The notes below the pieces were generated by a model that saw nothing but the letters and a program-made list of their open reading frames with translations, was not told the DNA's origin and made no database searches. 64,000 nucleotides of DNA from Onishia taeanensis (GTDB taxonomy: Bacteria; Pseudomonadota; Gammaproteobacteria; Pseudomonadales; Halomonadaceae), in the NCBI RefSeq assembly GCF_003268885.1, contig NZ_QLSX01000001.1, positions 62,001-126,000 on the forward strand, in the 5' to 3' direction. Below, in pieces: positions 1 to 64,000 of this stretch. Both the position numbers and the translations under genes were made by a program. How positions within the stretch are numbered: position 1 is the stretch's first letter; every line of letters starts with the position of its first letter.

Positions 1-349
1 TGGTGGTCTTGCCGTGGGTGCCGGCCACGGCGATCACCCGTCGTCCGGGCAGCACATGCTCGGCGAGCCACTGGGGGCCGGAGATGTAGGGCAGCCTCGC
101 CTCAAGCACCGCCTCCACTTCCGGGTTGCCCCGGGACAAGGCGTTGCCGATGATCACCAGGTCCGGGCGCGGCGCGAGATTGGCTGCACCGTAGCCGTCC
201 TGAAGGGTGATCCCCGCGGCCTCCAGTTGAGTGCTCATCGGCGGATAGACGTTGGCATCCGAGCCGCTGACCCGGTGGCCAAGCTCACGGGCCAGCAGCG
301 CCAGGCTGCCCATGAAGGTGCCGCAGATTCCAAGGATATGTACGTGCAT
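1..349 (-). CDS. mpl: UDP-N-acetylmuramate:L-alanyl-gamma-D-glutamyl-meso-diaminopimelate ligase, N-terminal part
   Basis: Partial gene running off the left edge; only about 116 N-terminal residues are visible. The translation begins MHVHILGICGTFMG, the Mur-ligase N-terminal Rossmann segment with the Gly-rich loop typical of Mpl, and reaches the ATP-binding loop GTHGKTT at the edge. Mpl ligates recycled murein tripeptide to UDP-MurNAc in the cytoplasm, so this is a cell-wall recycling enzyme. The GICGTFMG opening favours Mpl over MurC. It is divergent from the phosphofructokinase gene to its right. Confidence 0.88.
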   Translation of the reverse strand, partial: MHVHILGICGTFMGSLALLARELGHRVSGSDANVYPPMSTQLEAAGITLQDGYGAANLAPRPDLVIIGNALSRGNPEVEAVLEARLPYISGPQWLAEHVLPGRRVIAVAGTHGKTT

Positions 350-518
350 CGAGTGCCTCCTGCCAGGGTGGCAGGCAGACTAGCATGGCGCCCTCGCCGC
401 CTCCATCCTGGTGCCAGCACGCGCGCCCGGCGGGTGCAGGTCGCCTCACTTTGGGCTAACATGGCGACCTGACAATTCGCCCCTTCGATGACCCGCTTTC
501 CAGGAGCTCAGCAGCCCC

Positions 519-1778
519 ATGGCCCAGCACAACGCCTTCTATGCCCAGTCCGGTGGCGTCACCGCCGTCATCAATGCCAGCGCCTGCGGCGTGATTGAAG
601 CGTGCCGTCGCCACGACGACAAGATCGGCAAGGTCTACGCCGGCCACAACGGCATCATCGGCGCCCTGACCGAAGATCTGATCGATGTTTCTCAAGAGTC
701 CAACGAGACCATCGCCGCGCTGCGCCACACCCCGGGCGGCGCCTTCGGCTCCTGCCGTTACAAGCTCAAGGACATCGAGACTCACCGCGCCCAGTACGAG
801 CGGCTGATCGAGGTCTTCAAGGCTCACGACATCCGCTACTTCTTCTATAACGGCGGCGGCGACAGTGCCGACACCTGCCTCAAGGTCTCTCAGCTATCGG
901 AAAAGCTCGGCTACCCGCTGACGGCTATCCACGTGCCCAAGACCGTCGATAACGACCTGCCGATTACCGACAACTCGCCGGGCTTCGGCAGCGTGGCCAA
1001 GTACATCGCCACCTCGACCCTCGAGGCCTCGCTGGACATCGCCTCGATGTGCGCCACTTCCACCAAGGTCTTCGTGCTCGAGGTCATGGGCCGCCATGCC
1101 GGCTGGATCGCTGCGGCCGGCGCCCTGGCTGGCGAAGGCGAGGGCGAGCCGCCCCACCTGGTGATCTTCCCCGAGGTTGCCTTCGACCGTAAGGCGGTGA
1201 TGGCGCGGGTCGATGAGGCGGTCAAGAACTACGGCTACTGCGTGATCGTGGTCTCCGAGGGCGCCCGCTATGAGGATGGCACCTTCCTGGCCGACTCCGG
1301 CAATACCGACGCCTTCGGCCACCGCCAGCTCGGCGGCGTGGCGCCGACGCTGGCCGGCATGGTCAAGCAGGACCTGGGCTACAAGTACCACTGGGCGGTC
1401 GCCGACTATCTGCAGCGCGCCGCACGTCACCTGGCCTCCAAGACCGACGTCGACCAGGCCTATGCCGTCGGCGAGAAAGCAGTGGAGCTTGCCGTGGCCG
1501 GCGAAAACGCCATGATGCCGACCATCGACCGGGTCAGCGATGAACCCTATGCCTGGGAAATCGGTGCCGCGCCGTTGAGCGACATCGCCAATCGCGAGAA
1601 ATTCATGCCCAAGGATTTCATCCGCGAGGACGGCTTCGGCATCACCGAGGCCTGCCGACGCTACCTGTCGCCGCTGATCCAGGGCGAAGATTTCCCGCCG
1701 TTCGACAACGGCCTGCCGCGGGTGGCGCACCTCAAGCTCGCACGGGTCGAACGCAAGCTGCCGACCTTTACGCTCTAA
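519..1778 (+). CDS. pfp: Pyrophosphate-dependent 6-phosphofructokinase
   Basis: 419 residues, starting at an ATG about 12 bases after a CAGGAG ribosome-binding site. The enzyme reversibly phosphorylates fructose 6-phosphate using PPi in place of ATP. The sequence shows the PPi type directly: GGGDS (about residues 112-116) puts Asp where ATP-dependent enzymes have Gly, and PKTVDND (about 141-147) has Lys where they have Gly. The substrate motif MGRHAGW follows near residue 190. A soluble pyrophosphatase gene lies 2 kb downstream, so two enzymes that draw on the same PPi pool are neighbours. A perfect 14-bp hairpin terminator follows the gene. Confidence 0.93.
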   Translation: MAQHNAFYAQSGGVTAVINASACGVIEACRRHDDKIGKVYAGHNGIIGALTEDLIDVSQESNETIAALRHTPGGAFGSCRYKLKDIETHRAQYERLIEVFKAHDIRYFFYNGGGDSADTCLKVSQLSEKLGYPLTAIHVPKTVDNDLPITDNSPGFGSVAKYIATSTLEASLDIASMCATSTKVFVLEVMGRHAGWIAAAGALAGEGEGEPPHLVIFPEVAFDRKAVMARVDEAVKNYGYCVIVVSEGARYEDGTFLADSGNTDAFGHRQLGGVAPTLAGMVKQDLGYKYHWAVADYLQRAARHLASKTDVDQAYAVGEKAVELAVAGENAMMPTIDRVSDEPYAWEIGAAPLSDIANREKFMPKDFIREDGFGITEACRRYLSPLIQGEDFPPFDNGLPRVAHLKLARVERKLPTFTL

Positions 1779-1873
1779 GCACAAACGGCTAAGCCACCGA
1801 CGGCTAAGCGACAAGACAGCCTCTGAGCGATGCTGCCGCCGAGCAATAGCCCGGCGGCAGCAGATGATCACAA

Positions 1874-1905
1874 CGAAAACGCCCCGGTTTGCCGGGGCGT
1901 TTTCG
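1874..1905. terminator. Bidirectional intrinsic terminator
   Basis: A perfect 14-bp stem with a TTTG loop (arms CGAAAACGCCCCGG and its complement) has an A-tract on one side and a T-tract on the other. It lies between the convergent ends of pfp (+) and the kinase/phosphatase gene (-), so it can serve both. Confidence 0.85.
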
Positions 1906-1979
1906 CGTGTCTGCATAGTCTTATGTCGGCGCTTAACGTCGTTTGTCGGCGCATAAACCAGTAACCGGCGTGGGCGGCC

Positions 1980-3692
1980 CTAGCGCATCAGCCAGGAGAT
2001 CACCAGCAGCGCCAGCAACAGCCCCGCCAACCCCTGCCAGAAGCGAGTGGATACGGATGACGTCGCCTTGGCGGCCTCGCCCTTGAGGCGGGGCTCTCGC
2101 AGCGCGACCAAAAGCTCCGACAGGCGCCGGAAGCGTAGCGCTCGCTGCGGATCCAGGGCCCGGCGCAGGGCATCATCCAGCGCCTGAGGAACCTCGGGAT
2201 TCAGCAGGCAGGCACTCTTGTAGCTCAACTGCTCAAGGTCCGTGTGACTTCGCAACTGATGCGGCGGCACATCGTAGGGCAGCCCGCCGGTGATCAGCCA
2301 GTAGACCGTCGAGGCCAGGGCATACTGATCGCTGCGTCGCCCCACATCATCATCCAGCGCGTATTCCGGGGCACTGTGTTCGGTGAGGCCGAGCTGACGC
2401 GCCAGTTCCCGCGAATGCTTGTGGCCGTCGCCTTCCCGCAGCCGGCATGCGCTGAAATCAGCAAGCACCACCTGCCCGTGGGTATCCACCAGCACGTTGT
2501 CGGGGTGAATCTGCTGATGCAGCAAATCACGGCGATGCAGCGCCTGCACCGCCTTGGCCAGCTGGCGAGCAATATCCAACCGCTGAGAAAGGCTCGCTTG
2601 AGGGTGGCGCCGCGCCCAATCGGAGAGCCGCTCCCCCTCGACCAGATTCATCAGGTAATAGAGGTGGGTGCGCGGCCGCGAAGGCTCCATGATGCGCGCG
2701 ACGAAGGGCGACCTGACTCGCTCGACCACCCACTGCTGCAGCAGGAAGTGTTCGAGATAGGCATTGCGGCTGGAAAGCTCGGGACTCGGCGCCTTCATGA
2801 CCATTTCCCGGCCACTGACCGGATCAAAGACCCGGTAGACCCGTGACTGGGCAGTGCGCGACAGCACGTCACGCACCTCAAGACCGTCGAGGCGCTGCCC
2901 AACGCTCAGCTCCGGCGGCACCGGAAGATCGCCATACAGCTTGTCCGGGGTCTCGGTAACGTCTTCCGGGAGTCGGTCGATGCGCACCAGCTGGAAACAG
3001 AACTGCTCGCCGCCGTAGCCGCGCTCCTGGGCACGCTCAAGCGCGGTGGCGGCCAGGCGCTCGCAGGCGGCATCCAGGTCACTTGCATCCTGACGGATCA
3101 GCTGAACGTAGTCGGAAGGCATCAGGGTGCCGCGCACTGCCGGGGTGGTAAACAGGAAGATATCGCCCTGTTTCAGCGGCATGGTGATGTAATCGATATC
3201 CAGATTGCCATCCATGCCCAAGGCTCGGGAGGGATAACGATAGCCGCCCAGGTCCGTCACATGGTCGCGGGAGAGCTGCTCGAACTCGGCCCCGCGCAGG
3301 CGAAAGACCAGCGTATCGCCCATATGGAAGAGGTGCGCCTCGCGGCCGCGATAGATCATCGCCGATAGCGAGCAGACATAGCTGCCACCACTGACATGGC
3401 CGCTCTGACTGTGACACCAGCCGTTGAGCGCCCTTAGCACCCGCGTCGCCGAGGTCTTGATATCCCAATGCTCGGGGGTGGATATATAGTCGGCAAGAAA
3501 GCCACGCACGCTGAGCTCGCCGGCCTGGTGGGCAATCGCGTTGCGCGAGTTGGAGTCGCTGATCAGCGCGCAGGCACCCTTCAGCGCCAACAACCGTGGC
3601 TCGGGAATACGCACTGACATCGAACTGCGGTGACGACGACGCTCCGGGGCCACGAAGGCCTGCCCTACGCTCAGCGCTAACTCGGAATCCAC
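1980..3692 (-). CDS. PP2C-type phosphatase / Ser-Thr protein kinase fusion with C-terminal membrane anchor
   Basis: 570 residues from a GTG start chosen because AAGGAG lies 8 bases upstream; an in-frame ATG 105 bases earlier has no such site. The N-terminal half is a PP2C-like domain ([16 protein letters not shown]). The middle is a protein kinase domain with the ATP-site Lys in MVMKAP. The last 20 residues are one hydrophobic helix ending in Arg, a tail anchor. Known relatives are bifunctional kinase/phosphatases. Two catalytic positions are odd: the catalytic loop reads [10 protein letters not shown], with Gln where the HRD Asp should be, and the PP2C Asp-Gly motif near the N-terminus reads SDSNS. 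DFG appears as DFS. Kinase activity is therefore doubtful. It is divergent from ppa. Confidence 0.85.
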
Positions 3693-3796
3693 CTGTCTGT
3701 CTCCTTGATTCGGCGGCCATACCCCCTCCTGATAGAGGTTGGACCTATCATACACATTCAGAGGCCCCCTCGGAGCCCATGACGGCCTTCGTCGCA

Positions 3797-3826
3797 TTGG
3801 TAATCGCGCCGCGCAGTTCGTATAAT
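3797..3826 (+). promoter_or_regulatory. Predicted sigma-70 promoter of ppa
   Basis: A perfect TATAAT (3821-3826) is preceded by TTGGTA (3797-3802) at an 18-base spacing, about 50 bases upstream of the ppa start. Found by eye. Confidence 0.6.
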
Positions 3827-3874
3827 TCGCCAGACTTTACAGGCAACGATTACTGCCCACCCAAGGACGCGACG

Positions 3875-4405
3875 ATGAGCTTCGACAAGATTCCCGCCGG
3901 CAAAGATCTCCCCAACGACATCTACGTCGCCATCGAGATTCCTGCCAACCATGCGCCGATCAAGTATGAAATCGACAAGGACCTCGATGCGCTGCTGGTC
4001 GACCGTTTCATGGCCACGCCGATGTTCTACCCGGCTAACTACGGCTATATCCCGGACACCCTGGCCGACGACGGCGATGCGCTGGATGCACTGGTGGTAA
4101 CCCCCTATCCAGTGCAGCCTGGTAGCGTGATCCGCGCGCGCCCAGTCGGCATCCTGAACATGACCGACGAAGCCGGCGAAGATGCCAAGCTGGTCTGCGT
4201 GCCGCACCAGAAGCTCACTGCCCTGTATGACGACATCCAGGAAGTCACCGACCTGCCCGAGCTGCTGCGCCAGCAGATCGCTCACTTCTTCGAGAACTAC
4301 AAGGATCTCGAGAAGGGCAAGTGGGTCAAGGTCGAGTCCTGGGACGGCGCCGACGCCGCTCGCAAGGCGATCGAAAAGGCCGCTGCCGCCTACGAAAAAG
4401 CCTGA
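3875..4405 (+). CDS. ppa: Inorganic pyrophosphatase (family I, soluble)
   Basis: 176 residues, the same length as the E. coli enzyme. It hydrolyses PPi to phosphate in the cytoplasm. The family I signature is complete: [16 protein letters not shown] contains the metal-binding Asp cluster, and [11 protein letters not shown] near the C-terminus is typical. The ATG at 3875 is chosen because AAGGA lies 7 bases upstream; the reading frame is open further upstream but that part has no family similarity. The last codons and the stop are duplicated in tandem just downstream. A strong terminator follows at 4548. Confidence 0.96.
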
Positions 4406-4422
4406 ATACGAAAAAGCCTGAA
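4391..4422 (+). repeat. 16-bp tandem duplication covering the ppa stop codon
   Basis: The unit TACGAAAAAGCCTGAA occurs twice without a gap (4391-4406, 4407-4422). The first copy contains the last ppa codons and its TGA; the second repeats them in the same register as a backup stop. A replication-slippage duplication is the simplest explanation. Confidence 0.9.
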
Positions 4423-4547
4423 CCGATCCCGCCAGTCGCATAGCGGTGGACGACGGCCCCAGGTAATAAATAGGTATGCCGGTATATAGGTAAGTAGGTA
4501 AACAGCAAAGCAGAAACACCTGCCGCAATATCGGGCACAACGCAGAA

Positions 4548-4573
4548 GGGGCGCTCATTGAGCGCCCCTTTTC
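4548..4573 (+). terminator. Intrinsic terminator after ppa
   Basis: A 9-bp stem GGGGCGCTC / GAGCGCCCC with an ATT loop is followed by TTTT. Confidence 0.85.
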
Positions 4574-4613
4574 ATTACCTTCTCGTCATTACCTTCTCGT
4601 CATTACCTTCTCG
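4572..4613. repeat. Three 14-bp tandem repeats
   Basis: TCATTACCTTCTCG occurs three times in a row (4572-4585, 4586-4599, 4600-4613), with a shortened fourth unit to about 4623. It lies just after the ppa terminator in the gap before the DUF2333 gene. No coding role is seen. Confidence 0.9.
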
Positions 4614-4701
4614 TTACCTCTCGTTTCCGCCACTCGTCTGCATTGCTTCTACACCGCCTCTCTGACATGACATAGCTCACTGCCTGGCGACTTGCAGATT
4701 T

Positions 4702-6072
4702 CTAGCTATCCGCGTTTGTATCCGCCCCATCAACCGCCGGCTCAGCCGAGTCGGCAGACGGCTCACCGGCACTCGCCTCGTCACTGCCAGACGATGGAGC
4801 GGCCGGTGATTCATCGGCAGCGGCCGTCTCGGGTGTGGTGCCGGGCGCCTTGGTCTCTGCACCCGGCGACGACGCTTCGTCGGCCGCCGAAGCGCTGGCT
4901 TCATCTTGGGCCTGGGTCTGGGCTTCCGCCTGGGCTTCGGCCTGAGCACCTGTCTCGGCTCCGGCCTGAGTGGCCGTCTGACCGGCCATGGACTCTTGCG
5001 CTGACGGGTCAGCCGGCTGATTCAGCGAGGCGTCCGGCGCACTGACACCCGCCAGACGACCGGAAAGCGCCTCGGCCAGCTTCGCGGCGCGCTGGGTATA
5101 GGCGGCCATCATCAGCGAGTGGTTGGCGAAGATGCCAAACCCCGTGCCGTTTAGTACCACCGGGCTCCACAGCGTCCGCTGAGCCTGCTTGAGCTCAGCC
5201 TGCAAGCGTTCCACCAAAGATTCGGCATCGGCGGCGGCCATCACGTCACCGTAGTCGGCGACCATGGCGGCCAGCAGATGCTCAAGCGCCCAGGCCTGGC
5301 CGCGCGCCTCGAAGAAAATATCGTCAACCCGGTACCAGGGCGTCCGGCCCGGCAACTGATCGACATCCACCTCGAGTTCGCGCAGGGCCTCTGGGTCGGC
5401 GACGCTGGCCGACAGACGGTAGGTCAGCTCATCCAGGCGCCGGGCCACGCGCGACAGCCAATACGCCGGCACATCGCCTTCAGCCGGCAGTGCATCACGC
5501 TGCTGATTGAGATCATCCAGCACCACTGCGTAGGCATCGCGAGCCTTGGCTATGCGGTGTTCGGTGGAAGGGTAAAGCCAGTCCTGGCTGTCGCCGTCCA
5601 GCCGCTCCTGGGCCTCTTTCAACGCTCCCGGCTGCATGGCGCTCTTTTCCACCAGAGTATGCGCTTCACCGCGGGCCTGCTTGAGCACGCCAAGCTCCCA
5701 GGCAGGCATGTTGTCGAGCCATAGTCCCGGCGGCAGCATGTCGTTACGCAGATAGCCACCCTGCTTGTCGAGCAGCGTATCGAGCAGCGTCATCTGGGTC
5801 GCGATGATCACCGCCCCGCGCCCTGCCGGGCTGGTATCAAGCGGCGCCGCGCCGGGAGCGTCAGACGCAAGCCGGCCACGCTGCTCGGCACTGGCCTGCT
5901 GCACGTCGAAACCGTCCGGCGTCAGGCTCCACCAGGCACCCAGCGCCAGGGTCACGACCAGATAGACAACGACCAGTCCCAGCAGCGGCTTCCACACCCA
6001 GCCGTAGTCGGGGCGTTCCAGAATATCCGTGGGCCGGGTGGGGCGGGCCTTGCGTGATCCGAACAATGACAT
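4702..6072 (-). CDS. DUF2333 family inner-membrane protein
   Basis: 456 residues; the ATG has AAGGA 9 bases upstream. There is one transmembrane helix near residues 28-48 (KPLLGLVVVYLVVTLALGAW), then a soluble, presumably periplasmic, region. The segments DMLPPGLWLDNMPAWELGVL and GFGIFANHSLMMAAY match my recollection of DUF2333 proteins, whose function is unknown. The last about 110 residues are low complexity, rich in Ala, Glu, Gln, Thr and Ser, with near-repeats of Q/A-A-E-A-Q, so probably disordered. The gene is flanked by ppa (convergent) and dsbD (divergent) and shows no operon partner. Confidence 0.75.
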   Translation of the reverse strand: MSLFGSRKARPTRPTDILERPDYGWVWKPLLGLVVVYLVVTLALGAWWSLTPDGFDVQQASAEQRGRLASDAPGAAPLDTSPAGRGAVIIATQMTLLDTLLDKQGGYLRNDMLPPGLWLDNMPAWELGVLKQARGEAHTLVEKSAMQPGALKEAQERLDGDSQDWLYPSTEHRIAKARDAYAVVLDDLNQQRDALPAEGDVPAYWLSRVARRLDELTYRLSASVADPEALRELEVDVDQLPGRTPWYRVDDIFFEARGQAWALEHLLAAMVADYGDVMAAADAESLVERLQAELKQAQRTLWSPVVLNGTGFGIFANHSLMMAAYTQRAAKLAEALSGRLAGVSAPDASLNQPADPSAQESMAGQTATQAGAETGAQAEAQAEAQTQAQDEASASAADEASSPGAETKAPGTTPETAAADESPAAPSSGSDEASAGEPSADSAEPAVDGADTNADS

Positions 6073-6336
6073 CGTCTAGGTCCTTGGCGATTGGTAAGGA
6101 ATTCGCGCGCGCTGTCGCCGCATGCTGGGCATGAAGCCGACAAGGCGTATGAGTTATCCTAGCAGGTGAATGCCTGAGAGGTTTCCACGACCGAGGAACT
6201 CCTGTCGAGCGTTCCGGTCGCAGACAAACGCTGACTTCCGGCTGTGGTGATAACTGAGTGATATCTGGGTTATACCTGACTCAAACACTTGCCGCCTTAC
6301 TCTCTACCTATCCAAAAGCTCCGAATACCTGCAAGG

Positions 6337-8226
6337 ATGTTGACGTTGATCTCACGGTTCATGTTTCTCGCCTTTGGTCTGCTGCTGACCTTTTCGCTTC
6401 CGGTACAGGCCCAGCTGTTTCCCTCGGGTGGCAGCAATGGCGACTTCCTGCCGGTAGAGGAAGCCTTCAGCCCTCAGGCCTGGATCGACGGCGACCGTCT
6501 GATGGTCGGCATCGAGGCCGCCGATGGCTACTATCTCTATCGCCACCGGCTGAGCATCAGCACCGACAGCTCCGAGGTAACGCTTGGCGAGCCCGTCTTG
6601 CCTGCCGGCACCTTCAAGAAGGATGAATTCCTCGGCGAGGTCTATGTCTTCCATGATCGCGTCACCTTCCCGGTACCTATCAAAGATCCAGGCGACGCCG
6701 ACTCGATCGACGTCACCCTGCACTATCAGGGCTGCGCCGAAGCCGGGCTCTGCTATCCCCCGCAGCAGGTTGAGCTGACCGCCTTGCCAGGCTCCGCCCC
6801 GGCGGCCTTCGCACCGCCCTCCTCTTCCCCACAGGAGGATACAACCGAGTCCGCCGAGACGGCGCCTGAGGCGTCCTCGCTGACCAGCGAAGACGGCCAG
6901 TTCAGCAACCTGCTGCAGGATGCTTCCCCGGCACTGGTGCTAGGCCTCTTTTTCCTCGCCGGGCTGGGGCTGACCTTTACCCCCTGCGTACTGCCGATGA
7001 TGCCGATCCTTGCCTCGATCATCGTCGGCCAGCGGCCCTCGCGGCTGCGCGCTTTCGCGCTGTCCGGCAGCTACGTGACCGGCATGGCGCTGACCTATGC
7101 CGGTGTCGGCGTGCTGATGGGACTGTTCGGTGCAGGGCTCAATCTCCAGGCACGCCTGCAGTCTCCGGCGGTATTGATTCCCTTCGCCGCGCTGTTCGTG
7201 GTGTTCGCACTGGCCATGTTCAGTGTCTTCCAGCTGCGGCTGCCCGCGAGGCTCACCCAGCGCCTCGACGCCTGGCAGGACCGCGCTCAGCAGAGCGGCC
7301 CGCTGGGACTGGCGCTGGCCGGCGCCCTGTCGGTGCTGGTGGTCTCGCCCTGCGTTTCGGCCCCCCTGGCCGGTGCTCTGGTGTTTATCTCATCCACCGG
7401 CAATGCCGCCATGGGCGGGCTGGGTCTGCTCGCCCTGGCGCTGGGCATGGGCGTGCCGCTGCTGATCGTCGGCACCTTCGGGGCCACGCTGCTTCCCCGC
7501 AGCGGCGCCTGGATGCAGCACGTCAAGTCCGCCTTCGGCGTGCTCTTGCTGGGCGTTGCGATCTGGCTGGTTGAGCGCCTGCTGCCGGGGCCGCTGACGC
7601 TGCTGCTGTGGGGTGCGCTGGCCATTGGCAGCGCCCTGGCGCTGGGCGCCCTGCGCTTCGATCATCCCAAGGGGCTTGCTCGGCTGGGTCAGGCTGGGGG
7701 GCTTATGCTGCTGGCCTGGGGGCTCACTCTCGTCGTCGGAGCGGCCGGCGGCGCCGAGGACCCGCTGCGTCCGCTGGCCTGGCAGACCAACACTGCCGCC
7801 ACCAACGCCAGCCAACCCGCTGCCTCGCCACGCTTCACCACGGTCACGGGGCTCGCGGGGCTCAACGCCGAACTCGACCGTGCCGCTCGCAGCGGCCAAC
7901 CGGCCTTCGTCGACGTCAGTGCCGACTGGTGCATATCCTGCAAGATCATGGAGCGCGACGTTTTCCCCGACCCGCAGGTGGCGGCACGGCTCGACGACTT
8001 TTATCGCATTCGCGTCGATGTGACCGAGAGCAACGCTGAAAGCCGCGCCCTGCTCGAGCGCTTCGAGCTGTTCGGACCACCCAGCCTGCTGTTCTTTAAC
8101 GCCGGCAAGGAAATCAGAGATGCCCGTATTCAAGGTGAAGTGGAAGCCGCTCCCTTTGCCGATCACCTGAGCGCCCTGCTGGAATGGTTTGCCAAGCGCG
8201 ATGGGCCCTCCGGGCACTCCGCCTGA
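6337..8226 (+). CDS. dsbD: Thiol:disulfide interchange protein DsbD
   Basis: About 629 residues. It passes electrons from cytoplasmic thioredoxin across the inner membrane to periplasmic disulfide isomerases and cytochrome c maturation. Domain order is complete: a signal peptide ending PVQAQ; an N-terminal alpha domain with the Cys pair of CAEAGLCY (about residues 133-139); a multi-helix membrane domain with FTPCVLP (about 216) and VSPCVSAP (about 338); and a C-terminal thioredoxin domain with WCISCK (about 530). The start is uncertain: the ATG at 6337 overlaps AAGGA, so a TTG at 6346 (spacing 8) may be used instead; the signal peptide is intact in both cases. Confidence 0.94.
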   Translation: MLTLISRFMFLAFGLLLTFSLPVQAQLFPSGGSNGDFLPVEEAFSPQAWIDGDRLMVGIEAADGYYLYRHRLSISTDSSEVTLGEPVLPAGTFKKDEFLGEVYVFHDRVTFPVPIKDPGDADSIDVTLHYQGCAEAGLCYPPQQVELTALPGSAPAAFAPPSSSPQEDTTESAETAPEASSLTSEDGQFSNLLQDASPALVLGLFFLAGLGLTFTPCVLPMMPILASIIVGQRPSRLRAFALSGSYVTGMALTYAGVGVLMGLFGAGLNLQARLQSPAVLIPFAALFVVFALAMFSVFQLRLPARLTQRLDAWQDRAQQSGPLGLALAGALSVLVVSPCVSAPLAGALVFISSTGNAAMGGLGLLALALGMGVPLLIVGTFGATLLPRSGAWMQHVKSAFGVLLLGVAIWLVERLLPGPLTLLLWGALAIGSALALGALRFDHPKGLARLGQAGGLMLLAWGLTLVVGAAGGAEDPLRPLAWQTNTAATNASQPAASPRFTTVTGLAGLNAELDRAARSGQPAFVDVSADWCISCKIMERDVFPDPQVAARLDDFYRIRVDVTESNAESRALLERFELFGPPSLLFFNAGKEIRDARIQGEVEAAPFADHLSALLEWFAKRDGPSGHSA

Positions 8227-8421
8227 GTGGCTCCGACCGTCACTGGACATGACCCGTTTTTTTCGGCACACTCCGCCGACACGCCGTTCAGAGGCGATTA
8301 TCAGCGGCATCGTGCAACATCATGCCGTGATCTAGACAAAGTTTGAGCAGGTTGACAGCGCCCTGAGCCGGAGCAACCTGCCCACCAGACCCACCCCTTA
8401 TCACCCGATCGAGACAGACTC

Positions 8422-8868
8422 ATGGATATCCGCAAGGTCAAGAAGCTGATCGAGCTGCTGGAAGAATCCAACATCAGCGAAATCGAGATTCAGGAAGGCG
8501 AAGAGTCGGTTCGTATCAGCCGTCACCCCAACGGCGTCGCCTATCAGCCGGCCCCGGCCGCTGCAGCCCCGGCGGCACCCGCTCCGGCAGCGCCTGCGGC
8601 ACCGGCTGAGCCAGCCGCCCCGGCCGAGCCCACCGGCCATACCGTGAATTCGCCGATGGTCGGCACGTTCTATCGCGCTCCGGCGCCGGGCTCCAAGGCG
8701 TTCGTCGAAGTCGGTCAGAGCGTCAAGAAAGGGGAAACGATCTGCATCGTCGAAGCCATGAAGATGATGAACCAGATCGAAGCGGACAAGGACGGCGTCA
8801 TCGAAGCCATCCTGGCCGAAGACGGCGAACCGGTGGAATACGACCAGCCCATGCTGGTCATCGGCTAA
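8422..8868 (+). CDS. accB: Acetyl-CoA carboxylase biotin carboxyl carrier protein
   Basis: 148 residues. It carries the biotin that shuttles CO2 in the first step of fatty acid synthesis. The biotinylation motif EAMKMMNQ places the modified Lys at about residue 114. An Ala/Pro-rich linker (about residues 45-70) joins the N-terminal segment to the biotinyl domain. accC follows after 47 bases, the usual accBC operon. The gene upstream is dsbD; the aroQ gene that often precedes accB in pseudomonads is absent. Confidence 0.96.
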
Positions 8869-8915
8869 GGCCGTTCTCACCTCCTCTATTCCATTCCAAC
8901 CTGGGCGGATACAAG

Positions 8916-10256
8916 ATGTTGGACAAGGTACTCATCGCCAATCGTGGCGAGATAGCCCTGCGCATCCTGCGTGCCTGCAAAGAGCTGGGCATCAAGACCG
9001 TGGCGGTGCATTCCCAGGCCGACCGTGAACTGATGCATGTGCGCCTGGCGGACGAAGCGGTGTGCATTGGCCCGGCCTCCTCGGCGAAGTCCTACCTGAA
9101 CATCCCGGCGCTGATCAGTGCCGCGGAAGTCACCGACGCGGATGCCATTCATCCGGGCTATGGTTTCCTCTCCGAGAATGCCAACTTCGCCGAGCAGGTC
9201 GAGCGCTCCGGTTTCACCTTCATCGGCCCGCGCGCCGACACCATTCGCCTGATGGGTGACAAGGTCAGCGCCATCGAGGCGATGATGAAGGCCGGCGTAC
9301 CGACGGTTCCCGGCTCCGACGGCGCGGTACCCGAGGACCCGGAAGAAGCGATGGCGGTGGCTCGCCGCATCGGCTATCCGGTCATCATCAAGGCGGCCTC
9401 AGGCGGCGGCGGGCGCGGCATGCGCGTGGTGCACAGCGAAGCTCACCTGCTCTCCTCGATCAGCGTGACTCAGAACGAGGCCAATGCCGCCTTCGGCGAC
9501 GGCACCGTGTACATGGAGAAGTACCTGGAGCAGCCTCGCCACGTCGAGGTGCAGGTACTCGCCGACGGCCAGGGCAATGCCGTGCACCTCTATGATCGCG
9601 ACTGCTCGCTGCAGCGCCGCCATCAGAAGGTACTGGAGGAAGCACCGGCACCTGGGCTCGACCCTGAAGCCCGTGCTCAGGTCCTCAAGGCCTGTACCGA
9701 TGCTTGCATCGAAATCGGCTACCGTGGCGCCGGCACCTTCGAATTCCTGTACGAGAATGGCGAGTTCTTCTTCATCGAGATGAACACTCGCGTGCAGGTC
9801 GAACACCCGGTCACCGAAATGGTCACCGGCATCGACATCGTCAAGGAACAGCTGCTCATCGCCTCAGGCCTGCCGCTATCGGTTCGCCAGGAGGACATCG
9901 TCCTCAACGGTCATGCCTTCGAGTGCCGCATCAACGCCGAGGATGCGCGCACCTTCATGCCGTCGCCGGGCAAGGTCACCCTCTATCACGCGCCGGGCGG
10001 CCTCGGCGTGCGCATGGACTCGCACCTCTACACCGGCTACTCGGTGCCGCCCCACTACGACTCCCTGATTGGCAAGCTGATCACCTGGGGCAAGAATCGC
10101 GAGAATGCCCTGACGCGCATGCGCAACGCGCTGGACGAGCTGCTGGTGGAAGGCATCAAGACCAACATCGACCTGCAGAAGGATCTGGTCCGCGACGGCT
10201 ATTTCCAGCAGGGCGGGGTCAACATCCACTACTTGGAGAAAAAACTCGAGTCCTGA
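8916..10256 (+). CDS. accC: Acetyl-CoA carboxylase biotin carboxylase subunit
   Basis: 446 residues, the standard length. It is an ATP-grasp enzyme that carboxylates biotin on AccB. It shows the N-terminal [17 protein letters not shown] motif, the glycine-rich ATP loop [14 protein letters not shown], the [12 protein letters not shown] block and the metal/catalytic segment [16 protein letters not shown]. It forms an operon with accB, and a strong terminator follows about 95 bases after the stop. Confidence 0.97.
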
Positions 10257-10349
10257 ACCTGAACGCGAACCTGGGACGACGTGACGATCAGCTCACCCCG
10301 GGGGTCACCGACAGGTATTAACGACAGGTGTGTCGAGCGATTTCCCCTC

Positions 10350-10385
10350 AGCGGGGCGGCCTATGCCGCCCCGCTGGCGTTTTTC
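10350..10385 (+). terminator. Intrinsic terminator after accBC
   Basis: An 11-bp GC-rich stem AGCGGGGCGGC / GCCGCCCCGCT with a CTAT loop is followed by GGCGTTTTT. It sits between accC and prmA. Confidence 0.85.
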
Positions 10386-10414
10386 ACCGAGATTTTTAAC
10401 GAGAGACCGACGCC

Positions 10415-11329
10415 ATGCCCTGGTTACAACTCAAGGCTCGCATCGCCCCGGCTCAGGCCGAGATTCTCGAGGAGCTGCTGCTCGCCGAGGGCGCCAGCGC
10501 CATTACGCTGCAGGACGCCCACGACGACCCCGTTTTCGAACCCGACCGGGGTACCACGCCACTGTGGGACGAGACGGTCCTGACCGGGCTCTATGACGAC
10601 CTGGAAGGCATCGACGCCATGCTGGATCAGGTCCGCGCGGCCTGGGCCGCCGAGGTCCCCGACGAGCCGTGCCCCGAGATCGAGTATGAGCTGCTGGCCG
10701 ATCGCGACTGGGAGCGCGAATGGATGGACGGCTTCGCCCCGCTGAAGATGGGCAGCCGCCTGTGGATCGTGCCGAGCTGGCAGGAGGCGCCAGACGCGGA
10801 CGCCGTCAACCTGCGACTCGACCCGGGTCTGGCCTTCGGCACCGGCACCCACCCCACCACCGCCCTGTGCCTCGAATGGCTCGATGGCCTGGCGGTTGCC
10901 GGCGAGCTGGATGGCCGCGAGGTACTCGACGTGGGCTGCGGCTCGGGCATCCTGGCGATCGCCGCCCTCAAGCTCGGCGCTCTGCGGGCCACCGGCAGCG
11001 ATATCGACCCTCAGGCCCTCACCGCCAGCCGGGACAACGCCGAGCGCAACGAGGTCGAAGCCGACCGGCTGGCGCTCTACTACCCCGAGCAGCTCAGCGC
11101 CGACAGCTACCCGATCGTCGTCGCCAACATCCTGGCAGGCCCGCTAATCGAACTGGCACCCACCATCGCCGGGCACGTCGCCCCCGGTGGTCGCCTGGCC
11201 CTCTCGGGCATCCTCGCCCATCAGGCCGACGAGGTACTGGAAGCCTATCTGGCCCAAGGACTTAGCATGGCCGAACCCGAGGAACGCGAGGGCTGGGTTC
11301 GCCTTGAAGGGTACCGCATCGGCGGCTGA
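10415..11329 (+). CDS. prmA: Ribosomal protein L11 methyltransferase
   Basis: 304 residues. It trimethylates ribosomal protein L11 using S-adenosylmethionine. Diagnostic motifs are GLAFGTGTHPTT, the SAM-binding loop VLDVGCGSGILAIAALKLG and the catalytic motif VVANILAGPL. Its N-terminal MPWLQLK is typical of PrmA. The start ATG is 8 bases after GAGAG. The order accC-prmA-dusB-fis-purH is common in gammaproteobacteria. Confidence 0.95.
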   Translation: MPWLQLKARIAPAQAEILEELLLAEGASAITLQDAHDDPVFEPDRGTTPLWDETVLTGLYDDLEGIDAMLDQVRAAWAAEVPDEPCPEIEYELLADRDWEREWMDGFAPLKMGSRLWIVPSWQEAPDADAVNLRLDPGLAFGTGTHPTTALCLEWLDGLAVAGELDGREVLDVGCGSGILAIAALKLGALRATGSDIDPQALTASRDNAERNEVEADRLALYYPEQLSADSYPIVVANILAGPLIELAPTIAGHVAPGGRLALSGILAHQADEVLEAYLAQGLSMAEPEEREGWVRLEGYRIGG

Positions 11330-11426
11330 CGCCACGACCGGCTCGGCAAAGGCGCATTTTCACCTTCACCCGACGCCGGTCGATGGGTATGATATGCCCC
11401 CCTGTTCGAGCAACCCCGTGACGCCC

Positions 11427-12461
11427 ATGTCCGCTAGCCTTCCCGCCATCGGTCGGCACCGCTTGACCAATCGCGTGATCCTGGCCCCCATGGCCGGCGT
11501 CACCGACCGCCCCTTCCGCCAGCTCTGCCGGCAGTTGGGCGCTGGCCTAGTGGTCTCCGAGATGGTTACCGCCGATCCCGCCCTCTGGCATACACGCAAG
11601 TCGCGCCTGAGGCTCGATCATAGCGGAGAGCCGGGGCCGCGCAGCGTGCAGATCGCCGGCGGCGATGCCAAGATGCTCGCCAAGGCAGCGCGCCTCAACG
11701 CCGACCAGGGCGCCGAGATCATCGATATCAACATGGGCTGTCCGGCGAAGAAGGTCTGCAACAAGGCCGCAGGCTCGGCGCTGCTGCGCGACGAGGCGCT
11801 GGTGGCCGAGATTCTCGACGCCGTGGTCGCCGCCGTCGACATCCCGGTGACGCTGAAGATTCGCACCGGCTGGTGTGCCGACAGCAACAACGGCGTGCGG
11901 GTCGCCAAGCTCGCCGAAGCCGCCGGTATCCAGGCCCTCGCCGTACACGGTCGCCATCGCCAGCAGCGTTACAGCGGCTATGCCGAGTACGACACCATTG
12001 CCGCCATCAAGGATGCCGTGTCGATGCCGATATTCGCCAATGGTGATATCGATTCTCCGGCCAAGGCAGCCGCCGTCCTCGACTATACTGGTGCGGATGC
12101 GGTGATGATCGGGCGTGGCGCACAGGGCAATCCCTGGATTTTCCAGGAAACTGACCATTATCTGCGCCACGGCACGATACTGCCCGCCCCCTCTCGGGAC
12201 GAGCGTCGCCGAGTGATGCAAGGGCACCTCAACGCCCTGCACGACTTCTATGGGGAACACATGGGCGTACGCATCGCGCGCAAGCACCTAGGATGGTATC
12301 TGGCCTGGCACTGCCCGGCCGACGAACTCAAGGCCCACCGGGCCCGTTTCAACATCCTGGAGAGCGCCCGGGATCAACTTCATTTCGTGGACGAACTGTT
12401 TTGTCACGGCGCCGAAGGCTCGCCACGGACCCTGACAACAGATGGAACCAGTGCAGCATGA
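11427..12461 (+). CDS. dusB: tRNA-dihydrouridine synthase B
   Basis: 344 residues from the ATG at 11427, which begins MSASLPAIGRHRLTNRV and aligns with the known DusB N-terminus; an upstream in-frame ATG at 11394 is possible. It is an FMN enzyme that reduces uridines in the tRNA D-loop. Motifs are APMAGVTDRPFR, DINMGCPAKKV with the catalytic Cys, LKIRTGW, HGR and ANGDI, and a C-terminal FMN-phosphate segment IGRGAQGNPWIF. Its stop overlaps the fis start (ATGA), the conserved dusB-fis operon. Confidence 0.95.
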   Translation: MSASLPAIGRHRLTNRVILAPMAGVTDRPFRQLCRQLGAGLVVSEMVTADPALWHTRKSRLRLDHSGEPGPRSVQIAGGDAKMLAKAARLNADQGAEIIDINMGCPAKKVCNKAAGSALLRDEALVAEILDAVVAAVDIPVTLKIRTGWCADSNNGVRVAKLAEAAGIQALAVHGRHRQQRYSGYAEYDTIAAIKDAVSMPIFANGDIDSPAKAAAVLDYTGADAVMIGRGAQGNPWIFQETDHYLRHGTILPAPSRDERRRVMQGHLNALHDFYGEHMGVRIARKHLGWYLAWHCPADELKAHRARFNILESARDQLHFVDELFCHGAEGSPRTLTTDGTSAA

Positions 12462-12799
12462 CCAGTAGGCAAGCGACAACGCCCGACGATCTCATGGCCA
12501 CCGGCCAGGACGCCTTGAGCCTCACCGCCATCGAACGCGGTGCCGCCCTGGCAAGCGCCCCCCATCATCAGGAACAGCCGCTGCGCGAAGCGGTCGATGC
12601 CGCCATGCGCCGCTACTTCGACCACCTCGACGGCGGCGTGGTGACCGACCTCTATGCCATGGTCATGGCCGAAGTCGAGGCGCCGCTGCTGGCCACGGTG
12701 ATGGAGCACGCCAATGGCAACCAGACCCGCGCCGCCGAGATGCTCGGCCTCAACCGCGGCACCCTGCGCAAGAAGCTCAAGCAGTATGCACTGATCTGA
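12458..12799 (+). CDS. fis: Nucleoid-associated DNA-bending protein Fis
   Basis: 113 residues if started at the ATG that overlaps the dusB stop; E. coli Fis has 98, so an internal start at MATGQDAL is possible. The C-terminal helix-turn-helix is very well conserved ([20 protein letters not shown]). Fis is a dimeric DNA-bending regulator of rRNA operons, recombination and growth-phase genes. ATGA overlap with dusB implies translational coupling. Confidence 0.95.
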
Positions 12800-12807
12800 T
12801 TCCCCTC

Positions 12808-12838
12808 AAGGGCGCCCTCGCGGCGCCCTTGGCCGTTT
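12808..12838 (+). terminator. Probable terminator after fis
   Basis: A perfect 9-bp stem AAGGGCGCC / GGCGCCCTT with a CTCGC loop sits 8 bases after the fis stop. The following T-run is short and interrupted (GGCCGTTTCT), so termination may be partial and purH may receive readthrough. Confidence 0.6.
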
Positions 12839-12873
12839 CTCCCTCCTTTAACGCAACGAATGGTAGTCCGCCC

Positions 12874-14460
12874 ATGGCCAATCAAGCCCCTTCACCGCTG
12901 CCGGTACGCCGCGCCCTGATCAGCGTCTCCGACAAGACAGGCATCGTCGAGTTTGCCAAGGGCCTCGTCGCCCACGACGTCGAACTGCTCTCCACCGGCG
13001 GCACCTTCCGCCTGCTCAAGGAAGAGGGCGTCGCCGTCACCGAGGTATCCGAGCATACCGGTTTCCCGGAGATCATGGATGGCCGAGTCAAGACCCTGCA
13101 TCCCAAGATCCACGGCGGCATTCTCGGTCGCCGCGGCCAGGATGACGCCGTGATGGCCGAGCACGATATCGCGCCGATCGATATGGTGGTGGTCAACCTC
13201 TACCCGTTCGCCCAGACCGTGGCCCGCCCGGACTGCACCCTCGAAGACGCCATCGAGAACATCGATATCGGCGGCCCGACCATGGTGCGCGCCTGCGCCA
13301 AGAACCACGCCCACACCAGCATCGTGGTCGACGCGGGCGACTATCCGCGAGTGCTCGCCGAAATCGCCGAGCAGAACGGCGCCGTAAGCGACGCCACCCG
13401 CTTCGACCTGGCGGTCAAGGCCTTCGAGCACACCGCCCGCTACGACGGCGCCATCGCCAACTACCTTGGCACCAAGGTCGAAGGTGGCGCCGACGGCCTG
13501 CCGCGCACCTACAACACCCAGTTCGTCAAGAAGCAGGACATGCGTTACGGCGAGAACCCGCATCAGCAGGCCGCCTTCTACGTCGAGGACGATGCCAGCG
13601 AAGCCAGTGTCGCCACCGCCACCTCGCTGCAGGGCAAGGCGCTGTCGTTCAACAACGTCGCCGACACCGACGCCGCCTTCGAATGCGTCAAGGCCTACAC
13701 CGACACCGCCTGCGTGATCGTCAAGCACGCCAACCCCTGCGGTGTGGCCGTCGGCGAGACGGCGCTCGAAGCCTACGAGAAGGCCTTCGCCACCGACCCG
13801 ACCAGCGCCTTCGGCGGCATTATCGCCTTCAACGTGCCGCTGAATGCCGAGACCGCCCGCGCGATCATCGACCGCCAGTTCGTCGAAGTGATCATCGCCC
13901 CGGGCGTCAGCGACGAAGCAGTCACCATCGTTGCCGAGAAAAAGAACGTCCGCCTGCTCGACGTGGCCGCCCATTGGCCCGGCGAACGCCACCCGGCCCA
14001 CGACTTCAAGCGTGTCACCGGCGGTTTGCTGGTGCAGGACCGCGACCTGGGCATGGTCGGTCGCGATGAGCTCAAGGTGGTCACCGAGCGCGCTCCCAGC
14101 GAGCAGGAACTGCGTGACCTGGCCTTTGCCTGGAAGGTCGCCAAGCACGTCAAGTCCAACGCCATCGTCTATGCCCAGCAGGGCCAGACCATCGGCGTGG
14201 GCGCCGGCCAGATGAGTCGCGTCTACTCAGCCAAGATCGCCGGCATCAAGGCGTCCGACGAAGGCCTCTCGGTGCCCGGCTCGGTGATGGCCAGTGATGC
14301 CTTCTTCCCCTTCCGGGATGGCATCGACGCCGCTGCCACCGCCGGGATTACCGCGGTGATTCAGCCAGGCGGCTCGATGCGTGATGCCGAAGTGATCGAA
14401 GCGGCCAACGAGGCCGGCATCGCCATGGTGTTCACCGGCATGCGTCACTTCCGCCATTAA
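12874..14460 (+). CDS. purH: Bifunctional AICAR transformylase / IMP cyclohydrolase
   Basis: 528 residues, the normal length. It catalyses the last two steps of IMP synthesis. The N-terminal cyclohydrolase domain shows [16 protein letters not shown] and [11 protein letters not shown]. The C-terminal transformylase domain shows [26 protein letters not shown] (Lys-His pair) and [12 protein letters not shown]. The ATG at 12874 gives the family N-terminus; the frame is open further upstream without similarity. Three hairpins follow. Confidence 0.97.
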
Positions 14461-14474
14461 GCGGACCGAATAAC

Positions 14475-14507
14475 GCTGGACCTCGGCCATGCGTCCAGCC
14501 GTTTTCT
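14475..14507 (+). terminator. Terminator after purH
   Basis: The stem GCTGGAC / GTCCAGC is followed by CGTTTTCTT, 15 bases after the purH stop. Confidence 0.65.
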
Positions 14508-14520
14508 TGACCTTGCCAAT

Positions 14521-14556
14521 AAAACACCCCGCCGAGCGTACTCGGTGGGGTGTTTT
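14521..14556. terminator. Bidirectional terminator between purH and the convergent dehydrogenase gene
   Basis: A 16-bp stem (AAAACACCCCGCCGAG with its complement, one G-T pair, CGTA loop) has A-run and T-run ends. Confidence 0.75.
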
Positions 14557-14589
14557 GCTTTCAGCATCTGTCCTACCCACACGGCACAA

Positions 14590-14621
14590 AAAAACCCCAC
14601 CGCCCTGAAGGCGATGGGGTT
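14590..14621 (-). terminator. Terminator of the minus-strand aldehyde dehydrogenase gene
   Basis: On the minus strand AACCCCATCGCC pairs with GGCGGTGGGGTT and is followed by a run of seven T. It lies 40 bases past the stop of the dehydrogenase gene. Confidence 0.8.
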
Positions 14622-14661
14622 CAGTCCAGGCAAGGCCTAGGCGGCGCTTAACCGTCGAGGC

Positions 14662-16122
14662 TCACTGCCCCAGGTCGATGCACAGGTACTTGGTCTCGAG
14701 GAATTCCTCGATGCCCTGATGGCCGCCCTCGCGGCCAAGACCCGATGCCTTGACCCCACCGAAGGGGGCAGCGGCATTGGAGATCGCACCGGTGTTGATA
14801 CCGACCATGCCATATTCCAGCGCCTCAGAGACACGCCACACCTGCCCCAGATCGCGGCTGTAAAAGTACGCCGCCAGCCCGAACTCGGTGTCATTGGCCA
14901 TACCCACGGCATCCTCTTCATCATCGAAGGAGAAGACCGCCGCCAGCGGGCCAAAGGTTTCTTCCTTGGCCACTCGCATGCTGGGGGTAACGCCGTTGAC
15001 CAGCGTCGGCGTGAAGAAGCTGCCGCCCAACGGATGCGGATGGCCGCCGAGCAGCACATGGGCGCCATTGTCGACGGCGTCCTGGACGTGTTCGCTGACC
15101 TTGGTCACCGCCTTCTCGTCGATCAGCGGGCCGATGTTGATGCCTTCATGGGTGCCGTCACCGACATGCAGTTCTGAGTTCATGGCTGCGGCCAGCTTCT
15201 CGCAGAAGGCATTGACGACGCTGGACTGCACCAGGAAGCGGTTGGTACATACGCAGGTCTGACCGGCGTTGCGGAATTTGGCGGCCATGGCACCGTCAAC
15301 GGCGGCGTCCAGATCCGCGCCCTCGAAGACGATGAAGGGCGCGTTGCCACCCAGCTCCAGCGACAGCTTCTGGATGTTCTGTGAGGCCTGCGCCATCAGC
15401 TGGCGGCCGACTTCGGTAGAGCCGGTGAAGGTAATCTTGCGCACCACCGGCGACTCCGTCATGGCGGCCGCAATCGCGCTGGCCTGCCCCGGCACCACGT
15501 TGAAGATACCGCGCGGCACGCCCGCACGCTCGGCCAGCAGCGCCATGGCGGTAGCCGAGAACGGTGTCTGGCTGGCCGGCTTGACCACGATCGGGCAGCC
15601 GGCAGCAAGCGCGGCACCGGCCTTGCGGGTGATCATCGCCGCCGGAAAGTTCCAGGGCGTAATGGCCCCGACCACCCCGATCGGTGACTTGGTGACCACG
15701 ACTCGCTGGTTGGCGTTGGCCGCAGGAATGGTCTCGCCATAAACGCGCCGCGCCTGCTCGGCGAACCAGCGCAGGAAGCTCGCCGCATAGGCGATTTCAC
15801 CGGCGGCTTCCTTGAGCGGCTTGCCCTGCTCGAAGGTCATGATCTGCGCCAATTCCTGCTGGTGCTCGTGCATCAGATCGTGCCACTTCATGAGAATGTC
15901 GGCACGCTCAAGCGCGGTCAGCGCACGCCAGGCGGGGAAGGCATACTCGGCGGCGGCGATCGCCCGTTCGGTCTCGTCCCGACCCAGGCGCGGCACTTGG
16001 CCAATTACCTCACCCGTGGCCGGATTGAGCACCTCGATCTGCTCGCCGCTGTCAGCAGCGACCCAACTGCCGTCTATATAGGCGAAGGGGCGAAACAGCG
16101 GGTTGTCTTGCAGATTTTCCAT
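14662..16122 (-). CDS. gabD: NAD(P)+-dependent succinate-semialdehyde dehydrogenase (GabD type)
   Basis: 486 residues from an ATG with AAGGAG 7 bases upstream. Aldehyde dehydrogenase that oxidises succinate semialdehyde to succinate, the last step of GABA breakdown. Motifs seen are TPWNFPAAMITRK, LELGGNAPFIVFE with the catalytic Glu, NAGQTCVC with the catalytic Cys, and a C-terminal GIEEFLETKYLCID typical of GabD. No gabT or GABA permease adjoins it, so substrate assignment rests on family similarity; another short-chain semialdehyde is possible. Confidence 0.85.
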   Translation of the reverse strand: MENLQDNPLFRPFAYIDGSWVAADSGEQIEVLNPATGEVIGQVPRLGRDETERAIAAAEYAFPAWRALTALERADILMKWHDLMHEHQQELAQIMTFEQGKPLKEAAGEIAYAASFLRWFAEQARRVYGETIPAANANQRVVVTKSPIGVVGAITPWNFPAAMITRKAGAALAAGCPIVVKPASQTPFSATAMALLAERAGVPRGIFNVVPGQASAIAAAMTESPVVRKITFTGSTEVGRQLMAQASQNIQKLSLELGGNAPFIVFEGADLDAAVDGAMAAKFRNAGQTCVCTNRFLVQSSVVNAFCEKLAAAMNSELHVGDGTHEGINIGPLIDEKAVTKVSEHVQDAVDNGAHVLLGGHPHPLGGSFFTPTLVNGVTPSMRVAKEETFGPLAAVFSFDDEEDAVGMANDTEFGLAAYFYSRDLGQVWRVSEALEYGMVGINTGAISNAAAPFGGVKASGLGREGGHQGIEEFLETKYLCIDLGQ

Positions 16123-16182
16123 GGGAATTCTCCTTCCTGTGAAGCGGCGGGATGACCCGAACCGCATGCGGATGATGCCAAA

Positions 16183-16692
16183 TCAGTGGGGAGGCTGAAT
16201 CGATGGCTCCACCGGCATCGATGGATCCACCAAGACTGACAGAACGGCCAGCAGCAATGCCAGGCCAATGGCGCCCCAGCAGAACAGTCGCCCCGAATAG
16301 CGCTGAGGCGCGCGATGAATCTGTCTCAGGCCCAGCACGCCCAGCACGGCAGCCACGAGGCCCAACAAGGGGGCCTGACCGTCGAGGAACATGCTAAGAA
16401 ACGCCACGCTAATGGCCGCGATGGCAAAGCCGGAATGCCGATGAGAAGCGGCATCCCTGGCGTCATCTTGAGGGGGATGGGGCCGGTTGGCTCTGGCCTT
16501 AAGCTGGGCTTCCGGCCGGTTGATCAGCTGCTCGGCTCGCTCACCGCGCGGCGTGAAACGCACCGCAATGTGAGGCCCAGGCAAGCCCCGGCCACGCCAG
16601 TCAGAAAGCTGGAAGGTAAATCGCTGACCGTCAGTGGCCTCGACGACGCCCTGCTGGGCGTCATCATCGAAGGCGAGGATGTCGCCGTCCAA
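16183..16692 (-). CDS. Hypothetical protein: N-terminal cold-shock-like segment plus two membrane helices
   Basis: 169 residues with a TTG start; AGGAG lies 6 bases upstream and no ATG is available before residue 100. The N-terminal part (GDILAFDDDAQQGVVEATDGQRFTFQLSDW spans residues 3-32) resembles the first strands of cold-shock-domain/OB-fold proteins, followed by a polar linker and two hydrophobic stretches (about 88-110 and 130-155), predicted membrane helices. Similar CSD-plus-membrane architectures exist with unknown function. It lies between folX and gabD in the same direction. Confidence 0.6.
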   Translation of the reverse strand: MDGDILAFDDDAQQGVVEATDGQRFTFQLSDWRGRGLPGPHIAVRFTPRGERAEQLINRPEAQLKARANRPHPPQDDARDAASHRHSGFAIAAISVAFLSMFLDGQAPLLGLVAAVLGVLGLRQIHRAPQRYSGRLFCWGAIGLALLLAVLSVLVDPSMPVEPSIQPPH

Positions 16693-16758
16693 GGGAATCT
16701 CCTGTCAATCGACGCTAGCTTCCATGCTAAGCCGAATTGGCCACTGTCACCAAGTCAT

Positions 16759-17169
16759 TCAGGCATCAGCAGCCACTTCCCGAGAATCGGACAGCGTGAT
16801 CGACACCGAATCAGAGAAGCGCAGGGCGTGGAGCTTGTCGATTTCGACCTGCGCCGTCAGCACCTGCTCGTAGGACATGATGATATCGAGCACCTCCCGC
16901 GTCATGCGTTCGAGCAGCAGGAAGCGGTTCTCTTCCACATGCGTGATGACGTGCTTGGTAATGGTGCGATAGTTCAGCGCCTGGTCAATGTGGTTGAACT
17001 GCACCGCACGATCCGCGCGATAGCGAATCACCGCATTGATCACCACATCCTGACGGTTGCGGATCTCTTCTTCCTTGATGCCAATATAGGTCCGCAACCG
17101 AAGGTTCTTGATGCGGATGGTAGCAAGGTCATGATCAAGATGCTGGTCGTTCAAGGCGTGCAGCGGCAT
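16759..17169 (-). CDS. folX: Dihydroneopterin triphosphate 2'-epimerase
   Basis: 136 residues; the ATG has GGGAG 6 bases upstream. It belongs to the FolB/FolX fold and epimerises dihydroneopterin triphosphate to the monapterin form. [19 protein letters not shown] and ALNYRTITK and [15 protein letters not shown] match FolX closely rather than FolB. It directly follows folE (25-base gap), so the pair probably makes tetrahydromonapterin, a cofactor used by bacterial phenylalanine hydroxylase in pseudomonads. No folM is visible next to it. Confidence 0.92.
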
Positions 17170-17194
17170 GGCGAACTCCCTTCGAGTGAGCGGC

Positions 17195-17752
17195 TCAGCG
17201 TCCGTTGATCAGGGTCAGGAATTCCTGGCGAGTCGACTGGTTGGCGCGGAAAGCACCCAACATGACGGAGCTGCTCATGCTGGAATTCTGCTTCTCGACG
17301 CCGCGCATCATCATGCAAAGATGCTTGGCCTCGATGACCACCGCTACACCGCGGGCATCGGTGACCTGCTGGACGGCCTCGGCGATCTGGCGCGTCAGAT
17401 TCTCCTGAATCTGCAGGCGTCGCGCATACATGTCGACGATGCGGGCGAACTTGGAAAGCCCCAGCACCTTGCCACTAGGCAGATAGGCGATATGGCACTT
17501 GCCGATAAAGGGCAGCATGTGATGCTCACACATCGAATACAGCTCAATGTCTTTAACCAGCACCATCTCGTCGGTTTCGGATTCGAAAACGGCCCCATTG
17601 ATCAGCGACTCGAGCGACTGCTCGTAACCGTGGGTCAAAAACTGCATGGCCTTGGCGGCCCGCTTGGGGGTGTCGCGCAGGCCCTCTCGCTCCGGGTCTT
17701 CGCCCAGGCCGGTGATGATCTGACGAAAATGATCGGCGAGTTGTTCGGTCAT
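17195..17752 (-). CDS. folE: GTP cyclohydrolase I (FolE1, zinc type)
   Basis: 185 residues. It converts GTP to dihydroneopterin triphosphate. The zinc ligands are visible: CEHH in [11 protein letters not shown] and the later Cys in [13 protein letters not shown]. The [14 protein letters not shown] block is diagnostic. First gene of a folE-folX operon. Its upstream region holds a small inverted repeat over a likely -10 box (17775-17791). Confidence 0.95.
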
Positions 17753-17774
17753 GGTTGGGCCTTTACGCTAAATA

Positions 17775-17791
17775 ATATACAAAAGGTATAC
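17775..17791 (-). promoter_or_regulatory. Inverted repeat in the folE promoter region
   Basis: The plus strand reads ATATAC-AAAAG-GTATAC, nearly palindromic (GTATA/TATAC arms), 23-39 bases upstream of the folE start. On the minus strand TTGTAC lies 15 bases before TATACC, so the repeat could cover a -10 element. A repressor site is an inference from the arrangement. Confidence 0.35.
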
Positions 17792-17996
17792 AGATTTCTT
17801 TTTGCGTACAACATCAAAATGTCATAAAGCCGTTAATTTTATCCTACCCGGCGCCACCATGCAGCGCTGCTCCCGGAGAATACCCGCCAACGGCGTGACA
17901 TCATGCCGCGTGCGGCCCTCACCCGGTGGCTGATGCCTTCAAACAGCCCTATGGTAAAATGAACTCCATACCCCGAAAGGCCCGTTGGACACTGAG

Positions 17997-18572
17997 ATGC
18001 CCCCTATGATGAAACGCCATGTTCTCCTGCTGGCGGCCGGCCTGACACTGCCGAACCTGGCCATGGGCGATACCCTGCGTCTTCCTTCAGAGGCCCGTAT
18101 CAATGTGCAGGTCATCGATACCTTGAGCCTCGATCAGGCAACCCCAAGCCGTGCCAACGTGTTGCTTAAACCCGCGGTGGTACGCGAATCCGTGGACAGC
18201 CCTACAGCTGCCGACGGACAAGAGGCGTCACACGAGCTGCCGTCGCACTGCCTGATCACCGCCGATGCCCGCCTAGTCGAGGGGCGCATACGGTTATCCG
18301 CCAACACCCTGACCTGCATCGGCATGATGGGCGATGCTCGCGAGATATACAGCGGCGAGTTCTCGGCGGCGGCCCGCGAAGCCAATGGCGACTTCGGCGT
18401 CGATGCCACCTGCACTGCAAGCAACGAGCAAGGCTGCCAGAGTGCCGAGTTGCGCCCGGCTCATGCCTTCCAGCTCGAACTGGGGCAGGCACTGGTCATC
18501 GAGGCCCAGGACAACCCCTCACTTCGCCTCAATGAACAACGCCTTCATTCCAATAAAACGTCAGCTCAGTAG
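17997..18572 (+). CDS. Hypothetical exported protein
   Basis: About 191 residues; the ATG at 17997 or the ATG at 18006 is the likely start. A signal peptide (MKRHVLLLAAGLTLPNLAMG) ends near residue 23. The mature part contains three widely spaced Cys (SHCLIT, LTCIGM, ATCTAS) plus a fourth (GCQSAE), so two disulfides are possible. I do not recognise a family. It is divergent from folE and convergent with srkA, with no clear operon partner. Confidence 0.65.
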   Translation: MPPMMKRHVLLLAAGLTLPNLAMGDTLRLPSEARINVQVIDTLSLDQATPSRANVLLKPAVVRESVDSPTAADGQEASHELPSHCLITADARLVEGRIRLSANTLTCIGMMGDAREIYSGEFSAAAREANGDFGVDATCTASNEQGCQSAELRPAHAFQLELGQALVIEAQDNPSLRLNEQRLHSNKTSAQ

Positions 18573-18757
18573 ACTTCCAGCCCAGTAACCCAGACACCAC
18601 CGACGAGCGGCATTGCGACCATTGCCGACCTTCCATCAGCGCGCCTCTTTTCTTGCTGCCTGACGTCTCGAGATTCAGCTACTCTCTGCTCGGTACCTGT
18701 TGTACTCAATGCTGTGCTCGCCAGTGCAGCGCTCGCTCCATACCTTCGCCCTCCCGC

Positions 18758-19744
18758 TCAGGCCAGCCAGCGCGGTTTGCCCTCTAGAAGCTGACGCTGC
18801 TGCTCGAGCGTGCGCAGGTGCTGATCCCAATAGCCCTCGTCGGCGACCCAGGGGAAGGCCCTGGGGAACGCCGGGTCTGACCAGCGCGTCACCAGCCAGG
18901 CGGCGTAGCGAATCAGGCGCAGACTCCTCAACGGCTCAATCCAGGCCAGCTCCCTGCGAGGAAAATCCCGATGTTGCTCATAGCCCTCGAGCAACTCGGA
19001 CAGTTGCATCTGTGCTTCCTGATCGTGCTGGGCGGTCAGCATCATCCATAGATCCTGAACCGCCGGCGCCATCAGGCAGTCATCAAAATCGACCAGCGCG
19101 AAGTGCTCGTCCCGCCCCAGGATATTGCCCAGATGACAGTCTCCATGGGTACGAATCAGCGATTCGGCCGGAAACGCGCGCGCCTTGAGCTGTTCGCCCA
19201 GGGTAGCGCTGATACGCTCGTAGGCCTGGCGCTGTTGGCGGCTCAACCAGGGAGATGTCAGCACCTGCTCGCGGCTTTCCTCGACCATGCGAGTCATGTC
19301 CAGCCGCTGGCGATGCTCGAAGGGTCGTCGGTCGCCAATCGCATGCAGCTGGCCGACCAGATCACCAAGGACAAAGAGATGGGCCGGATTATCGAGCTCC
19401 GGCGCCTGGCCGCTGACCTGCGGGAAAAGCGCAAAGCGAAAGCCCTCGAAGAGGTGCAGGCTGACGCCCTTGGCATCGCGCCAAGGGGCTGCCACCGGGA
19501 CATCCGCCGCATCCAGCTCGGCCAGGAAGTCATGCTCCTCCTGGATCTGAGCATCGCTCCAGCGCTGGGGACGGTAAAACTTGGCCACCCAGCGACGCCG
19601 CTCGTCATCATGAAACAGGAAGACCCGATTCTCGTAGCTGTTGAGCGCGAAGGGTTCTCCTGGCAACCAGAAGCCCAGCGACTCGACGGCATCGACGATG
19701 CGCGCGGGGCTTAGCTGTTCGAAGGGGTGGGGGGCGTCGGCCAC
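18758..19744 (-). CDS. srkA: Stress response kinase A (YihE/SrkA family)
   Basis: 328 residues from a GTG with AGGA 8 bases upstream. It has a choline-kinase/APH-like fold; E. coli SrkA is a Ser/Thr kinase linked to envelope-stress survival. The catalytic motif HGDCHLGNIL and the metal-binding DFDD are intact, and LNSYENRVFLF and WVAKFYRPQRW match the family. In several gammaproteobacteria it neighbours dsbA, which is not the case here. Its upstream 61 bases are part of the duplicated segment described at 19752. Confidence 0.92.
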   Translation of the reverse strand: MADAPHPFEQLSPARIVDAVESLGFWLPGEPFALNSYENRVFLFHDDERRRWVAKFYRPQRWSDAQIQEEHDFLAELDAADVPVAAPWRDAKGVSLHLFEGFRFALFPQVSGQAPELDNPAHLFVLGDLVGQLHAIGDRRPFEHRQRLDMTRMVEESREQVLTSPWLSRQQRQAYERISATLGEQLKARAFPAESLIRTHGDCHLGNILGRDEHFALVDFDDCLMAPAVQDLWMMLTAQHDQEAQMQLSELLEGYEQHRDFPRRELAWIEPLRSLRLIRYAAWLVTRWSDPAFPRAFPWVADEGYWDQHLRTLEQQRQLLEGKPRWLA

Positions 19745-19751
19745 GGCGTGA

Positions 19752-19950
19752 TCCTGATTGGCAAATAGACAGGCATGCTAGCAGATATCGCCTCTGTAGC
19801 CTGACTAAGCACCCTGAATTCAAACATTAAGCACAGCACCCGAGATCAGCGTCTGGGGGTGCGCGCCACCGCCCAGGCCTCGATGCGCTGAGCACCCGCC
19901 GCCCGGCAGGCCTTTGCCAACGCATCGAAAGTGGCACCGGTCGTCATCAC
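19752..19950. repeat. Duplicated segment, copy 1 (srkA upstream region plus comF 3' end)
   Basis: The 61 bases 19752-19812 recur at 22782-22842 (one mismatch) and the 138 bases 19813-19950 recur at 23935-24072 (a handful of mismatches). In copy 2 the two blocks are separated only by the IS30 element. An 18-base continuation of comF found at 22764-22781 abuts copy 2. The layout fits a tandem duplication of about 217 bp, each copy later interrupted. Confidence 0.9.
19846..19950 (-). pseudogene. comF: comF 3' fragment (displaced copy)
   Basis: The minus strand encodes the last about 35 codons of ComF, ending TPRR and TGA as in the intact gene at 23968. It differs from the intact copy at a few positions that look synonymous (for example in the FDALAKA codons). 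It breaks off at the codons of the DDVMTTG phosphoribosyltransferase loop, where the AT-rich island begins. Confidence 0.85.
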
Positions 19951-20154
19951 CATAACAGGCATCAAAATTTAAAAAAGCGATCACGATTATAAGCACATGA
20001 TTTTAAACGAATAAAACCAATAACAAACATCCAACACCTAAGGCACAACTCGCATTAGAGAAGAACCACTGGGACAACTCTGCACATCGATGTCTGACCG
20101 TCTCCCACCAAGAGAGCTCAAGCCATCCGCTAATGCTTATAATTCTACTTTAGG

Positions 20155-20514
20155 TTAAACACAATTTCCAAAATTGACTCTAAGCATGTCATGACCTAAT
20201 TTAACCTTTCCTTGAGGACAAGGTGATTCACCAATAGCATGAGGTGCCTTTCTAAAATAGAGCACAGCCATGCTTAGATCATCGTAAAACCAGTCTAGCT
20301 GAGAATAACTGTAAAGTTCAGTATAGAGATTGGCAACAGAATAATAATAGCAAGACTCATCATAGGGTGACTCAAAAATAAAATCAGCCTCTTTGCACTT
20401 ATCACATGTCGACTTTATTGCTCGGTGATCTTTTCTATCAATTAACTCATCTGCCCTAGCAGTAAAGAAGGTCAGGCTATCACTATCCATTAAAACCTGC
20501 TCATTAGATTCCAT
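20155..20514 (-). CDS. Hypothetical protein, possibly a truncated TPR-type protein
   Basis: 119 residues; ATG 5 bases after AGGAG, a good start. The sequence is rich in Tyr/Phe/Asp (DESCYYYSVANLYTELYSY spans about residues 51-69) and ends HDMLRVNFGNCV, resembling the beginning of a helical-repeat (TPR) protein that stops just where further repeats would follow. I recognise no family. It lies last in the minus-strand series of the HNH island; truncation is an inference. Confidence 0.5.
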   Translation of the reverse strand: MESNEQVLMDSDSLTFFTARADELIDRKDHRAIKSTCDKCKEADFIFESPYDESCYYYSVANLYTELYSYSQLDWFYDDLSMAVLYFRKAPHAIGESPCPQGKVKLGHDMLRVNFGNCV

Positions 20515-20622
20515 GCCCCCTCCTAGAAACGGTTAACCGATGAACACCTATCCTATCATGCCTGTATCACGGGCTTATCATCTTAATGAATCATATGACC
20601 GGGTTCATTGGCTATCCATACT

Positions 20623-21006
20623 TTAGTTCCCCCAAGCTATCTGATCGGCTACTCCGGAGAACTCATACCTGTCCGAAAAAACCGATATCAAAACTTTATT
20701 AATCCCTTCAGACATAAGAGAGACTTCTATATTGGTTTTTCCTTCCTCAGTTATCGGACCTGAAATTTCAGCACAAACTAAAATGTATAGAACTTTACAG
20801 GAAGGGTTGTAAAAAATAGCATCAGAGCACACAGCCAAATCGGAAACAGCCTTCGGAAGCTCGGATGCATTATCAAAATAAGCCTCGCTGGATGAGGGAG
20901 CTTCCACACGGTTGCTGAATGTAGTAATACTATTATATTTTTCAGAGAATCGCTCAAATAGCATATAGAGGGATTCGTTAAAGAACCTATCCCACCTGCT
21001 TTTCAA
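20623..21006 (-). CDS. Hypothetical protein
   Basis: 127 residues with a TTG start; no ATG or GTG is available in frame upstream and the ribosome-binding site is weak, so the start is uncertain. Predicted as a small soluble alpha/beta protein; no family recognised. It follows the HNH gene in the same direction after 74 bases, so both may form one transcription unit and act together. Confidence 0.5.
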   Translation of the reverse strand: MKSRWDRFFNESLYMLFERFSEKYNSITTFSNRVEAPSSSEAYFDNASELPKAVSDLAVCSDAIFYNPSCKVLYILVCAEISGPITEEGKTNIEVSLMSEGINKVLISVFSDRYEFSGVADQIAWGN

Positions 21007-21080
21007 AGCATCACCATTTATAATGACTTATTACCAGAGTCGCCACAATGAAACTAACTCGAAAACCAAATTGCTATTTT

Positions 21081-22622
21081 TCAATCTCCCAAATGATATC
21101 GGTGAGAAATTTCAAATCCCTCAGCAGGGACACACTCAAAGGAGACTTCTTCACCCTTCACAGCACATTCCAAATCATCTAATGGCTTAAGATATATAGA
21201 ATATAGATATATGTGCTTATCAGGTAAAAACACCTCTTTCCCAAAAATTTTTACGACACCACCCTCTTCTGAAATCCTCAAATCAGAAGACCTTTCAAGA
21301 TTCATCTTTTCCTTGAACTCAAGTCCATCACATTCTAGCACCAAACTAAATTTAGCATTATTTTTTACCTCCTCCTCACTAAAGACCATTTCCCCTTTAA
21401 AAGTCTTTGCGATCTCATCAACCTCAATAGCCTCTTCCGCCGTATAGTAAAAACCAGTTCGGAATTCCAAATCAAGACCCAAGTTCTCAGCGATAACTCT
21501 AGCATTATCTACATATAACAAAATACCATAGATATCCATCATCTCGGGCCATTCACTCAAGCTTTTAGTACAAGCTTTGAATGCAGACTCGCCATAGACC
21601 TCTAACGACGAATGGAATTCGCAACCTGCCACAAGACTTTCAAACAATGATTTTATTTTATTGAAATGCGGGAGTCGCTTAATGTCTCCACCATACCATT
21701 CAGGAAAGTTAACTGAGATATTAAAGCTTGAACTTTCATCTTCTCTCATTATTGAGCGGGTGTAATTTATTGAAAACAAGCCAGAACAAGCCGACCCTTC
21801 GAACCTCATAGCTTTTGTGCCTAAAAACACAAACCCATGAACATCATCAAACTGGTTGATAACGTTGTTTTGCGGATTTACTGTCCATATTTTTTGTATT
21901 GCTTCAAGCCCTGGCTTCTTTATCTCTAAATGACTAGCCTCTTTTATTGAGCCACCTGGAAAGTCCATACCTTTAATATCGAAAGATTCTGCTGGCAACT
22001 TAGCATCATGCCCTTCTTCAAACATTTTCCTTAGAATTTCTACACCTTCCTCACCCTTTACCTCAAAATCAAAAGATACATCTTCCTTAGCACGATACTC
22101 AAAAACGGTCTGCCCGTTTTTAAAATGAGTAACAACTTCGAACCTAGGGTCTGTTTCTTCAATAACTTTGGCTGTGGCTTTATGAACATTGGATATTGCA
22201 GTTGGCAAAAACTTTTTTGGATGCCCAGTCAAAGCCATTGACATTAGATTTACTGCATCTTCTTCAGAAGGAAGCCTCTTCCCCTGCTCCTTGATTGCTG
22301 TTTCCTCAGCCTTTCTCTTCCACTTCTTTAGCAATTCAGATGTATATCGTTCTTCATCCCGATCAATAATTATGGAGCAGTTGGAACAGAGCCAGATAGC
22401 ATTGGATATCGCTCCCCTCTGAGTTGATGACATAGAAACATCATAGCGGGGGCCACCGGGTGAAGCCGCATGAATATGTGCTGCAATCCCAATGTTATTG
22501 ACTTTCAATTCAGTTTCCCCTGGAGCCGCAGTCGGAGCACGACAGTCAGGGTTTGAACAACGTTGAGCGACCCTTTGGCTCAACTTGGCGATATCCCCTT
22601 TCTTGAAATTGTCCCGAGCCAT
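21081..22622 (-). CDS. HNH-type endonuclease domain protein, putative anti-phage effector
   Basis: 513 residues; ATG 8 bases after GGAG. The first 100 residues form a treble-clef HNH-like domain: CSNPDC (Cys22, Cys27), AAHIHAASPGGPRYD (His49/51), Asn74 in SNAIWLCSNCS, CxxC at 79/82 and Asp87, followed by YTSELLKKWKRKAE. The same arrangement occurs at the N-terminus of CBASS Cap5 (HNH-SAVED) and other defence proteins, where it degrades DNA. The rest (about 120-513) is not recognisably SAVED and is of unknown type, perhaps a sensor. AT-rich and inside an island, so probably acquired. The nuclease activity and defence role are inferred. Confidence 0.7.
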   Translation of the reverse strand: MARDNFKKGDIAKLSQRVAQRCSNPDCRAPTAAPGETELKVNNIGIAAHIHAASPGGPRYDVSMSSTQRGAISNAIWLCSNCSIIIDRDEERYTSELLKKWKRKAEETAIKEQGKRLPSEEDAVNLMSMALTGHPKKFLPTAISNVHKATAKVIEETDPRFEVVTHFKNGQTVFEYRAKEDVSFDFEVKGEEGVEILRKMFEEGHDAKLPAESFDIKGMDFPGGSIKEASHLEIKKPGLEAIQKIWTVNPQNNVINQFDDVHGFVFLGTKAMRFEGSACSGLFSINYTRSIMREDESSSFNISVNFPEWYGGDIKRLPHFNKIKSLFESLVAGCEFHSSLEVYGESAFKACTKSLSEWPEMMDIYGILLYVDNARVIAENLGLDLEFRTGFYYTAEEAIEVDEIAKTFKGEMVFSEEEVKNNAKFSLVLECDGLEFKEKMNLERSSDLRISEEGGVVKIFGKEVFLPDKHIYLYSIYLKPLDDLECAVKGEEVSFECVPAEGFEISHRYHLGD

Positions 22623-22757
22623 ATACCTTTCTCCAGCGAACTTAAGCTCATTCTACTTGATGCAAGGCAGGCTCAACAGAAGTTCCATACATAGCTGTAA
22701 GTTGCTGATATAAAAAAGATAAATAGAAAAACACTGAGTTGCACCTTTGGTAGCAGA

Positions 22758-22842
22758 CATCACATCGTCGAGCTGTACCACTCCTGATTGGCAAATAGAC
22801 GGGCATGCTAGCAGATATCGCCTCTGTAGCCTGACTAAGCAC
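22758..22842. repeat. comF 24-bp remnant joined to copy 2 of the srkA upstream segment
   Basis: 22758-22781 matches comF (24067-24090) with one mismatch and runs without a gap into 22782-22842, the second copy of the 61-bp srkA upstream block. This junction is the seam of the tandem duplication. Confidence 0.85.
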
Positions 22843-23931
22843 GGCGGTCTCAATGACCAAGTGCAACACGTGACCCATTAGGTACGGTGTTGCCATGAAC
22901 CACTGCTATCGCCATCTTTCTGCTGAAGACCGGGCCGCCATCATGATGATGAGAGCGACTCACTCGATCCGAGCTATCGCCCATCATCTGGGCCGTGCAC
23001 CGAGTACCGTGTCGCGAGAAATCGCTCGCCACTCCATTAATGGCTACGATGCCAGCCTCGCAGGCTACCGGGCTCGCCTGACACGCCATCGGCCCCGTCG
23101 GCGTCCCAAGCTGCACCCCGACGGGGAGTTGTTTGAAGTCGTAGTCCATCTGCTGCGCAAGTACTGGTCACCGCAACAGATAGCCCGCACACTGAACTGC
23201 ATGTCTCCCAACGATTCACGTCGACAGGTCTCGCACGAGGCCATCTACAACGCGCTCTATGTGATGCCCCGCGGTAGCCTCAAAAAGGAACTCATCGCCT
23301 GCCTGCGACAAGGCAACGGCAAACGCCGGCCACGAAGTCGTGGCACGGATCGACGCAACCAGATTCCCGATCTGGTCAGCATCCACGCGCGACCGCCTGA
23401 GGTCGAAGATCGTTTGATGCCTGGCCACTGGGAAGGCGATCTCATCATCGGCGCCAACAATCGCTCTGCCGTCGGTACGCTGGTGGAACGCACCACGCGA
23501 TTGGTGATTCTGGCGAAAGTGGATGGCACCACCGCCACCGCAGCGGCCGTTGGCTTCAGCGACAAGCTAAACGAGGTGCCGCGATCGCTGCGCTTGTCCA
23601 TGACCTACGATCAAGGCAGAGAGATGGTGAAACATGCCGAGATCACCCAGAAGACCGGCACGGCGATCTACTTCGCTGACCCGCATAGCCCCTGGCAGCG
23701 AGGCTCGAACGAGAACACTAACGGGCTGTTGCGGCAGTATCTGCCAAAGGGCACGAATCTCTCCGTCTACAGCCAGGAAGAGCTCGACGAGATCGCCGAC
23801 TCACTGAACACACGGCCTCGCCAGACACTGGACTGGCGAACCCCACTGGAAGTCTACGCCGAGGTGCTCAAGAAATCCGTCGGCGGTCCGAGCACCCTTC
23901 AATAGCGTTGCGCTTGGAACTTGAGACCGCC
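22843..23931 (+). mobile_element. IS30-family insertion sequence, complete
   Basis: 1089 bp. The terminal inverted repeats are about 25 bp (left begins GGCGGTCTCAA, right is its complement, with about 20 of 25 matching). A 3-bp target duplication CAC flanks it (22840-22842, 23932-23934). The uninterrupted target (TAAGCAC followed by CCTGAATT) is visible at 19806-19820, confirming both ends. Confidence 0.95.
22895..23905 (+). CDS. IS30 family transposase
   Basis: 336 residues, full length. It opens with an N-terminal helix-turn-helix (LSAEDRAAIMMMRA, APSTVSREI) and then the DDE integrase core: Asp in HWEGDLIIG, Asp in TYDQGREM, Glu in GSNENTNGLLRQYLPK. Its 3' end reaches to 26 bases before the right inverted repeat. 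It appears intact. Confidence 0.96.
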   Translation: MNHCYRHLSAEDRAAIMMMRATHSIRAIAHHLGRAPSTVSREIARHSINGYDASLAGYRARLTRHRPRRRPKLHPDGELFEVVVHLLRKYWSPQQIARTLNCMSPNDSRRQVSHEAIYNALYVMPRGSLKKELIACLRQGNGKRRPRSRGTDRRNQIPDLVSIHARPPEVEDRLMPGHWEGDLIIGANNRSAVGTLVERTTRLVILAKVDGTTATAAAVGFSDKLNEVPRSLRLSMTYDQGREMVKHAEITQKTGTAIYFADPHSPWQRGSNENTNGLLRQYLPKGTNLSVYSQEELDEIADSLNTRPRQTLDWRTPLEVYAEVLKKSVGGPSTLQ

Positions 23932-23967
23932 CACCCTGAATTCAAACATTAAGCACAGCACCCGAGA

Positions 23968-24810
23968 TCAGCGCCTGGGGGTGCGCGCCACCGCCCAGGC
24001 CTCGATGCGCTGAGCACCCGCCGCCCGGCAGGCCTTCGCCAGGGCATCGAAAGTGGCACCGGTGGTCATCACATCGTCGAGCAGTACCACATGCGCAGGC
24101 AACGGCCGCTCGATCATGAAGGCATTACGCAGGTTGGCGCGACGCGCCTTGCGCGGCAGGCCGCGCTGGGTCGGCGTCATGCGTACCCGCTGCGCCGTCA
24201 TGCAAGGCACCCCCAACCGACGGGCGAGCCGTCGCCCCAGCCAATCGGCCTGATCGAACCCGCGCTCCCTTGCACGCCGCGGATGCAGCGGCACCGGGAT
24301 CACCGCGTCTGGCCGCCGACCAAAAGCCGATGACACCGTGCTTTCTGCAGTCCCGCCTTCCGAACCCTTTTCAAGACGCTCTTCATGACGCTCTTCAGCA
24401 CCCTCTTCACGCCTCTCCGTCAGACCCGCCTCGATAAGCGACAGCAAGAGTGTACCCGCCCGCGGCGAAGCCGAAAACTTGAACGCCTGCACCAGGCGCA
24501 TGACCTCTTGCTCATAGCGCAGCGGCACCCAAGCACTATCGAAGGCGGGGGTCTGGGTCAGACAGGCACCGCAGCGAATGGCGCCATCGAGCCGACGACT
24601 GCCCGACATCAATGTTTCAGCCATCGGTTCGGCACAGCCCACGCAGGCGAGCTGATTCCAGGGCAACGTCGCGGCGCAGGCATTGCACCAATGCGCCCCG
24701 GGAGGCGTTTCACCGAGACAGAAAGCGCAATGACCCGGCAGGGCAAACCGCAGCCAACGGTCAACCACCGAAAGCCATTCGGTTGACAGTAAAGTTGAAG
24801 CCCCTATCAT
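23968..24810 (-). CDS. comF: ComF family phosphoribosyltransferase-like protein
   Basis: 280 residues from the ATG at 24810 (a TTG five codons earlier is possible). ComF/GntX proteins have an N-terminal four-Cys zinc finger (CAFC, CNAC, CVGC, CGAC pairs are all visible) and a C-terminal phosphoribosyltransferase domain with VVLLDDVMTTGAT; in naturally competent bacteria they assist DNA uptake. A charged insert rich in Glu/Arg (about residues 128-150) is unusual. The last 35 codons belong to a duplicated block. It is divergent from bioB, whose promoter overlaps its 5' end. Confidence 0.9.
   Translation of the reverse strand: MIGASTLLSTEWLSVVDRWLRFALPGHCAFCLGETPPGAHWCNACAATLPWNQLACVGCAEPMAETLMSGSRRLDGAIRCGACLTQTPAFDSAWVPLRYEQEVMRLVQAFKFSASPRAGTLLLSLIEAGLTERREEGAEERHEERLEKGSEGGTAESTVSSAFGRRPDAVIPVPLHPRRARERGFDQADWLGRRLARRLGVPCMTAQRVRMTPTQRGLPRKARRANLRNAFMIERPLPAHVVLLDDVMTTGATFDALAKACRAAGAQRIEAWAVARTPRR
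24783..24810 (+). promoter_or_regulatory. Predicted bioB promoter
   Basis: A perfect TTGACA (24783-24788) stands 16 bases before TATCAT (24805-24810). It overlaps the first codons of divergent comF, and the predicted transcription start falls inside the inverted repeat at 24813. Confidence 0.65.
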
Positions 24811-24812
24811 CA

Positions 24813-24844
24813 CCGTTAACTCCAAGCGAAATAAAAGTTAACCA
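24813..24844. promoter_or_regulatory. Probable BirA operator of the biotin operon
   Basis: CCGTTAACT and AGTTAACCA form an inverted repeat separated by 14 bases, resembling the BirA consensus TTGTAAACC-N14/16-GGTTTACAA (about 5 and 6 of 9 positions match). It covers the transcription start predicted from the promoter at 24783 and precedes bioB by 21 bases. Biotin-dependent repression by BirA is the expected role. Confidence 0.6.
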
Positions 24845-24865
24845 GACATTGCGAGTGCCTCTGAT

Positions 24866-25957
24866 ATGACCTTAGCCAGCCCCGCCGCCATTCGCCATGA
24901 CTGGCATCTCGACGAGATCGAGGCACTGTTCGCCCTGCCCTTCAATGACCTGCTCTTCAAGGCCCAGCAGGTCCACCGCCAGCACTTCGATGCCAATGCC
25001 GTACAGGTGTCGACTCTTTTGTCGATCAAGACCGGCGCCTGCCCGGAAGACTGCAAGTACTGCCCGCAGTCCGGCCACTACAACACCGGCCTTGGCAAGG
25101 AGAAGCTGCTCGAAATCGAGAAAGTGGTCGCGCAGGCGCGCGACGCCAAGGCCGCCGGCGCCAGCCGCTTCTGCATGGGGGCCGCCTGGCGCAGCCCGCG
25201 CCAGAAAGATCTGGACGTGGTGCTGGAGATGGTCCGCCAGGTCAAATCGCTGGGACTTGAGACCTGCATGACGCTTGGCATGCTCGACGATGACCAGGCG
25301 CAGCAGCTCTCCACCGCCGGGTTGGATTATTACAACCACAACCTGGATACCTCACCGGAGTACTACGGCGAGATCATCACCACACGCCGCTATGACGAGC
25401 GCCTCGAGACCCTGGCCAGCGTGCGCGATGCCGGCATGAAGATCTGCTCCGGCGGCATTCTCGGCATGGGCGAGGCGCCTCGCGACCGTGCCTCGATGCT
25501 CAGGCAGCTGGCCAGCCTGTCCCCGCACCCGGAATCGGTGCCCATCAACATGCTGGTCAAGGTCAAGGGCACCCCGCTCGAGAATGTCGATGACCTGGAC
25601 CCCATTGATTTCGTGCGCGCCATCGCCGTAGCGCGCATCATGATGCCCAAGAGTCATGTGCGCCTGTCCGCCGGACGCGAGCTAATGAATGAGTCGACGC
25701 AGGCCCTGGCCTTTATCGCCGGCGCAAACTCGATATTCTATGGTGACAAGCTACTGACGACCGAAAACCCCGACGTTCTGCGTGACCGGACTCTGTTCGA
25801 CAAGCTTGGCTTACACCCCGAGGAAAACCGGATATGTCAGGACGAAACCGAGCAGGAAGCAGCCCTGGATGCCTCACTGCGCCGCCAGGCCATGGAACGC
25901 AAGGCCCCCCAGGAGCTCTTCTATGATGCCACCGCCGAGACCGACAACATCGCCTGA
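24866..25957 (+). CDS. bioB: Biotin synthase
   Basis: 363 residues. Radical-SAM enzyme that inserts sulfur into dethiobiotin. The radical-SAM cluster motif CPEDCKYC and the conserved [23 protein letters not shown] and SAGRELMNE blocks are all present. First gene of bioBFHCD; bioF begins immediately after the stop. Confidence 0.97.
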
Positions 25958-25958
25958 C

Positions 25959-27113
25959 GTGCTAAAGAGCCGCCTCGAAGCGCGACTGGCCCGCCAGCGC
26001 AAGCAGGATCTGTGGCGAGAACGCCTGAGCATGTCGCCGAACCCGCGGGCTCCGCTGCGCGACTTCGCAAGCAATGACTACCTGGGCTTGGCTCGCGACC
26101 CTCGGGTCGCCGAAGCCCTGGCAGCAGGCGCCCGTCGTGAGGGCGCCGGCGCCGGCGCTTCCCACCTGGTCAATGGCCACTTCCTAGTACACCAGGCCCT
26201 GGAGGAACGTCTGGCCGAGCTCACCGGACGGCCAAGGGCGCTGCTTTTCTCCACGGGCTACATGGCCAATCTCGGCGTGCTTCAGACTCTGTGTGATGGC
26301 GAGACACGAGTGTTCCAGGACCGGCTGAATCACGCCTCACTGCTCGATGGAGCCCGACTGGCCCAATCACCTTCACGGCGCTTTCACCATCGAGATCTTA
26401 ACGATCTCGAGCGTCTCCTGAGGCGGGCACCGCGAGAACCCGCCAAGCTGGTGGTCAGCGATGGCGTTTTCAGCATGGACGGCGACACGGCCGACGTGGA
26501 AGGCCTCGCCGCCACCTGCCAGCGCCAGGGGGCCTGGCTGATGATCGACGATGCCCACGGCATCGGCGTATTGGGCGAGCAAGGTGACGGCCTGGTAGGG
26601 CAGCGTTTCTCTACCCAGCAGGTACCTGTGCTGGTCGGCACACTGGGCAAGGCCTTCGGCAGCTGTGGCGCCTTCGTGGCAGGTGACGATGTGCTGATCG
26701 ACGCCCTGACACAGTTCGCCAGGCCCTATATCTACACCACGGCCCAGCCTCCAGGCATGGCTCATGCAACGCTGCGCGCGCTGGATATCAGCGAGCAGGA
26801 ACCCGATCGCAGAGAAAGGCTGCATGCCCATATCCAGCATTTCCGCCAGGCAGCCGAAGCCCTCGGGCTACCGCTGATGGACTCCGCAACGCCCATTCAG
26901 CCCATTCTGCTGGGCGACAATCAGCGCGTCATGCGCTGGAGCCTGGGCCTGCGCGAGGCCGGCTTCATGGTAGGTGCGATTCGCCACCCGACCGTGCCCC
27001 GCGGCACGGCACGCCTTAGAGTCGTGCTCAACGCCCTACACGAGTCGGACGACATCAAGGCGTTGCTCAACGTGCTCGCCGAACTCAAGTTCCGAGAGGC
27101 CAAGGCATCGTGA
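25959..27113 (+). CDS. bioF: 8-amino-7-oxononanoate synthase
   Basis: 384 residues from the GTG at 25959, matching the usual length; an ATG at 25923 inside bioB has a better AGGAG site (7 bases upstream) and would add 12 residues. PLP enzyme that condenses pimeloyl-ACP/CoA with alanine. SNDYLGLA, the PLP-stacking FSTGYMANLG, DDAHGIGVLG and the Lys motif TLGKAFG are present. Its stop overlaps the bioH GTG (GTGA). Confidence 0.95.
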   Translation: MLKSRLEARLARQRKQDLWRERLSMSPNPRAPLRDFASNDYLGLARDPRVAEALAAGARREGAGAGASHLVNGHFLVHQALEERLAELTGRPRALLFSTGYMANLGVLQTLCDGETRVFQDRLNHASLLDGARLAQSPSRRFHHRDLNDLERLLRRAPREPAKLVVSDGVFSMDGDTADVEGLAATCQRQGAWLMIDDAHGIGVLGEQGDGLVGQRFSTQQVPVLVGTLGKAFGSCGAFVAGDDVLIDALTQFARPYIYTTAQPPGMAHATLRALDISEQEPDRRERLHAHIQHFRQAAEALGLPLMDSATPIQPILLGDNQRVMRWSLGLREAGFMVGAIRHPTVPRGTARLRVVLNALHESDDIKALLNVLAELKFREAKAS

Positions 27114-27883
27114 CGCGGCTCGTTCTGCTATCCGGCTGGGGCATAGACGCCCGCATTTGGCAGCCACTGGTCGCCTCACTGCCCGCCGATATCAACGTTA
27201 CAACGCCGGACTGGCCCGGCTACGGTATTCGCCAAGATGCCGGCACGCCCAAGGACCTGGCGACATTGGCAAAGACCATGGCTGATGATCTTCCCCAGGA
27301 CGCCCTTTGGGTCGGCTGGTCGCTGGGCGGCCTGCTGGCGACGTCACTGCTGAAGCATTTGCCGGCACCACAGGCGCTGGTGTTACTGGGCATGCGCGAG
27401 CGTTTCACGACCCTGGATGAGGCGCGAGGTGGTGTGACGCCAGCCGCCCTGGCGGCCTTCCACGACGCCTTCCAACAGGACGCGTTGGCCACCTGGCGCC
27501 ACTTCCTGCGCTGGCAGCTAAGCGGTGAGCCACGGCCGCGCCATGCTCATCGCCAACTGCAAGCACTGATTGGCAATGCCCCCCCCGCCACGCCTGCCAG
27601 TCTTGCCGCTGGCCTCGACTGGCTAGAAAGACTCGACAATACCGAGATCTGTGCCTCTTCCCCCTGCCCGATACTCACCGTGACGGGCGAGCGGGACCCG
27701 CTGACCGCAACCGCCACCCCCGCCTCGGCGCATCATGTGGCTCGGCCAATCGACCAGGCCGGCCACTGTCCGCAGCTCTCACAGCCGGAGATCCTTGCCG
27801 GCCGACTGGCCGCACTGGCACACGAGCATGCAGCAAGGGCACATGAGGACACCGATCCACTGCCTCGCAGGGAGCATGCGTGA
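27110..27883 (+). CDS. bioH: Pimeloyl-ACP methyl ester carboxylesterase (BioH type)
   Basis: 257 residues from a GTG overlapping the bioF stop. Alpha/beta hydrolase that removes the methyl ester to end pimeloyl chain growth. The nucleophile elbow is VGWSLGG, the acid Asp is in GERDPLT and the catalytic His in DQAGHCPQLS. Position between bioF and bioC, as in pseudomonads, supports the assignment. Confidence 0.9.
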   Translation: MTRLVLLSGWGIDARIWQPLVASLPADINVTTPDWPGYGIRQDAGTPKDLATLAKTMADDLPQDALWVGWSLGGLLATSLLKHLPAPQALVLLGMRERFTTLDEARGGVTPAALAAFHDAFQQDALATWRHFLRWQLSGEPRPRHAHRQLQALIGNAPPATPASLAAGLDWLERLDNTEICASSPCPILTVTGERDPLTATATPASAHHVARPIDQAGHCPQLSQPEILAGRLAALAHEHAARAHEDTDPLPRREHA

Positions 27884-28704
27884 ACCTGGCAACGACCCTC
27901 TCGAATCCATTAACGGCCGCAACACCGGCATCAACCGCCAACGACTGGCGTCGGCGCGTCGCCCATGCCTTCAGCCGTGCCTCCCCCCGCTATGGCGAGC
28001 TGGCCACGGCACAGCAGGCCATGGGACAAGCCCTCTGGCAGCGGCTTCCCGACACGGCGACACAGGTTCTTGACCTGGGCTGCGGCCCCGGCCACTGGAC
28101 GGCCCGCCTGGCCCAGCGCTATTCGGCGACAGGCCTGCCTGCCCAGGTGTTCGGGCTCGACCTGGCCCCAGGCATGCTGGAAAGAGCCCGGGCCGAGCAT
28201 GGCGACAGGCTTGGCTGGCTATGCGGTGACGCCGCCCATCTACCGCTAGCCGACCGAAGTCTGGACCTGGTGTTCTCCAACCTGGCCATCCAGTGGTGTC
28301 CGGACCTTAACGCCGTGCTGGCAGAGCTTCAGCGAGTGCTGCGACCCGGCGGACGAGCGCTGATCAACACCCTCGGCCCCGGCACCCTCACCGAAGTCGG
28401 CTGGGCCTGGTCGCGACCCGGCGCCCTGCTCAGCTTCACGCCCACCTCGGCACTTGAGCAATCGGCCTACCGAGTCGGCTTCGATAACGTGGTTCTCGAG
28501 CAGGTCGAGGAGCGCTTTCATTACGCCGACCTTGCGGCGGTGATGGCCTCGATCAAGGGCGTAGGGGCACAGCTATCACGCCCTGCCAGCGCCCTGACCC
28601 GGCGTGACGTCGCCCGTGCCAAGGAGCGCTTCGAGCAAATACGCGACAGCCAGGGCCTGCCGGTCAGCTATCAACGCCTGACACTTGAGCTCATCAAGAC
28701 CTGA
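27880..28704 (+). CDS. bioC: Malonyl-ACP O-methyltransferase
   Basis: 274 residues from a GTG overlapping the bioH stop (GTGA). It methylates malonyl-ACP to start pimeloyl synthesis. The SAM-binding motif VLDLGCGPGHWT, followed by GLDLAPGMLERAR and SNLAIQWCPDL, is typical of BioC. Tight overlaps suggest translational coupling through bioF-bioH-bioC. Confidence 0.94.
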   Translation: MNLATTLSNPLTAATPASTANDWRRRVAHAFSRASPRYGELATAQQAMGQALWQRLPDTATQVLDLGCGPGHWTARLAQRYSATGLPAQVFGLDLAPGMLERARAEHGDRLGWLCGDAAHLPLADRSLDLVFSNLAIQWCPDLNAVLAELQRVLRPGGRALINTLGPGTLTEVGWAWSRPGALLSFTPTSALEQSAYRVGFDNVVLEQVEERFHYADLAAVMASIKGVGAQLSRPASALTRRDVARAKERFEQIRDSQGLPVSYQRLTLELIKT

Positions 28705-28729
28705 CGACCCGAAGATTTACGGATATTGC

Positions 28730-29419
28730 ATGGCGACCTATTTCATCACCGGAACCGACACCGATGCCGGCAAGACGCTGGTCACCGCAGGGCTGCTAGC
28801 CTTGGCGCGACGTCAAGGCCTGACAACCCTGGGCCTCAAGCCCGTGGCCTCGGGGTGCCACCTGTACACCGAAGGCTTACGCAATGATGATGCCCTGGCC
28901 CTGCAGGCCCGCAGTCATCCTGAGGTCGACTACGCCACCATCAACCCCTTTGCTTATGCCCCCGCCATTGCACCGCACCTGGCGGCCCGCCAGGCGGGCG
29001 ACACGCTGCATTTGGCGACGCTGACAGAGGCCATGGCGGAAGCTCTGGCCCTCAAGCGCGACCTGACGCTGATCGAGGGCGCAGGCGGCTGGCGAGTACC
29101 GCTCAACGACAACGAGGACCTGAGCGACCTGGCCGGAGCCCTGCAGCTACCGGTGATTCTCGTCGTCGGAATGCAGCTTGGTTGCATTAACCACGCACGA
29201 CTCACTGCCGAAGCGATTAGGGCTCAGGGCCTGCGGCTTGCGGGCTGGGTCGCCAATAGCATCACCACCGACTTCGACGAAGCCGATGACAATCTGGCGA
29301 GCCTCGCTCACCACTTGTCAGCTCCCTGCCTGGGCCGTGTCCCTCATCTCACCGATGGCCCGAACGACACACTGCCCGAACAGGCCGGCAGGCACTTGAA
29401 ACTTCCGGATTTACCTTGA
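28730..29419 (+). CDS. bioD: Dethiobiotin synthetase
   Basis: 229 residues. ATP-dependent ring closure forming dethiobiotin. The P-loop GTDTDAGKTLVTAGL, LKPVASGC and EGAGGWRVPL are diagnostic. The ATG at 28730 has GGA 7 bases upstream. Last gene of the biotin operon; the -35 box of the tRNA-Leu promoter overlaps its stop codon. Confidence 0.95.
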   Translation: MATYFITGTDTDAGKTLVTAGLLALARRQGLTTLGLKPVASGCHLYTEGLRNDDALALQARSHPEVDYATINPFAYAPAIAPHLAARQAGDTLHLATLTEAMAEALALKRDLTLIEGAGGWRVPLNDNEDLSDLAGALQLPVILVVGMQLGCINHARLTAEAIRAQGLRLAGWVANSITTDFDEADDNLASLAHHLSAPCLGRVPHLTDGPNDTLPEQAGRHLKLPDLP

Positions 29420-29443
29420 CTTAGCGGCTGTCATCTCTAGAAT
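29416..29443 (+). promoter_or_regulatory. Promoter of the tRNA-Leu gene
   Basis: TTGACT (29416-29421) and TAGAAT (29438-29443) are separated by 16 bases and lie 11 bases before the tRNA. Confidence 0.7.
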
Positions 29444-29454
29444 ATTGCAGCGTT

Positions 29455-29539
29455 GCGGATGTGGTGGAATTGGTAGACACGCTAGATTTAGGTTCTAGTG
29501 CCTTAGCGCGTGGGAGTTCGAGTCTCCCCATCCGCACCA
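29455..29539 (+). tRNA. tRNA-Leu (anticodon UAG)
   Basis: 85 bases including an encoded CCA. The acceptor arms GCGGATG / CATCCGC pair, the anticodon stem CTAGA / TCTAG encloses the loop TTTAGGT (anticodon TAG), a long variable arm typical of tRNA-Leu follows, and the T arm contains GTTCGAG. It resembles E. coli leuW. The 11 bases at its 3' end recur at 30546. Confidence 0.96.
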
Positions 29540-29919
29540 CCTACCTGTTGATAGCAAGTGTATAGCAAGACCCTCCCCCTCAGCTTACTGCCTCGACGGC
29601 CCATATCGGGTCTGTTTCAAGCATCGTACAGGCAGCTATCCGGTCAGCTTTTCCGATCGTCTGATTCGCTCCTCATACATCGGTCCCATCGATGCCTTGG
29701 CCATTGTTGTCACGCCCAGCCTCATGGCGCATGGCGCATGGCGTGCCGCTAGCTTTGACGCTAACGACCTTCTCCAGAGCCGGCCCGCGCGTTATCCAAC
29801 CCCCGATGACCCACCCGAAACATGATCATCAAGGGTATGCAAAGCCGCTCATCAGGGAGACCCTGAGTGCTTGGGGCGCACAGCACAGAGCAGCCTGGTC
29901 ATGGAATCACTTCTGATCC
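29540..29919. other. Intergenic region after tRNA-Leu, no gene supported
   Basis: 380 bases without a convincing reading frame or terminator. A short frame at 29558-29752 has no ribosome-binding site or family features. A small triplicated GCGCATG-like motif is seen near 29725-29750. Confidence 0.6.
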
Positions 29920-30468
29920 TCAGAAGTTGATACCCATGCCGAAGGTATAGGCCCAGGCGCCATTGTCGTAGTTTTGTTCGGCACTATCGCCGCTATCGAA
30001 CAAGAACTGGTACTCGGCTCTGCCCTGGATGAAGGTGGTAGACAGCAGATAGTACTTGAGGCCAGTTTCCAGGCCGGCGATGCCGGTGTCTTTCACGCCG
30101 TCACCATAAATAGCGCCGAGTGAGGCGCCAACAAAGGGACGCGCCGCGCCTTGGCCGAAGTGGTAATCGGCAAAGCCGCGAGTACTGCCATTCCAGAAAT
30201 TGTCAGAGAACCCCTCGCCGGCCACGTCAGCAAAATTGACGCTCTGACGAATACCCGCCAGCGTGCTACCGGTCAGATACCAGCCGTAGTCGCCGGAAAT
30301 ACCAAAGCTGCTGCTGTCGAAGTCCTTGTTGCTACTACCGGTACCGGAGAGGGAGAATTCCCTGTCACCCACCTTGGGGCCTACCTCTTGTTGGGCCATG
30401 ACCGAGGACGCAAACAGAAGAGACGCACCGACCAGCACGGGCAGAGAAGACTTTATTAACATATCCAT
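29920..30468 (-). CDS. Outer-membrane beta-barrel protein, hypothetical
   Basis: 182 residues from the ATG at 30468 (AGAGGT 7 bases upstream). It has a signal peptide ending SSVMAQQ, alternating hydrophobic/polar strands with many Gly and aromatic residues (FSLSGTGSS, GISGDYGWYL, FVGASLGAIYG) and the terminal Phe expected of barrels recognised by the BAM machinery. Probably an eight-stranded porin-like barrel of the OmpW/OmpX size class. A hairpin CTTCTGA / TCAGAAG overlaps the stop codon. Confidence 0.75.
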   Translation of the reverse strand: MDMLIKSSLPVLVGASLLFASSVMAQQEVGPKVGDREFSLSGTGSSNKDFDSSSFGISGDYGWYLTGSTLAGIRQSVNFADVAGEGFSDNFWNGSTRGFADYHFGQGAARPFVGASLGAIYGDGVKDTGIAGLETGLKYYLLSTTFIQGRAEYQFLFDSGDSAEQNYDNGAWAYTFGMGINF

Positions 30469-30545
30469 GATAATACCTCTTATTAATATTAGCATTTAAT
30501 CAAGTCTGTCGTACTCTGGCGGGCTTGAGTATCCAAGTTCCTTGT

Positions 30546-30556
30546 CATCCGCACCA
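30546..30556. repeat. 11-bp repeat of the tRNA-Leu 3' end
   Basis: CATCCGCACCA, identical to 29529-29539 at the tRNA 3' end and in the same orientation, 1 kb downstream. This could be the far attachment site of an old tRNA-targeting element that left only the barrel gene, or chance. Confidence 0.35.
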
Positions 30557-30674
30557 TGCTGCCGACAACGGCCACCGTTTTTGCTGTCTATTCTTGTTTG
30601 CCGATTTCTGCCAGAGAGCCTTACGGCCACTACCCAGTGTAGAAGGCGCCGCCCTTTTGCGAGGAATGATTTTG

Positions 30675-30745
30675 CCCAGCCATTGACCAAGCGCAACATC
30701 TGCCCTACCAGGTACCGTATGGCCATGACGCATTGCTCCCTCGGC
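30675..30745 (+). mobile_element. Remnant of an IS30-family left end
   Basis: The stretch ATTGACCAAGCGCAAC ... AGGTACCGTATGGCCATGACGCATTGCT parallels the left end of the complete IS30 element (22850-22915) in order and spacing, through the transposase start codon. Only the first about 70 bases survive, ending before any recognisable transposase. Confidence 0.6.
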
Positions 30746-30826
30746 CTCGCCGTGGCGGGCTTCGGTCACCTCTTCATGGTGCAGGGCGGCATATTAGTGT
30801 TTGCCTAAACCAGCTCTCATGCCGAA

Positions 30827-30846
30827 TACTGTATAGATAAACAGTC
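30827..30846 (+). promoter_or_regulatory. LexA box upstream of umuDC copy 1
   Basis: TACTGTATAGATAAACAGTC matches the SOS consensus TACTGTATATATATACAGTA at 17 of 20 positions and lies 23 bases before umuD. Confidence 0.9.
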
Positions 30847-30868
30847 TTCGACAAGAGGCCAGCCAGCC

Positions 30869-31309
30869 ATGCGAGCTTCCGAGATCTTCCAGGCACACCC
30901 GACGCCACCCGCCCAAGGGCTGCCGCACCCGCAAACCGCCATTCGTGCGGGCATTTCAGGGTTCCCCTCACCGGCCGAGGACTACGTGGGCCGCACGCTG
31001 GACCTCAACCAGCGACTGGTGAAGCGCCCCTCGGCGACCTTCTTCATGACCGTGACCGGCGACAGCATGGAAGGCTTCGGCATCCAGGATGGCGATACCC
31101 TGGTGGTCGATCGCTCGGTAGATGCCAAGCCAGGCCATATCCTGGTGGCGCTGGTGGATGGCGAGGTGATCGTCAAACGCTACGAGCTGCTCGGCAAGCG
31201 GCCCTACCTGTGCTCCGGCAACGATCGCTATGCGCCGATCCCAGTTTCTGACCTGGACTGCCAGGTGTGGGGCGTGGTGCGCTCGGTGATCCACGAGTTC
31301 CCCGTATGA
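30869..31309 (+). CDS. umuD: UmuD-type SOS mutagenesis protein (copy 1)
   Basis: 146 residues. RecA-assisted self-cleaving subunit of DNA polymerase V. The catalytic Ser (TGDSMEG) and Lys (DGEVIVKRYE) are intact. The cleavage region reads SGFPSPAEDY, so the scissile bond would be Ser-Gly instead of the usual Cys/Ala-Gly. LexA box upstream; its stop overlaps the umuC start (ATGA). Its partner umuC is interrupted. Confidence 0.92.
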   Translation: MRASEIFQAHPTPPAQGLPHPQTAIRAGISGFPSPAEDYVGRTLDLNQRLVKRPSATFFMTVTGDSMEGFGIQDGDTLVVDRSVDAKPGHILVALVDGEVIVKRYELLGKRPYLCSGNDRYAPIPVSDLDCQVWGVVRSVIHEFPV

Positions 31310-31404
31310 CACAACCGATGATCGGCCTAGTGGACTGCAACAACTTCTATGTGAGCTGCGAGCGGGTCTTTCAGCCGCGCCTGGAAGGCGTACCCGTGGG
31401 AATA
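31306..31404 (+). pseudogene. umuC: umuC copy 1, 5' fragment (interrupted by a 15.4-kb element)
   Basis: Encodes about 33 residues of the polymerase V catalytic subunit (MTQPMIGLVDCNNFYVSC ... LEGVPVG) and then runs into the element, with the frame closing at 31506. The matching 3' fragment starts at 46840 with codons for NNDGCVIARSSEL, so the break falls in the conserved VGVLSNNDG stretch; about 10 bases of the original gene are not recognisable between the fragments. Confidence 0.93.
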
Positions 31405-31406
31405 AT

Positions 31407-31535
31407 GTCCATTAATGGACCTGTATTTTTCAAGAAATGGACTTTATTTTTTACATTATTTTCAATAACTTATATTTTCATAACCAGCCCATTTTCTCTT
31501 CCTTGAAATGGACCACAATGACTCGCTAGTCCATT
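31407..31535. repeat. Cluster of GTCCATT/AATGGAC motifs at the element's left end
   Basis: The 7-mer occurs at 31407-31413, 31414-31420 (together a perfect 14-bp palindrome), 31436-31442, 31507-31513 and 31529-31535, and once near the other end at 46787-46793, inside the start of a recombinase gene. Repeated short motifs in both orientations at element ends are typical binding sites for tyrosine recombinases; that role is inferred. Confidence 0.6.
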
Positions 31536-31609
31536 TTTTAGCTTGAGTATCGGGACGCCACTGAGGACAATGCCCGCTTTCGTCTCAAAGCTCCAAGTAG
31601 GCAGTGGAT

Positions 31610-31945
31610 CTACGCGATTATCGGGCTTATTGTGCACCTGCATACATTCTTGTGTTTGCTGCATATAAACTCACCTGGGTGATTATTCATCCCTCTTATA
31701 TTAAATTCCTTACCGTTATTATTTTTGCATTCTCCACACACTTTTTCATCATTTGATGACACCCAAGTATAATATGTTACACCGGAATTTATCATTCTTT
31801 CTCTTTTTTCTAAGGATGCTTTTATTCTAATAACATCTTCTTCCCCTGCTCCGTTTTCTTTTGCCTGATTAATCACATACTCTTTGTTGATAGAGCTTGA
31901 TTCCAAAGGAGTCTTTTTAAATATCTTTGTAATTAAACTAAACAT
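31610..31945 (-). CDS. Small protein resembling the C-terminal part of phage Mu F / SPP1 gp7-like head proteins
   Basis: 111 residues from an ATG with AAGGA 9 bases upstream. The C-terminal half (YYTWVSSNDEKVCGECK, then NNHPGEF and CRC) follows the pattern seen in MuF-type minor head proteins (W-x-D-V ... G ... HPG ... CRC). The Cys/His set CxxC, CxxH, CRC suggests a zinc site. It lacks the large N-terminal part of such phage proteins and no other phage genes are near, so it is a stand-alone domain of unknown function in the element cargo. Confidence 0.55.
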   Translation of the reverse strand: MFSLITKIFKKTPLESSSINKEYVINQAKENGAGEEDVIRIKASLEKRERMINSGVTYYTWVSSNDEKVCGECKNNNGKEFNIRGMNNHPGEFICSKHKNVCRCTISPIIA

Positions 31946-31965
31946 GATCAGCAATCCTTTAATCT

Positions 31966-32640
31966 CTAATATTCAATCAAAGCAAATTCATTATTACTTA
32001 AATTTATTTTGATCTCTGGGTTTTTATACATTAAGTCTTGCAGACCTTCAGCACATACTATTTCATAAGGCTTGGTTTCTAATGTTTCACATTGCCCGAA
32101 AGCAAATCTATATTCTCTCTGGTAAGAATAATTTATGTGCTTGCAAAAATTACCCCACTTCTTCTTTTCATTTGTATACATAACTTCTCCGACCCGCATC
32201 TCTTTTTCACTTACTCTTTTCAATCGAGAAACTAGCTTGTGCATATCATCAATAGTTATGTACACATAATATCTCCCAAAAAAATATTTCATTTTTTCGA
32301 TATCTTTTTTTAGGAGCAATAGTTCATCCTCACTTTCAGGAGCCTTAAGAGACATCCAGCAGCTAAGCCATGAGTCTTTCTGGGGTAGGTTGTATGTTGT
32401 TAATGAATTAATATTTTCCGTATTAAATTCAATTCCATTTACAGCAAAGTGAGGTGAGCTATCTTTCCGATTTCGCCTATAAGAATAGTAACAACTTTCG
32501 AATTTGTCTGAAACTCCTTCACTGCCACTTATTCTATATAACTCTGGTGGCTGGCAGTGGAAAAGCCCCGATATCATCTTGTCTAAAAAATCTTCATTTC
32601 TAAAGAATTTTATTACCCCTAAGAATTGCCCTGGCGCCAT
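31966..32640 (-). CDS. Hypothetical protein, possibly DUF2971-like
   Basis: 224 residues. The second ATG (32640) is chosen because AAGGA lies 6 bases upstream of it, whereas it touches the first. The opening VIKFFRNEDFLDKMISGLFH and the later YSYQREYRFAFG resemble the layout of DUF2971-like proteins, which are often found in mobile elements; similarity is only by eye. AT-rich. It ends 20 bases before the MuF-like gene, so the two probably share a transcript. Confidence 0.5.
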   Translation of the reverse strand: MAPGQFLGVIKFFRNEDFLDKMISGLFHCQPPELYRISGSEGVSDKFESCYYSYRRNRKDSSPHFAVNGIEFNTENINSLTTYNLPQKDSWLSCWMSLKAPESEDELLLLKKDIEKMKYFFGRYYVYITIDDMHKLVSRLKRVSEKEMRVGEVMYTNEKKKWGNFCKHINYSYQREYRFAFGQCETLETKPYEIVCAEGLQDLMYKNPEIKINLSNNEFALIEY

Positions 32641-32668
32641 TTTCATTCCTTATTTTATTAAGCTTGAC

Positions 32669-33328
32669 CTAATATCTAGGTGCGCAAAGATCGCTATTAT
32701 TTAACACCTCATCTCCAATTGTCATTAATAGTTTTGAATGGCTTCCCCCGGAACCCCCGTTAGTTTCTATTATTATAACCGAAGGTTCCTTGCCTTCAGA
32801 AGAAATCAAATAAACATCGTTTTCTCTAAAGGTTTCTGAACTACATATGACTTCAGTTTCTAAGTTTTCATTTTCTCTAAGTGAGTCTATTATATCAAAG
32901 GAGCACATCTCAAAGAGGCTACCAAAACACTTGCTGACCCCTGGTCCTCCAGGTGCTAAAAAAGCATAATTTGCGCCAAATTTAGGTACCCCAGTGGAGA
33001 TATAGGATATGCTCCACCCTAGCTCTCGTTTATTTCGTTTTAGTACTGTACTTTTTTCGCCAAGAATATTTATTCTTAAAAAACCATGCCTTACAGTAGT
33101 CTCTCCGTCACTGTCGTATCCATCTGTTGTCCAGGCGATGTCGCTATTGGACATATGCGACCAGGGTATAGTGGTTGCTCCGTCCTCTTGCATTAGATCA
33201 TAAATAATATCACTGATTTCATATGATCCTTTACCCTCTAAGAGACCAGGTTCAACTTCTGCGAATGTTAAGCTGCTAACAAGCATCAAGAAAACTGATG
33301 AAGACATAACTTTTATTAGATTGGCCAT
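32669..33328 (-). CDS. Hypothetical secreted protein
   Basis: 219 residues from an ATG with GAGGG just upstream. A signal peptide (VMSSSVFLMLVSSLTFAE) is followed by a soluble domain with four Cys (SKCFGSLFEMCSF, EVICSS, SDLCAP) and an acidic character. No family recognised. It is the first of three minus-strand cargo genes (gaps of 28 and 20 bases), suggesting a small operon of two cytoplasmic and one exported protein. Confidence 0.6.
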   Translation of the reverse strand: MANLIKVMSSSVFLMLVSSLTFAEVEPGLLEGKGSYEISDIIYDLMQEDGATTIPWSHMSNSDIAWTTDGYDSDGETTVRHGFLRINILGEKSTVLKRNKRELGWSISYISTGVPKFGANYAFLAPGGPGVSKCFGSLFEMCSFDIIDSLRENENLETEVICSSETFRENDVYLISSEGKEPSVIIIETNGGSGGSHSKLLMTIGDEVLNNSDLCAPRY

Positions 33329-33959
33329 TTTTCCCTCAGTATAAAAACGTCTATGCTTTGTGTAATGATAACTTTTATTTATATAGGGTGTCGATAAATG
33401 AACTCCGTTAATAACCAGGTCGTTTTCCTTACGCGTTGTGCCTTGCCCCCTGGGCACCCTGCTGTGGGCTGATTTTGAGCACAGAATGCGCATATTCCTT
33501 CTATATAAGGAAAGGGCCGTTTCTCGTTCCCTTTATGGAGACTGAGATGACAAACCTACGCGATACATCTCATGAACGGCTACTGGGGAGCGTCGTCAAG
33601 CATGAGGCTCCGCTGGAGTCGGCTGCAGTGCCAATACCAATTAGAACAGTCCTCATTTCTACCGATCAAAAATGTCCGTTCTGTGCAGTTCAATCATTCA
33701 CGGCATCGGTGTTGAGCGTCTCGCTGACATCTGCGGCAGTGGCTTGCTCTGTAACTACTATAAGGTGCGGTGATGCCTCAAACTAGGCGATGTCAATCAG
33801 CCGCCGTCAGTGCACGGCACCCGCAAGCCTAACGCTATGTGGTACTAGCGAGTATGTCCCCTGAACCGCACAGTCAAAGAGACAGCTCCTGCTGTCAACA
33901 GCAATCTAGCCATTGATTGGGCAACTTTTTAAGCTTGCAGCATGCGTCTGTAGCTTAGA
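33329..33959. other. Cargo spacer, no gene supported
   Basis: 630 bases between the cargo operon and the second umuDC. A plus-strand frame near 33547-33786 (MTNLRDTSHERLLG) has no recognisable features and only a weak start; it may be decayed sequence. The composition changes near 33400 from AT-rich to mixed, suggesting a junction of two sources. Confidence 0.5.
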
Positions 33960-33979
33960 TACTGTATATATATACAACA
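33960..33979 (+). promoter_or_regulatory. LexA box upstream of umuDC copy 2
   Basis: TACTGTATATATATACAACA matches the SOS consensus at 18 of 20 positions and lies 14 bases before the umuD start, closer than in copy 1. Confidence 0.9.
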
Positions 33980-33993
33980 CAGGAGCCCATGGC

Positions 33994-34428
33994 ATGTTAT
34001 TGACCCCAGACATTACCGCCGCCGCTGGCAGCAAGACCCAGCCTCTGCTGGGCTGCTGCGTAAGAGCGGGCTTCCCCAGTCCCGCCGATGATCACCTCGA
34101 TACCGACATCAACCTGCACTCTTATGTGGTCAAGCGACCAGCGGCGACCTTCTTCGTACGCGCCGAGGGTGACTCAATGCACGGCGACGGGATCTACCAC
34201 GGTGACTTACTGGTGGTCGACCGCAGCCTAGAGGCGTGCCCAGGCCGTGTGCTAATCATCGCTCTAGATGGCGAACTGACCGTTAAGCGCCTGGAGCGAG
34301 TGGGCCAGCAGTACTATCTGGTCGCAGCCAACCCGAGCTACCGGCCGATTCCGCTGGCTGGCCGCGAGACTCATGTCTGGGGTGTGGTCACTCACGTCAT
34401 TCACGCGTTGCCAGGCGCACCAACTTGA
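33994..34428 (+). CDS. umuD: UmuD-type SOS mutagenesis protein (element-borne copy 2)
   Basis: 144 residues from an ATG 8 bases after AGGAG; another ATG 5 bases earlier is out of frame. The cleavage site RAGFPSPADD (Ala-Gly), catalytic Ser in GDSMHGD and Lys in GELTVKRLE are intact. It differs clearly from copy 1, so it is not a recent duplicate. Its stop overlaps the umuC start. Confidence 0.92.
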   Translation: MLLTPDITAAAGSKTQPLLGCCVRAGFPSPADDHLDTDINLHSYVVKRPAATFFVRAEGDSMHGDGIYHGDLLVVDRSLEACPGRVLIIALDGELTVKRLERVGQQYYLVAANPSYRPIPLAGRETHVWGVVTHVIHALPGAPT

Positions 34429-35702
34429 TCGCCCTGGTAGACTGCAACAACTTCTACGTCAGTTGCGAACGAGTGTTCGACCCGCGGCTCGAAGGGCGCC
34501 AAGTTGGTGTTCTTTCCAACAACGACAGCTGTATCGTCGCCCGCAGCAGCGAGCTAAAAAGCCAAGGCGTCGAAATGGGTGCGGCCATGCACCTGCTTCC
34601 ACCACATGTCCGTCACCAGGCTGTGCTGCTGTCCAGCAACTACGCGCTATACGGCGACATGAGTCGGCGTGTAACGCAGATACTTGGCGAGTTTTCGCCG
34701 CATATCGAAGTCTACTCCATCGACGAGAGCTTCGTCGGTTTCCAGGGCTTCGATCCGTCTACGCTTGAAGAGCATAGTCATCAGTTGCGCCGAACAGTTC
34801 TCAAGTGGACCGGCATCCCGGTGTCGGTGGGCATCGCGCAGACCCGTGTTCTCGCCAAGGTTGCCAACCGAGCAGCCAAGATGAATCCAGCCTATGAGGG
34901 CGTTTGCATGTTGGACGCTGACAACGGACATACCACGCGGTCGCTGCTTCAAAATTTGCCCGTGACAGAGCTATGGGGCGTAGCCAGACGCACCGGCGAG
35001 CGCTTGGCAGTGATGGGCATCGAGACTGCCTGGCAGTTGCGTGAGGCTGATCCCAAGCGGATTCGTCGAGCTTTCTCAGTAGTATTAGAGCGAATCGTCT
35101 GGGAACTGCGAGGCCAGCCCGCCATTACGCTCGATGACATGGCGGCGCCGAAGCGGCAGATCATGGTCTCACGCTCATTCGGGCGTCTGACTAGCGATCC
35201 CACCGATCTGCGCGAAGCCGTTCGGCAGCACGCCGCCAGAGCCGGGGAAAAGCTGCGTCGCCAGGGCAGCGTGGCCAAAGCGGTGATGGTGTTCGTACGT
35301 ACCAACCCCTTCCAGCCAAGCCAGCCACAGTATCGCAACAGCGCCGTGGTGCCCTTGGCGCAGCCCTGCAACGACACCCGCGATATTGCCCAGGCCGCAG
35401 CACGCGGGCTTGATATCGTATTCCTGGAAGGGTACCGCTACCAAAAAGTTGGCGTGATGCTTCTCGATATCTCGGACGAGGCTAACCGCCAGCTATCGTT
35501 GGGGGAGACCACACAGAGTGAGGGCGAGCGTAAACGACGTCAGAATTTGATGGCCACAGTCGACATACTTAACCGTGAGCTGGGGAGAGACAAGGTTAGA
35601 CTAGGCTTACCTAGACAAGAAAATTCCTGGAGACTAAAGTGTGAAAAGAGATCGCCGAGGTACACGACGCGATGGGAGGAGCTGGTAGTAGTAAAATCGT
35701 GA
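34425..35702 (+). CDS. umuC: UmuC-type DNA polymerase V catalytic subunit (element-borne, intact)
   Basis: 425 residues from a TTG overlapping the umuD stop. Y-family polymerase for SOS translesion synthesis. The metal-binding LVDCNNFYVSCE and YSIDESF motifs, the fingers VLSNNDSCIVARSSELK and the little-finger SRSFGR are all present. It is intact across the site where copy 1 is broken (VGVLSNND). It is a full-length alternative for the polymerase subunit that the element's insertion destroyed. Confidence 0.95.
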   Translation: MIALVDCNNFYVSCERVFDPRLEGRQVGVLSNNDSCIVARSSELKSQGVEMGAAMHLLPPHVRHQAVLLSSNYALYGDMSRRVTQILGEFSPHIEVYSIDESFVGFQGFDPSTLEEHSHQLRRTVLKWTGIPVSVGIAQTRVLAKVANRAAKMNPAYEGVCMLDADNGHTTRSLLQNLPVTELWGVARRTGERLAVMGIETAWQLREADPKRIRRAFSVVLERIVWELRGQPAITLDDMAAPKRQIMVSRSFGRLTSDPTDLREAVRQHAARAGEKLRRQGSVAKAVMVFVRTNPFQPSQPQYRNSAVVPLAQPCNDTRDIAQAAARGLDIVFLEGYRYQKVGVMLLDISDEANRQLSLGETTQSEGERKRRQNLMATVDILNRELGRDKVRLGLPRQENSWRLKCEKRSPRYTTRWEELVVVKS

Positions 35703-35885
35703 TGCCCAATATATGTCTAGTATATCAAATATGCTTTGCATGCAAGAAGACTAGGGGTCGGGGGTGTCAGTCAAACGAAACACAAGCTGCACTTACATAG
35801 GATCTATAGGCCTAATAGTTCTTGGCATTTTGTGCTGGTTGTGATCACTCAGCAAAATAAGCGCTCTTTATAATGCGCTTTATAC

Positions 35886-35893
35886 ATAATTTC
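35886..35893. repeat. 8-bp target duplication of the ISL3 element (left copy)
   Basis: ATAATTTC precedes the left inverted repeat and recurs exactly at 41008-41015 after the right one. Confidence 0.92.
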
Positions 35894-35942
35894 GGGTATC
35901 CGGATTAACTGGTTGAAGGGGCCCTCAAGCCCTTCCAAACCC

Positions 35943-37244
35943 TTAATCCTCCCAGAAGGTTGATAGATCGACGCCGAAATTCTTCTCTGGCTCGGGGAGC
36001 CCCATGCTGTAGGTCATAGTGGCCTTGCCTAGGAACGGGGATTCCTTGGTCTGCGGCGACTTCTTCTTGTGCTTGGTGGTGTAGAGCATCCGGGCCCGCA
36101 TCACCTCGAACGAATAACCCCGGCCATCGCGGTTCTTATCCTTGGCCAGCCGGTTGATCGACTCCGTGAAGGCGTTGGTGATCGGGATGTCAGTCTCGAA
36201 GTAGGTCAGTATCTCCTCACGCCAGCCGCTGACGGCGCTGACGAGATCTTTCCAGACCTCCTTCTGCCCCTGCGGGATATCGTCAATCCAGCGAGCCAGC
36301 GCCTTCTCGACATCACGACGAGTGGTGCAGTCCCAGATGTGGTAGAACCGCTCCTTGTGTTCGTAGGCCGCAAGGAGCCGAGGGAAGGCCCCTGTCCATG
36401 TCTCCATGATGAGCCGCTCGCGATCTGAAACGTCGTGAGCACGCTTCAGCAGGATCTTCCGGTCACCCTTGAGAGTTCGGCGCTGGTTGGCTGTCAGCTC
36501 CTTCCTGAGGCCCTTGCGGACCTTATCCAGCGCCTCGTTGGCCATGCGAACGACGTGGAACTTATCGACAACGATGCGTGCCTCGGGCAACACCGCTTGG
36601 ACAGCTCGTCGGTAGGGCTTCCACATATCCATGCTGACGATTTCCACCTTGTGGCGTTCGGTCATGTTCATGAGGCGCCTTGTCACCGCGTCCTGTTGGC
36701 GGCCAGGCAGCAAATCCAGCAAGGTCCGCTCTTCTAGGTTGGTCAGGATGCAACGATAGCGGCGGTTCAAGTACAGCTCATCGATTCCTAGGCAGCGCGG
36801 CGTCTCAAAGCGATGCCGGGCTGCGAGTAACTCGGCGCGTTTCCGGAAGATGTTGCGGATAGTCTTCTCGTCGAGCCCCGTTGTGTCGGCGACGTAGGCG
36901 TAAGGGTGGTTGAAGGCCTCCTTCTCAACGTGGCTGTAAAGCCTCCGTGTCATGCGGTGGTCATCGACCATTTCAGGGGGCCCAGGCCGGAATGTCCTCC
37001 CGCACGCACGGCATGTATAGCGGCGGCGGACCACCCAAAGGGTGACCCGCTTTCCGTGGAGAGGAAGATCGCGGTACGCGACGTCGCGCTTGCCAAACCT
37101 GACAAATTCACCCTCTACGCCGCACTCCTCACAGGCTATAGGGTGAGGAGCTTCAATCTTGAAGTGGAGATCGTGCTCCTCTACCTTCGTTCCTAGGATG
37201 TGGTATTCCGGAAGATGGAGGATATTGTCTGGCAGACCGGTCAC
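35943..37244 (-). CDS. ISL3 family transposase
   Basis: 433 residues. N-terminal zinc-ribbon-like region (CEECGVEGEF, CRACGRTFRP), then an HTH segment (DTTGLDEKTIRNIF) and a DDE core with ID in LGIDELYLN, MDMWKPYR, DKFHVVR and the C-terminal Glu in NAFTESINRLAK. It reads toward the left inverted repeat. It looks intact. Confidence 0.94.
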   Translation of the reverse strand: MTGLPDNILHLPEYHILGTKVEEHDLHFKIEAPHPIACEECGVEGEFVRFGKRDVAYRDLPLHGKRVTLWVVRRRYTCRACGRTFRPGPPEMVDDHRMTRRLYSHVEKEAFNHPYAYVADTTGLDEKTIRNIFRKRAELLAARHRFETPRCLGIDELYLNRRYRCILTNLEERTLLDLLPGRQQDAVTRRLMNMTERHKVEIVSMDMWKPYRRAVQAVLPEARIVVDKFHVVRMANEALDKVRKGLRKELTANQRRTLKGDRKILLKRAHDVSDRERLIMETWTGAFPRLLAAYEHKERFYHIWDCTTRRDVEKALARWIDDIPQGQKEVWKDLVSAVSGWREEILTYFETDIPITNAFTESINRLAKDKNRDGRGYSFEVMRARMLYTTKHKKKSPQTKESPFLGKATMTYSMGLPEPEKNFGVDLSTFWED

Positions 37245-37295
37245 ATAGTCTCCTCTTTTGTCCAGCTTGTCGAAGAAGGAAAGAGCGTGACCAGC

Positions 37296-38483
37296 CTATT
37301 CTGCAGATTCGGGAACTGTAGCCGGAGAAGCTAGCAGCACGATAGCGAGCGTCCCCATTGCTGTTGCCGTGGCCGCGATCAAAAAGATCTTTGAGAGACC
37401 GGCCAACGTAAGGACAGAGGCCCCCAATATTGCGCCAAGTCCGATCGCGCCGTTGAAAATCGCCACGTAGATTGCAGAGGCCGGCAGCGCGTCAGCGCCC
37501 GCTTCCTTGAGGATCCAAGTCTGGAACCCCACCAGAACAGCGGCGATTGCACCACCCCAAAGGATCAGCATTAGCGTCGTGCCCGGCAGCCCGAGCACAT
37601 CTGCCAACGTGGACAGCAGCCACAACGCCACCGAGGCCAGGCAGAGCGCGACCAGTAGAACAGATTTGAGCCTGCGGTCGATCAGGCTGCCGGTCACGAC
37701 GTTGGCTGCCAGCCCAGCTCCACCAAACGCAAAGAGCAGCGGGGCGATCGCTGATGGCGTTATGCCGCTTTGCGCACCAAGGTAGGGCTCAATATAGGTG
37801 AAAGCCATGAAATGAGCGGTAATCGCAAGCACCGTTGCAGCAAAGATGCGCAGGAACCGCGGGTTCGACAGAACGCGGCCCATTGCGGCGACACCGACAC
37901 CTTCGCTCCCTGGCAGTTTCGGCAAGGTGATAAAGCACACCGCCGCGACGGCGAAGGACAGTGCGGCGACGCAGGCAAAGGCACCACGCCAGCCCTCGAC
38001 GGTACCGATCAGGTTGGCCAGCGGTACACCCAGCACGCTGGCAGCCGAGACGCCCCCGAATATGATCGAAGTGGCCAGGCCAACGCGGTGGGGCGGCACG
38101 AGCTGTGCGCCAACAGTACCGATCATTGCCCAGAAGGCGCCATGAGAAAGCGCACCGATCACCCGCGCGCCCATCAGCGCGGGAAAGGTCTCTGCCATGG
38201 CGGCAACGCCGCTGGATAGAGCCAGGATCAACATCAGGGCAACCAGAAGCGGTCGACGCGGCATGCGGGACAGCACGACAGCCGAAAACAGCGCTGCAGC
38301 CACAGCGATCCAGGCATAGAGAGTCACAATCAGCCCGGCCTGTGAGGTGGGCGTCCCGAGATCGCTCCCGATGCCAGAGAGCAACCCGATCGGCGCAAGC
38401 TCGGTGGTAACGATGGTAAAACTGCCGACGCCAAGCGCCGTTACGGCAACCCAGTCGCGCCAGGTCGTAGTTTGAGCAGACAT
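37296..38483 (-). CDS. MFS efflux transporter (DHA1, AraJ/SotB-like)
   Basis: 395 residues with about 12 hydrophobic helices; ATG 7 bases after AAAGGG. The N-terminal TTELAPIGLLSGIGSDLG and the motif between helices 2 and 3 (VLSRMPRRPLLVALM) resemble the arabinose/isopropylthiogalactoside and drug exporters of the DHA1 group. Located in the plasma membrane. Last of three minus-strand passengers of the ISL3 element; substrate unknown. Confidence 0.82.
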   Translation of the reverse strand: MSAQTTTWRDWVAVTALGVGSFTIVTTELAPIGLLSGIGSDLGTPTSQAGLIVTLYAWIAVAAALFSAVVLSRMPRRPLLVALMLILALSSGVAAMAETFPALMGARVIGALSHGAFWAMIGTVGAQLVPPHRVGLATSIIFGGVSAASVLGVPLANLIGTVEGWRGAFACVAALSFAVAAVCFITLPKLPGSEGVGVAAMGRVLSNPRFLRIFAATVLAITAHFMAFTYIEPYLGAQSGITPSAIAPLLFAFGGAGLAANVVTGSLIDRRLKSVLLVALCLASVALWLLSTLADVLGLPGTTLMLILWGGAIAAVLVGFQTWILKEAGADALPASAIYVAIFNGAIGLGAILGASVLTLAGLSKIFLIAATATAMGTLAIVLLASPATVPESAE

Positions 38484-38512
38484 GTCAGAACCCTTTCTCC
38501 TTGCCCGCCGGA

Positions 38513-38893
38513 TCAGCGGGGCGTGAAGGCGGATTTGGCCGCCGTAATGGCATTCATCGCTGCGGGAATGCCCGCGTAGACCGCTACCTGCAGGACAACC
38601 TCGACGATCTCCTCGCGGGTGACTCCGGTGTTCAGTGCCGCGCGCATGTGAAACTCGAGCTGGCCCGGCGCCGTGCCCATTGCCGCCAGCATGGCGATGG
38701 TCAGCATCTCGCGGGTCTTCAGTGGCATCCCATCGCGTGCGACCACGTCGGTGAACGAGAAACCCAGCAGTATCTCGGTCGCTTCGGGGTGAAAATCATC
38801 GAGATTTTTCGCCACACGTCCAGGCGCACCGGGCTCGAGCCGTTCAAGCAGCGCCAATGCCAGCGCGCGGCGATCGGAGGCTGTGGTACTCAT
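38513..38893 (-). CDS. Carboxymuconolactone decarboxylase family protein
   Basis: 126 residues from an ATG overlapping the aldo/keto reductase stop (ATGA). The core [16 protein letters not shown] and [24 protein letters not shown] (across residues about 58-98) is typical of the PcaC/AhpD fold. The CxxC of peroxidase-type AhpD is absent, so it is closer to PcaC-like proteins, which often act with reductases on small organic compounds. Coupled to the reductase and to the exporter 29 bases downstream. Confidence 0.85.
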
Positions 38894-39873
38894 GCGTTCA
38901 CCCCCTTCATGCCCTCTGGAGTGTAGCGTTCGCCCATAACCGGCAGGCATGCGGTCTCCGTTTCGAGCTGCTGCTGTTCCTCCAAGCTAAGCGTGATCTG
39001 CGTCGCCGCCGCATTCTCCTCAAGGTAGCGCAGTTGCTTTGTGCCAGGGATCGGCACAATGTCGAGCCCCTTGGACAAGAGCCAGGCCAGCGAAAGCTGT
39101 GCCGGGCTACAGCCCTTCTGCGCGGCAATCTCGGCGATCACGTCGGCGATCCGGCGGTTGGTACGAATTGCTCCTTCTGCGAAACGCGGTAGGTTGGTGC
39201 GGAAGTCACCATCGTTGAACTCAGTCGTGTCCTGAAACCGGCCGGTCAAGAACCCGCGGCCGAGCGGCGAATAGGGCACGAAACCGATTCCCAACTCGCG
39301 GCAGGTCGGTAGCACTTCGTGCTCTACATCGCGGGCCCATAGCGAATATTCGGTCTGCACCGCTGTGATCGGGTGTACTGCATGGGCCCGGCGCAGCGTT
39401 TCAGCGCTGACCTCGCATAGACCGATGCGGGCAATCTTGCCGGCCTTGACCAACCGCGCGAGCCCGTCGATCGTCTCTTCGATTAGCTCTTCGGAATTGA
39501 TGCGATGGACGTAGTAAAGGTCGATTTGCTCCACGCCGAGCCGGCGCAGCGAGGCCTCACAGGCCTTGCGCGCATAGCCAGCACTGTTGTCCAAGCTGCG
39601 CTTGTATTCGCCGGGATTACGATCGATGCCGAATTTGGTCGCGATACGAACCTGCGGCTTGTTGCGGTCCAGAAAGCGACCGATCAGCTCTTCGTTATGA
39701 TGCGGCCCGTACATGTCCGCCGTGTCGAAAAAGTCGATACCAAGCTCGACGGCCCGCGCAAGTACATGCAGCGATTCACTGTCATCGCGGGGGCCGTAGA
39801 ACTCGCTCATCCCCATGCAGCCCAATCCAATGGTGGAGACCGAGAGGTCGGTGCCAAGCGTTCGTTTTTCCAT
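38890..39873 (-). CDS. Aldo/keto reductase
   Basis: 327 residues; the ATG has AAGGAGG 5 bases upstream, the strongest site in this operon. NADPH-dependent carbonyl reductase fold: catalytic Asp/Tyr in [10 protein letters not shown], Lys in IATKFGID, His in YYVHRINSE. Family close to YdjG/YajO-like and plant-type AKR13 reductases. First gene of the passenger operon and divergent from the LysR gene, its likely regulator. Confidence 0.9.
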
Positions 39874-39919
39874 TTGTGCCTCCTTGAATACTCGGACTGC
39901 AGCGTGACAGAATCCGTAA

Positions 39920-40864
39920 ATGGAAAAAATTAACGATTCAGTCAAACAGGTTTCCGGTTTTGAAAAACAGATGCCGCGAGGTTGGATCTGGGACGACACC
40001 CGCACCTTTCTGGCCGTGGCCCGCCACGGCACGCTGAGTGGCGCGGCGTTGGAGCTCAACCTGGGTATCGCGACGCTCTCGCGGCGAATCGAACGGCTCG
40101 AGGCCGCACTGGAGCTACCGCTCTTCGTACGCCAGCAATCGGGCTACCAACTGACTGAGGAGGGCGCCGACCTGGTCGAGAAGGCCGAAGCGCTGGAAGC
40201 TGCTGCGGTGGCTTTCTCCTCGGGCGCCTCCGTTCAAGCGCAGATGACCGGCACAGTTCGCCTGGCCACGGCCGAGAATCTGGCTACCGGGCTTATACTG
40301 CCGGCGCTTCCGGAATTTCGCGCGCAATACCCCGAGCTGTCAGTTGAAATCGTGACTGATATCTCGACCGCTAACCTACATCGCCGAGATGCCGATCTTG
40401 CGGTACGGATGGTCAAGCCCGAACGGGGTAATGTCACGCTGCGCCGTCTCGGCACCTTGGGATACGGGCTTTACAGCAGCCCTGGCTACGCGGCACAGCG
40501 CGAGACCAATCCCGATCTGGGTGGCTATGACATGGATGCCTTCATCACCTGGAGCGAGGTGCAATCGCACCTACCCGCCGCGCAATGGATCGAGCGAATC
40601 CTACGCGGGCGCCAGCCGGCGCTGGCCACCACCTCGCTTGCAGCACAGGTGGCGGCAGCCAAGGCAGGGCTCGGTCTTGCGGTGCTACCGCACTTTGTCG
40701 CCCTGGATGCTGGGCTGGTATGCGTCACCTCGGACATCGGCATCGATCAGCCAATCTACATCGTAATCCAATCCGACCTGGCGCGATCGCGCCGCACGCG
40801 TGCAGTGGCTGACTTTCTTGTCGATCTGGTGAGCCGCAACCGCACTCGCCTAAGTGGTTGTTGA
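39920..40864 (+). CDS. LysR-family transcriptional regulator
   Basis: 314 residues. N-terminal winged helix ([29 protein letters not shown]) and a substrate-binding domain ([30 protein letters not shown]). It has a slightly long N-terminus before the HTH. Only 46 bases separate it from the divergent aldo/keto reductase gene, the usual LysR arrangement, so it probably controls that operon in response to a small molecule. Confidence 0.9.
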
Positions 40865-40928
40865 AACACAGGCTATGCTCAAATTTTTCGTCGAAAAGGG
40901 ATTTCAATAACCCCCCTCTGCCTTGTGA

Positions 40929-40945
40929 TCAACCAACTAATCCGC
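40929..40945. repeat. Degenerate internal copy of the ISL3 inverted repeat
   Basis: ATCAACCAACTAATCCGCT resembles the right end ATCAACCACTTAATCCGGA (about 14 of 17 positions) and lies 55 bases inside it, in the same orientation. It may be an older end left by a previous passenger-capture event. Confidence 0.45.
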
Positions 40946-41007
40946 TGAGGGTACTGTTTGTCTCATACTGTGATCATTAGAAAATCAACCACTTAATCCG
41001 GATACCC

Positions 41008-41015
41008 ATAATTTC
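41008..41015. repeat. 8-bp target duplication of the ISL3 element (right copy)
   Basis: ATAATTTC, identical to 35886-35893. It falls 14 bases before the stop of the small coiled-coil gene, so the ISL3 element landed just downstream of the recombinase operon without breaking it. Confidence 0.92.
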
Positions 41016-41028
41016 TTAACGGATCTTG

Positions 41029-41403
41029 CTAGCGAATCTTTTCCACCTTTCCCTTCAAGAGCAAAGCTCTCTCTTCTTTTAACTCATGATTTTCATGAAG
41101 CAGAGATATCTCCCTTTGAAGAGCCTCTTCCCAGAGGCTTTTATACTTTTTGGCCAACATCTTCGCCTCTCTTAACTCCTGGGCGCTTGACGTATCAGGC
41201 ACTTTGCTTTTCCTCTTTGCTTGATTGATTTCATCAATAAGCGCTGAGTAAATAACCCTAGATTTTTTGATAGTGCCCTTTTTTCTACCCGCTTCAAGGG
41301 CTACTGAATCATTCGTGATTTTTGATCCTTTCGCAACACGGATGGGCTTATTCCTTTTAAGGCGATCAAGAGCAGCAAAGTATTCTGACAAAACTTCATC
41401 CAT
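41029..41403 (-). CDS. Small coiled-coil protein, TnpC-like
   Basis: 124 residues. Basic N-terminal half (KKGTIKKSRVIYSALIDEIN) and a C-terminal coiled coil (KSLWEEALQREISLLHENHE). Size and position after two or three recombinase genes match TnpC of Tn554, an accessory factor for transposition; sequence similarity was judged only by layout. It overlaps the upstream recombinase gene by 8 bases, so it belongs to the same operon. Confidence 0.6.
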   Translation of the reverse strand: MDEVLSEYFAALDRLKRNKPIRVAKGSKITNDSVALEAGRKKGTIKKSRVIYSALIDEINQAKRKSKVPDTSSAQELREAKMLAKKYKSLWEEALQREISLLHENHELKEERALLLKGKVEKIR

Positions 41404-43462
41404 TTTCTGTCTCCCTGGATTCGACCTTTGAGTACATAGACTTAAGAATTTTCAACTCAGAAACTTCGGTTCTATATTCAACTGAGTCTTTATTAAGCTT
41501 TTCCAAAAATCTTTCTTGAGCACCTATAACTCTCCTGAGTTTAGACCCTTTGAGAATTGCCTTATCACAGCCAATGCATGCTGTAAGCGACCTAAGAGCC
41601 TTTCTATCGCAAGAATTCACAGCGATACAACCGCCCAATACGGTTTCTTGGTAGGCGATTTCTCCATTCTTAAACCTGCGCTCGATTACTTTCCTCTCTT
41701 CGGCCAGGATGTGACCATCTGCTCTAGCCGTAACCAAAGCCCCAGCAGCACCAAATAAGCGCTCATCTGAAAGAAGAACATCTGAAAGATAGGCAAGTGA
41801 CTGAGCAATAGGCTGAGCGATTTGGTACTCCTTTATAAAGTGATCTTTAACTTCACTGAGCATATTTTTGGCGAAAGAACTTCCTTGAGAATAATATAAA
41901 GACATATCATTCGTTATATGCTTTAACTGCCTCCTTAAGGATGGAAGTGACACCATTCCAGAACAGGAAGCATAAAGTGCCAAAGAGCGCCTAAACTGAT
42001 GACTCTTCAAAGGCCAGATACTACCAATGGAAAACTCACTTTCTTCTCTCCATGAGCGAAATGGGTCAATAGATTCAAGCTCAGATACGTCATTCTCAGT
42101 GATCTCGACATGAAGATAGGAAGCCCTTTTATATTCATTCGCGGACATCACCTGGGGTACCAAAACACCATCCTCTGGAAGAGGGATAAAATTAGTTCCT
42201 ACGCCTGTATAGCCAGGAGTGATAAACAAGGGAGTTTCCAACATTTTTTTAGGCACTACATTTATAAACCTATAAACAAAATTTGCTAATTTTTGGGCAA
42301 GTCTTACCGCTCTGGCACCAGCATCGTTGGTTACCCATTTAGCATTTTTTTCTCCAAACTTTGTCGTTAATCCTTCGATCAGATAGAATCTATTCCTATT
42401 TCTAACTTGCACGTCTAGGCAATCGAATGGCAGGAATCGTGCTTCTTCATGACGCATTCCCGTAAAAATTTGGATAATGGTTTTGCAAAGGTACTGAATT
42501 TTCATAATTCCTGTTGCTAAACCATGAGGGCTTCGGCTGAATTCTATTTTTTCAAATAGTTCATCGAGTTCTTTTTCCTCGATTAAATCGTCCAAAGTTT
42601 TGTAAAGTCGAGCATCGACATAGGGTTTTCCAGCCTCTATCGCATGCTTGAGAAAACGATCATGCTGAACGAACATCTTGCCTTCTTTGCGGGCCTTGGT
42701 TTTTTGAGCATTATGTGTCAAACCCGTATAAGAATTGTCTTCATGTTTTTCTATAAGCCATATAAGATCATCCATCTTTGGCTCAATAATATCGAGAAAG
42801 CTACAACTATTCCGAATAATTTTTGAATAGATGCGCGAGGGGATAGGTGGGGTCTGACGGAGGCTTTTTCTGTATTCATACAAACTCGACAAAAAATCTG
42901 TTAATTTATTAACAGTACATATTTCAAACCCTAAAGCTTGAGGTCCCACTTTGAACAATGACTGGATAAGATTCTTTAAAGCAAAAAGAGTATCGCCTGA
43001 GACGGGTTGCCCTCTATCACCTTCAGCCATCTTTCCTAGAAGCTCATAACTTGATAACAACTGCTCTACACTAACATTCTGCTTATAGGCGAACTCGCCA
43101 ATAAGTTTAAGAGCGGAGCTTATCTTGGTAATGCTTTTGGTAGAGTGTGCTTTTCTAGGGTGAAACCATATCAAGCAGAAGATAAGTCTCTTCAGAGAAT
43201 CCAGTATCTCTCTATTTCTGAAATCAATGTCTCCGGATATCCAATAACCAAAATACAAAGCTGTTGGCCTATATTTAATGTCGTAGGCTCTAAAATCCCA
43301 GCAGTCGTCTTCAAATACTGATACTGGATTACCGGACCTATCGCGAGAGATAACGAACGAGGGTGTGGGATAATCCCCCAACCGGCCAATGAAATCATCC
43401 GGAGGCGTAATACCAACAGGAACAGTAATTTTCGACTGCCAAACCGTATTATTAACACTCAA
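41396..43462 (-). CDS. Tyrosine recombinase of the element (third in trio)
   Basis: 688 residues from a TTG 3 bases past the previous stop, with GGAG about 10 bases upstream; no ATG precedes the conserved part. The catalytic residues are visible: Arg in FTGMRHEEARFLPF, HxxR in SHQFRRSL, and His plus Tyr in LKHITNDMSLYYSQG. It is much longer than ordinary phage integrases (about 400), with a long N-terminal region. AT-rich. Expected to cut and rejoin the element ends together with the first recombinase. Confidence 0.82.
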   Translation of the reverse strand: MSVNNTVWQSKITVPVGITPPDDFIGRLGDYPTPSFVISRDRSGNPVSVFEDDCWDFRAYDIKYRPTALYFGYWISGDIDFRNREILDSLKRLIFCLIWFHPRKAHSTKSITKISSALKLIGEFAYKQNVSVEQLLSSYELLGKMAEGDRGQPVSGDTLFALKNLIQSLFKVGPQALGFEICTVNKLTDFLSSLYEYRKSLRQTPPIPSRIYSKIIRNSCSFLDIIEPKMDDLIWLIEKHEDNSYTGLTHNAQKTKARKEGKMFVQHDRFLKHAIEAGKPYVDARLYKTLDDLIEEKELDELFEKIEFSRSPHGLATGIMKIQYLCKTIIQIFTGMRHEEARFLPFDCLDVQVRNRNRFYLIEGLTTKFGEKNAKWVTNDAGARAVRLAQKLANFVYRFINVVPKKMLETPLFITPGYTGVGTNFIPLPEDGVLVPQVMSANEYKRASYLHVEITENDVSELESIDPFRSWREESEFSIGSIWPLKSHQFRRSLALYASCSGMVSLPSLRRQLKHITNDMSLYYSQGSSFAKNMLSEVKDHFIKEYQIAQPIAQSLAYLSDVLLSDERLFGAAGALVTARADGHILAEERKVIERRFKNGEIAYQETVLGGCIAVNSCDRKALRSLTACIGCDKAILKGSKLRRVIGAQERFLEKLNKDSVEYRTEVSELKILKSMYSKVESRETENG

Positions 43463-43464
43463 AA

Positions 43465-45357
43465 TTAAACCGCTCCCAGTTCGATTAACATTATAGCTTT
43501 ATGCTCCCAGTACGGGTCTAATTCTTCTTTTTCAAAAACCTCATTTTCAATTCTTAAAACCATATCCTGGTGTTCTTTAGATCGCTCCTTGATATGGTTT
43601 ATCAGTTCCCATATTCGATGGATAACAGAGCCAAACATTCGATCAAAGTCATCTATTGTACCGCTTAATGGTTTCCCAAGCTCAACCATATATAAGCAGC
43701 TTAATAACTTCCTTATATCCTTATCGTCAGCATGAACAGCATAATTCTCGCAAAACAAGCACCCTTCAGGCTGAACACAATTTGGGACTATTGAAGTATC
43801 AGCATTCGGCTTTGTTGGATCGCCCTGGCTTTTGCAAGATCCAACAGCACTCTCTATATATCCTAAACTAATATCTTCATCACGATCAGAAATAATAATC
43901 GCGCTACTAGAAAGATAATTTAGGAAGGCTCCCATTTGGTCAACATGTGTTGTGTGAGACCCTGCAGCGTAGTTATTTTTTACCACATACTCTGTATTTT
44001 GAAGAAGAGTTGCCGTGGTGGAGATATCAGAGTTAGAGATTAGCCAATCGGATTTTGCAGCTCGCCACTCACTAGGCATGACAAGGCTTGCTGGGACACC
44101 TAGCTTTTCGAATGCTCTGGTTACGGGAAACATAGTTTCTTGCGCTTTAAGGCCCGTAAGTATCAGTGCATCAGACTCTACTACTTCAGCAAGATACTTT
44201 CTCATTTTTATGTATTTTTTGAACTTCTTGACAAACTTATTTTGGATCTCAAAGCTTACCTTTCTATTGCCAGCTCGAAACTTTACTGCTTTAAATCCGT
44301 ATCGCTCTTTCTTTAGCTCATAGTCTTCGCTCCATTTAAGGTTAAAAACCTGAGCACTATTCATCCCAGTATTAGCCAAAAACAGGGTAGCAAAAGATAA
44401 CGTCGCCAAACGAGCCAGCTGAATTCTTGAATGATGAAAATATTTCTTATTTGTTTTTGTAAGTGCCGATAGTGCTTTATGGTAATTATTCTTTACGATT
44501 CCGCTGGCGTTTCCGTAAGCTCGTTCATATTCCTCAGGAGTCCTGAGGCGGCCCTCACGACGATTAATGAATCTAGAATTCCTGTAATCGGCCACTGATC
44601 CATACTTATCAAGTTCTTTATAGAAGAACGAGTACGAGGGGAAAACCCACTGATCAGGCTCAGGAAGACCTATACACTTGGGGAAACTAATGTGGAAAGG
44701 ATAGTCTTCTTTATTCATTATAAAATCTGAAATTCTCTCAAACAGAGCGTCACAGACTGAAAGTGAGATTGACTGTCTATCTTCCGATGGAGGTTCGCGA
44801 GACTCTGAGTCATTTCTTGTGTAAAGCTCATTGACTCCTGAGTTAATATCACCATAGTCCATGGTATATGATAGCAAGTCTCTTGCGGCTGCTTGATAAG
44901 GAACTGCCGTGCCTGTCTTTAACTTATATGTATTTACCTGCTCATGCAAATATCTTACGAATCCTACATAGGCTTTTTTAGCATTTTCTTTGCTATGATG
45001 AAATTCATCATGCCCGCTTTCATCACACCAAGTTATGAATTTACAGCAAGACCTAAACAAACCGCTTAGTGATATTCCTTTTCTAGAATCATACATTACC
45101 AAATTATCGAAATAAGAAATAACTTCATGGACATAAGAGATGCGGTCTTCCATTAAGCTATCAATAACCACAAAGCGTTTTTGCGTTGTCAAGTACCTCC
45201 AAAAGTAACACATCCCCCCTACCCAAATCTTCTGGTTATCCTCGGTAACCAGTATGGCTTTGCTTGGGTCTATTATGCTTGATCCTCTTAATGGAAGCTT
45301 ATATTCTTTCTCTATCTCCTTAAAATTAGTAAATTTCACTGATATCACCCACAGCAT
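43465..45357 (-). CDS. Degenerate tyrosine-recombinase-like protein (second in trio, TnpB-size)
   Basis: 630 residues, the same length as TnpB of Tn554. The first catalytic Arg is replaced: LANTGMNSAQVFNLKW has Asn where GMR is expected. The HxxR position reads SEWR and the LGH motif reads LQN, while a Tyr in VVKNNYAAGS could be the nucleophile. It contains Cys clusters near the C-terminus (PNCVQPEGCLFC). It overlaps the first recombinase gene by 32 bases. Probably structural or with altered chemistry, inferred from the missing residues. Confidence 0.75.
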   Translation of the reverse strand: MLWVISVKFTNFKEIEKEYKLPLRGSSIIDPSKAILVTEDNQKIWVGGMCYFWRYLTTQKRFVVIDSLMEDRISYVHEVISYFDNLVMYDSRKGISLSGLFRSCCKFITWCDESGHDEFHHSKENAKKAYVGFVRYLHEQVNTYKLKTGTAVPYQAAARDLLSYTMDYGDINSGVNELYTRNDSESREPPSEDRQSISLSVCDALFERISDFIMNKEDYPFHISFPKCIGLPEPDQWVFPSYSFFYKELDKYGSVADYRNSRFINRREGRLRTPEEYERAYGNASGIVKNNYHKALSALTKTNKKYFHHSRIQLARLATLSFATLFLANTGMNSAQVFNLKWSEDYELKKERYGFKAVKFRAGNRKVSFEIQNKFVKKFKKYIKMRKYLAEVVESDALILTGLKAQETMFPVTRAFEKLGVPASLVMPSEWRAAKSDWLISNSDISTTATLLQNTEYVVKNNYAAGSHTTHVDQMGAFLNYLSSSAIIISDRDEDISLGYIESAVGSCKSQGDPTKPNADTSIVPNCVQPEGCLFCENYAVHADDKDIRKLLSCLYMVELGKPLSGTIDDFDRMFGSVIHRIWELINHIKERSKEHQDMVLRIENEVFEKEELDPYWEHKAIMLIELGAV

Positions 45358-46798
45358 TCATCAACTTCTCAAGGTGGGTTTCATAACCTTTCTGGGTATC
45401 CCTGACCATTTTGATATTATATTCATGATTCAAGTACAGGTCGGTCGTCTCTAATTTTTCATGACCCATAGCTGATCTAACAAAGTCTCTAGCTTGGTGT
45501 AGAGTAATCACTCCTAACTGGACTTCTCGAAGCTTCATCTCTGTGAGGTTCATTCCAAACGTGGCTCTCAAGTCATGAAACTTGTATCTATAATTGCTAT
45601 CATTAAGTCTAAGTCGCATCAGTGGCAAAACATGCTGGGAGATAAACTGCCTTACTAACGCGCCATCCCTAGCACGCCTTTTCGTATTACTTGGGTCGAA
45701 ATTTGAAAGATCAGATTTTGAATCGTAATAAGGACTTCCTCGGTTTGTTAGGAATACATTTACTTTTTCCTTGTCGCCTTTATACTTTTCCCTTCTGCTT
45801 GCTGCCCTTTCACTACTTATATACACTCTTAATTTATTAAAAAGCCAGACTGGGAATCTCAACACCATCCGCTTTCCATTTTTTGTATCGACCATAGTAG
45901 ATGGACCAACTTTTATTCGAACCTCGTTACCGCTACTCAACCTGCTCTCAGTGAAGTGCCTATCCCTGAGAGTAAGGACTGTTTGTATTCGTGCACCGGT
46001 AAATAGGGAAATAAGGTGTATTAGCGTCATCTCTACATTCCCTAGCCTAGCAAGTATTCTTATTAGTTCTACCTGTTCATCAAGAGGTAACGGCCTTAAT
46101 TCTCCTGCGTCATTGATTGAGTCTGAGTATGGATCATCAAATTTAGGCGATTTTATCGCTATATCAGTAGCAGCAACTTTCTTAGATTTTGCAGACCCGT
46201 ACCGGTCGTTGATACTGATATAAGCATCATGCTCATCCCAAGGTGGGTTACTCAATGTAATCGCTGTTTCGCCTATAATCCAACGATAGAAGCCAAGGAT
46301 TGAACTTACTCTGCGTGAAGCTGTAGTTGATGAAAGGTCACCAGCTTGTACGGATAAAACTAGAGAATTCCTATACCTATAGGTTGGTCTTAGCAACTTC
46401 CTTTTAGGGAACTCAAATGGGTCTAGCCCCTCATTTTCAAGGAATTTTTTATAATAAGACAAGTCGGAGGCGATGGAATGAAAGGTTGATATAGAGCCTT
46501 TTAAACCATTTTCAAATCGAGCTAGAAGGTATAGGTTTGCTTCCTTCCAAGGCGCATTAACCCCATTCAGTACAACTGGAAAATAGTTATATGAATAATC
46601 GTCAATTTTTTTATATTTCCCGCTATGATCCCCAAAGGGGCGTGAATAGTAAGTTGTTGACACACCACCACGGCTAGCAGGAATAATGTTTTTAATGGCA
46701 TTCTGATCAGATTTCTGACACGTTTCCGTCAATATTAATGTTGGTAATATCAATACCTTAGATTTTTCCACTTTACCTTGCTCTCGGTCCATTTTCAT
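45326..46798 (-). CDS. Tyrosine recombinase of the element (first in trio)
   Basis: 490 residues. All catalytic motifs are intact: Arg in FTGARIQTVL, HxxR in FHDLRATFG, GH in MGHEKLETTD and the Tyr in LYLNHEYN. It is the first gene of the recombinase operon and starts 41 bases from the umuC junction; its first codons contain the AATGGAC motif found repeatedly at the other end of the element. No good ribosome-binding site is seen. Confidence 0.88.
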   Translation of the reverse strand: MKMDREQGKVEKSKVLILPTLILTETCQKSDQNAIKNIIPASRGGVSTTYYSRPFGDHSGKYKKIDDYSYNYFPVVLNGVNAPWKEANLYLLARFENGLKGSISTFHSIASDLSYYKKFLENEGLDPFEFPKRKLLRPTYRYRNSLVLSVQAGDLSSTTASRRVSSILGFYRWIIGETAITLSNPPWDEHDAYISINDRYGSAKSKKVAATDIAIKSPKFDDPYSDSINDAGELRPLPLDEQVELIRILARLGNVEMTLIHLISLFTGARIQTVLTLRDRHFTESRLSSGNEVRIKVGPSTMVDTKNGKRMVLRFPVWLFNKLRVYISSERAASRREKYKGDKEKVNVFLTNRGSPYYDSKSDLSNFDPSNTKRRARDGALVRQFISQHVLPLMRLRLNDSNYRYKFHDLRATFGMNLTEMKLREVQLGVITLHQARDFVRSAMGHEKLETTDLYLNHEYNIKMVRDTQKGYETHLEKLMNAVGDISEIY

Positions 46799-46839
46799 TA
46801 AATCTACAGTAATGCAGAATCTAGTGCAAACCTACAGGT

Positions 46840-48024
46840 AACAACGATGGCTGCGTGATCGCCCGCTCAAGCGAGCTAAAGGCGCTGGGCGTGGAGATGG
46901 GCACCCCGGCCTTCCATCTGCAGCAATGGGTCAGCCAGGGGCGCATCTGCCTGCTGTCGTCCAACTACGAGCTGTATGGTGATATGTCCGCCCGGGTGCG
47001 CGAGGTCCTCGAAGAATTCTCGGCCGGCGTGGAGCCCTACTCCATCGACGAGATGTTCGTGCGCTTCGACGGCTTCGATGACGCCACCACTCTCGCCCTG
47101 GCCCGCACCCTGTACCGCAACGTGCGCCAGTTCACCGGCATTCCCGTCTGCGTGGGCGTGGCACCCAGCCGAACCCTGGCCAAACTCGCCAACCGTGCGG
47201 CCAAGAAGCGGCCCGAGTACGGTGGCGTGTGCGTGCTGGCTGGAGATGACGAAGATACGCGCCATCTACTCAAGCAAACCGAGCTGGGCGACGTGTGGGG
47301 CGTGGGCCGGCGACTGGTCGAGCGGCTGGCCATTCAAGGCATCGAGACCGCCTGGGACCTGCGCTGCGCCGACCCCAAGACCGTCCGGCGGCGCTTCTCG
47401 GTGACGCTCGAGCGCACCGCCCGCGAGCTGCAGGGCACCCCCTGCATCGAGATGAACGATAGTGACGAGCCCCGCCAGCGCATCATGACCTCGCGCTCGT
47501 TCGGGCGCCTGACCGGCGAACTGAGCGAGCTGCAGGCAGCCATTCGCCAGCACGCCCAGCGCGGTGCCGAGAAGCTGCGCGCCCAACAGAGTCACGCCCG
47601 CGCCGTGCTGGTGTTCTTGAAGACCAACCGCCACCGGCAGGACCTGGCCCAGTATTCCCCCAGCATTGTCGCCGAGTTGCCCGAGCCCAGCGACGACAGC
47701 CGGCCGATTCTCGCCGCCGCTCAGCAGGCGCTGGAGGCGATCTACCGGCCCGGCTATCGGTTCATGAAAGCCGGCGTGATGCTGCTCGACCTGGTGGACG
47801 CCAACCGCGAACAGCTCTCGCTGCTCGATACCCCCGGCCGCGCCGCCGATCGCGAGCGTAGCGAACGCCTGATGAAAACCCTGGACGAGCTGAACCAGAA
47901 GATGGGCCGCGGCACCGTGCGCCTGGGCGTGCCCCGCCAGAACGCCGCCTGGCACCTGCGCTGTGCCCATCGCACGCCAAGGTGGACGACCCAGTGGGGA
48001 GAGCTGCCCAGCGCCAAGGCCTGA
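46840..48024 (+). pseudogene. umuC: umuC copy 1, 3' fragment
   Basis: About 394 codons, from AACAACGATGGC (NNDG) to the natural stop. It retains SSNYELYGDMSARV, YSIDEMF (note Met where most have Ser), TSRSFGRLTG and the C-terminal domain without internal stops, so the interruption is recent enough that no decay has set in. Without its first 37 codons, including the metal-binding DCNNFY motif, it cannot be active. Confidence 0.92.
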
Positions 48025-48059
48025 GCGCGTCGCAGCCAGGGCTCCAGGTTCTTGGTAGC

Positions 48060-48284
48060 TAGGGCATGCGCTCGTGGGTATCCTTAGCCTTACCGCGAGC
48101 AGGCTCGTGAGGATCGCGCAACCGGGCTTGCCATCTGGCCGTTCGCTCCAGATGCCTGCCAGCCAGATCGGCTCGCGATCCGCCCGGCAGAGGATGTGCG
48201 GCTGTTTCTTCTCATACACCTGCAACTCGAACCAGCCATACGCCGTGCACCGCGGGGCTCTAATCACCAGGGGGTGGTCCACGT
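48060..48284 (-). pseudogene. Decayed SRAP (YedK-like) gene fragment
   Basis: The minus strand encodes YGWFELQVYEKKQPH and WLAGIWSERPDGKPGCAILT, matching the middle of SOS-response-associated peptidase (SRAP/YedK) proteins, which cap abasic sites in single-stranded DNA. After a frame change the segment DTHERMP (the conserved HxRMP) follows and then a stop. The N-terminal Cys2 active site is missing. SRAP genes often neighbour umuDC, which fits the position. Confidence 0.75.
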
Positions 48285-48453
48285 TTTCGGGAAGTACGAC
48301 GCCGAGGCCGAAGAGGCCGGGCGCGGTGAAGCGATCTACGCGATGAAAGGAAATAGCCGGTAAGGATCAGTTGCCCCACCGCGATGAGCGGGACATGGCC
48401 CGCACGAAGTCCAGGCCCTCGCCAGAAAAGGCCATATCCACACTCAAATAGAG

Positions 48454-50535
48454 CTACTCGCTCTTTTCTGCTCGGTTACGCCCACCTTGTTTGGCTTGGT
48501 ACATGGCTTTATCGGCGCGTCTGATCAGGTCGGTTTGTGACTCGCCCGGCTTCCAGCATGCGGCGCCGATGCTGATGGTCACTTGCCCCACTTCCTCGAA
48601 GTCCACGTCTGAAACGGCTTTCAGCAGACGACTCGCCAGCCCCATCACGTCCTCGTCGGTGCATCCGGTACAAAGCACGAGAAACTCTTCGCCGCCCCAG
48701 CGGCCAACCGCATCGCAGGACCTCAATGCCTTCCACACCGTTTGCGCGAGCAAGGTCAGCACTCGGTCGCCAACCTCATGGCCAAAGCGATCATTCACTG
48801 ACTTGAAGTGATCGATATCGAACAGCAGAACCGAAACTTCTCGCCCATAGCGTGCGGCGGCATTTAGCTCTGCTTCCAATGCCGTTTCGATACGATAACG
48901 GTTCCATATCTGGGTCAGAGGATCGGTGAGCGCCAGGCGCTCAAGCCGACGGTTGGCCTCGGCCAGTGCCTGACGCTCTTGATAGAGTGTCTCGTTGAGG
49001 TTAAAAATTTCGCTCGCCGAGGCGGCAATCGCGAGATCCTCACCCAGATCCTGAACCGCCAGGACCTCTGCTTCTTGCCAGGGGGCGCTATGTCCCGTCA
49101 GTTCCTGCTGCCAAACCTCGAAGGAGTGACGAGGCGACATCACCAGTCGCCCATTCTTCATCTTGGGAATATCCTCAGGACGACCCGCCCACCGAGACGT
49201 CTCGCGCAGCTCATCTCGGAAGAGCATCAACCAGCCCTGGCGATCGACATCCACTGACAGCGGCACGGCAAGCAAGCCACAGCTGCACTGAGGCGACACC
49301 CACTCCCCCAGGGGCGTCTCTCCCAACACATTGCTGTGCCAGGCAATCGCCCGTGATTGCGATTCTGCTAGCCAGGCGGCCACCTTTTTCAGTATATCGA
49401 CGTCGGGCACTTTACCCACTCGCGACACCGTGTCGGCATAGACCATGCCCACGCCGCTGGCCCGAAACAGGGTCAGCCAATCGTGGCCGTGACGCTGGAC
49501 CAGGTCGCCGGCCCCCAGCAGCTCTTCCCGAGTTTCATAAAGCAGTACCCGGGTCTCTTGAACACGCTGGCGGAAACGCTGCTGAGACATGAGACGCAGG
49601 CGCTGAAAGCGTTGAATGGCCATCTGCGCCAACAAATGGGCTGCATCACGAGATGCCGGCGATAGCGTAAGCGGCGACATCGCATGGCAGGCCACCAGCC
49701 CCCAGAGCTGCTCATCTCCCTGAATGGCAACCGAAAGCGAGCCCGCCACCCCCATGTTGTGCAGATACTCCTGATGCACCGGCGACACGGCTCGCAGGTT
49801 TCCCACCGAGAGATCTAACGGCTCGCCGCTCTCCGGACATTGCTTCGGCACCAGCGGCAGAGACTTGGCTTTAGCATCGGGAATACTGCGCACTGGGTTG
49901 ATGTCGTAGAGCGCCCTGACCTGGTTCGGGATATCGCTGGCCGGAAAACGATGTCCGAGCAGGCTATTGATCCCGTCGCTGCGGCTTTCGGCTTTCACCT
50001 GTCCATTCCATTCGGAATCGAAGGAGTAGACCATCACCCGATCATGCCGTGTCAGTGCCCGCACCCCTTCTACCAGGACTTGCAGCAATTCAGCCTCGCT
50101 GTCCTGGGCGGCAAGGCGCGTTTGCCAGTGGCCGACGGTGATCAAAATCTCGAGCTCACCCAATGGCCCCAGCAACTCGATCTCTACCACCACTCTCGAC
50201 CCGCTGCGATAGGCCGTGGCGCGACAGCGCTCGCCAGTGGCGGCTGATGTAAGGACGTCATCCACCACCATCTTGCCCATATCCGCCGTCAAGCGGGTGC
50301 CAAGACGCGTTATTAGCTCCTCGCCAAGGCTGTGAGCGGGAGGGTGACTAAGCGCCTCATCAACCGATATGCCAAGAAGCTCTTGTAGATTACTGCTGAC
50401 CTGAAGGACACGGGTAAGGTCTGCATTCAGGCTGACCAGGCAGCCGGCTGGCTGGATCGCGCCGGGAATATGCACCGGCTCGCGGGCACATTCGGCCAGC
50501 GCTTCCGTGAGCTCTTCTTCGGAATAGGTTGGCAC
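48454..50535 (-). CDS. Bacteriophytochrome with GGDEF output domain
   Basis: 693 residues from a GTG 8 bases after GGAG; a longer frame exists but is unlikely. Domains in order: PAS with the chromophore Cys16 in ECAREPVHIPGAIQP, GAF with FPASDIPNQVRALY, PHY with the tongue motif SPRHSFEVWQQ, and GGDEF with RWGGEEFLVL (active GGEEF). Red/far-red light sensing by bound biliverdin would control synthesis of c-di-GMP. No EAL or histidine kinase domain is attached. It is the last gene of a three-gene operon with heme oxygenase. Confidence 0.95.
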   Translation of the reverse strand: MPTYSEEELTEALAECAREPVHIPGAIQPAGCLVSLNADLTRVLQVSSNLQELLGISVDEALSHPPAHSLGEELITRLGTRLTADMGKMVVDDVLTSAATGERCRATAYRSGSRVVVEIELLGPLGELEILITVGHWQTRLAAQDSEAELLQVLVEGVRALTRHDRVMVYSFDSEWNGQVKAESRSDGINSLLGHRFPASDIPNQVRALYDINPVRSIPDAKAKSLPLVPKQCPESGEPLDLSVGNLRAVSPVHQEYLHNMGVAGSLSVAIQGDEQLWGLVACHAMSPLTLSPASRDAAHLLAQMAIQRFQRLRLMSQQRFRQRVQETRVLLYETREELLGAGDLVQRHGHDWLTLFRASGVGMVYADTVSRVGKVPDVDILKKVAAWLAESQSRAIAWHSNVLGETPLGEWVSPQCSCGLLAVPLSVDVDRQGWLMLFRDELRETSRWAGRPEDIPKMKNGRLVMSPRHSFEVWQQELTGHSAPWQEAEVLAVQDLGEDLAIAASASEIFNLNETLYQERQALAEANRRLERLALTDPLTQIWNRYRIETALEAELNAAARYGREVSVLLFDIDHFKSVNDRFGHEVGDRVLTLLAQTVWKALRSCDAVGRWGGEEFLVLCTGCTDEDVMGLASRLLKAVSDVDFEEVGQVTISIGAACWKPGESQTDLIRRADKAMYQAKQGGRNRAEKSE

Positions 50536-50539
50536 GGTT

Positions 50540-51169
50540 TCAGCTCCGCAGGGCGACTTGATGCCAGCGATCAAGATGAACCTGCAAGGTAAGAAAGGTC
50601 TGTCTGGCACTTACCGCCGCGCGACGAGAACAGGGCTGCAACGAAGGAGCCGCTATCAGTGCGAGAAAATCATCCCAACACTGGTCGGCATACAAATGGA
50701 AATAGCGCGCTCCAAAACCCGGCGACAGTTCCAACTCTCGAACGACGCGCGGCGCTATTACGCTCCCTCCCTGAGTAGCACCTTCTAATACATATAGCAC
50801 TCCCAACACGCTCCCGCGCGAGCCAAGCTCGCTAGGTGACTCGCAGGCCAAGGGGCGAGCAGGAGGTGTCATGGGCCGATAGCCAAGATCACGAAGGTCA
50901 TGGGCAAGCAGTGCCGCACGGCACTGGTAATGATATAGCCCTGGATCGGGCCATTCACATTGCAGCGCTGGTACCAGCCATGGCTCCAGCGACACATAGA
51001 ACTCATGAAAGGCTTTTAGCACCAATGCATAGGCCTGACGCGTCAGGCCTGGCTTCATCAATGGCGCAAGCAGGGGGTGACGCTCGACGCGTCGATGCAA
51101 TTCGCTCGTTTCATCACGCAGGATCGTACGCAACCCTGCATGTCGAGAAACCGTCAGTGCTTTGGCCAT
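50540..51169 (-). CDS. bphO: Biliverdin-producing heme oxygenase (BphO type)
   Basis: 209 residues from an ATG overlapping the upstream stop (TGATG); GTG or ATG codons up to 18 bases earlier are alternatives. Heme oxygenases cleave heme to biliverdin, the phytochrome chromophore. The proximal-His region LRDETSELHRRVERHPLL and the distal-helix pattern VLGVLYVLEGATQGGSVIAP are diagnostic. Located immediately before the bacteriophytochrome gene, so chromophore and receptor are made together. Confidence 0.92.
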   Translation of the reverse strand: MAKALTVSRHAGLRTILRDETSELHRRVERHPLLAPLMKPGLTRQAYALVLKAFHEFYVSLEPWLVPALQCEWPDPGLYHYQCRAALLAHDLRDLGYRPMTPPARPLACESPSELGSRGSVLGVLYVLEGATQGGSVIAPRVVRELELSPGFGARYFHLYADQCWDDFLALIAAPSLQPCSRRAAVSARQTFLTLQVHLDRWHQVALRS

Positions 51170-53832
51170 CAAGGCCATCGCAGCCACTGCATGGCGAAGT
51201 CCTCGGCACTCATTGGGCGGCCATAGTAGAACCCCTGAGCCTGGTCGCAGCCGAGTTCGGCAAGCGCCTGGGCCTGTTCGATCGTTTCGACCCCTTCAGC
51301 AACCGTCTTCATTCCCATACTCCGCGCCATCGCAATGATTGTGGTGACGATGGTGTAATCATGACTCGAAGAAAGCATATCACGCACGAAGGAGATATCG
51401 ATCTTGAGGGTATCGGCAGCGAAGCGTTTGAGATATGCCAGGGAGGAGTAGCCGGTGCCAAAATCGTCAATGGCGAGACCAAAGCCTTTGGCCTTAAGCG
51501 CCTGCATGAGTCCAATGGCCTGTTCCGGGTCGCGCATGAAGCCGCTCTCGGTGAGCTCCAGCCCGATGTTCGCCGGACAGACCCCCATGGTATGTAGCGC
51601 GACCTCTTCGCCAAAACTAACATCTTCCAGCTGCTGAGCCGACACGTTTACCGAGATACGGGGCACCACTGCCACCCCGGACCGTTTCCAGTCTCGTAGT
51701 TGTTTGCTGGTCGTCTTGAGCACCCAGCCACCGAGTTCTTTCATCAGACCACGTTCTTCGGCAAGCGGGATGAACTCCCCGGGACTCACCCAGCCACGCT
51801 CGTCATCAAACCAACGGCATAGCACTTCAGCACCAGAAAGCGCTCCAGTCGCGAGATCCACCTGAGGTTGATACTGGAGCATCAGGCGCCCGTCGCGCAT
51901 CGCCAGGATGAAATCATCAAGTAGCTGCTGGCGACGCAGGATGGCACTGCCCAGTTGATCATCATAAAGGCATCGTCCTTCTCCCTGGCGCTTGGCGTGA
52001 TGCGCCGCCAGGCTGGCGTGCTGAAAAAGCTCGCCAGGGCTCATACCATGCTCGGGGTAAAGGGCACCGCCAATGCTGACATCCAGCATGAACCAGCGTT
52101 CATCCACCTGCAGCGGTGCTTCCAGGCTCTCCTGATAGCAAAGCATGCGGTCAGCCAGCATGGTAGCGGTCGGCGCCTCGATCAGCACCGCAAACTCATC
52201 GCCGCCAAGGCGCGCCAGCAATTCGCTATCCTGGTGTTGCATGCCACAAAAGCGCTGCCCGGCGGCTGCCAGCACGCTGTCACCGACACTGTGTCCGAAG
52301 GTATCGTTGATCTCCTTGAAGCGCCGAAGGTCCATTAACAGCAGGCCAAGGGTCTTATCTTCGGTTCGCGCCTTTTCCAAGGCATCGCTCACTTGTGCCA
52401 TAAAGGATGCGCGATTGGGCAAGCCGGTTTCAGGATCGGAGAAGGCCAGACGCTTGATGTAGTCGCCACTCATCTGTCGCTCGAGTTCGGCGGCCGCGTT
52501 GGCAGCGAAAATCTTGAGAACGGTAGTGACGAAGTCGGGATCCTCGAGAGGGGAGCGGAACATGACCACCAACAGCCCCAGTGAATCCCCATTGCTGTGA
52601 TCCAATCTCAGACCGATATAGCCTCGAGCCCAACCGAGAAAACGGTCGGCCTGAGGCGGCAAAATCTTGGCGACCTTGTCGGTGATGATGCAAACGCCTT
52701 TCTCCATGACCTCTTCGCAGGGAGTTCCCTTCAGAGCATAACTGAAGTTATCGACCTTCCGGCCATCGATCACCGCAGCCTGGGTCGATATGGAGCTATC
52801 AGCCAAGCTGGCATCGAGGGTCGCAATGATGCCGGCATCGGCGTCTAGTGCCCGTGTCAGGTGATCGACCAACTGGTCAAAGAAAGGCTTGCCTCCCATC
52901 GCCGTGACCGATGAGGCGATCTGCATCACCGCCTGCTGGATGCGCCGGGATTCGTACTGGCGCGTGTTATCGAAGATGAAGCCTTCCAGCCAGGCGGTTT
53001 CCCCGTCGGCACCGAATACGGCCTGCCCCTGCTCGGAAACCCAGGAGGTATCGCCACCCGCCGTGCGCAACCGGTAGTTCAAGTGATACGGGCGACGCCG
53101 TTCGACATCCTCCACGATTTGGCGCTGAATACGCTGCCGATCATCGGGATGGACCATTTCCATGAAGGGATAACCGTCATCAGCGGTCAACTGCGTAGCA
53201 TCGTAGCCGGTCAGGGCCTCGGCACCGTGACTCACGAACGTGAGGCTGCCTTCACGGTCGTGAAGGCGTTGATACGCCATCCCGGGAAGATGGCTCATCA
53301 GGGTATCGAGCCTGCGCTCGCTCTCTTCCACGGCGGTCATGATGCGTTGACGGCACAGCTCGGCCCCCACGCGCATCGCGGCTATTCGCAGGACCTCCCT
53401 GGCGATGTCAGACGACCATAAGGGCTCGGTGTCCAAAACGCCGATCAGTCCCAGCGTTTCGCCGCTGCGACCGATGATAGGCATGCCCAGATAGGACTCA
53501 GCGGCCAGATCAGCCAGCAGATCATCATCCGGAAAGACCGCACAGACCTTTTCCGGGTAGTGGCAAGGCTCATTTCGGATCACTCGCTCACAGGGGCTGC
53601 CCGCCAGAGGATAACTGAAATTATTCAGTAGACGCCCCCGCGACCAAAGGCCGAGGGTACGTGCCATCGTATTATCCGATGGGTCTATACAGGCGACGAT
53701 CACGTGATCGACCCGCAGTATTCGTGCCAGACAGACAGCGAGTTCCGAAAAGAAACTGTCTGTTGGATTGTCTAGGGCCAATCCATCAGCCAGCTCGCGA
53801 AATACCTGTTCCGAGGCTAGGGGTGGCGCCAT
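51169..53832 (-). CDS. GAF/PAS-GGDEF-EAL c-di-GMP turnover protein
   Basis: 887 residues. Domain order: GAF (about 10-160), PAS (about 175-290), a second GAF (about 300-455), GGDEF with intact RLGGDEFAVL, and EAL with GAEVLCRW in place of the EAL tripeptide (E-V-L) plus DDFGTGYSSLAYL and TVAEGVE. Both a cyclase and a phosphodiesterase activity are plausible. It opens the operon with bphO and the GGDEF phytochrome, so it may counterbalance the light-driven cyclase. Soluble, no membrane helices. Confidence 0.92.
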   Translation of the reverse strand: MAPPLASEQVFRELADGLALDNPTDSFFSELAVCLARILRVDHVIVACIDPSDNTMARTLGLWSRGRLLNNFSYPLAGSPCERVIRNEPCHYPEKVCAVFPDDDLLADLAAESYLGMPIIGRSGETLGLIGVLDTEPLWSSDIAREVLRIAAMRVGAELCRQRIMTAVEESERRLDTLMSHLPGMAYQRLHDREGSLTFVSHGAEALTGYDATQLTADDGYPFMEMVHPDDRQRIQRQIVEDVERRRPYHLNYRLRTAGGDTSWVSEQGQAVFGADGETAWLEGFIFDNTRQYESRRIQQAVMQIASSVTAMGGKPFFDQLVDHLTRALDADAGIIATLDASLADSSISTQAAVIDGRKVDNFSYALKGTPCEEVMEKGVCIITDKVAKILPPQADRFLGWARGYIGLRLDHSNGDSLGLLVVMFRSPLEDPDFVTTVLKIFAANAAAELERQMSGDYIKRLAFSDPETGLPNRASFMAQVSDALEKARTEDKTLGLLLMDLRRFKEINDTFGHSVGDSVLAAAGQRFCGMQHQDSELLARLGGDEFAVLIEAPTATMLADRMLCYQESLEAPLQVDERWFMLDVSIGGALYPEHGMSPGELFQHASLAAHHAKRQGEGRCLYDDQLGSAILRRQQLLDDFILAMRDGRLMLQYQPQVDLATGALSGAEVLCRWFDDERGWVSPGEFIPLAEERGLMKELGGWVLKTTSKQLRDWKRSGVAVVPRISVNVSAQQLEDVSFGEEVALHTMGVCPANIGLELTESGFMRDPEQAIGLMQALKAKGFGLAIDDFGTGYSSLAYLKRFAADTLKIDISFVRDMLSSSHDYTIVTTIIAMARSMGMKTVAEGVETIEQAQALAELGCDQAQGFYYGRPMSAEDFAMQWLRWP

Positions 53833-54032
53833 GGATTGGTGTCCTCCCGACCAAATTCAGCTTCAAGCGCCCCCAATGGGCTTACCCCAAGGGATACGTC
53901 GACATCATACGTCAAGAAGAAAGTGCCACTTAAAGCCAGCTATTTTGACTTCTTGTAGAGGGGCAATGATCCCCCCTTGAGTAGTCATCGGCAACACCTC
54001 GTTTTCCTTGATTTTTCTCGGTTCACAAATAC

Positions 54033-54059
54033 CAACGCCCGGCGCAGGGCCAGGCGTTG
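54033..54059 (-). terminator. Probable terminator of the hupE end of the urease operon
   Basis: CAACGCCCGGC pairs with GCCAGGCGTTG (one mismatch, GCAGG loop), 29 bases after the hupE stop. The minus-strand T-run is poor (GTATTTGTG), so the call is tentative. Confidence 0.4.
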
Positions 54060-54087
54060 ACGACGTGCTTACCATCCATCTGGTAAC

Positions 54088-54678
54088 TCAACCGATGACG
54101 AGTACACCTCCGGCAAGCGCCACTAGGCCGCCAACCACACGATCAAGGTGCGGTACGCGATGCAACAGCGCTTGACCTACTGACCGACCAAGCTGACCAA
54201 TGCCCAAGGTTGCCAGCAGGAAACCGGCCAGATATGCCATCAGCGATGCCCCAACCGGCATTTCGGTCGCGTGAGCCTGACCGTGGCAGACCAGGAACGC
54301 CACCACCAACACTGCGCTGATACCCGCGGGCATACGTACCAGGCCGGCGAGCAGCACGCCAGCCAGCAATACCGACAGGGAAATGCCGGTCTCGACGCCG
54401 GGAAGGCTCAGCCCGCCCCAGGCAAGCCCGGCCCCCAGCAACATGCCAAGCGCCGCCAGCCCGGGCACGGCACGACCCAGTGGACGTGCCTGGCGCGCAC
54501 TCCACAGGCCGATCGCCGATAGTGCCAGCAGGTGATCCAGCCCGGTCAGCGGATGCAGAAAACCGGTGAGCATGCCGCCCGTACTAGCCTCATGGCCGAC
54601 GTGGGCGCTGGCCGCGCCGGCGGCAATCAGCGCCAGGGGCGCCAGGGCAAGAGCGGTGAGTCGTGAAACACGGGTCAT
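54088..54678 (-). CDS. HupE/UreJ family nickel permease
   Basis: 196 residues, ATG 7 bases after AAGGA. A signal-like first helix ending in ASAHVGHE is followed by five further helices; the motif HPLTGLDHLLALSAIGLW is the family nickel-binding signature, and HGQAHATEMP provides a second His cluster. It imports Ni2+ for urease. Last gene of the urease cluster, about 120 bases after ureG. Confidence 0.93.
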   Translation of the reverse strand: MTRVSRLTALALAPLALIAAGAASAHVGHEASTGGMLTGFLHPLTGLDHLLALSAIGLWSARQARPLGRAVPGLAALGMLLGAGLAWGGLSLPGVETGISLSVLLAGVLLAGLVRMPAGISAVLVVAFLVCHGQAHATEMPVGASLMAYLAGFLLATLGIGQLGRSVGQALLHRVPHLDRVVGGLVALAGGVLVIG

Positions 54679-54705
54679 GGTAGCGTCCTTCTTTTTTGTT
54701 GAATG

Positions 54706-54733
54706 TCGTGAGTCGTGAATCGTGAATCGTGAG
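54706..54733. repeat. Four 7-bp tandem repeats
   Basis: TCGTGAG, TCGTGAA, TCGTGAA, TCGTGAG in a row between ureG and hupE, 30 bases before hupE on the minus strand. Slippage-prone. Confidence 0.85.
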
Positions 54734-54799
54734 TAACCGAATGTTGTGCGTCTTCTTTGGTACAGCGCATGACGAAATCAGGTGGCGAACCGGCCGCGC

Positions 54800-55465
54800 T
54801 CAGACCGCCGAGCTGGCCTCGTGCGCATCGCTGCCGACGCGCGAGGCCGATGGCCGGCGCTCCGGCAGCATCCCACGGTCCAGAATGAAGCGGATGACCT
54901 CCTCGACGCCGACGCCGTCATAGAGATTGGCAAACACGAAGGGACGGTCGCCGCGCATTTTCTTCGAATCCCGCTCCATCACGTCGAGAGAGGCATGCAC
55001 CTGCTCGGCAATGTCGATCTTGTTGATGATCAACAGGTCCGACTTGGTGATGCCTGGGCCGCCCTTGCGGGGAATCTTGTCGCCGGCGGAAACGTCGATC
55101 ACATAGAGCGTCAGGTCAGAGAGCTCGGGGCTGAAGGTCGCCGAGAGGTTGTCGCCCCCGGATTCCACCAGCACCAGCTCGAGGCCAGGATGACGAGACT
55201 GCAGGTCATCGATGGCGGCGAGATTCATCGAGGCATCCTCGCGAATCGCGGTATGCGGGCAGCCACCGGTCTCGACGCCAAGGATCCGGTCAGCCGGCAG
55301 CGCTTCGTGGCTCAGCAGGAAATCGGCATCTTCGCGGGTATAGATGTCGTTGGTCACCACGGCGATATCGTAGTAATCGCGCAGCGCCAGGCACAGCTGC
55401 TTCAAGAGCGCGGTCTTGCCGGAACCGACCGGGCCACCGACGCCGATACGCAAGCAGTGATTCAT
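54800..55465 (-). CDS. ureG: Urease accessory GTPase UreG
   Basis: 221 residues. GTP hydrolysis drives nickel delivery to urease. The P-loop [11 protein letters not shown], the EDADFL and [17 protein letters not shown] nickel-binding CPH motif, ESGGDNL and NKIDIA are present. The last about 15 residues ([15 protein letters not shown]) extend beyond the usual end. Follows ureF by 12 bases. Confidence 0.96.
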
Positions 55466-55477
55466 GAGGATGCTCCT

Positions 55478-56191
55478 TCAGCTTCTGAACAGACGTGAGT
55501 ATTGGGTTTCGTGCTGGGCGCTGGCCAACGCCAGCCCCGGCAGCAGCGGGCCAAGTTCGTGGTCATCAAACGAGAGGGCGCGGTCCACGGCCACTACCAA
55601 CTCGGGCCGTAGCCGCTCGATGAGGCGCTGGGCGGCGGTGTGTCCCAGCGGCAGCGCCTTGCAGGCCACCGCCAGCTGGTTCTCAAGCCAGGACCAGGCA
55701 AAGCCCAGCAACGCCTGGCGCGGCGGTACACCGCGCACCTGAGCCAGCCAGGCGAATAGCGTCACATAGCCGGCCTGATCCGGTAGCTCGGACGCTGCAG
55801 GCAACAGCTCGAGGCTGCGAAGAAGCCGCGTCAGCGCCGCCCCCAGCCGCTGGTCTTCCTCGGCGAGTTCACGGGTCTCGCGGCTGGCCGCCAGCCAGGC
55901 ATCCCAGTACGCCACCGCCTCGCCATCCTGTACCGCGAAGGCCGCTTGCTGGCGCGCCAGCACCGGCAGCTCGCAGCGTGACAGGCCGTCGTCCAGCACG
56001 CCGGACAACCAGGCGTAAAGGCTCGCCTCGTCGCGCACCCAGTCGAGTTCGAAGGCGCTCTCAAGGCCCTGAGACCAGGCAAAGGCACCGATCGGCAGCG
56101 CCGGGCTGACCAACTGCAAAAGCCCAAGCAGGGCCAGATCATCGCCCTGACCCGCAGCCTCCGCGGCAGGTGCCTGCGACTCAGTGCACAT
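55478..56191 (-). CDS. ureF: Urease accessory protein UreF
   Basis: 237 residues from an ATG that overlaps the 3' end of ureE by 11 bases; the ATG two codons earlier (56197) is an alternative. The all-helical UreF fold is recognisable from LQLVSPALPIGAFAWSQGLE and the C-terminal QTRYS-like SAQHETQYSRLFRS. It forms a complex with UreD(H) and UreG that regulates nickel loading. Confidence 0.93.
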   Translation of the reverse strand: MCTESQAPAAEAAGQGDDLALLGLLQLVSPALPIGAFAWSQGLESAFELDWVRDEASLYAWLSGVLDDGLSRCELPVLARQQAAFAVQDGEAVAYWDAWLAASRETRELAEEDQRLGAALTRLLRSLELLPAASELPDQAGYVTLFAWLAQVRGVPPRQALLGFAWSWLENQLAVACKALPLGHTAAQRLIERLRPELVVAVDRALSFDDHELGPLLPGLALASAQHETQYSRLFRS

Positions 56192-56735
56192 GATCATGCT
56201 CATGCGCGCCGTGGCCGTCTTCACTGCCATGAGAGTGGTCGTGAGAATGGCCATGCGAGTGACCGTGTGAATGGCCATGTGCGTGCCCTGCCTGAGCATA
56301 GGCGCCGGGCTCGGGGTCGAACGGCGCCTGGTGATGATGGATAGTGGCGCCCAGCCGTTCGGCCAGTTCCTCCAGCACATGATCCGGCGGGAAGCGCACC
56401 CAGCCGCCCTCCTCATCCGCGCCGATGGCCAGCGCCACATGGCGGTTGCCCAGGTGATAACAAAGCCTCGCCAGTGCCAGTCCGGCATCAATCCGAGCCG
56501 TGACCACCGGTTCGGCCGCGGCACGGATGATCACGATCTCACCGCTATCGGCTTCCAGGCCTTCTCCGTCCCGAAGCACCGGGCCGCGATCGAGAAACAG
56601 CCCCACTTCCTGCCCGCCATCGCTCTGCGCCTTGAGGCGCCCGCGCATGCGAAGCTCGAAGGGCAGTGTCAGGGTGTCGCTGGCCCGGCTCGCCTCGATG
56701 GACCCCAGGCGTTCGATCAATTTCAGCATTGGCAT
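56181..56735 (-). CDS. ureE: Urease nickel metallochaperone UreE
   Basis: 184 residues. The N-terminal domain (LTLPFELRMRGRLK, GLFLDRGPVLRDGE) and the central GNRHVALAIG (His) are normal. The C-terminal tail is a long His-rich repeat with the HGHS unit at least three times, followed by HDHSHGSE and HEHDHVH, expected to bind many nickel ions. The tail coding region is repetitive and could vary in length between strains. Confidence 0.95.
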   Translation of the reverse strand: MPMLKLIERLGSIEASRASDTLTLPFELRMRGRLKAQSDGGQEVGLFLDRGPVLRDGEGLEADSGEIVIIRAAAEPVVTARIDAGLALARLCYHLGNRHVALAIGADEEGGWVRFPPDHVLEELAERLGATIHHHQAPFDPEPGAYAQAGHAHGHSHGHSHGHSHDHSHGSEDGHGAHEHDHVH

Positions 56736-56809
56736 CGTCTCTAGAAATTGTCCGCGGCTGATCCTGTGGCAGTCTCGCGAGGGCGCTGAAAATACCTCCC
56801 TGTACGCTA

Positions 56810-56831
56810 CTTTTGCCTTCTATGGCAAAAG
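56810..56831. other. Hairpin in the ureC-ureE gap
   Basis: CTTTTGCC and GGCAAAAG form a perfect 8-bp stem with a 6-base loop in the 151-base gap between ureE and ureC. No T-run follows on the minus strand, so it may stabilise or segment the transcript instead of ending it. Confidence 0.4.
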
Positions 56832-56886
56832 ACCCTCACTTCGACCTGCCACCGGCGCCGCTTGACGTGTGGTTATCGCCCACTGC

Positions 56887-58593
56887 TCAGAATAAGTGAT
56901 AGCGCTGGGCCAGCGGCAGCTCGGTGGCCGGCTCGCAGGTCAAGAGCTCGCCATCGGCGCGCACCTCATAGGTCTGTGAGTCCACACTGAGCGCAGGACA
57001 GGCATCGTTGAGTTTCATGTCCGACTTGCGCACGGCCCGAGTGTCGCGACAGGCCACCAGCGGACTATCGAGTCCCAGGCGTTCCTTGACGCCCGCTTCT
57101 AGCGCCGCCTGACTGACGAAGGAAAGCCGCGTGGCGCTGGCCGCCTTGCCGAAGGCGCCGAACATCGGCCGGTAGTGCACCGGCTGCGGCGTGGGAATCG
57201 ACGCATTGGGATCGCCCATGGGGGCAGCGGCGATCATCCCGCCTTTGACGATCAGCGCCGGCTTGACGCCGAAGAAGGCCGGATCCCACAGCACCAGGTC
57301 GGCCAGCTTGCCGACCTCGATCGAGCCCACCTCGTGGGCGATGCCGTGGGTGATCGCCGGATTGATGGTGTACTTGGCGATGTAGCGCCGGGCACGCAGG
57401 TTGTCGGCACCCCGCGCCTGGTCTTCCGGCAGCAAGCCGCGCTGAACCTTCATCTTGTGGGCCGTCTGCCAGGTACGGCAGATCACTTCGCCCACCCGGC
57501 CCATGGCCTGGGAATCCGAGGCGATCATCGAAATCACCCCCATGTCATGCAGGATATCCTCGGCAGCGATGGTCTCGCGGCGGATGCGCGAATCGGCGAA
57601 GGCCACGTCCTCGGGAATATTAGGATCGAGGTGGTGGCACACCATCAGCATGTCCAGATGCTCATCGATCGTGTAGGGCCGGGTCGGATTGGTCGATGAG
57701 GGCAGCACATAGGGCTTGGCGCAGGCGGTGAGGATATCCGGCGCGTGACCGCCCCCGGCCCCTTCGGTGTGATAGGTGTGGATGCCGCGTTCCTTGAACG
57801 CCGCCAGGGTGTCCTCGACGAATCCCGACTCGTTGAGGGTATCGGTATGGATCGCCACCTGAACGTCATAGCGCTCGGCTACCGACAGACAGGCGTCGAT
57901 GGACGCAGGCGTGGTGCCCCAGTCCTCGTGAAGCTTGAGCCCCATGGCCCCCGCCTCGAGCTGCGCCTCCAGCGCCTCGGGCAGGCTGGCGTTGCCCTTG
58001 CCCAGAAAGCCGATATTCATGGGCAACGAATCCACCGCCTGCAGCATCTTTCCGATGTGCCAGGCGCCCGGCGTGCAGGTGGTGGCATTGGAGCCGGTGG
58101 CCGGACCGGTCCCGCCGCCGAGCATGGTGGTCACCCCGCTCATCAGCGCCTCATCGACCTGCTGGGGGCAGATGAAGTGGATATGAGCATCGATGCCGCC
58201 GGCGGTGAGAATCTTGCCCTCGCCCGCGATCACCTCGGTGCCCGGACCGATGACGATCTCGACACCCGGCTGAGTGTCCGGGTTGCCGGCCTTGCCGATG
58301 GCCACGATGCGTCCGGCCTGCAGGCCCACGTCCGCCTTGACGACGCCCCACCAGTCGAGAATCAGCGCATTGGTGATCACCGTGTCCATCACCGAGTCAT
58401 CGGCACGCTGGCTCTGGCCCATGCCGTCACGGATCACCTTGCCGCCGCCGAACTTGACCTCATCGCCATAGGAGGCGGCGTCACGTTCGACCTCGATCCA
58501 CAGCTCGGTGTCGCCCAGGCGGACCCGGTCGCCGACGGTCGGGCCATACATATCGGCATAGGCCTTTCGGCTAATGCTTGAATCCGGCTTCAT
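56887..58593 (-). CDS. ureC: Urease subunit alpha
   Basis: 568 residues; ATG 7 bases after AAAGGAG and overlapping the ureB stop. Catalytic subunit: carbamylated Lys in [10 protein letters not shown], nickel-binding HIHFICPQQ and the flap region [20 protein letters not shown]-terminal [21 protein letters not shown] is standard. Hydrolyses urea to ammonia and carbamate in the cytoplasm. Confidence 0.97.
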
Positions 58594-58916
58594 GATGTCT
58601 CTCCTTTGCCATCCAGTGCGCCCATCACTTGCTGACGAAAGCCATAGACGGTACGGGTGCCGGCGAAGGGAATCAGCGTCACCTCACGCTTCTGGCCGGG
58701 TTCAAAGCGAATCGCCGTACCCGCGGCCACGTCCAGACGGTGGCCACGGGTCGCCGCACGATCGAAGTCCAGCGCCGGATTGGCCTCGAAGAAGTGATAA
58801 TGGGAGCCGACCTGAATCGGCCGATCACCGGTATTGGCAACGGTCACGGTGATCCGCGTGAGCCCTTCACACAGCGCGATCTCGCCATCCTTCAATTGAT
58901 ACTCACCGGGAATCAT
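58590..58916 (-). CDS. ureB: Urease subunit beta
   Basis: 108 residues from the ATG at 58916 (MIPGEYQL); the frame is open upstream through an intergenic repeat but without urease similarity. [20 protein letters not shown] and the C-terminal YGFRQQVMG are typical. Its stop overlaps the ureC start (ATGA). Confidence 0.96.
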
Positions 58917-58945
58917 CAGCTCTGCCTCGTCGATGTAATAAATAG

Positions 58946-59084
58946 CTAAAACTGAGCGAAAGATGGTCAGGCAAGGCGGCAAGCAGCAAAAAAAAGGATC
59001 GGACTCGCGCACGAGTTTACGACTGTAAATGAGCACTTTTTGATGCGAAGCCAACACAGCATGACCGAGTGCAGCCAGTTTTAG
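58946..59084. repeat. 139-bp intergenic element with terminal inverted repeats
   Basis: It is bounded by CTAAAACTG (58946-58954) and CAGTTTTAG (59076-59084), a perfect 9-bp inverted repeat, and contains an A8 run and internal pairing segments (for example TTACGACTGTAAA). It separates ureA from ureB, which are normally only a few bases apart, and its right end contributes the TAA stop of ureA. It has the look of a REP/MITE-type repeat; copies elsewhere were not seen in this window. Confidence 0.65.
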
Positions 59085-59383
59085 ACAATGGGGTTGTGGA
59101 CGGTGACAAGCTTGGTCCCATCCGGGAAAGTCGCCTCGACCTGCACCTCGTCGACCATCTCGGCCACCCCTTCCATGACGTCCTCGCGGGTCAGAATCTC
59201 GCGCCCTGCGCTCATCATCTCGGCCACGCTGCGCCCATCTCGGGCGCCTTCCATGATCTCGGCGCTGATCAGCGCTACCGCCTCGGGGTAGTTGAGCTTG
59301 AGCCCGCGGGCACGGCGACGCTCGGCAAGCAGCGCCGCGGTGAACAGCAACAGCTTGTCCTTGTCTCTCGGGGTCAGTTCCAT
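59081..59383 (-). CDS. ureA: Urease subunit gamma
   Basis: 100 residues, the standard length; ATG 8 bases after [45 protein letters not shown] and [20 protein letters not shown] cover the whole family. The final codon is followed directly by the inverted repeat of the intergenic element, which supplies the stop. Confidence 0.97.
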
Positions 59384-59542
59384 CGGAGTAGCTCCCAAAT
59401 CATGTTGTTTATCTTCTGTGCCCAGGCTGTCGCTCCCAAGCTGGAAGAGCGACGCTACGCGCCTGGAAGATGGAAGCCTGAAGCCCCGCATTGGCCGGAT
59501 GGCGATCTCTTCCGGCTTCTGGCTTCAAGCTTCCGGCTGCTG

Positions 59543-60484
59543 TCAGGTCATCCAGATGCGCGGCACGCAGGCCTCTCGGCCCAGCAGCAAAGGCCGCAGC
59601 CGCATCCAGGCCGCCTGGCAAAGCGCCCAGGCCTCGTTACGTTCATCGCCAAGATAGCGCAGCAGCAGCACGCCCTGGCGCAGCGTCACTGCCCAACGGG
59701 GCGAGGCCGGCAGCGCCTCACGCAGCATGGCAACGGCGCCGGCCTCATCATCGAGGCCCACCGCCCACAGGGTGGCTTGCACGCTGGCTCCGCCCTGCCC
59801 CCAGCGCCCTGAAAAGCGTGGATGCGTAGGGTCGAGGAGCTGACGCTCATGCCACAGGGGGCGACCGTCGCGGGTCAGGGAAAAGCGCTGCTCGAGATGC
59901 CCGGAGACGAATGGCAGTTCACCGGCCGGGCGACCGAGCGCCAGCACCTCCCAACCCAGGCAGCGCGCCTCCTTTTCAAGCGCAAGCTCGGTGCTCTGCA
60001 CACCACGGGAGCCATCGAAGGCGATGGTTTCCTGGGGCAGCCACTCGAGTTCGCCACCGGCCTGCACCCTAAGCTTTGTATGCTGGGCCCAGGCCACCCC
60101 GTGGCTGTCGGCCCGATAGAGCTTGTTGGCGGCCGGCGTGGTGATCAGCGCCCGGGCGCCCGGGCCCACCTCGGCACCGATAGAGAGGGCATCGCCGCTG
60201 ACCAGCCCGCCGGGCGGGTGCAGCAGATAGACATGACAGCTGCCGGCTTCTCCCTCGACACCGTGAGGCTCAGGATAAAAGGGCCGCTGAACCCGCAGTG
60301 GGCCCTGGTGGCGGGCACGGGTCAGACGGGTCATGCTGCCGGCGGGCTCTTCGCGGCGGGTAAAGCCGAGCTCGATGGCGGCGGCCCAGTGACGCTCGCC
60401 ATCGAAGCGATGGCCGCTGGTGAGGGAATGACCGCTGGTCAAGGGGGGCGACGTCACCGGGGGCAGGGGCTCAAAGACAGTCAT
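59543..60484 (-). CDS. ureD: Urease accessory protein UreD (UreH)
   Basis: 313 residues, overlapping the urtE stop (ATGA). UreD is the scaffold that binds apo-urease and UreF-UreG. Typical blocks are RPFYPEPHG, HVYLLHPPGGLVSGD, TTPAANKLYR and WLPQETIAFDGS. It has an extended N-terminus with a repeated LTSGH. The 160-base gap before ureA holds short direct and inverted repeats based on GGAAG/CTTCC. Confidence 0.93.
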   Translation of the reverse strand: MTVFEPLPPVTSPPLTSGHSLTSGHRFDGERHWAAAIELGFTRREEPAGSMTRLTRARHQGPLRVQRPFYPEPHGVEGEAGSCHVYLLHPPGGLVSGDALSIGAEVGPGARALITTPAANKLYRADSHGVAWAQHTKLRVQAGGELEWLPQETIAFDGSRGVQSTELALEKEARCLGWEVLALGRPAGELPFVSGHLEQRFSLTRDGRPLWHERQLLDPTHPRFSGRWGQGGASVQATLWAVGLDDEAGAVAMLREALPASPRWAVTLRQGVLLLRYLGDERNEAWALCQAAWMRLRPLLLGREACVPRIWMT

Positions 60485-61178
60485 ACGGTGAGGTGTCGCT
60501 TGATCAGGTCATCGGAAAGGTCGCCGATGCCGCCGCTGGCCACCGGACGTCCGCGATCGAGGATGGTGAAGCGGTCAGCGTACTTGCGGGCGAAGGGCAG
60601 CTTCTGCTCGACCAACAGCACGGTCAGGCCGTCTTCGCGGATCAGCCGGCGGATCACCTCACCGATCTGGGCGACGATATTGGGCTGAATGCCCTCCCCC
60701 GGCTCATCGAGAATCAGCAGCCGCGGCTCGATCACCAGTGCGCGGCCGATCGCCAACTGCTGCTGCTGACCGCCGGACAGGTCGCCACCACGGCGATGGC
60801 GCATCTCGTCGAGCACCGGGAACAGCTCGAAGACCCGATCAGGAATACGGCGACTGCCGTCCTTGCGGGCGGCAAGTCCGGTGCGCAGGTTTTCCTCGAC
60901 GCTGAGCAGCGGAAATATCTGGCGCCCCTGGGGCACATAGCCGATGCCGAGCCGCGAGCGGTCCTCGAGACGCTTCTTCGTCAGTTCCACCTCACCGTCA
61001 AAGCGCAGGCTGCCGCTCTTGACCGGCACCTCGCCCATCACGCACTTGAGCAGGGTCGTCTTGCCTACGCCGTTGCGGCCCATCACGCAGGTGCATTCGC
61101 CCTTGGGCACCTCGAGGTCGAGATCCCACAGGGTGTGGCTCTCGCCATAGAACTGGTTGAGTTTGTCGATCGCGAGCA

Positions 61179-61179
<1 letters not shown>
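60481..61179 (-). CDS. urtE: Urea ABC transporter ATP-binding subunit UrtE
   Basis: 232 residues. Walker A GRNGVGKTT, signature LSGGQQQQLAIGRAL and Walker B LLILDEPGEGIQPN, the last a recognised UrtE variant. It energises uptake of urea by the UrtBC permease. Start overlaps the urtD stop (ATGA). Confidence 0.95.
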
Positions 61180-62005
<826 letters not shown>

Positions 62006-62009
<4 letters not shown>

Positions 62010-63166
62010 GGCGTTGCCTCCTTGAGTTGAGTCTCGCTATCCGCCTTGCGGCGACGAGTCATCAGCCCGGCGATGCCCTTGGGCAGCAGCACCGTGACCA
62101 CCACGAAAAGCCCACCGAGGGCGAACAGCCAGGCATCCGGCATCACCCCGGTGAAGACCGTCTTGGCATAGTTGACCAGAATCGCGCCGATCACCGCGCC
62201 GTAGAGGGTGCCGCGACCGCCCAGCGCTACCCACACCACCACCTCGATCGAGAACAGCGGCGAGAACTCACTCGGGTTGATGATCCCCACCTGGGGTACG
62301 TAGAGAGAGCCGGCGACCCCCGCGAGCATCGCCGAGACCACGAACACACAAAGCTGCACCCGCTCGACCCGATAGCCAAGGAAGCGCACCCGTGCCTCGG
62401 CATCGCGGGAGGCGATGCAGACCCGGCCAAGCTTGCTGCCCACAATGCCTCGACACACCACATAGCCCAGCGCCAGCGCCACCCCGGACGCCAGGAAGAG
62501 CCCCAGCCGCGTGGCGTCGCTTCTCAGGTCGAAGCCCAGCAGTTCACGGAAGTCGGTCAGGCCGTTGTTGCCACCAAAGCCCATCTCGTTGCGGAAGAAA
62601 GCCAGCATCAGGGCGAAGGTCAGCGCCTGGGTGATGATCGACAGATAGACCCCGGTGACCCGGGAGCGGAAGGCCAGGAAGCCGAACAGCAGCGCCAACA
62701 GGCCCGGCGCCAGCATCACCATCAGGAAGGCGAACCAGGCCATGTCGAAGCCGTGCCAGAACCACGGCAGGCTGTCCCAGTTGAGAAACACCATGAAGTC
62801 CGGCAGCACCGGATCGCCATAGACGCCGCGGTCGCCGATCTGGCGCATCAGGTACATGCCCATGGCGTAGCCGCCCAGCGCGAAAAAGGCCCCATGCCCC
62901 AGGCTCAGAATGCCCAGATAGCCCCAGACCAGGTCCACCGCCACCGCCAGCAGTGCATAGCACAGGTACTTGCCGAGCAGCGTCACGGTATAGCTTGAGA
63001 CGTGCAGCGGATGCCCTGCTGGCAAGGCCAGGTGCAGCACCGTGACCACCGAAAGCGCCAGGGCAAGCACGCCGAGAAACACACGGGTCGAGCGTTCGGT
63101 GAAGGGCCGCGTCAGCCACAGGTTGGAAAGCGGCGTGCTTGAGGGCGGAGTGTTTGCAAGAGACAT
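62006..63166 (-). CDS. urtC: Urea ABC transporter permease UrtC
   Basis: 386 residues from the ATG at 63166. LivM-type permease with about ten helices; WGYLGILSLGHGAFFALGGY and FGGNNGLTDF are characteristic. The stop of urtB is 4 bases upstream, so translation is coupled. Confidence 0.95.
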
Positions 63167-63170
63167 AGGA

Positions 63171-64000
63171 TCAGCCCTCCGCCGCCCGGCCCTTCTGCGG
63201 AAAGAGTCCGCGAGGCCGTTTCTGAATGAACAGGATGATGAACACCAGCACGATGATCTTGGCAAGCACAGCACCCGCCCATGGCTCCAACACTTGGTTG
63301 ATCACCCCAAGCGACATGCCGGCCACCAGGGTGCCCCACAGGTTCCCGACGCCGCCGAACACCACCACCATAAACGAATCGATGATGTAGCTCTGGCCGA
63401 GGTTGGGGCCAACGTTGGTCAACTGGGCCAGCGCCACGCCGGCAAGCCCGGCCACCCCGGCGCCGAGGCCGAAGGTGAGAATATCCACGCGGGTCGCGCG
63501 GATGCCCATGGCCCGCGCCATGGCGCGATTCTGAGTGACCGCACGCACCTCAAGCCCCAGCCTTGTGCGGCGCATGACCAGCATCAGGCTCGCGAACACC
63601 AGCAGCGCGAAGCCGAGCACATAGAGCCGGTTGAGGGTCAGCGACAGAGCGTCGTTGATCACTAGCGAGCCGCTCATCCACTCTGGGGTGATCACCGTAC
63701 GGTTGAGGGGCGAGACCAGGGTGCGCACCAGTTGCTGCAGGATCAGGCTGACACCAAAGGTGGCAAGCAACGTCTCAAGCGGGCGCCCCTTGAGAAACTG
63801 GATCACGCAGCGCTCGATGGCCACGCCCGCCAGGCCTGCAACCAGAAAGCCGGCCGGAATCGACAGGATCACGGCTAGGCCCGGCTGTCCCGGCAGCAGC
63901 TGCTGCATGCCCCAGGAGGTGTAGGCGCCGAGCATGATCAGCTCGCCGTGGGCCATGTTGATCACGCCCATGACCCCGAAGGTGATGGCCAGGCCAATTG
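63171..64000 (-). CDS. urtB: Urea ABC transporter permease UrtB (partial)
   Basis: The gene continues beyond the right edge; about 276 C-terminal codons are visible. LivH-type permease with GVINMAHGELIMLGAYTSW and VVVFGGVGNLWGTLVAG. The part outside the window probably includes a long periplasmic N-terminal region, as usual for UrtB. Confidence 0.95.
   Translation of the reverse strand, partial: IGLAITFGVMGVINMAHGELIMLGAYTSWGMQQLLPGQPGLAVILSIPAGFLVAGLAGVAIERCVIQFLKGRPLETLLATFGVSLILQQLVRTLVSPLNRTVITPEWMSGSLVINDALSLTLNRLYVLGFALLVFASLMLVMRRTRLGLEVRAVTQNRAMARAMGIRATRVDILTFGLGAGVAGLAGVALAQLTNVGPNLGQSYIIDSFMVVVFGGVGNLWGTLVAGMSLGVINQVLEPWAGAVLAKIIVLVFIILFIQKRPRGLFPQKGRAAEG

Follow-up and report, generated by a model that had tools for sequence, protein, structure and literature searches.

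The interrupted umuDC locus

The window (the whole stretch of DNA analysed, 64,000 nucleotides from a salt-loving bacterium) contains a umuDC locus in which umuD is followed by a 5′ piece of umuC, a large insert and a 3′ piece of umuC, in this order (Table 1); umuC encodes an error-prone DNA polymerase of repair. When position 31410 is joined to 46840, the two pieces of umuC form a single open frame of 429 codons, and an uninterrupted umuC with the exact empty site is present in four congeners (L008–L011). A previous sequence-only reading of this DNA had proposed that umuC is split by the insert, and had advised a comparison with related genomes. The restored frame and the contiguous gene of the congeners bear out the split itself, while two details had to be corrected: the left piece ends at 31410, not at 31404, and the resident codons are VGIMS-NNDG, not VGVLSNNDG. 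In another genome of the same species (G005) the resident umuDC locus is gone, with other DNA in its place, so this genome is unusable as an empty site; the resident umuC of G001 is broken at another place. The steric-gate Tyr and the first of the catalytic Asp residues lie in the part of UmuC that is missing from the 3′ piece, and the resident Pol V has therefore very probably lost its function.

Table 1. Features of the interrupted umuDC locus and of the inserted element (positions within the window).
Feature	Position	Strand	Remarks
LexA-like box before resident umuD, 17/20	30827–30846	+	LexA consensus
Resident umuD, intact	30869–31309	+	
Resident umuC 5′ piece, 35 codons, C-terminal VGIMS	31306–31410	+	
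Inserted element, 15,429 bp including one 6-bp core	31411–46839		empty site, restored frame, 25-S5 edges
Distal core ATTAAT (AGTAAT in 25-S5)	31411–31416	+	read as element-brought
Distal terminal motif GGACCTGT	31417–31424	+	by eye; imperfect inverted repeat of ORF1-end motif
114-aa ORF, Phage_Mu_F-like domain	31610–31954	-	
226-aa ORF, no convincing family	31966–32646	-	
274-aa ORF, matches one PHROG of unknown function	32669–33493	-	
LexA-like box before element umuD, 18/20	33960–33979	+	LexA consensus
Element-borne umuD	33994–34428	+	
Element-borne umuC, SNND-S at target codons, DUF4113 end present	34425–35702	+	
ISL3-type insertion, 5,114 bp: transposase, MFS, CMD, AKR, LysR	35894–41007		edges by eye
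ORF4, small accessory protein (ginD/srap position)	41029–41403	-	
ORF3, large recombinase, R337, H488, R491, H515, Y523/524 (intB position)	41396–43462	-	
ORF2, recombinase-fold relative, no detectable catalytic set (tfp position)	43465–45357	-	
ORF1, tyrosine recombinase, R270, H408, R411, H446, Y455 (intA/ginA position)	45326–46798	-	
ORF1-end core AACAAC, same as empty-site core	46840–46845	+	
Resident umuC 3′ piece, NNDG to stop	46840–48024	+	

The target stretch in umuC is conserved and reads TCC-AACAAC-GAyGGC, corresponding to codons SNNDG. The two 6-bp cores are identical at three of six positions, with no longer repeat seen by eye, and the termini of the element are ACAGGT and GGACCTG. 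In the two insertions known (see below), the ORF1 end carries AACAAC, and the far end carries ATTAAT in one and AGTAAT in the other. We infer that the far-end core was brought in by the element. The far-end cores do not fit AAyAAy, the form found in umuC, and the element may therefore have come last from donor sites other than umuC.

The same element in a second host

In an independent assembly, that of Halomonas sp. 25-S5, the element recurs: it splits another resident umuC at the identical codons, and this takes the observation of a split umuC beyond chance. Over 10,987 aligned bp the two copies show a single mismatch (a block of 5,044 bp with one mismatch and another of 5,943 bp with none), and one core base differs as well; they have both edges in common, while the flanks differ. 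In the two genomes alike, the element-borne umuC is the sole intact umuC found. The contigs of 25-S5 break within the repeated ISL3-type element.

Recombinase operon

The family profiles of ORF1–ORF4 match position by position, and in the same order, four proteins of pAQU1 (E values of 8e-29, 3e-27, 2e-42 and 4e-8, respectively, in a 19-protein set), which were chosen by their layout beside blaGMA-1, not by the coordinates of the paper, and were taken as the published SE. Within a 19-protein set, ORF1–ORF3 also matched ILE proteins, with profile E values of 6e-24, 9e-11 and 6e-17. Judged by its predicted proteins and its edges, the insert belongs to the SE/GInt class of tyrosine-recombinase elements, with four recombination genes and an SE-type 6-bp footprint.

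Cargo of the element

The second umuDC is complete (33994/34006–35702). Its UmuD scores above the cut-off of the NCBIfam UmuD model, and its UmuC gives a full-length match to the NCBIfam UmuC model (413.6, below the cut-off of 431) and passes the Pfam cut-offs for IMS, IMS_C and DUF4113. The make-up of a Y-family Pol V operon, i.e., a umuD protease plus a umuC with IMS, IMS_C and DUF4113, is thus present. The 64-kb window was scanned with a LexA consensus, allowing up to four mismatches, and the only LexA-like matches to it were those at 33960 (18/20) and 30827 (17/20). The models and the box scan agree with the earlier claim of a complete second umuDC, with an 18/20 LexA box, carried as cargo. 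It had also been claimed that this copy is diverged; indeed, it is not a recent duplicate, because the two UmuC are 52% identical over residues 31–423. The umuDC forms a block of 57.6% GC in a surrounding element of 38–40% GC. The umuC genes closest to the element copy are those of G107 (85%) and G114 (83%), and the dN/dS of the element umuC versus G107 is 0.13; by this estimate the gene is, the altered residue described below aside, under purifying selection. Operons of this kind are common on plasmids, with at least 5,000 matching records.

The LysR, AKR, CMD and MFS genes were considered as original cargo of the element and rejected, as they lie between imperfect ISL3-type ends with an 8-bp duplication, ATAATTTC, at 35886–35893 and 41008–41015. 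Since they belong to a separate insertion, umuDC is all that is recognised as cargo, recombination genes aside, in the ~10.3 kb that remain. PADLOC gave no match for the three distal ORFs or the four operon proteins, and the plasmid collection contained no DNA resembling 31411–33690.

Altered target residue in the element umuC

The sequence-only reading had warned that, with the target sequence in both umuC genes, protection against self-insertion would be needed. The target is not identical in both, and the difference offers a possible answer to that concern: the element umuC encodes SNND-S instead of SNND-G, with the change four bases from the core. SNND-S occurs in none of the 37 other umuC proteins read in frame, and this absence suggests that the altered sequence guards the element's own umuC against self-insertion. 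The 37 proteins are the sum of 34, plus two (L141 and L143), plus one (L131). A motif expression applied to 44 loci left six without the motif (L130–L133, L141 and L143), of which L133 duplicates the gene of L131, while L130 and L132 hold pieces only and stand outside the count; L013 and L033 share one gene, which was entered a single time.

A pattern consisting of a TCN serine before NND and an AGY serine after it, and nothing else, gave five matches in 390 genomes of the order (12 with the reversed-pattern control), and only that of the window corresponds to umuC; the four outside the window were checked as umuC candidates and are not umuC. The SNND-G pattern gave 112 matches, not individually checked, in 88 of the 390 genomes (13 with the control). 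In a comparison of invariant columns that drew on 25 of 33 umuC sequences, G35S is one of four departures of the element umuC from otherwise invariant columns, and the one judged non-conservative is that on the target site. The change might impair the polymerase.

Survey of related recombinases

The best gin relatives are 34–45% identical. Among the best 80 of 158, none except the 25-S5 copy was found at these umuC codons; the 79 other elements were read on the ORF1 side, and at 8 of these 80 loci the neighbour lies out of view, as the contig stops less than 260 bases from ORF1. The search for further trio elements at the same codons, which had been recommended, thus yielded the 25-S5 copy and, within these 80, no other. 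An association with umuDC as a trait of the recombinase family is not supported by this sample, and the pairing belongs to the element rather than to the family.

Looser connections with umuC were found at three loci: a umuC 3′ piece starting at about residue 66 lies 0.8–0.9 kb from the recombinase in L107, a umuC with NNDG (complete in G275) lies about 4.5 kb past the operon in L066, and L112 has a weak, distant umuC match. Four plasmid relatives gave no umuC match of weight, the one obtained being 15 residues long (E 0.004, L047), and in viral_contigs none of 16 pattern matches for relatives was confirmed. A possible further case is the Serratia plasmid pE46_2, which contains umuC pieces (residues 1–75 and 73–102) beside two recombinase sets, together with a complete umuDC (SNNDG); no matching umuC 3′ piece was found in it. 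In pWTJH6 only two umuC pieces were found, and no complete umuDC.

Interpretation

The central claim of the sequence-only reading stands and is now seen in two hosts: a recombinase-trio element is inserted site-specifically in umuC, and has as its cargo an intact, diverged umuDC with a LexA-like box. The reduced cost of insertion and the hold of the element over SOS mutagenesis, which that reading had inferred, are conjectural. As a whole, the best explanation is an SE/GInt-class element that breaks umuC, brings a rescue umuDC and protects this copy through an altered target, a reading that we consider reasonably probable. Its site, its edges, its anatomy, the two insertions in two hosts, the sole intact umuC found and the altered target are observed features. 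What it would add to them is the loss and rescue of function, the immunity and the fitness logic. By analogy with studied relatives, ORF1 and ORF3, aided by ORF2 and ORF4, would exchange strands around AACAAC and so split umuC after 35 codons, where the edges are observed. The element would supply a LexA-boxed umuDC and the cell would retain exactly one intact Pol V operon, which would depend on the cell keeping the element; Ser in the place of Gly would keep the element from entering its own rescue umuC. A stronger proposal, tentative and rather on the unlikely side, is that of an insert-and-rescue element that breaks a host gene, provides the sole working copy from its cargo with the target recoded so that it cannot be hit, and makes the host dependent on it for SOS mutagenesis. 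If true, such an element would parallel, in nature, a gene drive whose rescue copy is recoded.

The main competing explanation is coincidence: a umuC-targeting trio element acquired a common umuDC passenger, and G35S is drift, with no rescue and no immunity. The abundance of umuDC on plasmids is in its favour, as is the result that, of 158 gin relatives, the best 80 included none found at these umuC codons except the 25-S5 copy. The pairing is known from a single element lineage with two occurrences, and chance may account for the umuDC cargo. Moreover, the insertion of an ILE into rulB of pWW0 did not reduce UV tolerance (PMC4542609), so umuC breakage may cost little, and the resident locus is lost or otherwise broken in two congeners (G005 and G001). 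Coincidence is, even so, at odds with the low dN/dS of the element umuC, with the position, on the target site, of the one departure in four judged non-conservative, with umuDC being the sole recognised cargo once the ISL3-type insertion is set aside, and with the failure to find another intact umuC in either host; we regard it as possible, but not likely. That the insert is just another rulB-type ILE in umuC, and as such already explained, would agree with the detectable kinship of ORF1–ORF3 to ILE proteins and with the description of ILEs as three recombinases plus a small gene inserted within the same AACAACGAT stretch (PMC4542609). This is quite improbable, as the kinship is distant by the profile E values given above, the orientation is opposite, the termini are different, and no complete umuDC is described for ILEs in the text consulted. 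An assembly or duplication artefact, with two umuDC loci misjoined, could be imagined from the 25-S5 contigs that end inside the repeated ISL3-type element, but it is extremely improbable: two independent assemblies with different flanks have both edges in common, joining the flanks restores the umuC frame exactly, and the two umuC are only 52% identical.

The explanation by breakage, rescue and protection, if correct, provides a testable case of an inserting element that evades or profits from its own damage, since the gene that it breaks would be replaced by a copy proof against insertion, and it would make the host's inducible mutagenesis hang on what becomes of a mobile element.

Comparison with known systems

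Like the SE on pAQU1 (PMC10214605), to which its sequence is distant, the element has four homologous core genes in the order intA-tfp-intB-srap, with no RHRY set in the tfp counterpart while those of intA and intB have one. It also shares the 6-bp core, with the target core at the intA (ORF1) end and a presumably carried core at the far end, and the imperfect inverted termini; its 15,429 bp are near the median SE size of 15.7 kb. SEs recombine attL with attR without leaving an empty site and form a strand-biased circle (PMC10214605). The same paper found no SE homologues outside Gammaproteobacteria, in particular in Betaproteobacteria, whereas the element has close relatives there, with many Burkholderiaceae among the gin relatives listed.

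GInts were compared by their description in PMC5385486. In common with them, the element has a ginABCD-like operon at one end, coding for three recombinases and a small protein, as well as variable cargo, an AT-rich far end, precise insertion and a wide host range. GInts have a circular form and need all four genes. In the element it is the second gene that is without a catalytic set, ORF3 having one, while in GInts it is the third: GinC is reported to lack one Arg (PMC5385486) or the whole set (PMC10214605). GInts are flanked by imperfect direct repeats of 10–17 nt; the two cores of the element agree at three of six positions. The GInt sites named in the sections consulted are ssb and the genes for an ABC transporter and a ribonucleotide reductase, as opposed to umuC. 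Tn554, as described in PMC10214605, is similarly site-specific, with a 6-bp footprint and a small accessory protein, but has no counterpart of ORF2.

Insertion in a umuC homologue, rumB, is shared with SXT/R391-type ICEs, for which PMC4542609 mentions no replacement operon, and which are, according to that paper, unrelated to ILEs beyond the shared site. Recombinase trios inserting in umuC/rulB were already published as ILEs in that paper, where ILE-FH4 is said to have a 160-aa rulB-like ORF; what appears to be new is that an element which disrupts umuC also carries a complete umuDC, and that its copy has SNND-S. In the ILE on pWTJH6 the insertion is in the same AACAACGAT stretch, with the crossover shifted by a few bases. 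The ORF1 end of the element abuts the 3′ half of umuC, whereas the recombinase end of ILEs abuts the 5′ half of rulB, and the ILE terminus is CTGAGGG, in contrast to ACAGGT and GGACCTG. One short stretch of umuC has thus become the site of two or more distant lineages of recombinase trios, in opposite orientation.

Interruption of the resident umuC

Uninterrupted umuC genes were found at the same locus in four of the six congeners searched, and in the blastn comparison with one of them (L009) window positions 30790-31411 and 46840-48026 adjoin in the empty site. Joining 31410 to 46840 restores a frame of 429 codons in which the sole stop is the final one. Given the congener empty site and the restored frame, the insert occupies 31411-46839 (15,429 bp), and no resident sequence was lost. 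The split of umuC recognized in the sequence-only reading is thus real, but its left edge had been placed a few bases off, as umuC reaches 31410, and the codons at the junction read VGIMSNNDG instead of VGVLSNNDG. The features are summarized in the table.

Concerning the two other congeners, G001 has an intact target and a umuC broken further down by something else, at the position of window 47179/47180; it also has a second umuDC (74%). In G005, placed in the same species, roughly 3.3 kb of other DNA occupies the position of the umuDC locus, and ORFs resembling an IS3-type transposase and restriction genes were noted there by eye. The loss of the locus in G005 suggests that resident umuDC is dispensable.

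A second copy in Halomonas sp. 25-S5

The same element was found in Halomonas sp. 25-S5 (NZ_JARANV010000008.1), of the same family and another genus group in the scheme used; the naming of this copy was backed by comparison of a shared 2-kb stretch. The copies were compared outside window 36457-40896, where the 25-S5 contigs break in a repeated ISL3-type element. The four recombination proteins, UmuD2 and the three distal ORFs were 100% identical and UmuC2 99.8%, with 1 mismatch in 5,044 aligned bp of element DNA and none in another 5,943. The 3′ piece of the 25-S5 resident umuC shares 58% identity with the resident gene of the window and 68% with that of the cargo. It belongs to a different gene, cut at the same codons; the two copies are separate insertions. 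The element is real, precise and recently mobile.

The empty site reads TCC-AACAAC-GAyGGC. Both copies read ACAGGT-AACAAC-GAyGGC at the ORF1 end, so that the 6-bp crossover core is that of the target, while the far end reads TCC-ATTAAT-GGACCTG in the window and TCC-AGTAAT-GGACCTG in 25-S5, an additional difference of one base. The far-end core is read as having been carried in by the element. Unlike the umuC targets, neither far core is AAyAAy or encodes Asn-Asn, so the previous donor sites may have been other than umuC.

Organization and composition of the element

Features of the interrupted umuC locus and of the element (window coordinates)
Feature	Coordinates	Product	Remarks
Resident umuD	30869-31309
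Resident umuC, 5′ piece	31306-31410		Last residues VGIMS
Far-end core	31411-31416
Distal ORF	31610-31954	114 aa	Matches part only of Mu F type phage head proteins
ISL3-type insertion	35894-41007		Imperfect ends; 8-bp duplication ATAATTTC; edges by eye
ORF4		124 aa
ORF3		688 aa	R337, H488, R491, H515, Y523/524
ORF2	43465-45357	630 aa	No detectable catalytic set
ORF1		490 aa	R270, H408, R411, H446, Y455
Resident umuC, 3′ piece	46840-48024		Begins NNDGC

From the ORF1 end, the order is ORF1-4, the ISL3-type insertion, umuDC2 with a LexA-like box, three short ORFs and the far end. With Pfam, an integrase match was obtained for ORF1 alone, and it was weak. Near its C terminus, ORF2 has a conserved, cysteine-rich segment (C508, C527, C533, C536), possibly a metal-binding one. 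The ISL3-type insertion contains genes for a transposase, an MFS protein, a carboxymuconolactone-decarboxylase-like protein, an aldo/keto reductase and a LysR protein; its first 1.35 kb are 86% identical to ISL3 transposase regions of Halomonas and Paracoccus plasmids, and without it the element measures about 10.3 kb.

The GC contents (recombination genes 40%, far end 38%, umuDC2 57.6%, ISL3-type insertion 60%, host 61-62%) show that the element is a mosaic. This composition suggests that an AT-rich element picked up umuDC2. The nearest relatives of umuC2 among 275 genomes of the family, the 25-S5 copy aside, are the umuC genes of G107 (85%) and G114 (83%).

The cargo umuC and its altered target

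In whole-genome searches for umuC, the window host gave umuC2, both resident pieces and a single distant Y-family gene (27%), and 25-S5 gave umuC2, its resident pieces, two further fragments and a single distant gene. As the remaining matches are pieces, fragments or distant genes, umuC2 is the sole intact umuC found in each of the two genomes. The resident fragments are presumably inactive, since the first 35 codons are lost. A dN/dS of 0.13 between umuC2 and its closest relative indicates that umuC2 is not decaying.

The target within umuC2 reads TCC-AACAAC-GAC-AGC, with Ser for Gly directly after the NND codons. Gly was present in all 34 other umuC genes found with the motif, in two further umuC and in the Serratia plasmid umuC. 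The SNND-S pattern had matches in 5 of 390 genomes of the order, that of the window alone being in umuC; the remaining four are no more than expected by chance, as the reversed-pattern control gave 12. SNND-G gave 112 matches in 88 of the 390 genomes (pattern matches not individually inspected; control, 13). In an alignment recovering 25 of 33 umuC sequences, umuC2 departs from its 24 relatives at four otherwise invariant columns (G35S, V94I, A401S, R405K), compared with 0-3 such departures in the other sequences. Considering its position and rarity, the Ser substitution, one change in one lineage, may confer immunity to self-insertion.

Relatives of the element and comparison with known systems

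Among the best 80 of 158 relatives of the recombination operon (8 of these lack sequence for the neighbour on the ORF1 side), the 25-S5 copy alone was found at these umuC codons, and none of four betaproteobacterial plasmid relatives showed umuC beside the operon. With no other relative found at these codons and the resident locus lost in G005, the pairing of umuC disruption with umuDC cargo is a feature of one element, and any benefit from it is hypothetical. In the literature listings searched, which include few subscription papers, no element was described that both disrupts umuC and carries a complete umuDC.

Pieces of umuC that end near residues 75 and 102 adjoin other recombinase sets in Serratia pE46_2 and in pUM505, which suggests that the gene contains several distinct insertion sites; in pE46_2 a complete umuDC lies nearby as well.

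The ORF1-4 profiles, built from 62-80 sequences, matched gene by gene the four-gene set of pAQU1 (E-values of 8e-29, 3e-27, 2e-42 and 4e-8, relating to a 19-protein set), which was taken as the published SE of that plasmid on the basis of its layout next to blaGMA-1. The cores of the element are placed as reported for SEs in PMC10214605, and the element might circularize. GInts are defined in PMC5385486, which names as sites ssb and genes for an ABC transporter and a ribonucleotide reductase. The ORF1-3 profiles matched the ILE of pWTJH6 more weakly (6e-24, 9e-11 and 6e-17 in the same 19-protein set). According to PMC4542609, ILEs have three recombinases, their insertion point in rulB lies 123 bp from the gene start and has a GAT repeat, and UV tolerance is not lost. 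The ILE-type insert of pWTJH6 lies in the same umuC stretch, but is oriented opposite to the window element, and a search of pWTJH6 detected no umuC besides this one. The element belongs to a known class, and what is unusual in it is the relation between cargo and target.
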